This document shows, one piece after another, positions 1 to 47,651 of a DNA stretch of 47,651 nucleotides; positions within the stretch are counted from its first letter, which is position 1; the number at the start of each line of letters is the position of its first letter. The notes below the pieces were generated by a model that saw only the letters and a program-made list of their open reading frames with translations, had not been told where the DNA came from and did not search any database. The translations under genes were made by a program, and so were the position numbers. This DNA is from a virus, in IMG/VR virus record IMGVR_UViG_3300030688_001310, positions 1 to 47,651 of that record. One strand, 5' to 3'.

Positions 1-321
1 ATGAATCCTTATCGTTATTTCGCCATTACGTCCGGAACCGACGGCCCGTTCGCTTACTATTCGAAATGGGATATCATACGGGTGCAGACTCGTCGGGAAC
101 TCAAAGCCGCGCTAGAGACCGAAATCAACCGGGTATCATGCGTGGGGAGCTTTGGGTTTGCCAAGCGGATGATAGCAGAACGCGCGGCGGCCATCTGGGG
201 CGCCGCGCAAGGGCCAACGGCGGCTAAGGGGTTGACGCTATCAGTGTCGGGCCGCGATATCGCCGTTTTTGTGAAAGTGGTGACGCAAGCGCATTGGCTT
301 GAACAGGGGCTTGCCGCATGA
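1..321 (+). CDS. Hypothetical protein, 106 aa
   Basis: The ATG is the first base of the window, so a longer upstream start cannot be excluded. The product is a small soluble-looking protein without membrane segments or a motif I recognise. Its stop overlaps the ATG of the following ATPase gene (ATGA, 318-321), so the two are translationally coupled and probably act together. Because the window is cut here, I cannot say whether this pair belongs to the phage or to flanking DNA. Function unknown. Confidence 0.6.
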   Translation: MNPYRYFAITSGTDGPFAYYSKWDIIRVQTRRELKAALETEINRVSCVGSFGFAKRMIAERAAAIWGAAQGPTAAKGLTLSVSGRDIAVFVKVVTQAHWLEQGLAA

Positions 322-1544
322 ACGCCTACCCGATCGGCACGGACTCCAAGGGGCGCGCGGTAGCAATTGCCGCGCGCTTTGCCGCGCGTCATGGCGGGAT
401 TTTCGGGGCCACTGGCACAGGCAAGAGTTATTCAATCGCCCGCCTGTCCGAACAATTCGCGGTCGCCGGGGTGCCAGTTTGCCTTATCGACGTGAAGGGG
501 GACCTATCCGGGCTCGCCCGATCGATCCAATGCCGGTTTTACGCGCCCGACGGCGGCGCGGCTGGCGCGCGCTTTTCCATCCGTGCCGATGATATGGGCG
601 CGGATGCAATGGCCCGCGCTCTAGGGTTATCGGATGCCCAAAGCGGCGCCCTCGATATCCTCTATGCGTTCGCCCGCGATCACGCGCGCCCACTAGCCAC
701 GCTTGCCGATATGCAGGCGGCCCTGGGGGAGCTGGAAAGCCGCCGAAAGGCCCTGGCGCCGCGATATGGGCACATAACGCCCGCAAGCCTAGGCGTGATC
801 CGCCGGGCGCTGTTGCGGCTTGAAGAGGCCCCTTGCGAGTTGTTCGGGGGCCCGTCGTTTGGCCTGTCCGATATGCTGCAGCCCGGCGCGACGATTATCG
901 ACGCGCGCCGGCTTTACGAGTCCCCCGCGCTCTATGGGGCGGCCGTTTTGCATTTGCTCGAGTCAGCCTGGCGCGGCTTGCCTGAAATCGGCGATGCCGG
1001 CGCGCCGCGCTTGGCAATCGTGATCGATGAAGCGCACCTGGCGTTCGGGGAATTGCCCCCGGCGCTGCTAGGGCGCGTTGAACGTATCGTGCGCCTGATC
1101 AGGTCGCGCGGCGCGTCGCTATGGTTTGCCAGTCAGTCGCCGGCCGATATCCCGGCGCCAATCCTTGCGCAGCTAGGGCACAGGATCCAGCACGGACTCC
1201 GGGGCGCCACGGTGGCCGATATGCGGGCGATGCGCGCGGCGGCGGAAACCCTGCCGATAAATCCCGCGATCGATGCTGGCGCGATGATCGGCCGGCTAGG
1301 CGTGGGGCAAGCGTTGGTTTCGGTTATCGGCGCCGATGGCACGCCCTCGCCTGTGCAAGTGGTCAAGATTACCGCGCCCCGCGCCGCCCTGGCGCCGATT
1401 GACGGACCCGACCGGGCGCCGTTCATTCCACCGGGCGCGCCGCCGCAAGAGCGCAAGAGCGCGGGCAGTCCGTCCAATCTGGCCCCGCTATCGCTGATTG
1501 CGCTTATCGCCCTAGCCTGGATTCTGGCGCTGCACTTCGCCTAA
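318..1544 (+). CDS. DUF853/HerA-like ATPase with C-terminal membrane anchor
   Basis: 408-residue P-loop ATPase. Walker A is GATGTGKS at residues 30-37, followed at once by the DVKGDLSGLA stretch typical of DUF853 (YjgR-type, HerA/FtsK superfamily). Walker B is IVIDEAH, with D237 and E238. The C-terminal half carries the QSPADIPAPILAQLGHR-like motif of the same family. Unlike the usual soluble, roughly 500-residue DUF853 proteins, this one is short and ends in a hydrophobic segment (about residues 388-408) that could anchor it in the inner membrane with the ATPase in the cytoplasm. HerA/FtsK ATPases pump DNA or remodel complexes; the substrate here is unknown. It is coupled to the preceding gene by ATGA and followed by a terminator at 1568-1600. 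Confidence 0.8.
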   Translation: MNAYPIGTDSKGRAVAIAARFAARHGGIFGATGTGKSYSIARLSEQFAVAGVPVCLIDVKGDLSGLARSIQCRFYAPDGGAAGARFSIRADDMGADAMARALGLSDAQSGALDILYAFARDHARPLATLADMQAALGELESRRKALAPRYGHITPASLGVIRRALLRLEEAPCELFGGPSFGLSDMLQPGATIIDARRLYESPALYGAAVLHLLESAWRGLPEIGDAGAPRLAIVIDEAHLAFGELPPALLGRVERIVRLIRSRGASLWFASQSPADIPAPILAQLGHRIQHGLRGATVADMRAMRAAAETLPINPAIDAGAMIGRLGVGQALVSVIGADGTPSPVQVVKITAPRAALAPIDGPDRAPFIPPGAPPQERKSAGSPSNLAPLSLIALIALAWILALHFA

Positions 1545-1567
1545 CCCCCTCCCAATCTCATTCGCCT

Positions 1568-1600
1568 AAACGCCCGATGGCCCCCGCCGTCGGGCGTTTT
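1568..1600 (+). terminator. Rho-independent terminator after the DUF853 gene
   Basis: A 10-bp inverted repeat (aaacgcccga ... tcgggcgttt) with a 12-nt loop ends in a short T-run, 24 bases after the ATPase stop codon. It closes the two-gene operon at the left edge. Confidence 0.75.
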
Positions 1601-1673
1601 CGTATGCGCGGCCGCCGTCGGGCACCCATGCCACGGGACCGCTTGCGCCAATATCATTCGTATTCTAATCATA

Positions 1674-1687
1674 TTGATATAAATCAA
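1674..1687. promoter_or_regulatory. FNR/FixK-type box (TTGAT-N4-ATCAA)
   Basis: TTGATATAAATCAA is an exact match to the FNR/FixK consensus dyad and sits in an AT-rich patch of an otherwise GC-rich region. No start codon of a clear gene lies close by: the nearest plus-strand gene begins at 1915. Its target is uncertain and a chance match is possible. Confidence 0.45.
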
Positions 1688-1886
1688 TGCCCGTGACCGG
1701 CCGGCGGCAGGCTCGATAAGCTGGAATCTCTGCAGCCGATTTGGGGACAGTTCCAGGTCGGCTGGAAAATCCTCCGTCGCATAGAGACTCTCGTGTCCAA
1801 CCGGCGTCCGGGGTCCAAATGGGGGCCCACGAAAGTTCAAAAATGGAAAGGCCCCGGCGCGCTGTTTCCACAAGATCTGGTTGTTC

Positions 1887-1905
1887 AGTCACCTTTTTGT
1901 TGACT
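1887..1905. promoter_or_regulatory. 19-bp palindromic element, copy 1
   Basis: AGTCACCTTTTTGTTGACT. Outer arms AGTCA/TGACT pair perfectly around an A/T-rich centre. It lies 9 bases before the possible ATG at 1915. Confidence 0.75.
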
Positions 1906-1914
1906 CTCAGGTGA

Positions 1915-2403
1915 ATGGGTGCGAGTCGGTCGCATGATTGCACATCCTGCGTTCAGGGGATCAGCGCCTTGCCATTGCCAGCCATCCCGTTCGGCGACAC
2001 CTTCCTGGCGAACTGCACCTATCAGGATTCATCGGGCCAAGCGGTCAGTCTGACGGCCGCAGGTTTGACGGTCAGCGCGAAGATCGTGGCGCCGGATGGC
2101 ATCAACTCCTTCCCTGTGACGGTGGCCACCTCCGACCAGGATGCATCGCCCGGGCAGTTCACGATCACGAGTGAAACTTCCACTTGGGCAACCACGACAA
2201 ACCCGCCGCAGGATGGCCTGTCGCCCGATTGGATTCTGCTTGCGACTTACGGCATCCCTGCACCGATCGCCCCATTTCCGTTCGACAGCGATTGCCGCGG
2301 GAACTCCAACCCTCCGACGATAGGTGCCTGGCAACTGCGCATTTCCTACAAGGGCGCGCAGGGGACATTCAGCGCCGATCCGATCCTGTTCCGGTTGATC
2401 TGA
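1915..2403 (+). CDS. Putative small virion protein, Ig/BppU-like
   Basis: The product is beta-rich. It opens with a GDTF/ANCTYQDSSGQAVSL stretch, has a G-x-F-T-I strand pair, and ends in GAWQLRIS ... DPILFRLI. That layout resembles the immunoglobulin-like accessory domains seen in baseplate or tail proteins (BppU-N type), but the call is by general pattern only. ATG 1915 follows the 19-bp element. A TTG at 1969 in the same frame has a better ribosome-binding site (AGGGGA about 8 bases upstream) and gives a cleaner N-terminus (LPLPAIPFGDTF), so the true start may be 1969. The stop overlaps the next ATG (TGATG). Confidence 0.6.
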   Translation: MGASRSHDCTSCVQGISALPLPAIPFGDTFLANCTYQDSSGQAVSLTAAGLTVSAKIVAPDGINSFPVTVATSDQDASPGQFTITSETSTWATTTNPPQDGLSPDWILLATYGIPAPIAPFPFDSDCRGNSNPPTIGAWQLRISYKGAQGTFSADPILFRLI

Positions 2404-2564
2404 TGCCGTTCACCGTCGCCGTCACAACCGGCCGCTTCGTGACCCGGTCTATCCTGCAGCCCGTCAGCGCGATGGCCAACGTCAGCCTCAAAACGCCGAT
2501 CTCCATCACGCGGGTCGAATTGCCGACCGCTGTTGTCACCGTGGGTCAACCCCAGCCGCGATGA
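2403..2564 (+). CDS. Small hypothetical protein, 53 aa
   Basis: Begins by TGATG overlap with the preceding gene, so it is probably translationally coupled to it. The product is a short beta-rich peptide with many Val and Thr residues, including TRSILQPVSAMANVSL. No domain is recognisable. Its place behind a putative virion protein suggests a small structural or assembly role, which is inference only. Confidence 0.5.
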   Translation: MPFTVAVTTGRFVTRSILQPVSAMANVSLKTPISITRVELPTAVVTVGQPQPR

Positions 2565-2600
2565 TGCGCGGGGGTGGTCCATCAACCGAAAGGCCCACCA

Positions 2601-3647
2601 ATGCCCACGCCGCCGCTCACATTCGACGATTACCACGCCGCGATGGCGAAGCTCGCCGAATTTGACGGCAACCAAACCAGGGCGGCCGCAGCGCTGAACC
2701 TATCGCGCGCGGGTTTCCAGAACCGAATCAAACGCGGCGCGGCAATGTTTGACGGCCCGACGCCCGCAGTTGTGCCGGCCGAATTGCCGCAGCCCGATCT
2801 GCCGTTCGAGGAACGGCTCGAGATGAACATTCGCCGGAATGCTCAGCGGATCGCGCACGCTCAGGCGCAGTCCTGGCAGGAAGTCCGCATCCCGATCAGC
2901 GGGCCCTACGGGATCTGCTGGTTTGGCGATCCCCATATGGATGACCCGTTCTGCGATCTGGCGCTGCTGCGCGAGCACGGCGAGATCGTCGCCCGCACGC
3001 CGGGCCTTTACGGCGCCAATGGCGGCGACAGCATCAACAATTGGGTCGGCCGGCTCGAGAAGCTCCATGCTTTCCAGAACGTCACGCAGCCCGAGGCGTG
3101 GGAGCATGTCGACTGGCTGATGAACAAGCTGGGCATCCGCTGGCTGCTGTGGTTGCTCGGCAATCACGACGTCTGGAATTACGGCTATGACATTTTCACG
3201 CGCGCCAACCCGCAGAAGGTCCTGATGCGCGACTGGGATGCCAAGCTGCAACTGCGATCCCCATGTGGTGGAGTCTGCCGGGTTTGGGCCCGGCACGATT
3301 TCAAGGGCACCTCGATCTACAACGAACTCCACGGGCTCAAGCGGGCGGCCATGATGGACGAGCAATCAGATATCTACCTCGGATTCCATCAGCACACCTG
3401 GGCGACGGGGCAGGGGGAGTTGGCCGCCGGCCACGAATATACGCTGGTCCGCGCGCGGGGCTACAAGATGGTCGACGATTACGCGCTCAAGAAGCAGTTC
3501 GTGCAGCAGAAGCGCGGCCAGTCGATCGTCACGGTGATCGAGCCGCGCACAGATGGGGCGCCCGAAATCCACCTTTTCAAGAACGTGCAGCGTGGCGCGG
3601 ATTTCCTGACCCATCTGCGTCACCAAATTGGCAATCAGAGTCACTAA
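2601..3647 (+). CDS. HTH domain fused to a calcineurin-like metallophosphoesterase
   Basis: 348 residues from ATG 2601, chosen over an in-frame start at 2574 because AAAGG lies 8 bases upstream. Residues about 5-45 form a Fis/NtrC-type helix-turn-helix (NQTRAAAALNLSRAGFQNRI). The rest is a metallophosphoesterase with all main metal-binding motifs: D110-P-H112, GGD with D143, GNHD with N188 and H189, and H263-Q-H265. Such enzymes hydrolyse phosphodiesters on nucleic acids or nucleotides using two metal ions; the HTH suggests recruitment to DNA. The stop codon lies inside palindrome copy 2. The precise substrate cannot be read from the sequence. Confidence 0.8.
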   Translation: MPTPPLTFDDYHAAMAKLAEFDGNQTRAAAALNLSRAGFQNRIKRGAAMFDGPTPAVVPAELPQPDLPFEERLEMNIRRNAQRIAHAQAQSWQEVRIPISGPYGICWFGDPHMDDPFCDLALLREHGEIVARTPGLYGANGGDSINNWVGRLEKLHAFQNVTQPEAWEHVDWLMNKLGIRWLLWLLGNHDVWNYGYDIFTRANPQKVLMRDWDAKLQLRSPCGGVCRVWARHDFKGTSIYNELHGLKRAAMMDEQSDIYLGFHQHTWATGQGELAAGHEYTLVRARGYKMVDDYALKKQFVQQKRGQSIVTVIEPRTDGAPEIHLFKNVQRGADFLTHLRHQIGNQSH

Positions 3648-3657
3648 AAAGTTGACT
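3639..3657. promoter_or_regulatory. 19-bp palindromic element, copy 2
   Basis: AGTCACTAAAAAGTTGACT. It contains the stop codon of the phosphoesterase gene and precedes the gene at 3710, which has its own AAGGAG site. Confidence 0.8.
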
Positions 3658-3709
3658 GCAAACGACTCCCGAGACATACCGATCGCAGGTTGATTCGAAG
3701 GAGATCCGG

Positions 3710-3880
3710 ATGAAAAGTCGGATTTGGGTTGGGCCGCTGGGGCTGCTGCTGACAAGTTCGCCGGCGCTTGGTGTGTCCCGGGTGGTCGAACCCGTCGAGG
3801 TGCATGCCGAGATCTCGCCGGCCGAAGAGGGCCAGCCGCCGGTTATCCTCTCCCTGAGCCTGCTGGGCCGCTCCAAATGA
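3710..3880 (+). CDS. Small exported or membrane peptide, 56 aa
   Basis: A perfect ribosome-binding site (AAGGAG, 3698-3703) precedes the ATG. The first about 21 residues look like a signal peptide: MKSR, then a hydrophobic WVGPLGLLLTSSPALG stretch. A short acidic segment follows and the end is LSLSLLGRSK. No family is recognised. It starts a four-gene run whose first three genes overlap by ATGA. Possibly a periplasmic peptide made by the lysogen or during infection. Confidence 0.6.
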   Translation: MKSRIWVGPLGLLLTSSPALGVSRVVEPVEVHAEISPAEEGQPPVILSLSLLGRSK

Positions 3881-4188
3881 GGTGGATCGAACACACGCCC
3901 GGTCCGTGTCCTGTGCTACCTGATGAGTTGGTCGATTTAGAACTCATCGGCGGTGAGATCATTCTCGCCAGCGCATGTTCGTTTATCTCCGCCCAGTCAT
4001 GGTTTTGGGGGGACGCAGGGAATCTCACGATCCGCCGCTATCGCGTGCGCCGCGAACCCGATGCCTGGAAGAATGTCTATCCGGATATCATAGGGTATCC
4101 CTTTCGTACGCGAGCAATTGCCGAAGGGATGGCGCTTCCCCACCGCATCGGGGTGCTGCGCATCTACCTGAAGGACCCGCTCGCATGA
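3877..4188 (+). CDS. Hypothetical protein, 103 aa
   Basis: Coupled by ATGA overlap to the small exported peptide upstream and to the DUF4406/DUF7768-like gene downstream. The product is a compact alpha/beta protein with an aromatic stretch (SAQSWFWGD) and a basic segment (RRYRVRREP). No catalytic motif is evident. The longer open frame beginning at 3724 is not used because the ATG at 3877 is supported by the stop-start overlap. Confidence 0.6.
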   Translation: MRWIEHTPGPCPVLPDELVDLELIGGEIILASACSFISAQSWFWGDAGNLTIRRYRVRREPDAWKNVYPDIIGYPFRTRAIAEGMALPHRIGVLRIYLKDPLA

Positions 4189-4577
4189 GCCTCGTCATCA
4201 TCGAAAGCCCCTATGCTGGCGATATCAAGGCCAACATTGCCTATGCGCGCCGCGCGGTGCGGGACAGCCTCGAACGCGGGGAATTTCCGATCGCCTCGCA
4301 TCTGCTCTACACGCAGCCGGGCATCCTGAACGACGACATCCCATCCGAACGCGAGTGGGGAATCCGGGCCGGCCTCGCCTGGCGCCGTGTTGCCGACCGG
4401 GCGGTGTTCTATCTCGATCGCGGTTGGTCCAACGGGATGCGGGCGGCGCGGGACGTCTATTTGGCCGAGCAGCGCCCGGTCGAGATGCGCTACCTTGGGG
4501 CTGCTGACCCGTGCGACCGGTTCGCCGCAGATATCGGTTTCACCCACGACCAGATCGCACGACTGCTCGGCGAATAG
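4185..4577 (+). CDS. DUF4406/DUF7768-like nucleoside deoxyribosyltransferase-fold protein
   Basis: 130 residues from ATG 4185, an ATGA overlap. The opening strand [19 protein letters not shown], the following IASHLLYTQ, and the late [11 protein letters not shown] are typical of phage proteins with the Rossmann-like fold of nucleoside 2-deoxyribosyltransferases (DUF4406/DUF7768). Relatives are thought to act in nucleotide metabolism, but catalysis is not established for most. It is the third gene of a translationally coupled run beginning at 3710. Confidence 0.7.
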
Positions 4578-4588
4578 TTGGGCGGTCT

Positions 4589-4607
4589 AGTCACTCTTTT
4601 GTTGGAA
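4589..4607. promoter_or_regulatory. 19-bp palindromic element, copy 3
   Basis: AGTCACTCTTTTGTTGGAA. The right arm is degenerate and merges with the ribosome-binding site GGAAGGA of the BRCT gene starting at 4619. Confidence 0.65.
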
Positions 4608-4618
4608 GGAATCTAATT

Positions 4619-5320
4619 ATGAGCAGTTTCACGCGCACGATCGCCCGCACCGTTCGGATGGTCTTCGATGAGGACACCCGCGTCGACGTTCCGCGCAGCG
4701 CCCGAAAGCACCGTGACGGATCGTCAGTCCATTTCGGCGGTCGCGGTTCGACGCTGGGCATCACCAATCTCAAGGACGCATGCGTCCACCCGAAGTTCAA
4801 AAAGCAACCCAAGCCCTGGCGCGCAGCGTCCAAGGTCGAGGCGAAGCCCACCGCGCGGCCGAACGTCACCCAAGCGCTGGCCGCACCGGTCAACAAGACG
4901 TTGCATGGCCGCAAGATGACGGCGAAGCAGTGGATGCGCGATCGGACCTATGCCGCCCTGAACCATGCCGATCGGATGCTCGGCGTCCCGGCGTCCATCA
5001 ACCGCCGTACCCGCCGGCTGCATGAGCACCTGGCCGAGCGCGGGCGTCGCCATTGGACTCCCCCGGCTACCAAACCATCCAAGCCTCTCGAGGGCAAGAC
5101 GGTCGTGTTCTCGGGCAAGCTGGAAACGCTGAGCCGTGACGAAGCCAAGGCGCAGGCGGAAGCCCTGGGCGCGCGGGTGACCGGCTCGGTCAGCAAGGTG
5201 ACGGATCTGCTCGTTGTCGGACCTGGGGCGGGTTCCAAAACGAATCTGGCCGTCGAACTTGGTATCAAGGCGATCGACGAAGCCGCATGGACGACACTCG
5301 TTGGGCATCACAGGTCCTGA
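4619..5320 (+). CDS. BRCT-domain protein
   Basis: 233 residues. The N-terminal about 150 residues are basic, rich in Lys and Arg, and probably partly disordered, with no clear domain. Residues about 155-230 form a BRCT domain like the C-terminus of NAD-dependent DNA ligase: [10 protein letters not shown], then [20 protein letters not shown], then [12 protein letters not shown] and a conserved late Trp. BRCT domains bind phosphopeptides or DNA ends, but no ligase or polymerase domain is attached here. The gene follows palindrome copy 3, which overlaps its ribosome-binding site. A role in DNA repair, or in interfering with host repair, is inference. Confidence 0.8.
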
Positions 5321-5323
5321 CCG

Positions 5324-5485
5324 ATGGAGCCGTCGCCCATGCGCCGGGTAATCCGCAGGGGTGAGCACATCATTGGACCGGATCACCAGTGCGTGAAGTG
5401 CCGGGCGACCGAGTTGGTGATCGAATTCCGGATGGGCGCGCGCTGCCCGAACGCGACGGTCAACCACTTGCGTATCGTAAAGTGA
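5324..5485 (+). CDS. Small Cys protein, 53 aa
   Basis: Read from ATG 5324; ATG 5339 is an alternative. The product has a CVKC pair and a third Cys (GARC), giving a possible half zinc ribbon. It lies immediately after the BRCT gene with only three bases between them. Small Cys proteins of this type are common in phage accessory regions. Function unknown. Confidence 0.5.
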   Translation: MEPSPMRRVIRRGEHIIGPDHQCVKCRATELVIEFRMGARCPNATVNHLRIVK

Positions 5486-5488
5486 CGT

Positions 5489-5520
5489 ATTTTAGCAATT
5501 ATATTACGTATTGCTGAAAT
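5489..5520. promoter_or_regulatory. AT-rich hairpin between accessory genes
   Basis: An 11-bp stem (ATTTTAGCAAT / ATTGCTGAAAT, one T-G pair) with a 10-nt loop, just upstream of palindrome copy 4. It may be a weak terminator or a protein site; there is no T-run. Confidence 0.4.
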
Positions 5521-5524
5521 TTCC

Positions 5525-5543
5525 AATCACTCTTTTCGTGAGT
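5525..5543. promoter_or_regulatory. 19-bp palindromic element, copy 4
   Basis: AATCACTCTTTTCGTGAGT, eight bases before the ATG at 5552. No strong separate ribosome-binding site is visible, so the element covers the initiation region. Confidence 0.8.
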
Positions 5544-5551
5544 TTGAACCA

Positions 5552-5794
5552 ATGGCAACGAACTATGCGACGCCAAGCCCGGTCACTCGGATTCAGTATT
5601 TCGGTGATTTTGAGGTTGTCTATCATCAGGACGGCTCGATCACGCTGCATCGGGTTAGCCTGAAGAAGGCGCTTCACTTCGCCCACGGGGCCGATTCCGC
5701 CAGGTTCCTCGACAACTGGGATGCGCTCGCCGACGCGGCGCCAGGGCGGCCGGTGCAGCAGATCATGGCAGCGATCTGGGAGGATGAAGCGTGA
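5552..5794 (+). CDS. Hypothetical protein, 80 aa
   Basis: Follows palindrome copy 4 and overlaps the next gene's GTG (GTGA, 5791-5794). The product contains strands like YFGDFEVVYHQDGSITLHRV and then a helical, acidic C-terminus. No family recognised. It heads a run of seven overlapping genes to 8684, so the palindrome probably controls the whole run. Confidence 0.6.
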   Translation: MATNYATPSPVTRIQYFGDFEVVYHQDGSITLHRVSLKKALHFAHGADSARFLDNWDALADAAPGRPVQQIMAAIWEDEA

Positions 5795-6396
5795 CGGCGT
5801 CTATCGAAGCCCCGACCGACGAACATATCAATCAGGCTATCTACGCTGCGGGTGTGCAGTGGTCTGCAGCGCCCGTCCGCGAGGTGATAGCGCATGGCGG
5901 GGCATCTGACACCGACGCGCTGCGGAAGGCACTGGTTACGGGGACACCGCTGCCTTGGTTCGCGCTGGATTTTGAGCCTGAATATCCCCTCGACCGAGTT
6001 TGCATCATCGGCTTGCGACTTGATGCTGACGGGTCGCCCATGCACACGCCCACTAACGGTCTGGTGGCGTGCGCTACCCTATTGCCAACGGAAGTTGACG
6101 CGCTTGACGCGGAACGCGCCGAAGCCAATGCCGCACTGATCGTCGCCGCTGTCAACGCCGCCCCCACCCTTCTGGACGAGGTGGACAGGCTGCGGGCCAA
6201 CCTTGCCGAGCGGGATACGGAGATCACCACCCTCCGCGCTAAGGCCGATGCGCTGGCGGGGGCTTTGGAGAGGCTGCATCGAAACTTCTACCTGCTGCTA
6301 CAGGGTCATCCTGTCCGCGATGTCGCCGAAACAGACGCGGAAGTCACGTCCGCCCTCACCGCCCACCGCGAGACGGGGGAGGCGGGCCGTGGGTGA
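5791..6396 (+). CDS. Ead/Ea22-like phage protein
   Basis: 201 residues from GTG 5791, set by the GTGA overlap. The segment ANAALIVAAVNAAPTLLDEV is the hallmark of Ead/Ea22-like phage accessory proteins, and is followed by a coiled coil (EITTLRAKADALAGALERLH). The C-terminus TAHRETGEAGRG is repeated exactly in the next gene. The DNA of that tail carries GGGGGAGG, the ribosome-binding site for the following GTG, which explains why the tail is conserved. Ea22-like proteins have no firmly established biochemical role. Confidence 0.65.
   Translation: MTASIEAPTDEHINQAIYAAGVQWSAAPVREVIAHGGASDTDALRKALVTGTPLPWFALDFEPEYPLDRVCIIGLRLDADGSPMHTPTNGLVACATLLPTEVDALDAERAEANAALIVAAVNAAPTLLDEVDRLRANLAERDTEITTLRAKADALAGALERLHRNFYLLLQGHPVRDVAETDAEVTSALTAHRETGEAGRG
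6218..6268 (+). repeat. 51-bp direct repeat A, first copy
   Basis: Matches 6693-6743 with two differences. It encodes the EITTLRAKADALAG coiled coil in two neighbouring genes. Confidence 0.9.
6351..6396 (+). repeat. 46-bp direct repeat B, first copy
   Basis: Identical to 6835-6880. It encodes the shared C-terminus TAHRETGEAGRG, the stop, and the ribosome-binding site plus GTG start of the next gene. Confidence 0.95.
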
Positions 6397-6880
6397 GGTG
6401 ATCGACTGGCGCTGCTTCCATTGCGGTGAACTTTTCACGGATCGGCAAGAGGCTGGTCTGCATTTCGGCATTGACGAAGGCAAGACGCCAGCATGCCTGA
6501 TCAAAGGCGCAGAAGGTGGTTTGATCAAGGCGTTGCGCGATGCCGAGCGGCAGGCAGACGATGCGATGTGGTCAGTTCATCAGGAGTCCACTGATGCAGC
6601 GAAGGCATTTCATCAACAGCGCTGCCGGCATGACCAAGCACTGATTGCTGCCGAGCAGGTTGGGTATGATCGCGGTTTGGCTGATGGTCGCGCGGAGATC
6701 ACCACCCTCCGCGCCAAGGCCGATGCGCTGGCGGGGGTTTTGGCAAAAATCGAGCGGCTAGCGACACCAGAACCATTTGATGAATCTGGTGATTGGTGGC
6801 GTAACTTACACCACATTAGCAGCACTGCCAGCGCCGCCCTCACCGCCCACCGCGAGACGGGGGAGGCGGGCCGTGGGTGA
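6389..6880 (+). CDS. Zinc-finger/coiled-coil accessory protein
   Basis: 163 residues from GTG 6389. This start is preferred to the open frame at 6203 because GGGGGAGG lies 6 bases upstream, and because the protein then opens with VGEVIDWRCFHCGEL. The N-terminus has a Cys-x2-Cys pair followed by His and another Cys (FHCGELFTDRQEAGLHF ... ACL), like a small zinc finger. A helical region follows, then the EITTLRAKADALAG coiled coil and the TAHRETGEAGRG tail shared with the preceding gene. The duplicated ends suggest the gene arose by cassette exchange between repeats. Confidence 0.6.
   Translation: MGEVIDWRCFHCGELFTDRQEAGLHFGIDEGKTPACLIKGAEGGLIKALRDAERQADDAMWSVHQESTDAAKAFHQQRCRHDQALIAAEQVGYDRGLADGRAEITTLRAKADALAGVLAKIERLATPEPFDESGDWWRNLHHISSTASAALTAHRETGEAGRG
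6693..6743 (+). repeat. 51-bp direct repeat A, second copy
   Basis: Second copy of the 6218-6268 sequence. Confidence 0.9.
6835..6880 (+). repeat. 46-bp direct repeat B, second copy
   Basis: Identical to 6351-6396, again placing GGGGGAGG before a GTG start (6873). Confidence 0.95.
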
Positions 6881-7661
6881 TCTTATGTTACGAGCGAAAC
6901 GCACCGTATCGAAGTGGTTGCATGAGCGAGATAAGCGGCGGGCATTGTGGATGTTTGGCGGCATCCAGATTTGCCCATGGTGCAAGCAGTGGGTGCAGTT
7001 GCATGATGGCTGGCATTTCGACAGCAAGACCGATCCTGACATCGACGCCCTTCATTGTGGAAATTGTGGAGGAGTTAGCCGCTGGCGCTTCGAGGTGGGA
7101 ATGATCCCGCTCGACCCAATCGGACTAACGCCACCGCCAGTTGTCTGCATCCAAGCCAAGCCAAGGACACCACCCATGACTAAAACCTACGCCATGTCCC
7201 GCGAAGTGCCCGACGACGCACGGGAGTACCTGACGCCGGGGAAGCCTTATGAGGTGCGCAAAGAACGCGACAAGGGTTTCGATTTCGAATGTGACCTCGG
7301 CGTTAAGCGCTTCGCCGCGTGGGAAGATAGCGGTCACCTCGACGGCGCCGACTGGACCCGCCTGACCGAAGCCGAGGCGCTGGCGATTATGATCGAACAA
7401 GCTGCCGGCGGGACGCAAGTAATCGACGAGTGGGATCGCATGGATGCCGAAGTGCAAGCGCGTCTTGATGCACTAGCCCCCACCATCGCCGTGCCTGCCG
7501 ACCTGTGCGATAATGTCGCCGATGAGGTTGTTAAACAACTCCTGATCTACGACGGACGCAACCCAGACACGTATGACAGTGAGATCATGGTGCGCGTAGA
7601 CGTTGCGCGCGACATTGTTGTCCGTGTTCTTTCTACCCGCATCAAGGAGGCCGGGCTATGA
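6873..7661 (+). CDS. Zinc-ribbon protein, apparently a two-part fusion
   Basis: 262 residues from GTG 6873, placed by the repeated GGGGGAGG site. The first part has a zinc ribbon (CPWCKQW and, about 35 residues later, CGNCGG). The second part begins at an in-frame ATG at 7176 with its own plausible site (AAGGA) and reads MTKTYAMSREVPDDAREYL, then an alpha-helical region. The join RTPPMTK looks like two neighbouring genes that lost the stop between them, so either one fused protein or two products are possible. No enzymatic motif is visible. Its stop overlaps the next gene (ATGA). Confidence 0.55.
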   Translation: MGDLMLRAKRTVSKWLHERDKRRALWMFGGIQICPWCKQWVQLHDGWHFDSKTDPDIDALHCGNCGGVSRWRFEVGMIPLDPIGLTPPPVVCIQAKPRTPPMTKTYAMSREVPDDAREYLTPGKPYEVRKERDKGFDFECDLGVKRFAAWEDSGHLDGADWTRLTEAEALAIMIEQAAGGTQVIDEWDRMDAEVQARLDALAPTIAVPADLCDNVADEVVKQLLIYDGRNPDTYDSEIMVRVDVARDIVVRVLSTRIKEAGL

Positions 7662-7999
7662 CCCAGACCATCACATGCGCCCCCGACCTCTATGACGAGA
7701 TGCGCCAGAAGTTCGGGCAGGGCCGCCAACGCACCTTTGACTTCGCGGCGATCGAGATCCGCACGTCGACGGTCTTCCCGAGCACGCACGAATGTCCGGC
7801 GTGCGCCGGCACGGGCCATGGCAAGTCGTCGACCTACTGCCGCCATTGCCGTGGCGCCGGGAAGATCAAGACGATCGGGATGTGGACTGGATCTGGGCAG
7901 ACGGTCACGATGATTACCGCCCCACTCCCGAAGGCTTTTCAGCCGCGATTTCCGATCGGGATCGTCGCGGCACCTCAAATGTGCAGGGGATTGGTATGA
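7658..7999 (+). CDS. DnaJ-type zinc-finger protein
   Basis: 113 residues, coupled by ATGA on both sides. It has two CxxCxGxG-like repeats (CPACAGTGHGK and CRHCRGAGKI), half of the four repeats in DnaJ, so it can bind one zinc ion. There is no J domain. Such short zinc proteins in phages may aid protein folding or DNA binding, but function is not established. Confidence 0.65.
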   Translation: MTQTITCAPDLYDEMRQKFGQGRQRTFDFAAIEIRTSTVFPSTHECPACAGTGHGKSSTYCRHCRGAGKIKTIGMWTGSGQTVTMITAPLPKAFQPRFPIGIVAAPQMCRGLV

Positions 8000-8301
8000 G
8001 CAATTTCGACGTTCTGTTGATCGGCGGCCCGGATGACGGGAAGCGCATCAGCGTGGCTGATGGCACGACCTTTCTCGACGTGTTTGTGCAGCGTTCAGTG
8101 CTCGCGTCAATGAACGCTTTCAATCCCGACAGCACATCGGCGACAGCCACTTCCACCTATGGCATCAGCATGCGTTACCTGGTGCGCCGACTGACCAATA
8201 AGGTCGCAGTCGGCCATCCGGAAGACTACGGCCCGGATGGTTGGGAGCGCACGGTGTTTGAGTTGGTCCGCGGATATGGCGGCTGGGGTGGTCAACCATG
8301 A
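7996..8301 (+). CDS. Hypothetical protein, 101 aa
   Basis: Start ATG 7996 overlaps the previous stop (ATGA), and its own stop overlaps the next start. The N-terminus MSNFDVLLIGGPDDGKRISV has a Gly-rich turn that recalls, but does not match, a P-loop. A similar opening occurs in many phage hypothetical proteins. The C-terminus ends RGYGGWGGQP. No function assigned. Confidence 0.6.
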   Translation: MSNFDVLLIGGPDDGKRISVADGTTFLDVFVQRSVLASMNAFNPDSTSATATSTYGISMRYLVRRLTNKVAVGHPEDYGPDGWERTVFELVRGYGGWGGQP

Positions 8302-8684
8302 GCGACGGCTTCCGGGTCATCACCTCCCTCGAGGACGAGATGAACGACGTCGTGCGGGTCGCGTTCCCCGATGGCATGCGTGCAGCATTTGCTGGGCGAG
8401 AGGTTCGCCGCCGGGGACTCGCGCGATTGCTCGACGAGATCGGTCATAGTCAGTCAGGCGTTCGGGTCAACGTGTGGCAAGGTGGCCGCGTTGTGGGCAC
8501 TGTCCCTGCTACCTTTCATCCCCACTTCTTGACCTCGGTCACCTGGCTGTACTCACTCCGTCATGGAGACTTCCGTCCTGCGGCGAATGGCGGATGGATT
8601 GCCAGCGAGATGCTTGGGCCAGGCGATCTGTGCGCCATTTGGGAGTTCGAGACGGTGCTGCCCGAATGGAGAAATCTGCCATGA
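8298..8684 (+). CDS. Hypothetical protein, 128 aa
   Basis: Last gene of the overlapping run begun at 5552; its start uses an ATGA overlap. It is a soluble protein with a basic helix (AGREVRRRGLARLLDEIG) and a beta-rich second half. No family recognised. It converges with the minus-strand acetyltransferase gene, 29 bases away. Confidence 0.6.
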   Translation: MSDGFRVITSLEDEMNDVVRVAFPDGMRAAFAGREVRRRGLARLLDEIGHSQSGVRVNVWQGGRVVGTVPATFHPHFLTSVTWLYSLRHGDFRPAANGGWIASEMLGPGDLCAIWEFETVLPEWRNLP

Positions 8685-8708
8685 ACCGGGGCACGATTTC
8701 CGCGTTAA

Positions 8709-8723
8709 GGTAGCTAGGCTACC
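8709..8723. terminator. Short hairpin between convergent genes
   Basis: GGTAGC/GCTACC with a TAG loop. It spans the end of the minus-strand acetyltransferase gene, whose stop codon lies in it. There is no T-run, so terminator function is only possible. Confidence 0.3.
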
Positions 8724-9271
8724 ACGCTGGCCTTATTGGGAATCTCGACCACTGCGGCATCCAAATTTCGGACGATCCTTGCTGGAACGCCTGCCACCAG
8801 CACGTTCGCTGGAACGTCGCGGTTGACGAGCGCGCCCGCTGCCACGACGGCGCCTTTCCCAATCGTAACACCCGGCAGGATGGTCGCGCAGGCCCCAATC
8901 CATGCGCCGTCCCGAACTTTGATCGGTGCTGGTTTGGCGGCCCCACACCGCTTGTGCATCGACCCGATCTCGTGACCGGTCGTTACGAATCGCACATGAT
9001 TGCCAACGGAGATATTTGCCCCGATCGTCACAGGCGCCGACAAGTCGAAATAGACGCCGCGATTGATGAAGGTGTTTTTGCCGATCGAGAGCCCGCGCCC
9101 GTTGCAAAAGCCACCCCCGTTGGCAGTGACCTTTGGACCGATCCGATTGCCGAGCAGCCGCCAGAGTTGTGGCCGCAGGCGCGTGCTGATGGGATCATCT
9201 GGCAGGATGTTGGCCAGATTGTTCACGGCTAGCGTCAGAGCGCTCCGCCAGATTCGGTAAATGGTTCGCAT
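8714..9271 (-). CDS. Hexapeptide-repeat O-acetyltransferase
   Basis: 185 residues from ATG 9271. The left-handed beta-helix hexapeptide repeat is evident ([40 protein letters not shown]), along with the T-G-H-E motif carrying the likely catalytic His. This is the maltose/NodL/WbbJ-type family that moves acetyl groups from acetyl-CoA to sugars. Next to tail-spike-like genes it probably modifies the host surface polysaccharide and so blocks superinfection by related phages (lysogenic conversion); this role is inferred from context. It is separated from the upstream gene by a hairpin at 9295-9326. Confidence 0.8.
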
Positions 9272-9294
9272 GGGCAAAGTGTACAGAAGTTGAT

Positions 9295-9326
9295 GGCAAT
9301 CAATATCTGTATTGATACTGATTGCC
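9295..9326. promoter_or_regulatory. Inverted repeat upstream of the acetyltransferase
   Basis: GGCAATCA/TGATTGCC arms enclose a second dyad (CAATA-tctg-TATTG). It could be an attenuating terminator after the tail-spike gene or a regulatory site for the acetyltransferase. Confidence 0.4.
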
Positions 9327-9338
9327 GTCAGACTGGAT

Positions 9339-11153
9339 TTACTTGGCCGCGCAAAGGAAATTCAGAACATCCCCTGAGTTCCAAGCGGCAGGCGATCCGG
9401 ATGCATTGTACGCCGACACCGTGATCGAGGTTGTGGTCTTTCCCGTCACTTTGGTCCAGATCGGTAGCGTCGGTGAGGTGTAGTCGTTGATATGGCAGTT
9501 CCAGCCATTCGTGGAGGTGGCTCCCATATTGATCGTGCCACTGGTCGCCGTCCCACCGGTCCCCACATTGACATCAAATGCCAGTCCGCTGGACCCGACT
9601 GCGATCGATGGAGTCGTGCCAAAGCCCGAGTTGATGGATGGTGCCCCGGAAGAGATGAGCAGTCGGCCATTGCTGGCATAAAGGTTGGTCAATTCCACCG
9701 TGCTAGGCGTCGTGCCGCCGATCGCGGGCGGCGCGGCGAGGTAGGTTGAGAGCCCGGTCCCCGACACCGTGCCCGAGACAGCGAGTCCCCCTGTCAAGGT
9801 CGTGAGGCCGTTGGTGTTGCAAGCCTTGGTTGATACGAGCGCATAGCAGCCTTGAAAAATACCCGCCGGCACGTTCCATGTGATGTTGACGGTCGACAGG
9901 TTCACGGTGCCCACCATTTCCTGCCACTTGGCGGTGTCGGCAGCCGACAGGAAGGTGATCGCATTACCTTCAGACGCGATGCTGATGTTGAAATTCGTGG
10001 CGTGATGAACAGCAGTCACATTCGGCGACAGCTTAAAGATTGCATCAGTCTTGCGGCTCGTACCTTCGATGTAAGTCAAGCCGAAAATATTCACCTGCGA
10101 CGATGCCGGCGCATCGATATAGAAGGCATCGGCAAGCTGCGAATTTCCTTCCATATGAATGTCGGCATATAATTCTTCGGTGGGCACACTGGTCGACGGA
10201 GAGAAGATAGTAAATCCGTAGCCGTATGGTGCGCTCAACCACGATCCGATAAATCTGGCGCGAAGAGTCGCCTGTTCCCACACGGCAGACTGTCCCGCAG
10301 CGCCGGGATACATGACAAGCGAGCCGCCGATGAATGTGTTTTCGTCGAAGCTGCTGCAGGCGCCAACACTGAGCGTTTCAGTCACGAATGCACTCGTCGC
10401 CCCCCAGTAGTTGCAACCATCAAGAATGACATCATGCGCGGTGGAACTTGTGCTGTAGTTAAAAAGGACCGGGTGATAGAACGTATCCGTTTCGGATGCC
10501 AAATTGTATAGCGGGGCTTGGGAAAAATACCCTTGAATATTTAGATCTTTGAACTCGAATTGATCGGCCACGGCTGCGGAAATGCGTCCGAGCTGCACCC
10601 CCGTTGCGGGCATCGTCGTCGACGAAGATTGGAGAATATGAAGTCCATCAACATTAAATCGAACTGACCCAAGGAAATCGACGCAGGTTCGCCCACCATA
10701 CTGGCAGTCGATGACAGCCCCATCGAACACAACTTTTGCCGAGAAAGACTGAACATTGGTAAAGTTTAGGCCACTCGTGATTTTGTATCGCCCCTTGGGC
10801 ACAAGTAAAGTGACCGGAACGTATGGTTGGAGATACCCACCCGGTACAATCTGAGTGGCTTTCCATGCCGAAATGCAGGCATTCAAGGCGGCAGTATCAT
10901 CGGCGGTATCATCGCCGATCGCGCCAAAGTCCTTGCAATTGATTCTGTCGGCAAACCGATCGGAGAGGGTCCGGGCGAGGGTAGATCCCGTGGCCGTGGG
11001 TGTTTGGGCCGCAGTGGCAGCGGTTTGGGCAGCCGTTGCAGTCGTTTGCGCTGACGCAGCAAGGCCTTGCGCGACCAGATCAGTCCCCGCAAACGCGACT
11101 GCTGAATGCCCGAGAGCGATTGCTGCGAGAATAGTTGCCCGAATAGTTTTCAT
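9339..11153 (-). CDS. Tail-spike-like beta-helix protein with signal peptide
   Basis: 604 residues from ATG 11153, directly after the stop of the upstream gene. The N-terminus is a clear Sec signal peptide ([15 protein letters not shown], cleavage near AVAFA-GTD). An Ala/Thr-rich coiled segment follows, then the pectate-lyase-3 type start [20 protein letters not shown], which begins a right-handed beta-helix as in phage tail spikes and polysaccharide depolymerases. The C-terminus is beta-rich with Gly/Thr repeats. A signal peptide is odd for a virion spike and suggests export by the lysogen. The gene is richer in A+T than its neighbours, which is consistent with transfer. Confidence 0.75.
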
Positions 11154-11154
11154 G

Positions 11155-11793
11155 TCAGTTGCTCCCGGAAACATAGCAGGACCCGCCCGTGAGCGTGAAC
11201 TTTGCATAACCACCACCCGGTTCCGTGTAGGTGCCAACCGCGTTGATAGTTTGGGTCGCCGATACGCCGGAAACATTGTTGAGCACTACGGTCTGCGGAT
11301 AGAAATTGGTTCCATCCGGGCTGATTGATGCAGATCCCGCCGATGGCGCGGCGTAGCATTTCAAAGTGATCACGCTGTAATTGCGCATGTCGACAGTGGT
11401 TCCGGATGCGTACTGTGAAAGCGGCCCGGTGGTGACAACTGTCGCCTGGGAGGTGGCAATGGGTGCAATGCCTGCGCTGACGGCGCCGGTGGTGCCGTAG
11501 GCGGATCGCACCCAAATATGGGCGCCTTGGCCAGTGAAAGGTTGGTTCGACGGAAGAAGCACGACACCGCCGCCGCCGGGTGGCGTTGCACTCGCGGAAA
11601 AGGCGACAAATGCGGTGGCAGACGACTTGTCTTGGACATAGACCGGCGTGTTGGCCAGCGATGGGTAGAGGACTGTGATGTCGGTCCAGGCCGAGGTGAT
11701 GGGGATGTCGGCCCCCACGTCCTGTGCAAATGCCGGGGGTGCGCAAAAGGCCACAAGTGCCAATGCGGAGAGCAAGGGTCGGATAGGTCGCAT
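11155..11793 (-). CDS. Secreted adhesin/tail-associated protein
   Basis: The ATG at 11793 is preferred over 11802 because GGAG lies 9 bases upstream of it. A signal peptide is clear: MRPIRPLLSALALVAFCAPP, then AFA before QDVGAD. The mature part is beta-rich with Ser, Thr and Gly and resembles small virion or surface decoration domains (TVDMRNYSVITLKCYA). It is the first gene of the minus-strand conversion cassette; both it and the spike behind it carry signal peptides. Two 19-bp palindromes lie upstream (11838-11900), so the cassette probably shares control with the divergent HTH gene. Confidence 0.6.
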   Translation of the reverse strand: MRPIRPLLSALALVAFCAPPAFAQDVGADIPITSAWTDITVLYPSLANTPVYVQDKSSATAFVAFSASATPPGGGGVVLLPSNQPFTGQGAHIWVRSAYGTTGAVSAGIAPIATSQATVVTTGPLSQYASGTTVDMRNYSVITLKCYAAPSAGSASISPDGTNFYPQTVVLNNVSGVSATQTINAVGTYTEPGGGYAKFTLTGGSCYVSGSN

Positions 11794-11837
11794 GGGTTCC
11801 ATCTCCAGGAAACAGGGGCGGAAATTCCGATTCCATT

Positions 11838-11856
11838 ACACACGTTAATGGTGATT
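11838..11856. promoter_or_regulatory. 19-bp palindromic element, copy 5 (degenerate)
   Basis: ACACACGTTAATGGTGATT, lying 44 bp upstream of the secreted-protein start. Its left arm deviates from the consensus. Confidence 0.5.
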
Positions 11857-11881
11857 TGCAACGAAACGGCTGATTGACATA

Positions 11882-11900
11882 AGTCACGTTTTACGTGATT
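11882..11900. promoter_or_regulatory. 19-bp palindromic element, copy 6
   Basis: AGTCACGTTTTACGTGATT. With copy 5 it forms a tandem pair in the divergent intergenic region, as expected for a bidirectional operator. Confidence 0.8.
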
Positions 11901-11937
11901 AATTTGCCATCACGCGAATCGCTCATCGGAGTTGCGG

Positions 11938-12120
11938 ATGCCACGTATTTCTGACCCGCATCCCGTGGATGCGAGGAAAAGCGATCTCGCTCAACTGGTT
12001 TCAGACGGCTTTTCTATCTCTGGGGCGGCCCAATGGCTCGGCCTCACGTCGCGCCGCGGATATCAGCTTTGGCAGTTGATTGTGGATGATCTGGCCAAGG
12101 ACGGCGGAAAGCCGTTTTGA
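11938..12120 (+). CDS. 60-aa helix-turn-helix protein
   Basis: ATG 11938 has GGAG six bases upstream. The product contains a homeodomain-like helix-turn-helix (LVSDGFSISGAAQWLGL followed by a second helix LWQLIVDDLAKD). It sits immediately downstream of the paired palindromes and is transcribed away from the conversion cassette, a typical position for an autoregulated phage regulator. It is my leading candidate, without proof, for the protein that recognises the repeated palindrome. Confidence 0.6.
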   Translation: MPRISDPHPVDARKSDLAQLVSDGFSISGAAQWLGLTSRRGYQLWQLIVDDLAKDGGKPF

Positions 12121-12124
12121 CGCA

Positions 12125-12143
12125 TATCACTAAAAGGGTGATA
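12125..12143. promoter_or_regulatory. 19-bp palindromic element, copy 7
   Basis: TATCACTAAAAGGGTGATA. Perfect arms; the outer base pair differs from other copies on both sides (TAT/ATA). It ends two bases before ATG 12146 and contains that gene's AAGG ribosome-binding site. Confidence 0.85.
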
Positions 12144-12145
12144 AA

Positions 12146-12436
12146 ATGGACAATTTAGCCAAAGGGCCCGAGATTTTCGGCCTTGCCCAAGTCGAGGCGG
12201 CGATCGTCGGCATAGTGGCGAAGCATGCGGAATTCGCCGGGAAGGGGGCAAAGTCCGTCGACCTGGATGACGATCTGTTCTCGGACCTCGCGCTGCACGA
12301 TTTCGGCATCTACTCGGTCGAACTCGATATCGAAGACAAGTTCGGCGTGACTCTCCGCGCCGTCGATATCGAGACATCGCGCACCCCGCGAGATCTGGTC
12401 AACGCAACAATGAAGGTGCTCAACCATGGAGCGTAA
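12146..12436 (+). CDS. Acyl-carrier-protein-like protein lacking the carrier serine
   Basis: 96 residues with an ACP-like layout: DDDLFSDLALHDFG, then YSVELDIEDKFGV aligning with the VEL-x3-E-x-x-FG helix of ACP, and a late DLVN helix. Aligning VEL places Gly where ACP has the phosphopantetheine Ser of DSL. If the alignment is right, it keeps the four-helix fold but cannot carry an acyl group in the normal way; a nearby Ser in IYS is one position off in the wrong direction. Its ribosome-binding site lies inside palindrome copy 7. Its end overlaps the next gene. Confidence 0.55.
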   Translation: MDNLAKGPEIFGLAQVEAAIVGIVAKHAEFAGKGAKSVDLDDDLFSDLALHDFGIYSVELDIEDKFGVTLRAVDIETSRTPRDLVNATMKVLNHGA

Positions 12437-12620
12437 CCCGGACGCCGTCTGCGCGACGTGCGCGTATAAATTCGCCGATTCCAACGGGTTTCTGCGATGC
12501 CGTTTTGATCCGCCGACGGTGGTGCCGCAGACTGGCGGCAACGCCATCAGTCCAATCGTCAGGCCCACCGATTGGTGCGGCCGACATCATGAATTCGCGT
12601 CGAAAGGGAAGAAGCGCTGA
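12426..12620 (+). CDS. Small zinc-finger-like protein, 64 aa
   Basis: Overlaps the preceding gene by 11 bases. The product has CATC, a lone Cys in LRCRF and a C-terminal WCGRHHE, giving four Cys and two His that could bind zinc. Similar short proteins occur in alphaproteobacterial phages. Its stop overlaps the next start (TGATG). Function unknown. Confidence 0.6.
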   Translation: MERNPDAVCATCAYKFADSNGFLRCRFDPPTVVPQTGGNAISPIVRPTDWCGRHHEFASKGKKR

Positions 12621-12805
12621 TGGCCGACTGTCCGAACTCGATCTTCACGCATGAGGATCGCGCCATGCTGCAAGGGCTGCGCAACTGCAGCAATGACCTG
12701 CATCTGGCCATTTTGCGCACCAATCGGACGCATGGTCCGCTCACCCCGGCGCAGATCTGCCGGGCGCAGGATGTGCTCTCCTATCACGCTCCCCGCCAGC
12801 GCTGA
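12620..12805 (+). CDS. Hypothetical protein, 61 aa
   Basis: Coupled by TGATG to the zinc-finger-like gene. The product is helical and contains MLQGLRNCSNDLHLAIL and LTPAQICRAQDVL. No family recognised; helical packing suggests a protein-protein interaction role at most. Confidence 0.5.
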   Translation: MADCPNSIFTHEDRAMLQGLRNCSNDLHLAILRTNRTHGPLTPAQICRAQDVLSYHAPRQR

Positions 12806-12832
12806 GCGCCAGGCAGTTCTAGGAGACGATTC

Positions 12833-13243
12833 ATGACAGCCAAGACGCAGATCGGTGGAACGCATTATCTTGGAATGGCGATCCAACCGCGCGTGTTCGC
12901 GATGTCGAACCATTGGGATGCTGATGCCTTTTCGGTCCTCAAGTACCTTTCGCGCTATATGCGGAAGGACGGTTTGAAGGATCTTGAGAAGGCGCGGCAT
13001 TTCGCGACGATGCGCGGGGAGTTTGGACCGCCGCCCAACACGTTTCCGCCGGCGATCCGCATGGCCGATTATATCGAGCAGAACGAATTTTCGAGCGACT
13101 CGCTGCTGAAATACGCGCTGCGGGGGCTCTGGGATACCGTTTACACGCGCGACGGCTCGCGCCTCTACACCCCGCACGTTCTTGCCAAAATCGACGAGTT
13201 GACCGAACGCGAGTTGATCGAACGCGAGAACATTATCCTTTAA
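12833..13243 (+). CDS. DUF3310-like protein
   Basis: 136 residues with a good AGGAG site. The motif GGTHYLGMAIQP, followed by FAMSNHWDADAFSVLKYLSR and YMRKDGLKDLEKARHF, is the DUF3310 signature common in phages, where it is sometimes annotated as a nucleotide kinase without biochemical proof. The C-terminal third is longer than the usual domain and of unknown role. The gene ends 9 bases before palindrome copy 8. Confidence 0.75.
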   Translation: MTAKTQIGGTHYLGMAIQPRVFAMSNHWDADAFSVLKYLSRYMRKDGLKDLEKARHFATMRGEFGPPPNTFPPAIRMADYIEQNEFSSDSLLKYALRGLWDTVYTRDGSRLYTPHVLAKIDELTERELIERENIIL

Positions 13244-13252
13244 CTCCTGTCT

Positions 13253-13271
13253 AATCACCTATAACGTGATT
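13253..13271. promoter_or_regulatory. 19-bp palindromic element, copy 8
   Basis: AATCACCTATAACGTGATT, perfect six-base arms, 28 bases upstream of the GapR-like gene start. Confidence 0.85.
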
Positions 13272-13299
13272 CGACTCGAAAAAATAGGTACTTAACACA

Positions 13300-13572
13300 A
13301 TGGCAAAAGGTGACGAATCTGGCAGCATTGGTGACAATAGCGAGGCTGGTGACGAGCGCCTTCGCCTACTGATCGAGCGTATTGAGCGCTTGGAAGAGGA
13401 AAAGACGGGCATCAACGACGATATCAAGGATGTCTACGGCGAGGCCAAAGCGGTCGGCTATCACACTAAGCAGATACGCCAGATCATCCGGCTCAGGAGG
13501 ATGAAGCCCGACGATCGCCGCGAAGAGAACGAAATTCTCGAACTCTATAAGACTGCTCTAGGGATGTTCTGA
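13300..13572 (+). CDS. GapR/DUF2312-family nucleoid protein
   Basis: 90 residues. The core RIERLEEEKTGINDDIKDVY, then EAKAVGYHTKQIRQIIRLRR and a final ELYKTALGM match DUF2312, whose best-known member is Caulobacter GapR, a tetrameric protein that wraps overtwisted AT-rich DNA and stimulates gyrase and topoisomerase IV. Length is close to the host protein. A phage copy could support its own replication and transcription or displace host GapR. Palindrome copy 8 lies upstream, and the stop overlaps the next ATG (TGATG), so it heads a four-gene operon ending with a DNA methyltransferase. Confidence 0.85.
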   Translation: MAKGDESGSIGDNSEAGDERLRLLIERIERLEEEKTGINDDIKDVYGEAKAVGYHTKQIRQIIRLRRMKPDDRREENEILELYKTALGMF

Positions 13573-13964
13573 TGAGCCTGATGTGGGCCCCAGATTCGCG
13601 GATTGAGGCTGCTCGCAAGACCCCAGGATGGGTGCAGTTCCACGCCGAATGTGGAAAGGCCAATTTCTACATCGACGAGATCACCAAGAGCGGCCGAGGA
13701 TATCGGGCGACCGCCTTCTCGCTGAAGGATCGCTTCAGCGCCCCATATATCCCGATCCCTCGGGAGACGGGCTTTGGGCGCGACCCGATCGCAGCATGCA
13801 AGGATGCCTATCGACGCAGCGCGGATGCCGGGGTGATTGCAGACACGCATTTGGAGGCGTTGTTCGTCGACGACAGGATTCCGTCTGCTATGGGGAATTC
13901 ACTTTCCTACACGGAACGTAATGGGAACATACACCTCACGCAAGAGGATGAAGACCTCATATGA
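13572..13964 (+). CDS. Hypothetical protein with DEDLI tail
   Basis: 130 residues, coupled by TGATG to the GapR-like gene. The sequence has a central RATAFSLKDRFSAPYIPI segment and a helical AACKDAYRRSADAG. It ends QEDEDLI, a C-terminal peptide shared with several unrelated proteins of this phage. The stop overlaps the next start (ATGA). No family recognised. Confidence 0.6.
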   Translation: MSLMWAPDSRIEAARKTPGWVQFHAECGKANFYIDEITKSGRGYRATAFSLKDRFSAPYIPIPRETGFGRDPIAACKDAYRRSADAGVIADTHLEALFVDDRIPSAMGNSLSYTERNGNIHLTQEDEDLI

Positions 13965-14251
13965 CGACTGCATTAGAGGACATGCTGCGTGCAACATTAT
14001 TGCGCGATGGCGCAATTCAGATGAATTGCTGCGATGGCAAGTGGTGCGCGGTGATCACCTATCGCAACGGCCGCGCAACCAATCATTGCATGGGGGCAGA
14101 CCAGTGGCTCGATGACCCGGTCGATGCCTTGCGCGCGGTTCTCATCAATGAGGAACGCGAGTCCCGAGACATCGTGCGGCGTTACGCGGCAGCGACCAAG
14201 ATAGGCGCGCCCGCGCCGTCCCTGACGGCAGATGACGAGGATTTGATCTGA
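13961..14251 (+). CDS. Hypothetical protein with DEDLI tail, 96 aa
   Basis: Starts by ATGA overlap and ends ADDEDLI, with its TGA overlapping the ATG of the methyltransferase (TGATG). The middle contains DGKWCAVITYRNGRATNHC, a beta hairpin with several Cys. It may be an accessory to the methyltransferase, judged only from coupling. Function unknown. Confidence 0.6.
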   Translation: MTTALEDMLRATLLRDGAIQMNCCDGKWCAVITYRNGRATNHCMGADQWLDDPVDALRAVLINEERESRDIVRRYAAATKIGAPAPSLTADDEDLI

Positions 14252-15411
14252 TGATTGTCCACGGTGGGTGCATGGAGGTGATGGCCCAGATACCGAGCGA
14301 CACGTTCGCCTCTGCGGTCACCGATCCGCCATACCATCTGACGAGCATTGTGAAGCGGTTCGGGGCCACCGATGCCGCGCCGGCGAAGCATGGGACAGAC
14401 GGACTGTTCGCCCGCCGTTCGCGCGGGTTCATGGGTCAGAAATGGGACGGCGGCGACATCGCATTCCGGCCCGAACTTTGGGCCGAGGTGTTGCGGGTGA
14501 TGAAGCCAGGCGCCCATCTGGTCGCCTTTGGCGGATCCCGCACCTATCATCGGATGGCCTGCGCGATCGAGGATGCCGGGTTTGAGGTGCGAGACTGCAT
14601 CCTCGAATTGTTGAGCGCGGACGATATGGCGCGCGCTTTCCTGGAATCGCTGGATGCGGATCAGGCGAAAGCATTCGAGCGCCTGCTCGGTTCCAGCCAG
14701 CCGATCGGCAGCCTCGAATGGATCTATGGTTCCGGGTTCCCCCACTCCCACAATCAGAACGGTCGGTGGGAGGGGTGGGGTACGGCTCTCAAGCCGGCGC
14801 ACGAACCAATCGTCCTCGCGCGCAAGCCACTCGGCGAGAAGTCCGTTGCTGCGAACCTGGCGCGCTGGGGGACTGGGGCGCTCAACATCGACGCCAGCCG
14901 GGTTCTCGGACCTGAATATGTGGGTGAGGCGTTGGCAGGCCGCTGGCCCGCCAACGTCATCCACGATGGGAGCGACGAGGTATTGGCTGCATTTCCGGAT
15001 GCCCCAGGTCAACTGGCCCGCACCAGCAGCAGCAGTGAGGGCCGGAAGAACCAGAACACCTATGGTGAGATGCGCCGTGGGGCACCCGGCACCGAGATGA
15101 TTCCGCGCAAGGACCGTGGCTCGGCCGCCCGCTTCTTCTACTGCGCCAAAGCATCAAAGGCAGATCGAGGCGGCGACAATAGCCATCCAACGGTGAAGCC
15201 GTTCGAGTTAATGGAGTATTTATGCCGGCTTGTAACGCCGCCCGGGGGGACCGTTTTGGACCCTTTCTGTGGTTCCGGAAGCACCGGTAAGGCGGCATTA
15301 GCCAATGATTACAAGTTCTTTGGGATCGAAATGATAGAGGCTTACGCCAATATCTCGCATCAGCGAACAGGAGGGGCCTATTTGAGTGCGGAGGATTTTT
15401 CATTGATTTAA
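14251..15411 (+). CDS. Beta-class DNA methyltransferase (N6-adenine or N4-cytosine)
   Basis: 386 residues. Catalytic motif IV is DPPY at residues 25-28; the SAM-binding motif is DPFCGSGSTG at 337-346, after HPTVKP. Motif IV before motif I defines the beta class. It transfers methyl groups from SAM to DNA bases; the recognition region lies between about residues 100 and 300. No restriction endonuclease is adjacent, so it is probably an orphan enzyme that protects phage DNA or alters gene expression. The C-terminus SAEDFSLI is a variant of the DEDLI tail. Confidence 0.85.
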   Translation: MIVHGGCMEVMAQIPSDTFASAVTDPPYHLTSIVKRFGATDAAPAKHGTDGLFARRSRGFMGQKWDGGDIAFRPELWAEVLRVMKPGAHLVAFGGSRTYHRMACAIEDAGFEVRDCILELLSADDMARAFLESLDADQAKAFERLLGSSQPIGSLEWIYGSGFPHSHNQNGRWEGWGTALKPAHEPIVLARKPLGEKSVAANLARWGTGALNIDASRVLGPEYVGEALAGRWPANVIHDGSDEVLAAFPDAPGQLARTSSSSEGRKNQNTYGEMRRGAPGTEMIPRKDRGSAARFFYCAKASKADRGGDNSHPTVKPFELMEYLCRLVTPPGGTVLDPFCGSGSTGKAALANDYKFFGIEMIEAYANISHQRTGGAYLSAEDFSLI

Positions 15412-15496
15412 TGGTCGCTTAGCAGAGCATTAAACATCGCGCGCAACGAACGCGAGGGGTGCGAGACTGGGTTATACTCTACGTTCGGGGGTAAAT
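15412..15496 (+). promoter_or_regulatory. Intergenic region with -10-like TATACT
   Basis: TATACT at 15474-15479 precedes a GGGGGT site and the GTG at 15497. No good -35 element is visible, so the promoter call is weak. Confidence 0.3.
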
Positions 15497-15760
15497 GTGA
15501 CTGACAATAGCGAAAAAGATTGGACTATAGACGCGGCCGATGGCGAACGTCTTGCCAAATTCTACGTTAGATCAATGCGCGATAGCAGCGATGTATCGCT
15601 GTTGATCGGCCTTGTTCGCCAATGGTTTGGGGATATCGACGCGACGCAGATTGGATTTTTCACCGAACTCGCGACGCAGTTGGTGTTCGAAAAGGAGGCG
15701 GGGAGTACGGCGACAGAACCACCCTCCACCTCGAAAGTCGCGCTGCACATCGTAAAATGA
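15497..15760 (+). CDS. Hypothetical protein, 87 aa
   Basis: Starts at GTG 15497 behind GGGGGT. The product is acidic and helical (SDVSLLIGLVRQWFGDIDA, then FFTELATQLVFEKEAG). No recognisable family. It is the last plus-strand gene before the strand switch and converges with the membrane-protein gene ending at 15766. Confidence 0.5.
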   Translation: MTDNSEKDWTIDAADGERLAKFYVRSMRDSSDVSLLIGLVRQWFGDIDATQIGFFTELATQLVFEKEAGSTATEPPSTSKVALHIVK

Positions 15761-15765
15761 TCTCA

Positions 15766-16419
15766 TTAGGCGGCGGGACTGCCCGCCGCCGAGACTTTCA
15801 GTCGCATGTCTTGCTCGGCTTGAATGCGATCGATCAACGCGCCGATCTCGCCCGAGAACAACAGGGACGTCGGAATCGCGAAACCTTTGATGACCTGGCG
15901 TTTGCGCCCACGGGTTTCGCCCACCATTTCGATGAAACAGAGTTCCTGCATTTCGGGACGAGGGCGGCAGATGGTGACTGCTGCACCATGCATCATGGCA
16001 TCTCGATCGGCCAGAGTGATCAACTTGACCGCATCCGGCACAAACTCGGCTGTTTCAAAGGTTTGGCCGATCGCCTCTTGGATCCCCACCGGCAGGAAGA
16101 ACGTGCGCCGGCATGCGGCGTTGCATTCGATGATTTCCTGCGTGTAGGGATCCCGGGTCCATTCCGGGTGGGGGAACTCCACCCCCATGGCATCGATCTG
16201 TGCCTCAAGGCGCACGACCATCGTGCGCAACTCGGAGATATCCCGAATCGTTTGGTCGTGTTTATCCCGTTCTTCCTGAGCGCGCTTGTCGCGCTCAGTG
16301 TCGCGGCGGTTGAGTCGGCTGCTGGCAAAAGCCCACAAACCAGACGATCCAGCGATGGCAAAAGCGCCAGAAACCACCACTACGGATATATACTGACCAA
16401 ACGACATCGGGTCCGTCAT
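15766..16419 (-). CDS. Membrane-anchored coiled-coil protein of the lysis region
   Basis: ATG 16419 (MTDPMSF) overlaps the preceding stop (ATGA). A transmembrane helix spans about residues 9-29 (YISVVVVSGAFAIAGSSGLW), followed by a charged coiled coil (RRDTERDKRAQEERDKHD) and then a globular domain of about 130 residues that weakly recalls a PAS-like sensor fold. It is last in the lysis cassette and points the globular domain to one side of the inner membrane. A spanin-like or sensor role is possible; not assigned. Confidence 0.55.
   Translation of the reverse strand: MTDPMSFGQYISVVVVSGAFAIAGSSGLWAFASSRLNRRDTERDKRAQEERDKHDQTIRDISELRTMVVRLEAQIDAMGVEFPHPEWTRDPYTQEIIECNAACRRTFFLPVGIQEAIGQTFETAEFVPDAVKLITLADRDAMMHGAAVTICRPRPEMQELCFIEMVGETRGRKRQVIKGFAIPTSLLFSGEIGALIDRIQAEQDMRLKVSAAGSPAA
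15769..15790. terminator. GC-rich hairpin at the convergent gene ends
   Basis: Perfect 9-bp stem GGCGGCGGG/CCCGCCGCC with a 4-nt loop between the plus-strand gene ending at 15760 and the minus-strand gene ending at 15766. On the minus strand a T-run follows only after about 12 bases, so termination there is plausible. Confidence 0.45.
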
Positions 16420-16682
16420 TTCGCTGCACCGCACGCTTTATCGATGATCGCGTTGAGCACGATCACCTGTTGCTTGGTTCCCTCGGTATCCTCGTGGCTG
16501 AGTGACACCGGGGACAACGAAGCGCAAAGCGGGTCAATCCCGCCAGTGCCCTTCTGCGTCGTCGTCGAGGGCTGTGCGGGCGGTGCCGACAGGATTGGGC
16601 TTGGTGCTTGGCTCACTGGACTCCCGCAGCACGACAGCATCGGCGGCAGTACGAGTGCGAGCAGCTTCAGTTTCGATCGCAT
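16416..16682 (-). CDS. Rz1-like outer-membrane lipoprotein (o-spanin)
   Basis: 88 residues from ATG 16682, which has AGGAG seven bases upstream. It carries a lipoprotein signal peptide (MRSKLKLLALVLPPMLSC with a Cys lipobox) followed by a Pro/Ser/Thr-rich linker. The C-terminal DPLCAS ... LSHEDTEGTKQQV ... AC pattern is seen in many proteobacterial o-spanins. o-Spanins pair with an i-spanin across the periplasm to fuse the membranes at the last step of lysis. About half of the gene lies inside the reading frame of the upstream gene (16534-16827), as in embedded Rz/Rz1 pairs. Confidence 0.65.
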   Translation of the reverse strand: MRSKLKLLALVLPPMLSCCGSPVSQAPSPILSAPPAQPSTTTQKGTGGIDPLCASLSPVSLSHEDTEGTKQQVIVLNAIIDKACGAAK

Positions 16683-16827
16683 TGGCAGTCTCCTGCTGGG
16701 CGAGTTCGGTTTGGTTCGTCGCATTACTCGCGGCGAGATCGACCGGGGTAGGGTCCTTCTTACCGAAGAGGCTGGCGAGCAATTTGCCCGCCAGCCCCGC
16801 GACGAAGGAGATGATGGAGCCCCACAC
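16534..16827 (-). CDS. Putative i-spanin (Rz-like)
   Basis: 97 residues. The N-terminus MWGSIISFVAGLAGKLLASL is hydrophobic or amphipathic and could insert in the inner membrane. The rest is a helical, Ala/Glu/Thr-rich segment predicted to be coiled coil (NQTELAQQETANAIETEAAR). It overlaps the lipoprotein gene in another frame, the arrangement of Rz/Rz1 pairs. A holin or small structural protein cannot be excluded. Confidence 0.5.
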   Translation of the reverse strand: MWGSIISFVAGLAGKLLASLFGKKDPTPVDLAASNATNQTELAQQETANAIETEAARTRTAADAVVLRESSEPSTKPNPVGTARTALDDDAEGHWRD

Positions 16828-16831
16828 GGGC

Positions 16832-17242
16832 TCAGGCCGTCTTTTTGCCGGTCAGCAGATCGACGAGTTCCGCGCCGATCTTGCCAAAGCCGGTATCGGC
16901 GACATCGGTGTAGACCGTCTGGACCAGGCTCGAGGCAATGCCTACGACATCGGATTCCAGCGCCGCGATGCCGCCGCCGGTGATATACTTCAGCACCAGC
17001 GGGACGGTGTTCGCCAGCACGGCGGCGAACTTTTCCGCGCCGGTCTGCCCGGTCGACTCGACCGCCGAGACGTCATTGGCCACTGCGGTCCCGATATCGG
17101 TCTGCTTGAGCAGCGCGACGGCCTGCGCGGCGGTCGACGAGCCAAACGCCTTGAGCGCCGTGGCAGTGGTGGCACTGACGATCGGCGCCTCGGCCGAAGC
17201 GGTCTTGGTGAAAAAGCTCTCGATTTCAGTGATGAGCGACAT
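16832..17242 (-). CDS. Hypothetical Ala-rich protein of the lysis cassette
   Basis: 136 residues from ATG 17242 with a GGAG site; the longer frame from 17329 lacks one. The product is Ala/Thr/Val-rich (SATTATALKAFGSSTAAQA) with amphipathic helices and a late GGGIAALESDVVGIASSL. No clear transmembrane segment. It lies between the holin candidate and the spanins. Function unknown. Confidence 0.55.
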   Translation of the reverse strand: MSLITEIESFFTKTASAEAPIVSATTATALKAFGSSTAAQAVALLKQTDIGTAVANDVSAVESTGQTGAEKFAAVLANTVPLVLKYITGGGIAALESDVVGIASSLVQTVYTDVADTGFGKIGAELVDLLTGKKTA

Positions 17243-17297
17243 GGGTATTCTCCAAAAGCCCCGCTTCTGCGCGCTGGCGGGGTGGCAGCGGTCTCGA

Positions 17298-17531
17298 TCA
17301 GGCGGCCGGCGGCGCGCCGGAATTGTCATTGCGCACGGTCGCGATCAGCCCGCAGACGCAGGACGCGACGATCGCGAATTTGGAATATTGGGTTTGGTTG
17401 AAGCCGAGCACCCCGGCGACAGCAGCATATGCCGCCCACGACGAGGGTTGGTTCATCCTCTCAAGCGCGGGGATGATCCGCTGGCCTGCCGCTTTGAGAT
17501 CGGCGATGAGCGCCTGCTTCACGTTGGTCAC
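17298..17531 (-). CDS. Putative holin
   Basis: 77 residues from GTG 17531, overlapping the endolysin stop (GTGA). Two hydrophobic segments (about WAAYAAVAGVLGF and FAIVASCVCGLIATV) follow an amphipathic N-terminal helix, with a short C-terminal tail. Size, topology and position directly after the endolysin fit a holin, which forms the inner-membrane lesion that releases endolysin. Confidence 0.6.
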   Translation of the reverse strand: MTNVKQALIADLKAAGQRIIPALERMNQPSSWAAYAAVAGVLGFNQTQYSKFAIVASCVCGLIATVRNDNSGAPPAA

Positions 17532-18064
17532 TTGATCATCCCCTTCGCGGCTGCCGTGATCATGGCCGTGCGGCGCTCCCAGTCGCCGCCGAAGCGGGGG
17601 AAGCCTGGCCGGGTGTGGTAGAAAGCCGCCCGGGCGGCCTGATACTTGTCGATCAGGCTGTTCAGGCCGAATGCGGCGGCGTATTGCTGGATATCCTTGA
17701 GCGTCGTGTTGCCGATCCGCCCGTCGGCCATCGCGCCGACGATGTGCTGCAGCGCGACGGCGGCCTCATGCGGCCCAGCGTTGACGCCGAAATCGAACAC
17801 GCAGAGGGCCAGCGCCGCCGGCATCTTGTCGCATGCCAGCGCCGACCAGAAGTCAGTCCGGTAGAGAGGCGCCACCATGGCCGGTGTCAGATTCTTGATG
17901 TCCTGCACCGTGACGGGGTGCCCGACGTAGTGCGACCATTCGCCTATGGTCACCCCATGGTTGGTTGCGCCGCCGGGATCCTGCGGATCGTTCGCGAAGC
18001 CGCCTTCGTCGGCCGGCGACAGCAGGATTGCGAGGCACGCGGGAAAAGCGTCGGTGTTCAGCAT
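17528..18064 (-). CDS. Endolysin, GH108 lysozyme-like
   Basis: 178 residues. The N-terminal DEGGFANDPQDPGGATNHGV is the glycosyl hydrolase 108 signature; E20 is the likely catalytic Glu. The C-terminal part (about residues 95-175) matches the peptidoglycan-binding domain usually paired with it. It cleaves the glycan chain of peptidoglycan. No signal peptide is seen, so it depends on the adjacent holin. It is the first gene of the lysis cassette; palindrome copy 9 lies 28 bases upstream, inside a 33-bp hairpin. Confidence 0.85.
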   Translation of the reverse strand: MLNTDAFPACLAILLSPADEGGFANDPQDPGGATNHGVTIGEWSHYVGHPVTVQDIKNLTPAMVAPLYRTDFWSALACDKMPAALALCVFDFGVNAGPHEAAVALQHIVGAMADGRIGNTTLKDIQQYAAAFGLNSLIDKYQAARAAFYHTRPGFPRFGGDWERRTAMITAAAKGMIK

Positions 18065-18085
18065 ATCGCGGTCTCAAACGCAAAA

Positions 18086-18118
18086 ATAGCGGAGTCACTA
18101 AAAACGTGACTCCGCTAT
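18086..18118. terminator. 33-bp hairpin containing palindrome copy 9
   Basis: 13-bp perfect arms around a 7-base loop; on the minus strand it is followed by a run of T. It can act as a terminator after the gene at 18151-18474 and as a regulator of the lysis cassette. Confidence 0.6.
18093..18111. promoter_or_regulatory. 19-bp palindromic element, copy 9
   Basis: AGTCACTAAAAACGTGACT, perfect six-base arms, embedded in a longer dyad 28 bases upstream of the endolysin start. Confidence 0.85.
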
Positions 18119-18150
18119 CAGTTTGGGGATGGCGCCGCAAGTGAAACGTG

Positions 18151-18474
18151 TCAGCCGCCGAGTGCTTTGATCTTTGCGAAGATCGCCTGTGCGTCGTTGT
18201 TGGCAAAGATGCAGATCCGTTCGACCCGCGCGGCCATCTCGGCGTCAAGGTTGGGTTTGGCAGCCTGAAGGGCATCGACCATCGTCTGCCAGGATGCTGA
18301 TGTGCCGAGTGCGGCGCCCACTTGCGTCAGGGCCGCCAGAAGGGCTTGCTGGGTCGCGAGGGTTTGCGCGGCGGTGATCGCCGCTTGGCGGGCTTGCAGG
18401 CTCTCAAGGGTCTGCTGCTCGGCCGCAGACAGTGGTGTTGGGGTCGACGCAGGGGTAGTGGTGGTATCGGCCAT
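18151..18474 (-). CDS. Hypothetical helical protein, 107 aa
   Basis: Has a good GGAG site. The sequence is Ala/Gln/Thr-rich with long helices (LQARQAAITAAQTLATQQAL). It follows the tail fibre assembly-like gene and precedes the lysis hairpin, so it may be a tail-associated protein. No family recognised. Confidence 0.55.
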   Translation of the reverse strand: MADTTTTPASTPTPLSAAEQQTLESLQARQAAITAAQTLATQQALLAALTQVGAALGTSASWQTMVDALQAAKPNLDAEMAARVERICIFANNDAQAIFAKIKALGG

Positions 18475-18487
18475 TTGCTCTTCTCCT

Positions 18488-19033
18488 TCAGGTTGGCCAG
18501 GGCGCGCTGTCGATCTGCGCCATGGTTGTGATCGTGCCGCCGGCGATGCTGGTCAGGATGCCAGCGAGCGTCTGCCACACCGATTGCGAATAAATGCCCA
18601 CCGCAGTTGCGATCGGTGTGATCGCAACTGCCGGCAGCGGCGTGACCGTTCCATCGTTCGCCACCCAGTTGGTCGTGGCGTTGGGATTGAGCGACGCCCA
18701 CTGCTGGAGCGCCAGCCAATCGGCAAGTGAGGCGGCGCTGGCATCAGAGGCAAGACTTGTCGTGCCCCCGGTATAGGAACGGGCCACCGACTGAATCGCA
18801 GAGGCCTTGCCACTGGCATAGGCGGACAACTCGGCGATTGTCGGAGCCGGCGGAGCGTTGTGGACATAACCGGAGGGGGTCCATTGCCACAACCCATCAG
18901 CCGTCACATCGGCCGGCGGCGCAGCATCGACCGTCTCACCGGTTTGCGCTTGCAACTGAACGTGGGCGGCATCGGAGCAAATACCAGCGCGAAGCACGAG
19001 TCCCGAGATGCTGTCATAGACAAGATAGTTCAT
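18488..19033 (-). CDS. Putative tail fibre accessory/assembly protein
   Basis: 181 residues from ATG 19033, overlapping the stop of the tail tip gene (ATGA). The N-terminus MNYLVYDSISGLVLRAGIC and a short WQWTPSGYVHNAPPAPT segment resemble the N-terminal part of phage tail fibre assembly or DUF4376-type proteins. The C-terminal helical part (LADWLALQQWASLNPN) fits the same layout. The match is by pattern only. Confidence 0.5.
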   Translation of the reverse strand: MNYLVYDSISGLVLRAGICSDAAHVQLQAQTGETVDAAPPADVTADGLWQWTPSGYVHNAPPAPTIAELSAYASGKASAIQSVARSYTGGTTSLASDASAASLADWLALQQWASLNPNATTNWVANDGTVTPLPAVAITPIATAVGIYSQSVWQTLAGILTSIAGGTITTMAQIDSAPWPT

Positions 19034-22000
19034 TTTTTTAACTCGATGGTTGTGATTGACATATTGGCACACCGAGCCTGTGTGGTGAGCAAATTGGCAA
19101 CCTCAAGGGTCAGCGTGCGGTTGCCCGCCGCCGGGCTGATGGTCATTTCTGCAAACATAGAAGTCGTGGTAGAGGTCGTTGCCCCAACATAGATTGCAGT
19201 TCCGTCAAGTTTTAGAGTTACGTTAGCCTGTCCAGACGTATTAAATTGCGTGCCAAACAAAACAATAATTGGAGAACCGGAAGCGCTTATAGTTAAAGTT
19301 TGTATGGTGGATGTGGCGTTGCCTGCGATGTTAGTCTGTGCTGATGTAAATGAATTGTTAACATTGCTTATTGCGTTATTAGCCACGTTGATCGTGTTGA
19401 CCGTGATCGACTGCAAGAACAGCGTGCCGCTGGTGGCGTCGTAATAGAACGGCGTGATCGTCGGGTTAGCCGACGATCGAATGATGAACGAGGCAGCGTC
19501 GAAGACCACCGAACTGGTTATGGTGTTGCCGCTCGACGCATAGAGCACCATGCCGGCAATCGCGCCGTTGGCATTCACGGTCACGCCCCAGGTGCCATAG
19601 AGCGCGCCGTTCAGCGATGCCGTGGTCGACTGCAGCGTGGTGATGTTGGCTGAATTGCCGCCCACCGTCGAGGTCAGCGTCGAAAGCTGCGAGGCGGTGG
19701 TGTTGATCGAAGTCGTCAGCGACGAATAGTTGTTGCTGACCGTCGATGACAAGCTGCCCAGGTTGGTGGACAACGTCGAGATCTGGGCCGCCAGCGCGCT
19801 ATTCTCGCTGGCCTGGGCAACGCTCTGCGCGGTGATCGTGGCGTTGATGGCGCTGGCGGTCGCATCGTCGGTATAGGCCGTGCAGATGGTCCCAGATTCG
19901 ACCTTGAGCCGGCGCCATGCTGCATTCGTGTTGGTCCAAGCCCCGTTGCCCCAGATATCCATAACGCCGCGCGCATAGGCCACGCCGCCCGGCGGCGTTT
20001 GGTTGGGGATCTGCACCTCGGCCCAGTCTTGCCCCGCTGCCACTGCCGCCACTGCGGAATAGCCAAGGTGGCCATGGCTGGAATCGAGCCATTCGATGTA
20101 GAATCGAACCTGTGCCGCTGTGCCACTGTTGAGGGTCAAACCCCCGGCGAATAGTTCGGCCTGGATGCTGAGCGGTCCGGTGCCGCTATAAGCGACATCC
20201 TGATACCAAAGGACGCCGGAAGCGCTTGATCCGGTGGGTGTTTGAAAATAATCGCCCTCGCCATAGTTCCCGACTTGGGCACTGATCGCGGTCGGTCCCC
20301 CAGATGTCCAACCCTGCATGCCAAGCGCGCCGGTCGGGTTTTGCAGCAGGTTGGGGTTGGCATTGGTCGTGGCCTGCAGCGTCGCCAGCGATGCTGCGGT
20401 AGCGGCATTTGCATTCGCCAGAGCGGTATAGTTGCTGCCCACCAGCGCGGACAGGCTGCCATAGTTGGCGTTCAGCGTGCTGATCTGCGAGGACAGGGAA
20501 GAGTCCGCAGCCGCGCGCACGGTCGTCTCGTTGGAGAGAGCCGCCGCCGACGCCGAAGCGTTCGTGTTGACCGTCGCGGCGAGCGCCGTAACCTGCGACG
20601 CGAGGGCGGAGGTTGCGTTTGCCTGGGCTATCGATCGATTCTCGACGGTGGCATTGATCGCGCCGGCGGTCGCGTCGTCGGTATACGCGGTAGCGGGCTG
20701 CCCTTCTTCAATCTTGAGCTGCCAGACATCCATCCCGGCGCTGTTCGCGGCGAAAGTCGTGCCTGTGACGGCACCGAAACGAACCACATAGTAATTGGCA
20801 TTGGCGGGCGCTGCCCCCGTGGCCGCCTGTCGGTTCGTCGTTTGGGTATTCAGCGCCAGCGGTAGGTTGAACTCGCCCAGGTAATTGCCAGAGGCATCAA
20901 ACCATTCCACGCCGACGATCGCACCACGGGTGTCCCCTGTCGTCGCCGGGATTAGACCGTGCGTCTCGTACATCCCCGAAAGCGTCAACACCTGCCCAGC
21001 GTAGGTAGCATATTGGATGCTCGACAGGACATCCCCGGCAGCGAGGTTGGCACCGTGAAAATCACGACCGAATACCCCTCCGAGGTCTCGGTTTGTGTAC
21101 CCCACCCAGCCAGATCCAGCGGGGGCGACCCACGATGCCAGGCCCAGCGCACCGGTCGGGTTTTGCAACAGATTTGGACGAGGGGTGGCGTAAGCCTGCA
21201 GGGTGGAGACCTGCGAGACCAAGACCGAATTGTTATTCGCGGCGGTAGTCGCGTTGTTGCTGACGGTGCCGGTCAGATCGCCGAGATTGACCTGCACGGC
21301 GCTGATCTGAGCCGCGAGCGCGCTGTTCTCGGTTGCTTGGGTGGTCTGATTGTTCTCGACCGTCGCATTGATCGCGGCGACCGTAGTATCGTCGGTGTAC
21401 GCGGTAGCCACAGAGCCATGTTCGACCTTGATCTGCCAAACATTGAACAAAGCCGCCGACGCAAACGATGTGCCCGGCGGAGTGAACAGGATCACCCGGC
21501 CCGACACGGCATTGGCCGGCAATGTCCCAGTGCCCGAAGCTCGGCCATTGGTAGCCGTGTTAGGGCTATAGGCGATGTCGATCTCGCCGAGATAGTTCAC
21601 ACCGGAGTCGTAAAATTCGAGTGCAACGACGGCGCCCCGACGATCGCCCGACGTGGGCGGAGTGATGCCGGCGCTCTCGATATGGGCGGAGATCGTAAAC
21701 GGCCCCGGCTCCATCGGGATGGGGTCGCTCGTCCACGCATCGTAGCCCCCGTTGGTTGGTGTCCCCGAGTAGTTTTTGCCGAAGATATACCCCACCGAGG
21801 GGCTGTGGTAAGACACCCACCCCGACGGTCCGCTCCATCCCTGTGTCCCCAGCACCCCTGTCGGGTTGGGCAGCAGGTTTTGGTTGGGTGTTGCATAGGC
21901 GGACAGCGCCGAAACCTGCGTTGCCGTTGCGCTGTTGGCATTGGTCAAGGTCGCCACGTCATTGGTGACCTGGGATGACAGGGTGTCATAGCTGGCCTGG

Positions 22001-25000
22001 ACGGCTGTGATCTGACCGGCCACACCCTCAATTGCATCTGCGCGGGCCACCGCTTCGCTGGAAACCGCAGCCGCCGCCGTGTTGGCATTTTGGGTGACGG
22101 TCTGGCTCAGATTGACGATCTGCTGCGTCAGCGACCCTTCGGCGGCCTCGGCGCGTGCGACCTCCGCAGTGGCAGCGCTTGAGGCTGATTCCGCCTGCGA
22201 GGTTGCCGCCGTGGCAGCGGACTGGGCCGCCTGAGCCTCCGAGACGGCTTGCGCGGCTGCGGTTTGCGCGGTTTGCGCGGCTTGAGCATCGGAGACGGCT
22301 TGGGCGGCCATGGCCTGGGCGGTTGCGACTCCGGTGGTCACAGCGCTTTCCGCCGCATTGGCGATCGACGTCGCATTGGCCAAAGCTACTGCCAATTGGT
22401 CGGCGGTCGTATTGCCGATCGCCCCGGCGCTTCCAGCAGTCGTTGCCGTCGCAGCGTTCGCCGCGCCCGTGGTCGCGGGAGATCCGGCCACGGTCAGCCA
22501 CTCGCTCATGATGTAGCCGTCGGACCCATAGGTGGCCTGATACGCGATCTGGACATCGTACTGTGTGCTGGCCGCGACGCCGGTGATGTTCGCGGTGATC
22601 GTAGCATTCGACAGCGTGATCAGGGGGTGATCTGTCCAGTTCGATGCCCCGGTCACCCGATATCGCACGACCAGGAAGGCATCGCTTGCGGCATCCGGAG
22701 TACCGCTGATGACGAGGGCCGGGATAGAATTTCCCGACGTATCGGTGACCGCGCCGCCGGCAACCGACCACTTCGCCGAGGTGGGCGCCGCGATGGGGGA
22801 GGGTGGGGGTGTCGCGGCGGGCGGGGCGGGCGGTAACGCAGCGTTCCCGTCGGCCGGCAGCCCGGTAATGGTGACGTTGCAACCAAAGAGTGATTCAAGG
22901 TCGCCGTTAAGGCGCGACGACACGACGATTTTGACCGCCGAGTACCTCGCGAAGTAGGTGACCGGCAAAACCAACTCGTTTTCAGTCCAGAGCGCGCCCT
23001 GTTGGTAGACCTGATTTCCGTTCTGGTCGAACACGGTGACGACCGTCTCTTGGTAATATTCCGGCGCGACCGGGCCCGAGGTCCAGGGCAGTGCTTGCCC
23101 ATCCTCGAATGTCCGATTGCGGGTGGACCAGGTGATGGTCAGGTTCGTGGCGGTGCCGATCGGCTCAGATCCAAAGCCCACCCCGTTCACTTGGACGTTT
23201 GCCGGCCGCAGGGGCAACCACGGGCGCGCGGTCATGGTGATCTCGTGCGGGGTAGCTGCTGCCAGCGCCAGCACGCCCTGTGAGGTGCGCGGCAGCAGCT
23301 TGTAGGTGACCTGCTCACCTACCGACCAGATATTGACGCCGTCCGTGTTGTTCAGTCCGGCATTCAGCACCCAGATATTGGTGCCTGCCGGCCACGCCTG
23401 CGGAACGGTGTCGAGCATCCCGCGATTGATCGTATAATTGGTGCCATCGGTGGATACCACCTGGCACATTTCCTGCGCACCATCACCGGTGCCGATCAGC
23501 AGAAAGCCCCCGGCGATCGGCGCCCGCGCGGTATCGGGGAACACCGTCACCGGAATCAGCGTGGTGGCCTCGGCGTTCAGTGCCGGCGAGGGCATGCATT
23601 CCACCAGCGTCTTTGTGCCGAAGTTGGCCCAGGTGGTCGCCCCCGTCGAAAGCGTCGTCTCGCCGTAAAGGTCGAACGACACATAATCCCTGTTGGCCGC
23701 GTAACCGACGGCGGCGGCGAGCACCTCGGGATAAGCAAGGCTCTGGATCGACGTTTGCAGATTTGTGTTTGTCTGGAAAAAGTAGGGCAGTGTGAACAGG
23801 TCAACCAGCGGAAGGTCGGTCGGCGCGGTGCTCGGATTCGTCCATTGGCTCGATGTTGGCGCCGACAGCGATGCCGGGGTGAGGGAGAAGATATCGCGGG
23901 TCAGCGAAATTTTGATCGCCGGCGAGTCCAGGCTTCCATAGTCCACCCGGCCGATCCGGAAGACGCCCCCCACGATCCCGTTCTCGGGATAGTTGATCAC
24001 GATGCAGCTACCCGGCACCGACGCCCAGGCCGAACGATCAACCTCGATCTCACAAGAGTCGAGCGGGGCAGAAACCATGCGACATTCGCGCGCAGCTAAT
24101 TTTGCTGCGAGGGGGGCATTGCGAACCATGGAAAAATTGCGCTTGTCGCTAACAATCTGTCCTTGCTGCATCGCGATGTTCGACGGGTTCTGGCAGGAAA
24201 CGCTTTCCTGTTGCTCGGTGACTGGGTTTGTCCAAGAAACGACGATCTCATTGATCGTCTCTGGCCACTGCTTTTTTTGATAGTTGGTCATTTTGATCTG
24301 ATCCGGTCCATAAACTGGAAGATCAGAGATGGCATAATCACCGCGAATTAACTTCAAGGACAGCAGACCAGTCTTAGGGTCCAGATAAGTCACACCTTGA
24401 ATGTGATTGAGAATATCATTTACGAAATCCTCAATGCTTGATTCGACTTTCCAAACCTTCGATAGCCCAAGCGACTCTCCAAACAAGATCGACGCTGCAT
24501 AGTTGAAGGCCGCCGTGTCCAAGGCCGCCGCCGGGTAGCCCATACCCCAGTCGGTGTTGGTGAAAACGTCATAGATCATGAACGCGGGGTTGGCGTCATC
24601 GCCAGGATAACTCGTGAAGGTGTAGACTTCCGGCCCGAGTGAGAAGGTCATCCCGGTTTCCGGTACTTGCTCGATCGTGAGCGTGGCGACGCCCGCCGAC
24701 GGGCCATCCTGAAGTCCGGAGTTGGCGTCGTTGCCTGGCGACCCGAAGGCGGTGATGTCGAAGAAGTAGCTGAAGCCGGCGGTGCTGTTGCCCGTGCTGG
24801 CGCGATAGGGATACTGGGGATCCGCAACCGGCTGAACGGCGTTCACCCAGGCATTGCTGGTGTTGTTCTCGGTGACCGTGATGACGTTCCCCGAGGCCGC
24901 GGCTTTGAAAAACTGTGAGCTTGCATTGATCGCGTTGGCGGCATGCGAGGCGGCATCGGTGGTTGATGCGCCGATGCCCGCAGCATTACCGACGATGTTG

Positions 25001-25575
25001 GCACCGACCATCGCGCGGGCGATCGACGCCAAGATCGACGATGTGGCTGGGGATCCTGCGCCGGAACTGGCTGTGTTGGTCGACGTCGTATCTGCGATGT
25101 AGCCGCTATCGAGGGCCGCCGGGATCCGCGCGAGTGTTTGATCCAAAGCCGGTGCTGGCGGGAAGCGGTAGCCGCGGAAATCGACGTTCTGCGCGATGAC
25201 CGGGTTGTTGGACGTCCACAGGAAGCCTTCGCCAGCCGTCGAGCCATAGAACAGCGCCGTTGCGACACCGCGATAGGCAGGCATGCTGGCGGGGGTGCCC
25301 CCCAACAACGTCGCGAAGTCCGCCGAAATAAGCTGGTCTGGCGCGCCAGGATACCAATCGATATTGCCAACCAGACCCCCGCCAATCGTGTTGCCGCCGT
25401 ACAGCGTGGGTAGATTGATGTTTATGGTGGTTTTGGTGGTTGCTAGACCTTCCCATGCGGTTTTATTGTTTACATAAACGCCGGTCAGGGCATCCATTGC
25501 AATCGCAATGCCAAAATGAACCGACATGTAATAGTCGGTAACCTGTTGGCCACCACTTTTACCCATCGCGCCCAT
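19030..25575 (-). CDS. Tail tip/host-specificity protein, J-like
   Basis: 2181 residues. The N-terminal about 900 residues fit the J/GTA tail-hub type (MSVHFGIAIAMDALTGVY; a DFVNDILNHIQG segment). A fibronectin-III-like domain lies near 925-1030, then an Ala-rich coiled coil near 1045-1175. Next come three tandem modules starting with NLLxNPTGxLG (about residues 1228, 1465 and 1739), each with a jelly-roll, carbohydrate-binding-like region and ending AYTDDxTxxAINAT plus a coiled coil. The C-terminal domain resembles a fibre tip. It recognises the host surface and ends the tail tube. An AGGA site precedes ATG 25575. Confidence 0.8.
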   Translation of the reverse strand: MGAMGKSGGQQVTDYYMSVHFGIAIAMDALTGVYVNNKTAWEGLATTKTTININLPTLYGGNTIGGGLVGNIDWYPGAPDQLISADFATLLGGTPASMPAYRGVATALFYGSTAGEGFLWTSNNPVIAQNVDFRGYRFPPAPALDQTLARIPAALDSGYIADTTSTNTASSGAGSPATSSILASIARAMVGANIVGNAAGIGASTTDAASHAANAINASSQFFKAAASGNVITVTENNTSNAWVNAVQPVADPQYPYRASTGNSTAGFSYFFDITAFGSPGNDANSGLQDGPSAGVATLTIEQVPETGMTFSLGPEVYTFTSYPGDDANPAFMIYDVFTNTDWGMGYPAAALDTAAFNYAASILFGESLGLSKVWKVESSIEDFVNDILNHIQGVTYLDPKTGLLSLKLIRGDYAISDLPVYGPDQIKMTNYQKKQWPETINEIVVSWTNPVTEQQESVSCQNPSNIAMQQGQIVSDKRNFSMVRNAPLAAKLAARECRMVSAPLDSCEIEVDRSAWASVPGSCIVINYPENGIVGGVFRIGRVDYGSLDSPAIKISLTRDIFSLTPASLSAPTSSQWTNPSTAPTDLPLVDLFTLPYFFQTNTNLQTSIQSLAYPEVLAAAVGYAANRDYVSFDLYGETTLSTGATTWANFGTKTLVECMPSPALNAEATTLIPVTVFPDTARAPIAGGFLLIGTGDGAQEMCQVVSTDGTNYTINRGMLDTVPQAWPAGTNIWVLNAGLNNTDGVNIWSVGEQVTYKLLPRTSQGVLALAAATPHEITMTARPWLPLRPANVQVNGVGFGSEPIGTATNLTITWSTRNRTFEDGQALPWTSGPVAPEYYQETVVTVFDQNGNQVYQQGALWTENELVLPVTYFARYSAVKIVVSSRLNGDLESLFGCNVTITGLPADGNAALPPAPPAATPPPSPIAAPTSAKWSVAGGAVTDTSGNSIPALVISGTPDAASDAFLVVRYRVTGASNWTDHPLITLSNATITANITGVAASTQYDVQIAYQATYGSDGYIMSEWLTVAGSPATTGAANAATATTAGSAGAIGNTTADQLAVALANATSIANAAESAVTTGVATAQAMAAQAVSDAQAAQTAQTAAAQAVSEAQAAQSAATAATSQAESASSAATAEVARAEAAEGSLTQQIVNLSQTVTQNANTAAAAVSSEAVARADAIEGVAGQITAVQASYDTLSSQVTNDVATLTNANSATATQVSALSAYATPNQNLLPNPTGVLGTQGWSGPSGWVSYHSPSVGYIFGKNYSGTPTNGGYDAWTSDPIPMEPGPFTISAHIESAGITPPTSGDRRGAVVALEFYDSGVNYLGEIDIAYSPNTATNGRASGTGTLPANAVSGRVILFTPPGTSFASAALFNVWQIKVEHGSVATAYTDDTTVAAINATVENNQTTQATENSALAAQISAVQVNLGDLTGTVSNNATTAANNNSVLVSQVSTLQAYATPRPNLLQNPTGALGLASWVAPAGSGWVGYTNRDLGGVFGRDFHGANLAAGDVLSSIQYATYAGQVLTLSGMYETHGLIPATTGDTRGAIVGVEWFDASGNYLGEFNLPLALNTQTTNRQAATGAAPANANYYVVRFGAVTGTTFAANSAGMDVWQLKIEEGQPATAYTDDATAGAINATVENRSIAQANATSALASQVTALAATVNTNASASAAALSNETTVRAAADSSLSSQISTLNANYGSLSALVGSNYTALANANAATAASLATLQATTNANPNLLQNPTGALGMQGWTSGGPTAISAQVGNYGEGDYFQTPTGSSASGVLWYQDVAYSGTGPLSIQAELFAGGLTLNSGTAAQVRFYIEWLDSSHGHLGYSAVAAVAAGQDWAEVQIPNQTPPGGVAYARGVMDIWGNGAWTNTNAAWRRLKVESGTICTAYTDDATASAINATITAQSVAQASENSALAAQISTLSTNLGSLSSTVSNNYSSLTTSINTTASQLSTLTSTVGGNSANITTLQSTTASLNGALYGTWGVTVNANGAIAGMVLYASSGNTITSSVVFDAASFIIRSSANPTITPFYYDATSGTLFLQSITVNTINVANNAISNVNNSFTSAQTNIAGNATSTIQTLTISASGSPIIVLFGTQFNTSGQANVTLKLDGTAIYVGATTSTTTSMFAEMTISPAAGNRTLTLEVANLLTTQARCANMSITTIELKK

Positions 25576-25776
25576 TTACTTGTCCTTAGCTCGATTGACG
25601 ATGTTTATTCCAAGCTGATCGCCTGTCGCCAATAGTTTGCTGGCCGGTAGGCCGTTCTTTACAAAGTCCTTGAAATCAAGGTTGTGGTGCCGCGCCCATT
25701 TCCGCATCCCGTTGACGCAATAGCCGGCTTTGCGGGCATCGTTGATGGTGATGATCGGGTCGGTCTCACTTTCCAC
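25576..25776 (-). CDS. Small tail-region protein, 66 aa
   Basis: Read from GTG 25776, which has GGAGG five bases upstream; the longer frame to 25917 is not supported by a site. The product (DARKAGYCVNGMRKWARHHN, then LDFKDFVKNGLPASKLLA) is a small helical protein found in this position in related phages, between the tail-hub gene and a small membrane protein. Function unknown; probably tail assembly. Confidence 0.6.
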   Translation of the reverse strand: MESETDPIITINDARKAGYCVNGMRKWARHHNLDFKDFVKNGLPASKLLATGDQLGINIVNRAKDK

Positions 25777-26005
25777 CGCTACCTCCACTCGTGGTGTAGG
25801 TGTTGGTCGATGCCTGCCCATACCAGAGCACGTTGGGGTCCATGATCCGCGCCGATCCGAACAGCACATAGACCGGCTTGTTCGCCGATGCGGTGGGGGC
25901 TTGCAGGTCTTGAACACCTTGCGGCGTTTCGTTGTGGGGGGCGATTAGATAAGCGATGACGTCCAGCGCCACCGAAATCAGAACGCCGATCAACCAAACG
26001 GGCAT
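25766..26005 (-). CDS. Small membrane-anchored tail assembly protein, 79 aa
   Basis: The N-terminus MPVWLIGVLISVALDVIAYL is a transmembrane segment; the rest (KPVYVLFGSARIMDPNVLWY) resembles the start of tail assembly proteins of the lambda I type. The end overlaps the following gene in another frame. It probably acts in tail tip assembly at the membrane or is a leftover of a larger assembly gene. Confidence 0.55.
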   Translation of the reverse strand: MPVWLIGVLISVALDVIAYLIAPHNETPQGVQDLQAPTASANKPVYVLFGSARIMDPNVLWYGQASTNTYTTSGGSGGK

Positions 26006-26014
26006 AGCCGAACC

Positions 26015-26857
26015 TCAACCAAAGTTGTTCACAATGCCGATCGGATTGACCAGCGGAATCCATTGGCAGCCGCCAAAATTATTGATATTTTTGAACACGT
26101 TCTGGCACGTATCCGTCGAGTGATCGCAACCGAGGGACAGGTGCAGCGTCATGCCTGCGCTCAACGTCGGGCAATCGCTATCGAGGCAGATTTGATTGGC
26201 ATTGTCGATCGTCAGGATCATCCGGTATTCCGTCCGGCCCGCGGCGTTGGTCCAACTGACGATGCCGTTGACGAAGTTTCCTTGGGCAAATGCGCCATTC
26301 CATCCACCCGGCAGCGCGATGTATGGACCAGATACGGACGTAACTGCCGCACTGACGGTGAATGCCGCCTGCGATGCGTTGCACAAGCCGTCGCCCTGGC
26401 TATAGACGGCGTGCGGGCAAGGGCGCTGCCAGTGGCGTCGCAATCCAGATCGCATCATCGACGTCGAGATCGGTTCACAGGTCAACGTGATCTCATCATC
26501 GTTGATCGCCGCCGACCGAACGCGCCCGGGCCAGATCAAATTGGCGTTCGAATCACCATAATGACCCATGAACACGCTAATAGTGATTGCGTTAGACGGC
26601 GGATAACCGGTGAACAGTTCGAGGATGGAGAGAGATTTTGACAGCTTAATATCGATCGCGGCCTTATCAAGTGAGCCGGATGCGGTGAAAGCGTCATCGC
26701 TCAATGGTGCGGGGACATAAGTTATACCATTATAAACGATCGGATCTTCCGAAGTCGTATAGGCATAGGTATCGCTTACATTCGAGCCATAGGTAAAAAG
26801 CATCAGAAGATACGGAATGGCTTCTTGCCGTGAGGATTCGATGTCTCCGAAAGTCAC
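26015..26857 (-). CDS. BR0599/DUF2163-like minor tail protein
   Basis: 280 residues from GTG 26857 (VTFGDIESSRQEAIPYLL), two bases after the preceding stop. The C-terminal CDHSTDTCQNVFKNINNFGG motif with several Cys is the BR0599-type signature found in gene transfer agents and siphophages, analogous to lambda L. It forms part of the tail tip. The Cys cluster may hold a metal centre as proposed for lambda L. Confidence 0.75.
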   Translation of the reverse strand: MTFGDIESSRQEAIPYLLMLFTYGSNVSDTYAYTTSEDPIVYNGITYVPAPLSDDAFTASGSLDKAAIDIKLSKSLSILELFTGYPPSNAITISVFMGHYGDSNANLIWPGRVRSAAINDDEITLTCEPISTSMMRSGLRRHWQRPCPHAVYSQGDGLCNASQAAFTVSAAVTSVSGPYIALPGGWNGAFAQGNFVNGIVSWTNAAGRTEYRMILTIDNANQICLDSDCPTLSAGMTLHLSLGCDHSTDTCQNVFKNINNFGGCQWIPLVNPIGIVNNFG

Positions 26858-26858
26858 G

Positions 26859-28079
26859 CTATTTCCCCGGCGAAAGATCTTGCAACGATATAACGGAAAG
26901 CTGCGTTTGCGCAACGCTATCGGTGATCCACTCACTTATAAGTTTGTCTGAGGCAAACCGATGGACCGGCATCCACGAGATCGAGGTGACCGTGTTGTCC
27001 AGCGCCCGCGCGAGCCCCGCTGCAGAGTTCGTCGTCGCACCGGCCGGGCTGCACAATGCGGTGGCCCCGATGTTGATCTGCGCGAAGCTGCCGTTTTGCC
27101 CGATGCTTGTCACGAGACCAAACTGATAGCTGCCGTCCCCATAGGCCGCGCAGAATGCGTCAAAGACAGTATCACCAACGAAGTCGGTATAAAGGTCGCT
27201 TGGGGCCAGGAAACTCGTGGCCCCGGCCGCGACCGGTGCTTGAGGGATGATATCGTTCTGCCAGGTGGGCAACAGGAATTCGCCGAGTTGCCCGTGCAGG
27301 CGAAAATACATGTCCTCGATCGCCACCATCTGCTGATGCGTCATCGCCAGGTACGAGGCTTGCTGCGCTCGGGACACGAACGAGATCGGGTTGAAATAGG
27401 CCAATGCGCCATAGCCGTAATCGACGGTCTCGTAGTCGTTCGAGAATGTGACCTTGGGGTTCGTCATCCAGTTCGGGCGCATGAGGAAAACCTCGCGGCC
27501 ATTGAATACCACGGGCGCCGCAGCCGGATTGGTTTCGACCTCGGTCAGCGGAGTCACATTGAACGTGATCGATCCGGAGACCACGCCGTCTGTCACAAGT
27601 TCGATATCGACGGTGCTGGGGAACCGTCCCTGCAGCGCAGGATACAGCGACGTGCCCGCCGGGATGGCGGGGGCCGCACCCACGATGGTGAAGCCACCAA
27701 CGGTTGGCGCGACGTCGATAAGGAATTGGTCTGCGCCGGGTACGCGCGCCGCGACAACCCCGGTAAGCCAAGGGGGTGTGGTCCCGGTGGCGATGGTCCC
27801 GTTCGTCCCTGCTGCTGACCCCGTCGTCACCACGGCGCGGCGGCTCTCATCCGCGACCAAGATATCCTGGCCGATATTGGCCTTGAGCCATCCCATCATC
27901 TGCCGGGTGTAGGCGGGCATCGTCAGGAAATCGAACTCGAGGGTCTTGCGCGGACGGAGTCGTAGCCCCCGGCGCTGCTCTTTTCCTGAGCGACTGATCT
28001 GTACGGTCGTCCGATATTCCCGGGTAACCTTGAGCGATGAGGACCAGTTTACCCGGCCGGGAAACAGGGGAAGGGTCAT
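26859..28079 (-). CDS. Distal tail-like protein (DUF2460-type)
   Basis: 406 residues, coupled by TGATG to the tape measure gene. The N-terminus (LPLFPGRVNWSSSLKVTREY, then SRSGKEQRRGLR and RKTLEFDF) is typical of the distal tail protein class in gene-transfer-agent-like siphophages. A beta-rich middle region follows, with SWMPVHRFASDKL near the end. It probably joins the tail tube to the tail tip. Confidence 0.65.
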   Translation of the reverse strand: MTLPLFPGRVNWSSSLKVTREYRTTVQISRSGKEQRRGLRLRPRKTLEFDFLTMPAYTRQMMGWLKANIGQDILVADESRRAVVTTGSAAGTNGTIATGTTPPWLTGVVAARVPGADQFLIDVAPTVGGFTIVGAAPAIPAGTSLYPALQGRFPSTVDIELVTDGVVSGSITFNVTPLTEVETNPAAAPVVFNGREVFLMRPNWMTNPKVTFSNDYETVDYGYGALAYFNPISFVSRAQQASYLAMTHQQMVAIEDMYFRLHGQLGEFLLPTWQNDIIPQAPVAAGATSFLAPSDLYTDFVGDTVFDAFCAAYGDGSYQFGLVTSIGQNGSFAQINIGATALCSPAGATTNSAAGLARALDNTVTSISWMPVHRFASDKLISEWITDSVAQTQLSVISLQDLSPGK

Positions 28080-31000
28080 CAGCCGAGGGCCTTCTTGATC
28101 GTCCGAGAATTCTTCCGGAAGTGGTTGACGATGGCTCGCTCACCGTGCTGCGTGGCCAGCGCTTCGGTGAGCATATGGCCAGCATCGATCGCGTTGATGA
28201 TCTTGAGGTTCGGCGCGGCGCTCTGGGCAGAGGCCATCGTGGCGGCAATGTTGCCGATGTGGCGGGGGCTGCTGTTTTTCAACACCTCTTCGCCCTCTTG
28301 CAGGATCGTCGGATATTCGTCCGGGGCGACGCCCGCGATACCGCCGTCGTGCATTCGCAAGGCGCCGGCAAACGCTGCAGGGCTGATCGAGCGCATGGCG
28401 GCGGCGCGGCCAACGATTCCGCCTGTGTGCATGACGGGCGCGGCGATGGTGAACGCATCCAGTGCGCTCGGCAGACCTGATGCAGAAATGGAGCCCAACT
28501 CCATACCACCGCCGGCCACAGCGCCCCCCGCGCCGCCCCCGCCGAGGATCGATCCCAAAAGGCCGCCCAGCCCCCCCAGGCCGCCGCCAGACCCGCCACC
28601 GGCAGCCGCGTTGACGCCATTGCTCACGCTGGTCCCGATCCCCAGGGCGTTCAAGCCCTTCAAGATCTCGGTCTGCATGATCATGTCCGCAATTTTCAGC
28701 AGGAAGTCGCTGGCAAACTGCAGGAACGCATTCCGCATTTCGCGAAAGATATTCGATGCACCACGCAGCCCGAGCGCGAACTGCGCGACGCCTTTGGCGC
28801 CGGCGTTGAACGTACTCACGAGGCCGCCGGCGATGTCGGAATTCACCTGCTTCGAATCGATCAAATCAACTTTCAAGTTATTGATTTGATTGTGAATCGC
28901 CTCAAGCTGGGCGACAGTTTTCTGATCGCCGATCGCCTTGAAGTAGGCGATGGCATCGGGCAAACCCGCCTTGAGTTGCGCGCTGAGATCCGCGATATCC
29001 TTGCGCGCGGACTTGATTTCCCCCTCGTCACCGCTCTTGTAGCCGTCGGTCAGCGCCTTACGCGCCTCGGTCAACTGACCACTCAGACCGCTCATGCTGT
29101 CGGCGTTCTGCTTGGTCAACTGACGCTGGAACTGCGAGGTGTAAACCTGCAATGCCTGCTGGCCCAACTCGTCGGTTGGGTTGCCAGCATGGTCTAAATT
29201 CCAGACACCCTCAGTTCGCAGCCGGTTGGCTGCCATTTGCGGCGCCGTGAGACGCTGGCTATTCTGCGTCGCCAACGCCTCCTCGTTCTGCAACTGTTCG
29301 AGTTTTTTGCGTTCCTCGTCGCGATGTGTGTTGTCGAATAGCTGGCCATAGGTGCCCGCCAACTTCTCCCGCTCGCCAGCCCCCCAAGTGATAGGGGCGG
29401 CTTCGCGGCCCCCTTTTCCGCTCTGTGAGTCCGCGATGCGTTTATCGAACGAGTCCATCTGGCGTTGGATGAACAAGTCGCGCGGCGACATACCGAGGGC
29501 TGCGGAATCCGCCACCGCCTTGGCGATCCCATCCGTCACCGACTGGTGGAAAGCGTCGATTTCGCTGTCGTTCTTCGACTGGGTCTGGGCCTGCTCGGCG
29601 GGGGTGGGAGCACGACGGAAGCCCAGCACAGCGCTGGCGGGGAAACTCTCTTCAGATACCTTGCCGCCAGCCTGATTGCCCCCAAGCACTCGCACCCGGT
29701 CGCCCTGATAGCCGTCAAAAAAGCCGACGTGCCCGTGTGCGCCAGCCCCCTTCAGCACCACGATGTCGCCAGGCTCCGCATCTTTCGGTGTGACGTTGGA
29801 TCCGTATGTCAGAAAATCGCGCGCAGCGAGGCTGCCCGTGCCCGGCGCACCATTCTGATGCAGGATCGCATTCACGAATGCCGCGCACCACGCGACCTTT
29901 TCCGGATCGAGGGACTGACCGGACGACGCAAAGAGCGACTCAAGCCCGCGCCGGTCTTTGTGCTCGTCATCGCCGACATACCGTCGCGCGGAAGCGAGGT
30001 ATTGCGCGCGGTTGCCGTCCTGTGCCTGCTGCACCGCCGAGGCGCCATTGATGTCTGAAACAGCCCGATCATGGAGCGCCTGGGCCTGTGCGAGTGCTGC
30101 GGCTTTCGCTTTGGGATCTGTGATCGCGCCGGCCTTCTGCTGGGCCTGCTCAAGGTCTTGGTCGGCCTGAAATACAGCCTGAGCGCGCTCAGCCTCAGCG
30201 CGCAGTTCGGGGATGTCCTTCTTCAGGTTGTTCAGCGCCTTGCTGAACTCGTTCACCTTGTCCGTCGGGATTGACCCGCCGAATTTATCGAAGCTGTCGG
30301 TCAATCCGAGTACCGCCCGATCGGCATCCGTCATCGTCCCGCGCGCGGCGTCCATCAGCGCCTTGTTCTGCCGCAGCTTGTCGTTGGCATCGCCGATGTT
30401 GCGACCCCAGGCAATGAAACTTGCGCCGACGTTCTGCGGCAGGCCGGCATGCTGCACGAGGTTGTCGATCGAATGGGTGTACTCGTCGGCCGACAGCTTG
30501 CCGCTCTTGAGTTGCTCCGTCAGTCGTTGGACCTGGTTGATCGTCGCGGTCGGCGCGTATGCAAAATCCTCTCTATCCGAGTGGTTGATGATCGGCCGAC
30601 TTACGAGTTCGTTGCGGGCATCCTGCAGCTTGACCTGCTGGCTGACCAGTTCGGTCTGCGTGAGGTCGCCGAGCTTCTGGCGGAACACGTCGGCCTTGCC
30701 GCCGGCATCCGCCCAGGCCTGCTGCACCTTGTCGAGTTGACGGTTATGCTCGTCAAACGCCTGCGTCATGTCGCTGACGCCAGAGACCACTTTGCCGGCA
30801 GCCGACATGGCGACGAACGCGATGGCGCCGAACAGGAGCGGGATACCGCCGAGCGCCACGCTCAGAGCCGTCGATGCGCTGGCCGCCGCCATCAGGGCTT
30901 CGCCAAGTTCGACGATCTGCGGGATGAGGGCATAGAAGAATGCGCCGATCCGGATCGCGACGAACGCCTTGAACAACTCGAACAAGGTGCCGAAATGATC

Positions 31001-33178
31001 GAGGCACCAGACAAGGATATTCGTCAGGTTGCCCAGCGCGCGGCCAAGGTTCTGGAAAAACTGCTGCCCCTCATCCGAACGGAAATAGGCGTTCAATCGC
31101 TCGAGCCCTGCGGCCAGCGCGTCCATGAATCCGGATTTGGCTACGGTCTCTTCGGACTCCTGCAAGGTGGTCTGAAAGCGGCCCCACTCTGCGTTGAAGG
31201 TCCGCAGCGCAGCAGGTAACCGGTCCTGAAAATGCTCGCGCAGCTTGTTCGCGAACTCGTTCATCACCTTTTCGTTGGCGGCGATACCTTCCGGACTCCG
31301 CTGCATCTTGCGGAATTCGTCGTTGGACAAACCAAGCGCTTCGGCCATCGATCGCGCGGCGAACGGGATCTGCCGCAACACGCCATTGAAATCGCGGGCA
31401 TCAACCTTGCCCAGTTCGACCATCTTGTTGAAATCGAACAGCACCCGCTCAAACTGTGCGGTCGTCAAGCCGGCGACGCGGCCAGACTCAGCCAGCGCGG
31501 TGAACAGGTTGCGCGTCGTGCCAACGGAGATATTACTCGCGCTGGCGGCAAGAGCGAGCTTTGCATATTCCGAGGACAGAGAGGTAAGCTCGTAGCCCAG
31601 GCGCTCGGCCTCGCCACGCACATAGGTCATTTCCTGCTTGGCGGCGCCCTCGTTGCCATTGAAAGCCGCGACGAGTTGCCCTTGGGCCTGCTGCAAGTTT
31701 GCTGCGGTCTGGATCACCGCACGCAAGCCCCCCAGCGCGCCCTGCAACCCGACATATGCCGCAGCCAGGCCGAGCACTTCGCCACGAAGGCGCTGGAACA
31801 GGCTCAGCGATTCCCTGCTCGAATTGGCTGCCGACCGAGACGCCCCGGCCGCCTCAACTTCAGCGGCCATTTTGGCGCGGATCGCTGCGGCCAGCGCCAC
31901 ATACGACTCCCGGGCGCGCGCCGCGAACGTCATTTCGACCTGATGCGATTCCCAATCCAGCGCGGCCATCGCGGCGCTGGCGCGGGAGGCTTCCGCAGTG
32001 GCCCGCAAGGCTGCGGCGACTTCTCGCTCTTTCTCCGCGAGGACGCCCAGACGATTGGGGATTTCGGTAACCGAATTGCGCAGCGCGTCGTAAGCCGCCT
32101 TGGTCTCGATCACGCGGGCGCGGGCCAACTCGAACGCGCCAGACTGCTCCACAGTCGCCGTTCCGGCCTCGCGCATGGCGACTGCCAAGGCCCGCATTTC
32201 GTCCTGCGCCTGGCGATAAACGAGGTACTTTTCCTTGGCCTCAGCAGCCCCCGTGAGGACAGGTGATGAGACCCCCTGCACAGGGCCCTGACGTTCCATG
32301 ATCGACCGCAGTTCGGTCGCCGTCTTTGCGGCGGTCTGCATCGCCGTCGCGACGGCGTCAGCGTTGAGCGCGACACCGCCGAGCATATGCGATGCTGCGT
32401 CGCCTGCGCCCCGCAACTCGTCGAACACCGTGCGCGCCTTGGCCAGGTTTTCAACCATGGCTTCCTGCGCGATGGCCGCCTTGCGGCTTGCGTTCTCCGC
32501 ATTCAGGGCCGCCCGGGCATTCGATCCGATTTCGGCGGTAAGCCCGGCGTATTGCCGCTCAAGCCCGGTAACCGCCGACGCGCGCGATGCTTGCTGGCGC
32601 TCGAGGACGGCCTGCTGTTCGACCAACGGCAAGATCGCCTGAAGCTGCTCGCGATAGCTTTGGCGTTGCTTCTCAGACGCATTGTCTGCCCGGTTCATCT
32701 GGCCGACGAGTCGATTGAACCCCTTGGCGGCTGCGTCGATCTGGATCTGCAAGCCGAGGTGCTGACGCTCCAACTGGGCGGCGGCGGCCCGCTCACTTTC
32801 AAGCGCAACCTTGACCCGCTCGGACTCAGCGACCAGTCGGCTACCGGCTTGGGCCAATTCCTGTTGCTTGGCGCCGGCGTCGGCAACGCGGTCATTCGCA
32901 GACGCGACGGAGCTTTCGAGGCGCTCCATCGCCCCCGATGCCCGGTCGATCTGGCCAACGACGGTTTCGAGCGCCTTGAGCCCCTCGATCTCACGCGACA
33001 GTTTGTTGTAGGCTTCGCCGAGGCGCCCGAGTTGACCATCCGATTGCTGCGCGCTGTTCCCGACGTCTTGCTGGACGCCCGACAGGATTTTGAGCGCCTC
33101 GGCAACGGCGTTCACCGCCTTGGTTGCCTCGTCCCGCGCCCGGATGACCAGTTCAATATCGCGCTGGGACGAGGCCAT
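28079..33178 (-). CDS. Tape measure protein with embedded Cys-His peptidase domain
   Basis: 1699 residues. The N-terminal about 450 are coiled coil. A TMP-type core follows (GNEGAAKQEMTYVRGEAERL, FNKMVELGKVDARDFNGVLR), then hydrophobic segments near residues 720-800. Around 1060-1200 lies a CHAP/NlpC-like domain (WCAAFVNAIL with C1098; GDIVVLKGAGAHGHVGFFDG with a His near 1150), which should cut peptide cross-links in peptidoglycan during DNA entry. The C-terminal quarter has Gly-rich and helical parts. The protein sets tail length and helps DNA cross the envelope. About 5.1 kb of coding length fits a long tail. Confidence 0.85.
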   Translation of the reverse strand: MASSQRDIELVIRARDEATKAVNAVAEALKILSGVQQDVGNSAQQSDGQLGRLGEAYNKLSREIEGLKALETVVGQIDRASGAMERLESSVASANDRVADAGAKQQELAQAGSRLVAESERVKVALESERAAAAQLERQHLGLQIQIDAAAKGFNRLVGQMNRADNASEKQRQSYREQLQAILPLVEQQAVLERQQASRASAVTGLERQYAGLTAEIGSNARAALNAENASRKAAIAQEAMVENLAKARTVFDELRGAGDAASHMLGGVALNADAVATAMQTAAKTATELRSIMERQGPVQGVSSPVLTGAAEAKEKYLVYRQAQDEMRALAVAMREAGTATVEQSGAFELARARVIETKAAYDALRNSVTEIPNRLGVLAEKEREVAAALRATAEASRASAAMAALDWESHQVEMTFAARARESYVALAAAIRAKMAAEVEAAGASRSAANSSRESLSLFQRLRGEVLGLAAAYVGLQGALGGLRAVIQTAANLQQAQGQLVAAFNGNEGAAKQEMTYVRGEAERLGYELTSLSSEYAKLALAASASNISVGTTRNLFTALAESGRVAGLTTAQFERVLFDFNKMVELGKVDARDFNGVLRQIPFAARSMAEALGLSNDEFRKMQRSPEGIAANEKVMNEFANKLREHFQDRLPAALRTFNAEWGRFQTTLQESEETVAKSGFMDALAAGLERLNAYFRSDEGQQFFQNLGRALGNLTNILVWCLDHFGTLFELFKAFVAIRIGAFFYALIPQIVELGEALMAAASASTALSVALGGIPLLFGAIAFVAMSAAGKVVSGVSDMTQAFDEHNRQLDKVQQAWADAGGKADVFRQKLGDLTQTELVSQQVKLQDARNELVSRPIINHSDREDFAYAPTATINQVQRLTEQLKSGKLSADEYTHSIDNLVQHAGLPQNVGASFIAWGRNIGDANDKLRQNKALMDAARGTMTDADRAVLGLTDSFDKFGGSIPTDKVNEFSKALNNLKKDIPELRAEAERAQAVFQADQDLEQAQQKAGAITDPKAKAAALAQAQALHDRAVSDINGASAVQQAQDGNRAQYLASARRYVGDDEHKDRRGLESLFASSGQSLDPEKVAWCAAFVNAILHQNGAPGTGSLAARDFLTYGSNVTPKDAEPGDIVVLKGAGAHGHVGFFDGYQGDRVRVLGGNQAGGKVSEESFPASAVLGFRRAPTPAEQAQTQSKNDSEIDAFHQSVTDGIAKAVADSAALGMSPRDLFIQRQMDSFDKRIADSQSGKGGREAAPITWGAGEREKLAGTYGQLFDNTHRDEERKKLEQLQNEEALATQNSQRLTAPQMAANRLRTEGVWNLDHAGNPTDELGQQALQVYTSQFQRQLTKQNADSMSGLSGQLTEARKALTDGYKSGDEGEIKSARKDIADLSAQLKAGLPDAIAYFKAIGDQKTVAQLEAIHNQINNLKVDLIDSKQVNSDIAGGLVSTFNAGAKGVAQFALGLRGASNIFREMRNAFLQFASDFLLKIADMIMQTEILKGLNALGIGTSVSNGVNAAAGGGSGGGLGGLGGLLGSILGGGGAGGAVAGGGMELGSISASGLPSALDAFTIAAPVMHTGGIVGRAAAMRSISPAAFAGALRMHDGGIAGVAPDEYPTILQEGEEVLKNSSPRHIGNIAATMASAQSAAPNLKIINAIDAGHMLTEALATQHGERAIVNHFRKNSRTIKKALG

Positions 33179-33181
33179 AGT

Positions 33182-33489
33182 TCAGTCCTTCATCAACTTG
33201 CTGATTTGCTTACTAAATACGTCCCCACCCTCGGAAGAAAACAACGACGAGACGGCCATTTGCAGAAGGATTGCCTCGGTCACCGTCTGGCGGTTCAGCC
33301 TTTGGACGACGAGGTCACATTCTTCATTCAGCAAACCGAGGGGGTACGTGGCGGCGGCAGGGTGGCCGTTGGCCAGCAACAGGCTGACTTGGCGGCGAAA
33401 ACCCCACAACCAGGTGTCGAGGGTTAGAAGCTCCCCATCGTCACCCTGAGACTGTCCAGTACCCGAATGACCATCTCGCCCACTTTTTT
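33182..33489 (-). CDS. Tail assembly chaperone T-part, made by -1 frameshift
   Basis: This frame follows the G-part gene in the -1 frame. It stays open from the slippery A_AAA_AAA (33490-33484) to the stop at 33182 and encodes DGELLTLDTWLWGFRRQV and about 70 further residues. A separate TTG start at 33407 is possible but has no good ribosome-binding site. By analogy with lambda G and GT, ribosomes slip back one base and make a minor fused chaperone that binds the tape measure protein, encoded next. Confidence 0.7.
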
Positions 33490-33873
33490 TACGCCGCCGT
33501 GCCCTTCGAACGTGAGCATCGCGATCTTTTCGAGCGCCTCCAACTGCGCAGGCATCGGCAGAAGGTCGACCAGATTGACGTCCGGCTCATCGGCGCCAGC
33601 GGCAACGATCTGTCGAAAAGCTGCGGGAGCCACCTGGGCAATGGCTGTGATCATCACGGCGGTATCGGTCAGCAGACCCGGCACACCGCCTTTCGAGAAC
33701 CTGTCGAACAACAGGGCGAGAGGCTCGAAATTTGCTTGGACAATGGGTTGAATGTCGAGGAAGCCGAGCCCCCGAACGGAGAATGATTCCCCGTTCAGGA
33801 GTTCGACCTTGTCGGTGCGGCTTGTCAGGTGCGCAAGTCCCACGAGCCCGCTCCGATCAGACGCCGATACCAT
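33424..33873 (-). CDS. Tail assembly chaperone G-part
   Basis: 149 residues from ATG 33873, overlapping the tail tube gene by 17 bases. It is an alpha-helical protein in the position of lambda gpG, between the major tail protein and tape measure genes (KVELLNGESFSVRGLGFL, then MLTFEGHGGVKKVGEMVIRV). The GTA AAA AAA slippery site sits 20 codons before its stop. It acts as a chaperone in tail assembly and is not part of the virion. Confidence 0.75.
   Translation of the reverse strand: MVSASDRSGLVGLAHLTSRTDKVELLNGESFSVRGLGFLDIQPIVQANFEPLALLFDRFSKGGVPGLLTDTAVMITAIAQVAPAAFRQIVAAGADEPDVNLVDLLPMPAQLEALEKIAMLTFEGHGGVKKVGEMVIRVLDSLRVTMGSF
33484..33490 (-). other. Slippery heptamer A_AAA_AAA for -1 frameshifting
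   Basis: In the G-part frame the codons are GTA AAA AAA GTG; a one-base backward slip keeps full pairing in both sites and enters the open T frame. Confidence 0.75.
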
Positions 33874-34666
33874 CGACAAACATGAAGGTGCTAGCGCTGC
33901 TGAGCAGCAAGACCTTCAAGTCGAAGGTGATCTCGGCGAACTTGTCACCAATCGCGTCATAGGTGCCGTTGGGGACCAGCTTGACCCACGGCAGATACCA
34001 GACGTCGTTCGAGCCGGTGCTGTTGTCCGAGATATAGCGCACGGCGCCCTCCATCGGCTTGGTGCCGGCGGTGACCCGCGTCTTGGAAACTGCCAGGAGC
34101 GAATAGCCGACACTGAGCGTTTCCCCAGACGTGATCGAGCCGCCAGGAAGGGGCTGAATGCGGGCCATCGTATAGTCGACCAGGTAATCCACGCCTTCGA
34201 CATACGTCGTCGTCCCGGCCCCGTTCTTCACCACGGGTTTGGTCGCGGTGCTGAGCGACTGGACGCCCACCGGGTTGGCGCCGCCGGCCCGGCCGAGTTG
34301 ATAGTAGGCACCGAGAAGCACCGGGCCGATCTGCTCCGGGGCGATAGCGCCGGCCGCCTGCGTGATCGTCTGGGGACCACCAGAAGCGAAAAGGAAGCGC
34401 GAAAGCTGGTTCGCGTCCACGTTCTCGCTCTGGATCTGGCCCGATGCGTCCGCCTGGATCGCAGCAGATTCATCCATCACCTTCACGCCACCGGTCGACT
34501 GGTAGTGATCGGTCTGGGTCGTCTTGATCGCGACGTTGAAGCCCTTGCAGTCGCCGAGGAACATTTCGCCTGTGAGGCTCTGCGTTCCGGGGGCGAAGGC
34601 ATCAAAGAAGACCGCACCGCGGCCAGTCCGATAGTTGTTGACAACGGGAGTCAGAATGGAAGGCAT
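33857..34666 (-). CDS. Major tail (tube) protein
   Basis: 269 residues from ATG 34666, with AAGGAG eight bases upstream; an in-frame GTG at 34675 is less well placed. The product is beta-rich with a C-terminal region (KFAEITFDLKVLLLSSAST) fitting tube proteins. Its position just before the G/GT chaperones is that of lambda V. Palindrome copy 10 lies 22 bases upstream, suggesting separate control of this abundant structural protein. Confidence 0.75.
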   Translation of the reverse strand: MPSILTPVVNNYRTGRGAVFFDAFAPGTQSLTGEMFLGDCKGFNVAIKTTQTDHYQSTGGVKVMDESAAIQADASGQIQSENVDANQLSRFLFASGGPQTITQAAGAIAPEQIGPVLLGAYYQLGRAGGANPVGVQSLSTATKPVVKNGAGTTTYVEGVDYLVDYTMARIQPLPGGSITSGETLSVGYSLLAVSKTRVTAGTKPMEGAVRYISDNSTGSNDVWYLPWVKLVPNGTYDAIGDKFAEITFDLKVLLLSSASTFMFVDGIGV

Positions 34667-34685
34667 AACGGTCACTCCTTGATAG

Positions 34686-34710
34686 TGAAATCACCCATAA
34701 CGTGATTTCA
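34686..34710. promoter_or_regulatory. Extended dyad around palindrome copy 10
   Basis: TGAAATCAC/GTGATTTCA arms of nine bases with a 7-base spacer. The stop codon of the upstream gene (34708-34710) lies in one arm. Confidence 0.7.
34689..34707. promoter_or_regulatory. 19-bp palindromic element, copy 10
   Basis: AATCACCCATAACGTGATT, perfect six-base arms, upstream of the major tail protein. Confidence 0.85.
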
Positions 34711-35241
34711 GGGGTAGGCAAAGGGGCTCGTCATATCCTCGAAAAACTCGAGGGTGAGCGGCAGGAAGAAGTTGGCCATGGCCGATACATCGTCCGGCGG
34801 CCGCACGACGCCGGTAGCGATTTTGTAGGAGCGAACCGCGCGGCCGACCCCGAAGATATTCCCCGATCCCAAGGCCGCTTTGAGATGGAGCGCGAGGCAC
34901 TTCTTCACATCGGCCATCAGGTAGTGGGCGGGATCGGTCGGATTTGTCGGATCATCCTGGACGAATCCCTGAACGAACAATGGCCATGGGCCAGCACCCA
35001 ACCCGGAAAACTCGGGAGCAAACCCCCACTCTGGGCGCGGTTCCTCAAGGATCGAAAGCATCGGCAGCGGGTCGTCCATGCCGAACACATTTCGGCCGCG
35101 GAACACTCTGGGGCGCGTGTCGCCGTTGGTATCCACATAGTCCGAGAGATCGTGCTGATAGCCGGCGGCCGGCGTGATGCCTTGCAGCAACGCCGTCAGA
35201 CCCATCAGCGTGGCCAGCTTGATTGGAATCAGCATGCTCAT
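34708..35241 (-). CDS. Minor tail protein (U-like position)
   Basis: 177 residues. The sequence LQGITPAAGYQHDLSDYVDT opens like phage tail completion/terminator proteins that cap the tail, and the gene is in the position of lambda U between the Z-like gene and the tube gene. It overlaps the preceding gene by four bases. Assignment is by position and general look. Confidence 0.55.
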   Translation of the reverse strand: MSMLIPIKLATLMGLTALLQGITPAAGYQHDLSDYVDTNGDTRPRVFRGRNVFGMDDPLPMLSILEEPRPEWGFAPEFSGLGAGPWPLFVQGFVQDDPTNPTDPAHYLMADVKKCLALHLKAALGSGNIFGVGRAVRSYKIATGVVRPPDDVSAMANFFLPLTLEFFEDMTSPFAYP

Positions 35242-35846
35242 TGCTTCAGATCCATCTGTCGATTGTATTCCTGCTCGAGGAACTCAGCCGCAGCCGGCGC
35301 AACCTCGGCGCGTGTCCCATCGAACACCTGACTGATGCTGGGGCCGTAGAGCAGCCACAACCCGTTGCTGAACGCCTTCGGCAGGTATGCGCCAGCGGGC
35401 GGCCCCTTGCTCCGGACAGCGAGGCCCATGTTCGCGTTCGCCAGTCTGACGAGAAAGGCCTTCGGCATAACGACAGCGCGACCCGGCTTGATCTCGACGG
35501 TGACACCCCCGGGGGCCCCCGGCTTGGGATTGCCCTTGACGAACCGCGCGAGTGAGGTGGGGTCCACACGCGCGCCGATCCGGCCGCTCAGCGATGCCGT
35601 CGAGGCGTAGGCCTTGACGATCAGTCGTCCTTCCGCCGGATTCAAGTAGCTGGCGGGAAAGGCGACCTGGCTTCGGATGGCCTCGGCGCTGCGCGTGCGG
35701 GTCCAGTCCAGAGCCTTGTTCACCGCTCTCTGCGCGCTCACAAGATGATGCTGCGCCACGTCATCGATCGCGTCGAAGGCCTCGATCCCAGAGATTGATA
35801 TGCCGTAGCGCGAGCCCGCCGTATTGAAGATGGTGATTTTCGCCAT
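35238..35846 (-). CDS. Minor tail protein (Z-like)
   Basis: 202 residues from ATG 35846, set by TGATG overlap; the much longer frame to 36134 is not used. The product has a basic Gly-rich middle (GNPKPGAPGGVTVEIKPGRA) and LAVRSKGPPAGAYLPKAFSN, which resembles Z-like minor tail proteins involved in joining tail and head. Position between the head-tail connector genes and the tail terminator supports this. Confidence 0.6.
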   Translation of the reverse strand: MAKITIFNTAGSRYGISISGIEAFDAIDDVAQHHLVSAQRAVNKALDWTRTRSAEAIRSQVAFPASYLNPAEGRLIVKAYASTASLSGRIGARVDPTSLARFVKGNPKPGAPGGVTVEIKPGRAVVMPKAFLVRLANANMGLAVRSKGPPAGAYLPKAFSNGLWLLYGPSISQVFDGTRAEVAPAAAEFLEQEYNRQMDLKQ

Positions 35847-36262
35847 CAGACACCGTTTCCGGGATAGACGATCTGGTCGCCATCTTCCGAGGGATAGGGC
35901 AGCCCATTGGCTGCGCCATTGATCATCGGGGCGATCTGCACATGCTGGAACCGGTCGTCCGGCGGCAGCGTATGATCGATGGTATAGGCTTCGCCCTGTT
36001 CGAATGACAGGATTGCCCCTTTGGTGATTTGGGCTGTCGGGATCGCATCCAGATCGAACACCGCCCGGGGCGCCAGATTCTCCATCTCGGCAGGGTAGAG
36101 GCGCGAGCCTTTTACGTCGCCCATGCGATCCCACCGGTTGTGCAAGCGCACGCGCAATAGGACAGGGGCGGCGGAAAGGGTTCGCAGGTACACAACCGGG
36201 ATCGCCATACGATGATGGAGATCCCGGCGTGCGTTCCGCTTAATGGTGCGGATTGGCACCAT
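35846..36262 (-). CDS. Head-tail joining protein candidate
   Basis: 138 residues, coupled by TGATG on both sides. It has a basic N-terminus (RTIKRNARRDLHHRM) and beta-rich middle (VLLRVRLHNRWDRM) with a C-terminal PYPSEDGDQIVYP. It lies between a small head gene and the Z-like gene, where lambda has FI/FII. No certain family. Confidence 0.5.
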   Translation of the reverse strand: MVPIRTIKRNARRDLHHRMAIPVVYLRTLSAAPVLLRVRLHNRWDRMGDVKGSRLYPAEMENLAPRAVFDLDAIPTAQITKGAILSFEQGEAYTIDHTLPPDDRFQHVQIAPMINGAANGLPYPSEDGDQIVYPGNGV

Positions 36263-36561
36263 CAGACGAGGTCGTCGTGTTCCGCCGGGGTGCCAGGCGC
36301 CGCAGGAGCAGCGGGGGCATCGGTGGAGGTGGGCTTCAAGTCCGCCGCAGCGGCCAGCGCCGGATCAAGCGTCTTCTCCGGATGGGTCGCCCGGTAGATC
36401 AGCACTTCTTCATCGGTCGGCTCGCGCACAGCACCGGCTTTCGTCAGATGACTGACGTGATCGGCCGCGACCAGATGGACCGCGCCGGGCTGCAGGATCT
36501 TCAGTTCCTTGGTCTCCGGATCCGAATGGTAGACCACATGCTTGATGAACAAAAGGGGCAT
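36262..36561 (-). CDS. Small head-region protein, 99 aa
   Basis: Starts at ATG 36561, two bases from palindrome copy 11; its ribosome-binding site (GAGG) lies inside the palindrome's spacer. The N-terminal half (FIKHVVYHSDPETKELKILQ, then AADHVSHLTKAGAVREPT) is a compact alpha/beta domain; the C-terminal half is Ala/Pro-rich. It comes right after the capsid gene and may be a head completion protein. Confidence 0.55.
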   Translation of the reverse strand: MPLLFIKHVVYHSDPETKELKILQPGAVHLVAADHVSHLTKAGAVREPTDEEVLIYRATHPEKTLDPALAAAADLKPTSTDAPAAPAAPGTPAEHDDLV

Positions 36562-36562
36562 A

Positions 36563-36581
36563 AGTCACCTCAAAGTTGACT
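36563..36581. promoter_or_regulatory. 19-bp palindromic element, copy 11
   Basis: AGTCACCTCAAAGTTGACT. On the minus strand the spacer reads CTTTGAG and contains the ribosome-binding site of the gene starting at 36561. Confidence 0.8.
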
Positions 36582-36618
36582 CAGTCAGCAAGTCAATGCT
36601 GACCGAGTTGGGTTGCAA

Positions 36619-37770
36619 TTACGAAGCGGTCACCGTCGCGCGGAACGTCGCGTTCGGGTTGACCGGCACGAACAGCGGGGCCGACTGGTGCAACAGGTAT
36701 TCGACGGCGGGGTCGCCCGGCTCGTACCAATTGCGCGGGAAGATATCGAGCGCCTGCCAGTTGGCATAGGGATCGACGATCGCCCCGAAGCAGCGATGGC
36801 CCGAGATCGCATCCGGATGGCCGGTAAGCACGATATCGGTGGGGGCAAGGAACGGCTGCTCCACACCGGTATCGTCAACATAGCTGTCCCGATACAGCCA
36901 GATTTCGACCACCGCGCCGGTGGGCCCACCAAAAGGCAGATCGCCAACCTTCGTGACGAACTCGCCCGACACCAGCGCACGCTGGACGTCGATCCCGGTA
37001 TTCGGGTAGAACTTGTTCATCATCGACAGGATTTCGGGATCGCTGCGCATGGCCTGCCACGCCGAGGTGCCGACGGTCAGCCGGATCGGGAAGCCGCCGA
37101 AACCGCCGGTGCCATCCGAATTGTAGGTCGGCTTCATCATCTGGTCAGCCCAGGTCTGCAGCATCGACAGGATGCTGATACCCGAAGTCCCCCAAAACGA
37201 GCCAGCGGTGAGGGCGACGCTCTGATTGGCGTTCCGGCCGAAGTTCACCGTGGTCAGCGGATATTCCTCGGTGCCGCCAATGGTCACCTGACCGTAGATG
37301 ATCGCTTGCGCGGCCATCCACTCCCAACGGCGCTGGATGGTGATCAAGTGCTGGGCGGTCATGCCCGCCTTGAGCGCATCGCGCCGCTGGGCGGGCGTCA
37401 GCGGCGTATCCGTGCCGAGGATCGCGTCGATGCCGGGGATCTTGGACATGACGCGCGCCGGATCAACGGCGTCCTTGACCTTGATATAGGCCGGCTTGAA
37501 GCGGTAGCCGTTCGCCCGATCGGTATAGACCGGCTTGCCGCTGCCGCTGGGCAGCACGAACGGCGCCAGCTTGCGATTCTGATAGGGCAGCTTCTCGAAA
37601 TCGATCCACTCGTCGATGCTGTTCACCTGGCGGTTGAACATGTCCAGCCAGTAGGTGAAGCGCGGCAGGACGTCGCGCATGACGCCGATCGACTTGCGCA
37701 GCGACCAGAGATTGAACGGGTTGGTGGCGGAATAGGGGGCGATCGTCACGCCCGTGGCACCAGTGGTCAT
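36619..37770 (-). CDS. Major capsid protein, lambda E-like
   Basis: 383 residues. The sequence fits the HK97-fold lambda E family: RFTYWLDMFNRQVNSIDEWI, later KAGMTAQHLITIQRRWEWMA and WYEPGDPAVEYLLHQSAPLF. It forms the icosahedral shell. Palindrome copy 12 ends 10 bases upstream and merges with the GAGGAG ribosome-binding site, implying specific control of this most abundant virion protein. Confidence 0.85.
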   Translation of the reverse strand: MTTGATGVTIAPYSATNPFNLWSLRKSIGVMRDVLPRFTYWLDMFNRQVNSIDEWIDFEKLPYQNRKLAPFVLPSGSGKPVYTDRANGYRFKPAYIKVKDAVDPARVMSKIPGIDAILGTDTPLTPAQRRDALKAGMTAQHLITIQRRWEWMAAQAIIYGQVTIGGTEEYPLTTVNFGRNANQSVALTAGSFWGTSGISILSMLQTWADQMMKPTYNSDGTGGFGGFPIRLTVGTSAWQAMRSDPEILSMMNKFYPNTGIDVQRALVSGEFVTKVGDLPFGGPTGAVVEIWLYRDSYVDDTGVEQPFLAPTDIVLTGHPDAISGHRCFGAIVDPYANWQALDIFPRNWYEPGDPAVEYLLHQSAPLFVPVNPNATFRATVTAS

Positions 37771-37780
37771 TTTATAGACT

Positions 37781-37799
37781 CCTCACGAAAAGAGTGATT
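37781..37799. promoter_or_regulatory. 19-bp palindromic element, copy 12
   Basis: CCTCACGAAAAGAGTGATT; the minus-strand arm GTGAGG is part of the capsid gene's ribosome-binding site. Confidence 0.8.
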
Positions 37800-37804
37800 G
37801 TCGA

Positions 37805-38227
37805 TCAGGGCTGCGGCTGAATCGGGCGCCAGCGCACCGTGATGGTGGTGGGCGTCGGCGCACCGGCGAAGGCTGCCTGCTGGAACGCCTGCGTGTTGTA
37901 CGAAGCGTCGTAGACAAGGGCGTTCCCGTTGAAGCATCCCGAGAAGTAGACCGGAATGGATTCGCTCGAATCGCCAGCGGCCGTGACGATCGGCACCGAG
38001 GCGACGCCGATCGCCTGGGTGACGCCCTTCACCGCCGGAATAAGCTGGCCGCCCGCATTCAGGCCAACGACCTGAAACTGAGCGATCGTGGTGTTCGGGG
38101 CCACGGGGTAGGGATACGACTTGAGCGGGAGGTCCGACCCGGCGAGCAGAAACGACTGCAGCCAGGTATCGGTCTGCTGGAAGCTCGCCTGACCGAGAAC
38201 CGGATAGGGAATGGTAACCTGTGCCAT
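37805..38227 (-). CDS. Head decoration protein, gpD-like
   Basis: 140 residues from ATG 38227, with GAAGGA nine bases upstream; the ATG at 38236 is too close to that site. The gpD-like layout is seen in PYPVAPNTTIAQFQVVGL, a conserved Gly turn, and a late VRWRPIQP strand. It trims the capsid as trimers and stabilises it after packaging. Palindrome copy 13 lies 11 bases upstream. Confidence 0.8.
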   Translation of the reverse strand: MAQVTIPYPVLGQASFQQTDTWLQSFLLAGSDLPLKSYPYPVAPNTTIAQFQVVGLNAGGQLIPAVKGVTQAIGVASVPIVTAAGDSSESIPVYFSGCFNGNALVYDASYNTQAFQQAAFAGAPTPTTITVRWRPIQPQP

Positions 38228-38238
38228 TTGGCTCATCC

Positions 38239-38257
38239 TTCACGAAAAGAGTGACTC
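38239..38257. promoter_or_regulatory. 19-bp palindromic element, copy 13
   Basis: CTTCACGAAAAGAGTGACT; spacer identical to copy 12, overlapping the decoration gene's ribosome-binding site. Confidence 0.8.
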
Positions 38258-38271
38258 GACTGCCCAGTTGG

Positions 38272-38763
38272 TCAGCGGGTGGGGCCGTCCTTCAGCTTTT
38301 GGGTGCTGCGGAGGCCGGGGATACCCATTGCGGCGGCGGCGCTCAGCGCGCTCCCGGCGTCATCGGGATCTTCAACCCGCGCTTCGGGGCCGCCAGGCGT
38401 GACGCCTGCGCCGCCGGTGGCGCCCATGGCCGCGGCGAAGTTGGAATTGGCGTGCGCGCTGACCGGCGGATCGGCAGCCGGGACCGCCGCAACCGGCGCG
38501 GCTGCCGACGGGGCAGGGGTTTCCGCAGGCAGATCGGCCATAAAGGACGCAGCATCCGCAGCGCTCATCGTCTGCTTGAATGCGATCTTGCGGGCGAGTG
38601 CGGGATGCGTCTGGGCTTCCGGGCTGTTCAGGATCGCGTCGATGCGGGTGCGTTCGGCGGTGGTGCCTTCGGCGACGCCGGCGGCGTGACCTTCGGCGCG
38701 CGCGGACGCGACGGCGGTATCATGGGCGGCCTGATCGACCGTCCCACTGCTCTGATTGGACAT
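38272..38763 (-). CDS. Nested scaffold protein (Nu3-like)
   Basis: An internal ATG at 38763 has GGAG about nine bases upstream and would give a 163-residue protein identical to the C-terminus of the S49 protease (MSNQSSGTVDQAAHDTAVAS onward). This is the lambda C/Nu3 arrangement, in which the separately started C-terminal part is the internal scaffold for prohead assembly. Ala-rich helices and Pro-rich linkers fit a scaffold. Confidence 0.7.
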   Translation of the reverse strand: MSNQSSGTVDQAAHDTAVASARAEGHAAGVAEGTTAERTRIDAILNSPEAQTHPALARKIAFKQTMSAADAASFMADLPAETPAPSAAAPVAAVPAADPPVSAHANSNFAAAMGATGGAGVTPGGPEARVEDPDDAGSALSAAAAMGIPGLRSTQKLKDGPTR

Positions 38764-39696
38764 TTCGGTTTCTCCATCGTCAGATGCGAGGTGATCGGCC
38801 AGAAATTTGGCCATGGCATCGCCCGGCGCGCCGCTGGTGTCAGCGAGACCGTTCGACAGGGCTTGCGCAGCAGTGAAAGTCCTACCCTTCGTGTCCCGAA
38901 CGGTCGTCTCGTCCATGCTGCGATTCCGGGACACGAGGCCCACGAAATGCTGATAAAGTTCGTCGACGCTGGCTTGCATCCGATCCCGATGATCGTCGCC
39001 GAGCGGGGCATAAGGGCTGCCTGCGGTCTTATCGCCACCCTCGGGAGCCGAGATCAGGGTCATCTTGACCCCAGCCTTGTCCATCGCCTTGGACACATCC
39101 ATGTGTCCGGTAACGACACCCACCGAACCCGCCCCGCCGGTGCGCGATACCGAAATGCAATCGGCCGGGGTCGCCAGGCTGTACGCTGCGGAATAGGCCG
39201 GCTCCGCGCTGGCGAGTACGGGCTTCGTTTTGGTCGCGACCATGTGGTCGACGAGATCGAAATTGCCGGCGGCGTGACCACCACTAGATGAGATTGAAAG
39301 ATGCACAGCCTTCACATTGGGATCGGCCATGCCGCGGTCCCATGCGCGCGAAAGGTACTGGTAACCCGTGGCCCAGGGGGTCGAATAACTGAAGCCGTTC
39401 AGAAGTGTGCCAGTCACCGGAATGGTGAGCACACCATCCTGCACATTATACGGACGGTACTGCGCGCGCCAATCATCGGCCGCAGGCCAAAACCCATCAT
39501 CGGTACTGCCACCAGCGGCGAGCATCTCAAGTCCATGGTCCATAATCGCCAGCTTTTGCGAGCAATCGGCGAGCCACGAGGCTTGGTCTGCGGCAACCAA
39601 TGCGACCGAGCCAGAGAAGGACGAGAGGAAAGCATCAACGCCCACGGGCACCTCCCGCGGCTTGCTTTGAAATGCAATCTTTGTGGCGAGTGTCAC
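38272..39696 (-). CDS. Head maturation protease, S49/SppA-like, with scaffold tail
   Basis: 474 residues from GTG 39696, which lies inside palindrome copy 14. An in-frame GTG at 39645 has a much better site (GGGAGG) and would remove 17 residues. The protease part is S49-type: VHLSISSSGGHAAGNFDLVD, then the catalytic A-Y-S-A-A-Y (S169 counted from 39696) and a downstream Lys region (KAGVKMTLISAPEGGDKTAG). The C-terminal about 160 residues are an Ala-rich scaffold. It cleaves capsid components during head maturation, as lambda gpC does. Confidence 0.8.
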   Translation of the reverse strand: MTLATKIAFQSKPREVPVGVDAFLSSFSGSVALVAADQASWLADCSQKLAIMDHGLEMLAAGGSTDDGFWPAADDWRAQYRPYNVQDGVLTIPVTGTLLNGFSYSTPWATGYQYLSRAWDRGMADPNVKAVHLSISSSGGHAAGNFDLVDHMVATKTKPVLASAEPAYSAAYSLATPADCISVSRTGGAGSVGVVTGHMDVSKAMDKAGVKMTLISAPEGGDKTAGSPYAPLGDDHRDRMQASVDELYQHFVGLVSRNRSMDETTVRDTKGRTFTAAQALSNGLADTSGAPGDAMAKFLADHLASDDGETEMSNQSSGTVDQAAHDTAVASARAEGHAAGVAEGTTAERTRIDAILNSPEAQTHPALARKIAFKQTMSAADAASFMADLPAETPAPSAAAPVAAVPAADPPVSAHANSNFAAAMGATGGAGVTPGGPEARVEDPDDAGSALSAAAAMGIPGLRSTQKLKDGPTR

Positions 39697-39709
39697 GCAA
39701 AAGTTGACT
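39691..39709. promoter_or_regulatory. 19-bp palindromic element, copy 14
   Basis: TGTCACGCAAAAGTTGACT, between the portal and protease genes; it covers the possible GTG at 39696. Confidence 0.75.
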
Positions 39710-39779
39710 TACGTCCAAAACTTGGCGACAAGGATCGCGCTTGAGAACCAACGGCGAGTCGTGACCCATGAGACGGAAG

Positions 39780-41417
39780 TCATCCATTGCTCTTGCCTTT
39801 CGCCTTCCCACCCTGGAAACCGCTGGCGCTCTGCCCGCTGTCTTGCTGGCCAAGTGTGCCGGTGGTGGCGTTCATCATGTCGGACGACACGTTTTGCAGG
39901 ATGCCCAACTTGTCCATCATCTCGCGCTCGCGCTGGATCTGGGCGAACAGCTTGCGCCAATCCATACCGAGGCGGGCCGCCTCTCGCTGATAGCTCGAGA
40001 TGCCGAAAATAATGCGCTGGATCGCGGCCTGCGTTTCCTTAAGCTCATCTACCTGGCCACGGCTCGCACCAATCCATTCGGCCTGCGTGTATGCGTCGAA
40101 GAACAGGCCGAGCCGCCCGTTGGCATCATAAATCGACGGGCACTTGCGGGTCAGCGACGTGATCTGGCCTGCGTTGACGGCTTCCTCGAACCACAGGCGG
40201 TATATCTGGTTGGCGAAAGCGTCGGTGCCCCGCCGCTTCTTGGACTGCATGCCCTTCCACGTCTCGACCGCTCCCGCGCGGAACGAGGCATAATTGACAT
40301 GGCTATAGTCCCGCGAAAGCTGCTCATAGCTGACGCCGAGGTTGGCCGAGAGATAGCGCAGCAGGGACGCTTCAAAGTTCGTCCCCATCGCATCGCTGCC
40401 GCCGGCCGGACGAAGTTGCAGCTTCGTCCCAGGGAACAGATGGGGGATTTTCACCCCGTCGATCGCGATGTTCTTGGCGCCCTTCGCGTAGGCCCCCACC
40501 GCCGCGAGATAACCTTGCGCGTACTGGGTGATCATCTTCTCAAACGCGACTTCCGAGACGTTGCCGCCCCCAAGCTGTGTCATCACCGTTTCACTCGGCA
40601 AATCGGATTCAATCGTGGCCGCATACGTCGCGTTGACCACGGCATTCTGCAGCACGACGTCCCGATATCGCTTCGTCATCCGCATCTCTTTGAGTGCGGA
40701 AACCATGGTGGAAACGCCGCGCGATTGATCGACGCGCCAGCGATCGACAATGTGGATGACCTTCGGGCGCCCCCAGGGCTCACGGGCAGGCACCCGCTGC
40801 CAAGTGTAGGCGTCGATGCTGGCGATCGAGGAAAAGTCAACGGGATGGGCCTTGCGGATATGGTATCCGATCGGCACCCCATCATTGTTCTTCTCGACCC
40901 CGCCGCGCAGGTTCGGGTTATCCCACTGGCCGTAAGGGTTCGACAGCCGGTCAGTATCGATCATCTGGATCGCCGTGCCGAACGGACGCCCATCGCTCAT
41001 CCACTCGGACGAGGCGAGGATCTCGCTGCCCGACACCATCAGGCCGGCAGCCATGCGGACCATCGACGTGAAGTCGTGGGCCATGGTTTTATCGATCCAA
41101 TGGCTGGGGCTATCGGCCCAAACCTGGAACTTCGATTCAACCTCGCGCTGGAATTCCTCGGCCCATGTGGAATCCAGCCCCAGCACCTCGAGATTGGGGT
41201 GGCAGTTCAGCAGGTAATGCGATCCGACAATGTTGTCTTTGTGGATCTCGGAACCAGCGAACACGTAGGAGTCGTTGCGGATGCTGTCGCGCACGCGGGC
41301 GTCCAGCAACGGTTTATCGTTCAGGATATCGAAATCGGCCGAGGTCAGCGATGGCTGCCACAAGGCCAGGGTCTCGTCGAAACGCTGGGCGCCCTCATAG
41401 GCACCGCCGACCATCAT
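39780..41417 (-). CDS. Portal protein, lambda GpB family
   Basis: 545 residues from ATG 41417. The open frame continues to 41498, but that ATG lacks a ribosome-binding site, whereas 41417 has AGGA ten bases upstream and lies 21 bases after palindrome copy 15. The protein then begins MMVGGAYEGAQRFDETLALW, as usual for the family. Further features are DYSHVNYASFRAGAVETWKG and WFEEAVNAGQI. Twelve copies form the vertex through which DNA enters and leaves. Confidence 0.85.
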   Translation of the reverse strand: MMVGGAYEGAQRFDETLALWQPSLTSADFDILNDKPLLDARVRDSIRNDSYVFAGSEIHKDNIVGSHYLLNCHPNLEVLGLDSTWAEEFQREVESKFQVWADSPSHWIDKTMAHDFTSMVRMAAGLMVSGSEILASSEWMSDGRPFGTAIQMIDTDRLSNPYGQWDNPNLRGGVEKNNDGVPIGYHIRKAHPVDFSSIASIDAYTWQRVPAREPWGRPKVIHIVDRWRVDQSRGVSTMVSALKEMRMTKRYRDVVLQNAVVNATYAATIESDLPSETVMTQLGGGNVSEVAFEKMITQYAQGYLAAVGAYAKGAKNIAIDGVKIPHLFPGTKLQLRPAGGSDAMGTNFEASLLRYLSANLGVSYEQLSRDYSHVNYASFRAGAVETWKGMQSKKRRGTDAFANQIYRLWFEEAVNAGQITSLTRKCPSIYDANGRLGLFFDAYTQAEWIGASRGQVDELKETQAAIQRIIFGISSYQREAARLGMDWRKLFAQIQREREMMDKLGILQNVSSDMMNATTGTLGQQDSGQSASGFQGGKAKGKSNG

Positions 41418-41438
41418 GTCGGGCCCATCCTGCCGGGG

Positions 41439-41457
41439 GGTCACGAAAGAAGTGACT
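41439..41457. promoter_or_regulatory. 19-bp palindromic element, copy 15
   Basis: GGTCACGAAAGAAGTGACT. It would lie inside the portal frame if translation began at 41498, but upstream of the preferred start at 41417. Confidence 0.8.
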
Positions 41458-41501
41458 TGCGGGGGGCCGATCAGGTCATGATCTTCCTGGGTGAGCATCG
41501 C

Positions 41502-41717
41502 TTAGAACCAGGGCCGCATGGGACGATTGACCCGGCTATGCGGGTTCAATTTGTCCTCAAGGGACGTAATGTAGTCTTGCAGCTTATTGGCGTTAACCTG
41601 CGTATATTGCACGGTTTCGCCGTTCTGGTCCTTGACCATAACCACCGAGCGGCCGGTCATCAACAGATGATAGGCCTCACGCGCTTCCGACAGCAATTGG
41701 GCAATCGTGCTCTGCAC
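41502..41717 (-). CDS. Head-tail connector, gpW-like
   Basis: 71 residues from GTG 41717 with AAGGAG eight bases upstream. The pattern (IAQLLSEAREAYHLLMTGRS, VMVKDQNGETVQYTQVNANK, then LQDYITSLEDKL) matches lambda gpW, which attaches under the portal to complete the head. It lies between terminase and portal as in lambda. Palindrome copy 16 lies about 47 bases upstream. Confidence 0.85.
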   Translation of the reverse strand: MQSTIAQLLSEAREAYHLLMTGRSVVMVKDQNGETVQYTQVNANKLQDYITSLEDKLNPHSRVNRPMRPWF

Positions 41718-41729
41718 GCGGCGTGCTCC

Positions 41730-43817
41730 TTACGCCAATTGGGAAGCGAGACTTTCTAGGCTAATATCACTCTTTTGGTGACTGTCAAACGGCTTGGCCG
41801 CATTTTCGGCGAACACAAGATCATTCTGCTCCCAGCCATCGGCCCAGCCAGGGGGATATTCCCAATTGATATGATCGAGGTTGGGGGAGACCTGGCGCCC
41901 GTTCAACGCGACGGAATAAGCGTAATAGAGCAGATCCCATGCCTCGTTGCGCCGCGACCCGATTTTTATCCAGCCCTTGTCCGTTCGCGTTTCGGCGCAA
42001 AGCTGGGAATACAGCCAGTCGGGCATCCAGTGCGGAAAGTTCACCATGCCACCGCCGGGTGTCTCGCGGCCAAGCCGATTTGCCGCGACGTCCTTCATCA
42101 GGTTCGAGTTGATGAACAGCACTGGGATATCGCCGCGGGCGAGCGCCATGCGATCCTTCTTCTGAGAGTCCGGGTATCCGACGTGGACGCGCGGCGCGGA
42201 TTTGCTCGGCTCACCCTTGAGCAGTTGGAACCGGATCGAAGCCTGATCCTCGCGGGTGTCCCGCAGCTTGCGCCAGAACTGGTATGCGTTCGCGGTGACG
42301 CCGGCCTTGCCGCCCGAGTCACAACCGATCGCCTTGACCGACATGCGCCGGCCCGACCCATCCGCGAGTGGATAGGAGCGCTCGATCACTTTTTCTATCA
42401 GGACATCCCAATCTTCCAGATAGGCCCCCGGGTCGAGCAACTCGCGTTCTCCGCGATCGTTGATGCGGGTCTCTGACCGGGTGATGCGATCGGAATCGAC
42501 GATCCAGACATCGCCCCCTTCGCCAAAACCATGCACTTGGTAGACGAATGCGCTTTTCTGGATATCGACGGTGGTGATCAGAAAGCGCACGCCCAGCGGC
42601 ACGGCGGGGTCGTCTGCGGTGCCACCCCAATCTTTCGCGCGCGCCTTGAGATGCTCTGGCAGACGCTCGAGCCGAGACGCTTGGGGAATATAGGCATCAC
42701 CCTGATCGGTGTTGGTGGTGACCTTGAGCGATTCTTCAGACCCAGTGTTCTCGAAATCCTGCTTGGCTTGCAGGTATTTGAGGACCAGCGATGTCCAATC
42801 CTGGAATGCTGCCGCCGGCCCCTTCAACCAGAAGCTCGAGATATCCGTGCGGCGCGGGCGCCCGACGATCTCGCCATCGGGTTGCCAGATCATACCATCC
42901 TTGATCCACCGGCCAGCGTTGTTCAGTTCACGCTTCAGCGCCGGGGGAATTGGGTAACCGCAATGGGGGCAGGGGAGGGTGACCTGCTCAGCGATTTCCA
43001 GCAGGTCGATAGTGTCGATGTCGGGGTAATCGAACATCGAAAAATTGGCCTCGAACTTCTCGTTGCACTGCGGGCATGGCCAATACCAGCGGCGGCGATC
43101 ACCGCGGTTATAGAGGGCGAGAATTCCGTCAACAGGGGGTGCCTCATGCGCGGATTTGGCCAGCCAGTTGGGGTCCTTGATCTCGAACCCGGGCGAGGAC
43201 TCCGCGACGCACATTCCGAACCGCTTGAAGGTCGTGGCGCGCTTTCGGGCCAGATCGTAAGGGTTACCTTCGCCGTCGACGTCCTGCGTCATGCGGTCGT
43301 AATCCATCAACCACAGGCGCGGGACAGTCTTGCCCGATAGCTCATTGATGGTCGGCCACTTGATCAGCAGCCGCATTCCCGACTTGAACCACTTGTCGAA
43401 CACGTTGTCGTTTTGCCGGCCGGGGACCAGCAATTCGCCCAAGGCCTTGGAATGGCGGAAAGCGCGTGCAAGATCGCCGAGAGACCAGTCGCGGGCCGTC
43501 GCTTGCGTCATGTGCAGCAGCATCATATCTGCCGGATCGCACTTGGCAGTGTGCAGCAAGTAATTGAAAAACATATCAGACTTGCCGGTACGCGCCGGCC
43601 CGGCAAAGATCATGCCGGTGAAGTCCAACGAGGTGGTCTCGTTCATCGGTTCGACGAGATATGGGGCAAACGTATTGTCCCAGTAGCCGACGAACGACCC
43701 TTGGTTGTTCAGGAAGCGATAACGCTCCGCGCACTCAGCCACGGTGACGCGCTCAGGCGGCCGAAGCATGCTCGCCGCCTGAGCGATCAGATGCTCAAGG
43801 GAGACATATGCCCCCAT
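41730..43817 (-). CDS. Terminase large subunit, GpA family
   Basis: 695 residues; start by TGATG overlap with the cytosine methyltransferase gene. The packaging ATPase motif GPARTGKS is at residues 73-80 (K79), and LWLMDYDRMT is a likely Walker B region. A Cys cluster follows (CPQC and CPHC, about 45 residues apart). The C-terminal nuclease region contains TTVDIQKSAFVYQVHGFGEG and late GCDSGGKAG. It cuts concatemers and pumps DNA into the prohead. Its tail end contains palindrome copy 16. Confidence 0.9.
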   Translation of the reverse strand: MGAYVSLEHLIAQAASMLRPPERVTVAECAERYRFLNNQGSFVGYWDNTFAPYLVEPMNETTSLDFTGMIFAGPARTGKSDMFFNYLLHTAKCDPADMMLLHMTQATARDWSLGDLARAFRHSKALGELLVPGRQNDNVFDKWFKSGMRLLIKWPTINELSGKTVPRLWLMDYDRMTQDVDGEGNPYDLARKRATTFKRFGMCVAESSPGFEIKDPNWLAKSAHEAPPVDGILALYNRGDRRRWYWPCPQCNEKFEANFSMFDYPDIDTIDLLEIAEQVTLPCPHCGYPIPPALKRELNNAGRWIKDGMIWQPDGEIVGRPRRTDISSFWLKGPAAAFQDWTSLVLKYLQAKQDFENTGSEESLKVTTNTDQGDAYIPQASRLERLPEHLKARAKDWGGTADDPAVPLGVRFLITTVDIQKSAFVYQVHGFGEGGDVWIVDSDRITRSETRINDRGERELLDPGAYLEDWDVLIEKVIERSYPLADGSGRRMSVKAIGCDSGGKAGVTANAYQFWRKLRDTREDQASIRFQLLKGEPSKSAPRVHVGYPDSQKKDRMALARGDIPVLFINSNLMKDVAANRLGRETPGGGMVNFPHWMPDWLYSQLCAETRTDKGWIKIGSRRNEAWDLLYYAYSVALNGRQVSPNLDHINWEYPPGWADGWEQNDLVFAENAAKPFDSHQKSDISLESLASQLA
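41765..41783. promoter_or_regulatory. 19-bp palindromic element, copy 16
   Basis: TATCACTCTTTTGGTGACT, within the last codons of the terminase gene and upstream of the gpW-like gene. Confidence 0.8.
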
Positions 43818-44887
43818 CAGATCAGATCCTCGTCGCTTACAAGCTCAAGGCGAGCAAGATCGCCAATCGCCTCAACTGCGGAGAGGATGAACGCCATTGC
43901 TGCGGGCGCGACGATCGCGTTGCCGGCACCTTTGAGGAGCCCTTGGCGCGATTTGCCTTCAAAGGTGCCGCCGCTATCCAATCGGAAGGCAGCCCCATCA
44001 ACCAGAGGGAATGTGCCGGGTTCAACTGGCCGCCACTTTCCATCCCGGCATCCGAGCCAGTCAACATCTCGCCAGAAACCGTTAGTCGGGCCGGGGTCGC
44101 CAGATGCGTCGCTACCGAAGTCAACGTGTCGAACTTGCCCCTCGACCACCGGGCCCCCGAGGACTCCGAGTCCTCGCTGCGTGTGGTCGGCCGGCCTGCC
44201 AATACCACCAATTCGTTCAATGGTGGCCCCTTCGCTCCCCGATCGTGCGGCCCCGCATTCGGTCGGCCCTTCCAATCCCTGGCCTGTGGACATGGCCAAC
44301 CGGCCAATGGCACCGTCTCTGGGAGCGCCATCGCGTTTTTCCGCGGCGACACCAGACCGCCCTTGATTGAATCGCTCACCAATGGAGTAGGCCACCCAGT
44401 AGTTCCGGTCTCGGATGTGCGGCGCGCCGATGCCCGCAGCCGGAAACGGGACACACCCGAAGGCGTAGTCCAAGGTTTCCAAGTCAGCGTGTACAAGGTC
44501 GACCCAAACTTCTGCGTTCTTGCTCGCAACCTGCTCTCCAGCAACGATTGCAGGACGGCACTGTTGGATGAGCCAATACCAGGTCGGCCACAAATGCCGC
44601 TCGTCAGCAAACCCATCTCCCTTGCCTGCCGCGCTGAAAGGCTGGCAGGGACAGGATCCTGTCCAGATGGGAGCGCTGTCTGGCCAACCAACGGATCGGA
44701 GAGCAAAAGACCAGACGCCGATCCCGGCAAAGAAATGGCATTGGGTGAATTCTCGCAGGTCATCAGGGCTGACGTCCTCAATTGATCTGTTGTCAACATA
44801 GCCGGGCGCAATCAACCCACGCGTGATTAGACCGCGAAGCCACTCGGCCGCATGGGGATCGAACTCATTATAATAGGCCCACGCCAT
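43817..44887 (-). CDS. DNA (cytosine-5) methyltransferase with DEDLI tail
   Basis: 356 residues. Motifs in order: [12 protein letters not shown] (SAM binding), [14 protein letters not shown] with catalytic C81, EQVAS (motif VI), IRDRNYWVA (motif VIII), a recognition region ending [20 protein letters not shown], and GNAIVAP (motif X). It methylates cytosine at C5. It is placed between the small and large terminase genes and coupled to both by TGATG overlaps. It ends VSDEDLI. Almost all of it is overlapped by another long same-strand frame (43837-44799) that also looks conserved. Confidence 0.85.
43837..44799 (-). CDS. Alternative-frame ORF inside the C5-methyltransferase gene (WPTP-type)
   Basis: About 320 residues from ATG 44799, in another frame of the same strand. 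I recognise its features from proteins annotated near C5 methyltransferases: [17 protein letters not shown], then [24 protein letters not shown], and [20 protein letters not shown], which recalls a C-terminal motif of cytosine methylases. The same DNA encodes YWVAYS and RDGKWRPVE in the methyltransferase frame. Long shadow frames are common in GC-rich DNA, so length is not evidence; only the family resemblance supports it. Whether it is translated is unknown. Confidence 0.35.
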
Positions 44888-45675
44888 CAGATCAGATCCT
44901 CATCTTCCGGCAAAAGAACTGGGTCCGGGGCAATCTGATTAATGATGACTTCGGGGTCTTTGATGGAACTCGGAGTCTGCTTACGTCCCGGCAGCGAGAC
45001 CATTTGCTGATAGATTTCGTCCATCAGCCCATCGACCATTACCTGGAATTTGGCCCGGGCTTCCGATGGCATTTCGCCATCTGGATCAAGATTATCGACC
45101 CATAGTTGCATGGATCCCTTGATCGTCTTGAACATTTCGGAAAGTACCGCGAACACCGCATCGGTTTTCCAGAGTTCGCCAGCGTTCTCTTCCCAGATTT
45201 GCCGTTTGCGCATTGCTGACCAGTAGGTGTCCTGCAATTGGACCGGCATGTCGCTGGTACGCAGACCGCGCATCCAGCGCGCAAATTTGTCGGGATCCGG
45301 GGGTGCCAACAGCGTGGTCGCCTGGACGAAGTCGAACAACTCGCGGTTGCCCTTGCTGATCGCGAGTGGCTTCAGGCCCGCCAGGCGCTTCCGAACGGTG
45401 CGACTGTCCACGCGAAAGGCTGAAGCGAGCCAAGCGATATTGACGCCCGACGACAACGACTCCGCGCGCACTGCGAATGTGCGGACCTGTTCCTCATCAA
45501 CGTCGTCGCCCATGCGCGCGAGGATGCGCTCCATGCGATCGGGGCGCTTCGACGGCGCGGGCATGCCGTCAATATCTACTTCCGGGAGGGAATTTTTGCG
45601 CGGGCGGCCGCGACCTCTTTTGGGGAGAGGATTCGCAACAGCCCAGTCGACGGCCTCGTCATCCGGTGACGGCAT
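44887..45675 (-). CDS. Terminase small subunit, Nu1-like, with DEDLI tail
   Basis: 262 residues from ATG 45675, overlapping the AlpA-like gene by 17 bases; the frame to 45732 is not needed. It has an AT-hook-like KRGRGRPRKN near residue 20 and a helix-turn-helix (VNIAWLASAFRVDSRTVRKR) about residues 75-110, then a helical C-terminus. It recognises the packaging site and recruits the large subunit. It ends LPEDEDLI and is coupled to the methyltransferase by TGATG. Confidence 0.7.
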   Translation of the reverse strand: MPSPDDEAVDWAVANPLPKRGRGRPRKNSLPEVDIDGMPAPSKRPDRMERILARMGDDVDEEQVRTFAVRAESLSSGVNIAWLASAFRVDSRTVRKRLAGLKPLAISKGNRELFDFVQATTLLAPPDPDKFARWMRGLRTSDMPVQLQDTYWSAMRKRQIWEENAGELWKTDAVFAVLSEMFKTIKGSMQLWVDNLDPDGEMPSEARAKFQVMVDGLMDEIYQQMVSLPGRKQTPSSIKDPEVIINQIAPDPVLLPEDEDLI

Positions 45676-45862
45676 CGGCGATCCGATCGCTGATCCACCG
45701 TTCGATCTCAGTTTTCCGCCAGACGGAAACACGGCCGAGTTTCAGCGGTTTGGGGAAGCGCTTTTCATCGATCAGGCGATAAATCATGCTGCGTCGGTAT
45801 CCGACACACCGGGACACGTCCGGCAAACGCATGAGGGTTTCGGCCAACATGTTTTTGACCAT
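45659..45862 (-). CDS. AlpA-family transcriptional regulator
   Basis: 67 residues from ATG 45862; ATG 45850 is an alternative. The longer frame to 45886 would run through palindrome copy 17. The sequence MRLPDVSRCVGYRRSMIYRL, then DEKRFPKPLKLGRVSVWRKT and EIERWI, is a MerR-like winged helix of the AlpA family, which often activates excision or controls integrase in temperate phages. It sits next to the integrase control region and directly downstream of a palindrome. Confidence 0.8.
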   Translation of the reverse strand: MVKNMLAETLMRLPDVSRCVGYRRSMIYRLIDEKRFPKPLKLGRVSVWRKTEIERWISDRIADAVTG

Positions 45863-45881
45863 AGTCACCAAAAAAGTGACA
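45863..45881. promoter_or_regulatory. 19-bp palindromic element, copy 17
   Basis: AGTCACCAAAAAAGTGACA, abutting the preferred ATG of the AlpA-like gene (45862). Confidence 0.8.
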
Positions 45882-45955
45882 CGCAACCTATTTATCTACG
45901 CTCAAAAATGGGCTATAGACTGATTCGCGCTAGCAGCGCATCCTCTCCCGAACTA

Positions 45956-45997
45956 GGCCACCAGAGCATGCCCCCGCTCTGGTGGCCTTTCTTTTTT
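45956..45997 (+). terminator. Strong rho-independent terminator, plus strand
   Basis: 12-bp perfect stem GGCCACCAGAGC/GCTCTGGTGGCC with an 8-base loop, followed by TTTCTTTTTT. No protein gene precedes it on the plus strand within reach, so it may end a small RNA starting near 45890 or read-through from elsewhere. Confidence 0.8.
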
Positions 45998-46015
45998 ATC
46001 ACCTTTTAGTTGACA
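45997..46015. promoter_or_regulatory. 19-bp palindromic element, copy 18
   Basis: TATCACCTTTTAGTTGACA. Its right arm supplies TTGACA, the -35 element of the promoter at 46010-46038. Confidence 0.75.
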
Positions 46016-46038
46016 TAAATCTTATTGGTTGGCATAAA
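46010..46038 (+). promoter_or_regulatory. Sigma-70-type promoter overlapping copy 18
   Basis: TTGACA (46010-46015), 17 bases, CATAAA (46033-46038). It points right, toward the structured region 46060-46400. A protein bound to palindrome copy 18 would cover the -35 box. Confidence 0.6.
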
Positions 46039-46094
46039 ACTCAAATCGCGAACGGCTGTTGGCCACCCTGCGATGGGTGGAGGATGTAGGAGCG

Positions 46095-46199
46095 ATGGCG
46101 AGGAAAGGCGGGCACGATGCCAAGGGTCTTCGCCGACAGATCTGGGATAAGACCGTAAAACCCGGATCAACCAGTTTCAGAGGTGAGCCTCCCCACTAG
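46095..46199 (+). CDS. Possible 34-aa basic peptide
   Basis: ATG 46095 follows GTAGGAG and the frame runs to TAG at 46197. The product is basic (MARKGGHDAKGLRRQIWDKT onward) with no known family. It lies downstream of the promoter at 46010-46038, within what otherwise looks like structured non-coding RNA. The short length makes coding uncertain. Confidence 0.3.
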   Translation: MARKGGHDAKGLRRQIWDKTVKPGSTSFRGEPPH

Positions 46200-46299
46200 A
46201 CAGGGCTTACGGCACCCCACGGGGACAAGGTGTCGGCCAGTCGGCAGGTATCCAGGGGAGCGCCCGGCTTCCCATCGCCGGCATCCGGGCATATAGGTT

Positions 46300-46394
46300 T
46301 CTAGCGACCCGCAGGTAATTCAGCGGGAGAAGTTGAACCAACCAACGGTGTTCATCGTGCCGGGGTTCAATTCCCCGGACTGCGGGTCGCTAGA
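46300..46394 (+). other. tRNA-like fold framed by a 15-bp inverted repeat
   Basis: A canonical T arm (CGGGG-TTCAATT-CCCCG) and a tRNA-like D arm (TAATTCAGCGGGAGAAG with the usual A14, G15, GG and A21) are present. The part between them pairs as TGAAC/GTTCA but leaves an 11-base loop instead of 7. The acceptor strand is a perfect 15-bp inverted repeat (46300-46314 with 46380-46394) with an unpaired A and no CCA. It is therefore a degenerate tRNA or a tRNA mimic, possibly an attachment site for the adjacent integrase. Confidence 0.5.
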
Positions 46395-46484
46395 TCTGAT
46401 CGGGTGATGGTAGAAATCCAGAACAGGAATGCTAGACCAGCACTGCGCCGAGGATTCCGGCAGCTACCGTCACCCGATCAGATC
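46393..46484. repeat. 21-bp inverted repeat at the integrase 3' end
   Basis: 46393-46413 and 46464-46484 are inverted copies with one mismatch; the right copy encodes the last integrase codons (DDLIG and stop). An inner GGAAT/ATTCC pair lies in the 50-base loop. It could be a terminator-like structure or integrase arm sites. Confidence 0.7.
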
Positions 46485-47651
46485 GTCGTTCTCGAACTGG
46501 TCCAACATATCCGCCCAGGCCTGCATCATCTGCGTGCGCCCCTCGAGATATTCGGCGGCGTTGTAAGCCCCGCGAACCTTGTTTTCCTCGACGTGAGCAA
46601 GCTGGCGCTCCACCCAGTCGAAATTCCAACCAGCCTCATTCAGAACGGTTGATGCCATGCGGCGAAAGCCGTGGTGCGTCGCCTGCTCTTTGGAAAAGCC
46701 CAGATTGCGCAGCGCTGCGTTGACGGTGTTCTCGCTGATCGGGCGCTGGTCAGATCGCAGCGACGGAAACAGCAAACCCTTCGGCTCGTAGAACGTCTTG
46801 AGGCGTTCTAGGCATGAGACGGCCTGGCGGCTGAGTGGCACGTAATGCAGCCGCTTCATTTTCATGCGCTCGGCGGGGATCGTCCACAAGGCTTGGTCGA
46901 GATCGATTTCCGACCAGGTGGCCATCCGCAGTTCGCCAGGCCGCACGAACGTGATCGCACCGAACCTCATGGCGACCCCGACGGCGGGATGCCCCTTGTA
47001 CTCGCCTATAGCGCGCATAAGAGCGCCTATCGCACTGGGGGTGAGGGGTGCAGCGCGGTGCTTCTCTTTTGGGGCTACCATGAGCGCGCCGGCGATATCG
47101 GCGCATGGATCGCGCAGGGCCACCCCACTGGCGATCCCGAAGCGGAAGACCCGAGAGCAAACGGTGCGTAGGCGGCGGGCTGAATGATGGCGCCCTTGAG
47201 CCTCCACACGGCGAATCAGTTCGAGCACCTCGGGCGCCTCGATCGTGGTGATGTCGCGATCATTGAGGCTTACCACGAACCGAAGCAGCCATTCGGTCTT
47301 CTCGATCGTTGCTTGCGCGGATTCCGGGATCACGCGCGTCACAAGCCACTGCTCGGCAACCGTCCCAAAGGTGGTTACCGATTTCCGCTCCGGTTCGGCT
47401 TGGCCCTTCGGATCGCCCGAGGATCGCAAATTATCGCGCGCTTCATCGCGAAGGGTGCGCGCCTGCTTCAAGGTCACCTCGGGAAAGGTGCCGAGCGCCA
47501 TCGTCTTCCGCTTGCCGCCAGCATCGTAATCAAGCCGCCAGCAGCGCGTGCCGTTTGCCTTCACCAGCAGATAGAGGCGTTGTTCGTCGAACATTTTGTA
47601 GTCGCGCTCGCGCGGTTTTGCGTTGCGCACGACGAGATCGCTAAGTGGCAT
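46470..47651 (-). CDS. int: Tyrosine integrase with DUF4102 N-terminus
   Basis: 393 residues; its ATG is the last codon of the window. The N-terminal DUF4102 arm-binding domain opens MPLSDLVVRNAKPRERDYKM, with GTRCWRLDYDAGGKRKTMAL. The catalytic domain has R237 (FVRPGELR), H327-G-F-R330 and nucleophile Y363 (RGAYNAAEY). It integrates and excises the phage by site-specific recombination. Its 3' end faces the tRNA-like element, as lambda int faces attP. The C-terminus ENDDLIG is close to the DEDLI tail of other genes here. Confidence 0.9.
   Translation of the reverse strand: MPLSDLVVRNAKPRERDYKMFDEQRLYLLVKANGTRCWRLDYDAGGKRKTMALGTFPEVTLKQARTLRDEARDNLRSSGDPKGQAEPERKSVTTFGTVAEQWLVTRVIPESAQATIEKTEWLLRFVVSLNDRDITTIEAPEVLELIRRVEAQGRHHSARRLRTVCSRVFRFGIASGVALRDPCADIAGALMVAPKEKHRAAPLTPSAIGALMRAIGEYKGHPAVGVAMRFGAITFVRPGELRMATWSEIDLDQALWTIPAERMKMKRLHYVPLSRQAVSCLERLKTFYEPKGLLFPSLRSDQRPISENTVNAALRNLGFSKEQATHHGFRRMASTVLNEAGWNFDWVERQLAHVEENKVRGAYNAAEYLEGRTQMMQAWADMLDQFENDDLIG

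Follow-up and report, generated by a model that had tools for sequence, protein, structure and literature searches.

Here we describe an array of 18 palindromic sites, each 19 bp long, dispersed across a viral DNA record of 47,651 nucleotides (hereafter the window, 47.6 kb). These palindromes are most likely the switches through which one repressor silences the whole prophage. In our reading, which we consider probable, the phage is temperate and Casjensviridae-like, and the sites are its dispersed operators. Their ligand would be a homodimeric, CI-like HTH_3 protein of about 220 residues (hereafter REP), which would silence the phage modules in the lysogen. REP is encoded by complete relatives, such as the Casjensviridae phage AchV4 and a Bradyrhizobium prophage (G022).

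All 18 copies listed in a first-pass annotation of this DNA were located (Table 1), one of them, listed at 38239, being in register from 38238. A symmetric matrix scan of the window gave 19 matches at a score of at least 14, of which 18 are the listed sites, compared with a mean of 0.2 in Markov-shuffled sequence. Because the matrix was derived from the listed sites, their own scores are inflated, and the fair tests are the comparisons with shuffled sequence and with other spacings. The exact dyad TCAC-N7-GTGA is present 13 times, and other spacings occur 0–3 times each. The annotation had counted 11 exact dyads among its 18 sites; its chance expectation of fewer than one was borne out (0.67). 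The two dyads absent from its list (27554 and 39414) both lie within genes and have poor flanks. Its statement that all sites fit RRTCAC/GTGAYY does not hold for six of them (1887, 3639, 4589, 36563, 39691 and 45997), each of which has one TTGA-type arm. Rfam gave no match at gathering scores.

Table 1 Putative operators and candidate regulatory genes in the window
Feature	Coordinates	Strand	Context
Putative operator	1887–1905		9 nt before gene 1915 (plus)
Putative operator	3639–3657		Between codirectional genes, one ending at 3647, the next starting at 3710
Weak putative operator	4589–4607		Before gene 4619 (plus); one good arm, score 14.4
Putative operator	5525–5543		Before gene 5552 (plus)
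Putative operator	11838–11856		Divergent gap between gene 11793 (minus) and HTH60 gene 11938 (plus)
Putative operator	11882–11900		Second in the divergent gap 11793 (minus)/11938 (plus)
HTH60, 60-residue HTH protein	11938–12120	plus	Binding factor proposed in the first-pass annotation
Putative operator	12125–12143		Overlaps ribosome-binding region of ACP-like gene 12146 (plus)
Putative operator	13253–13271		Before GapR-like gene 13300 (plus); also found in G003 and G022
Putative operator	18093–18111		Before endolysin gene 17528–18064 (minus)
Putative operator	34689–34707		Before major tail protein gene 33857–34666 (minus); junction conserved
Putative operator	36563–36581		Before gene 36262–36561 (minus)
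Putative operator	37781–37799		Before major capsid gene 36619–37770 (minus)
Putative operator	38238–38256		Before gene 37805–38227 (minus)
Putative operator	39691–39709		Before protease gene 38272–39645 (minus)
Putative operator	41439–41457		Before portal gene (minus), true start probably about 41417
Putative operator	41765–41783		3′ end of terminase gene, before head–tail adaptor gene 41502–41717 (minus)
AlpA-like excisionase/regulator	45659–45862	minus	PF05930; itself a target of the sites
Putative operator	45863–45881		Abuts candidate AlpA start codon (ATG at 45862, minus)
Putative operator	45997–46015		Upstream of AlpA

The sites lie upstream of genes, as had been proposed, nearly all of them 1–75 nt before a start codon. 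Non-coding DNA accounts for 6.2% of the window, as judged from gene calls made in this analysis, and holds the centres of 16 of the 18 sites (p about 7e-18). Of the two in-gene exceptions, that at 41765 lies within the 3′ end of the terminase gene and 47 nt ahead of the next start codon. For that at 41439, the match to the portal family starts only at residue 29, so that the real start of the portal gene is probably further in, with the site in front of it. No site in the window is found between convergent genes. When 12 phages were pooled, codirectional gaps contained 133 sites, divergent gaps 26 and convergent gaps none. The median distance from a site to the next start codon, again in pooled phages, was 34 nt. 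Integrase had been included among the controlled modules; no site directly precedes its gene, and those at 45863 and 45997 precede AlpA–TerS.

A terminase search returned 49 viral loci, mostly at 39–59% identity; one of them, at 100%, is a fragment of this very phage. TerL is 55% identical to that of Achromobacter phage AchV4, the record of which is classed as Casjensviridae, and the head–tail genes are syntenic in relatives. The sphingomonad host suggested earlier was not confirmed. When entire contigs were searched for dyads without any motif being given in advance, TCAC-N7-GTGA emerged from G014 (8 copies) and G015 (11 copies), and TCAAC-N5-GTTGA or TCAA-N7-TTGA from G003, G005, G018 and G019; G025 has 13 copies of TCAAC-N5-GTTGA. 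The 19-bp frame was thus recovered de novo at about 50% terminase identity, with half-sites that have drifted to either TCAC-N7-GTGA or TCAAC-N5-GTTGA, and iterated matrices placed most sites of the relatives in intergenic DNA upstream of starts. The array extends to gammaproteobacterial relatives (Stutzerimonas); no comparable array was found in G004, G006, G007, G008, G011, G012 and G016. The sites stand out from both shuffled and coding sequence and recur in relatives, so that the proposal withstood the refuting conditions set in the annotation. Its view that binding sites precede genes throughout the phage, in a way that recalls the stoperators of phage L5, is well supported.

Individual junctions are conserved as well. 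The most widespread is that of the adaptor gene, which is located between the terminase and portal genes and has a site before it in the window and in 14 relatives; a site before the major tail gene is shared by the window and about ten relatives. All seven phages with a profile-recognized AlpA have a site before this gene, and the site at 45997–46015 is the same as that before AlpA in the Bradyrhizobium prophage at 19 of 19 bases (21 of 21 with flank). The junctions of REP and of a Cro-like gene also carry sites in relatives.

REP was present in all six relatives searched; it is encoded by five TCAAC-type contigs (G003, G005, G013, G018 and G019) and is absent from the array-free contigs. A profile search identified 80 REP loci, 44 distinct loci having a good dyad upstream of REP, and CAAC-N5-GTTG is enriched in many of the 80. 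Dyad density is 2.8 per 10 kb in REP-carrying records versus 1.4 in the others (p=2e-7), and control dyads did not differ between them. The REP-less records of highest density include the window, the integrase-first G014 and an artificially cut AchV4, all three of which are incomplete. TCAC-type operators accompany an ‘L-G/R/K-W-F’ subgroup of the REP HTH (loci L119, L120, L127, L130, L132, L133 and L136), an association that was spotted afterwards in the same table and involves a single clade; it accords with recognition of the site by REP. The residue that follows ‘PR’ in the HTH of REP, considered as a possible determinant of specificity, showed no association with operator class (Fisher p=0.57).

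The relatives display features of a CI/Cro-type switch, namely HTH_3 matches and operators before both REP and Cro; the window contains neither gene. Phage AH2 has a REP homologue, gp70, for which a likeness to 186 CI has been reported, and its gp77 has been called Cro-like (PMC3483164). Despite having a REP, AH2 shows only about two recognizable sites; drift of its operator could account for this, as could an array that is not universal. G015 has 11 exact sites and a Cro-like gene, with no detectable REP though the helicase–AlpA slot is spanned, and Cro alone may be the user of the sites there.

In an AlphaFold model of REP (mean pLDDT 90), the N-terminal HTH domain is helical and the C-terminal domain is of alpha-beta type. 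In Foldseek searches with this model, I-Ssp6803I and the Holliday-junction resolvase Hjc, both of the PD-(D/E)XK fold, ranked first with modest E-values (best E 4e-4, the one match below 0.001), and the HTH part matched ImmR and P22 c2. Among 66 aligned REPs, the D-E-K residues are retained only in G025 (PD..IEVK), and the D is retained in 52. The nuclease-like domain of most REPs is therefore likely to be catalytically dead, as judged from these alignments.

No gene for a primase, polymerase, replicative helicase, Cro or REP was recognizable in the window, whereas a complete Casjensviridae genome of about 57–62 kb includes a replication block. A start codon, directly ahead of HerA, occupies base 1 of the record, and the other edge, at 47651, coincides with the start codon of the integrase gene. 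The Bradyrhizobium prophage runs from integrase through a site, AlpA, TerS, TerL, head and tail to opposite-strand early genes including the HerA homologue. Past these come a large gene that occupies the primase slot, then Cro and a partner gene, more early genes, and REP. REP is there about 59 kb from AlpA and about 16–17 kb past the HerA gene at which the window stops. The complete phage AchV4 has a matching circular order, namely primase, Cro, exonuclease, polymerase, helicase, REP, excisionase, endolysin, integrase, AlpA-like regulator and TerS; G014 is integrase-first like the window and likewise without REP. We read the window as a trimmed provirus record that lacks the Cro-to-REP end and is about 17 kb short. 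On this reading REP would be absent because the record stops before that end, and the missing genes are no argument against relatedness to Casjensviridae. An exact-match search of viral contigs with the first 43 bases of the window, aimed at a leftward extension, gave no match.

From these observations we infer the following mode of action. A REP homodimer, with its N-terminal HTH_3 domain and C-terminal nuclease-like fold, would bind operators across nearly all transcription units, and the Cro-like partner probably binds them too. While the phage is a lysogen, REP sitting immediately before the start codons would silence one gene after another. It would most likely do so in the manner of stoperators, as an obstacle to RNA polymerase that is elongating within an operon. 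Loss of REP upon induction would release all modules together. More speculatively, and in our view rather unlikely as a whole, the REP family (HTH_3 plus a decayed PD-(D/E)XK fold) might roadblock whole prophages at some 15–30 palindromic operators, its nuclease-like domain sensing DNA damage or DNA ends for induction, with operator and repressor specificity co-diverging into immunity groups across Casjensviridae.

The nature of the sites themselves bears on several other explanations. The claim that outer bases change together was not upheld: among 158 pooled sites, with each phage taken by itself, complementarity of the arms at variable outer positions equalled that of shuffled half-sites (0.51 versus 0.49 and 0.44 versus 0.46). 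Because the arms vary independently, the sites are better understood as DNA half-sites for a dimer than as RNA hairpins. Hairpins at ribosome-binding sites would fit a location just before start codons, yet this explanation is largely refuted by the absent covariation, and the local RNA was no stabler than shuffled sequence in three of four folded sites; we regard it as very improbable. A more serious possibility, although still doubtful, is that REP controls many small local promoters, as C1 does through its operators in phage P1, rather than blocking elongation. Sites do cluster near start codons, some are in divergent gaps, and some arms contain TTGAC, a −35-like string. However, among 145 pooled sites neither a −10-like element at a fixed distance nor AT-rich flanks were seen (use as −35 boxes was rejected, there being no −10 at +17), many sites are 1–12 nt from the start codon, too near for a downstream promoter, and the majority are inside codirectional operons. 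A location mostly within operons and without promoter signals modestly favours a putative stoperator-like roadblock over local promoters; the absent −10 box is weak evidence for it because promoters are weakly conserved in these hosts.

Other proteins might use the sites instead of REP. That a Cro-like protein or another lytic regulator times expression through them during the lytic cycle appears unlikely to us. Such a role would accommodate G015, in which a site adjoins the Cro-like gene, and the Cro junctions that carry sites in all eight site-bearing phages with a Cro homologue, but site density tracks the presence of REP, and Cro homologues are also found in relatives without the array. 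The window-encoded proteins favoured initially, HTH60 and AlpA, are probably not the binding factor, and we assign them a slim chance. Two sites do precede each gene, and AlpA is preceded by one in G003, G014, G015, G022, G025 and AchV4; against this, HTH60 has no relative in related phages, and AlpA, itself a target, was not found in the site-bearing G005, G013, G018 and G019. Hardly any probability attaches to a host regulator such as CtrA, which is used in this way in some alphaproteobacterial phages. A spacer of 7 bp is common to CtrA boxes and the array, and such boxes, too, are found ahead of phage genes (PMC9437464). However, the window arms are TCAC/TCAA rather than the TTAA of the TTAA-N7-TTAA box, the half-sites shift between phages along with the REP subgroup, and the Stutzerimonas relatives are not alphaproteobacterial. 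A homodimer of REP thus remains our preferred reader of the sites.

No report of an operator array in Casjensviridae was found in the open-access literature, outside which most subscription-journal papers lie, and accounts of AH2, Rhodobacter capsulatus phages and Mesyanzhinovviridae do not mention ‘palindrom’. Most of what is understood about silencing by dispersed operators comes from cluster A mycobacteriophages. The array would add another system that is unrelated to theirs and belongs to a family widespread among phages of Gram-negative hosts; its sites are palindromic, its repressor can be identified, and its specificity visibly diverges, which makes immunity groups testable. It would explain how temperate Casjensviridae relatives could silence every module, and the sites alone would allow a genome to be called temperate and its repressor to be found.

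Dispersed repressor operators are already known from L5 and SPbeta. Phage P1 similarly has many operators of its repressor C1 scattered over one prophage, although these are asymmetric and lie over promoters, and C1 is unrelated to REP. Like the array, the stoperators of cluster A phages such as L5 are numerous, lie across the whole genome and have a consensus that drifts between relatives; they answer to one immunity repressor, as we propose for the array, and are mostly not promoter-associated (PMC6550527). They differ in being asymmetric and oriented with transcription, and in being bound by a repressor reported to be a monomer that has two DNA-reading domains (PMC9283540), whereas the window has palindromes of independent half-sites and the candidate repressor combines HTH_3 with a nuclease-like fold. 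The cluster O phage Corndog has 34 dispersed 17-bp palindromes, suggested to bind dimeric regulators (PMC4351075); about one third of these are within coding regions, their sequence is different and no lysogeny is known. The T1-like phages TLS and Stevie have about 16–18 intergenic 21-bp repeats before start codons, which have been likened to stoperators (PMC11447400, PMC4319613), but these are asymmetric direct repeats in virulent phages with no known repressor. The SPBRE element of the Bacillus phage SPbeta differs in its 15-bp motif and in the tyrosine-recombinase fold of its repressor MrpR, and no homology is claimed; like the sites described here, however, it is a repeated intergenic prophage element bound by a master repressor, and MrpR resembles REP in having the fold of a DNA enzyme with lost catalysis (PMC10516654).

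In the six window operators with one TTGA-type arm in place of a TCAC-type arm, that arm lies on the right side of the plus strand in all six, whichever way the gene runs (two-sided p about 0.03). One operator overlaps the ribosome-binding region of the acyl-carrier-protein-like gene. The longest frame of the portal gene probably has the wrong start; initiation at Met28 (about 41417) agrees with where the family match begins and also with the operator position.

The relatives L173, L180 and L201 are enriched in dyads unlike those of the window (ACCT-N11-AGGT, TCGGA-N6-TCCGA and ACTGA-N7-TCAGT), which are perhaps further operator sets. A second repeated palindrome, AAGT-N1-ACTT, occurs in the related genome G003 (L052-L054; 14 copies versus 0.9 expected). 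The related genome G015 (L061-L064) retains 11 exact sites and a Cro-like gene; neither the CI-like repressor (REP) nor an integrase was recognised in it, and it is possibly a natural virulent derivative.

The probable C5 cytosine methyltransferase, assigned by eye without a family scan, has homologues in G015, G025 and G027, with partial frames in G014 and G018. Its candidate gene forms an insertion separating the terminase subunits. The HerA-like helicase has a homologue in the Bradyrhizobium prophage G022. The tRNA-like hairpin is very stable; its outer stem spans 15 bp and it carries a T-arm-like loop. ARAGORN called no tRNA there, and no Rfam family matched at gathering score.

Coordinates of the features discussed
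Feature	Position	Strand or place	Basis
Mixed sites, TTGA arm on the right of the strand shown	1887, 3639, 4589, 36563, 39691, 45997	+	
HerA-like helicase gene	318-1544	+	PF05872
Acyl-carrier-protein-like gene	12146-12436	+	PF00550
Portal gene, longest frame	39780-41498	-	
Probable C5 cytosine methyltransferase gene	43817-44887	-	judged by eye
tRNA-like hairpin	46298-46396	between integrase and AlpA	folding z -6.9
REP with PD-(D/E)XK-like C-terminal domain	L259:8089-8850	-	alignment A3

The C-terminal domain of the REP repressors resembles PD-(D/E)XK nucleases. The G025 copy retains PD..IEVK, whereas every other REP in the family alignment has lost at least one of D, E and K.
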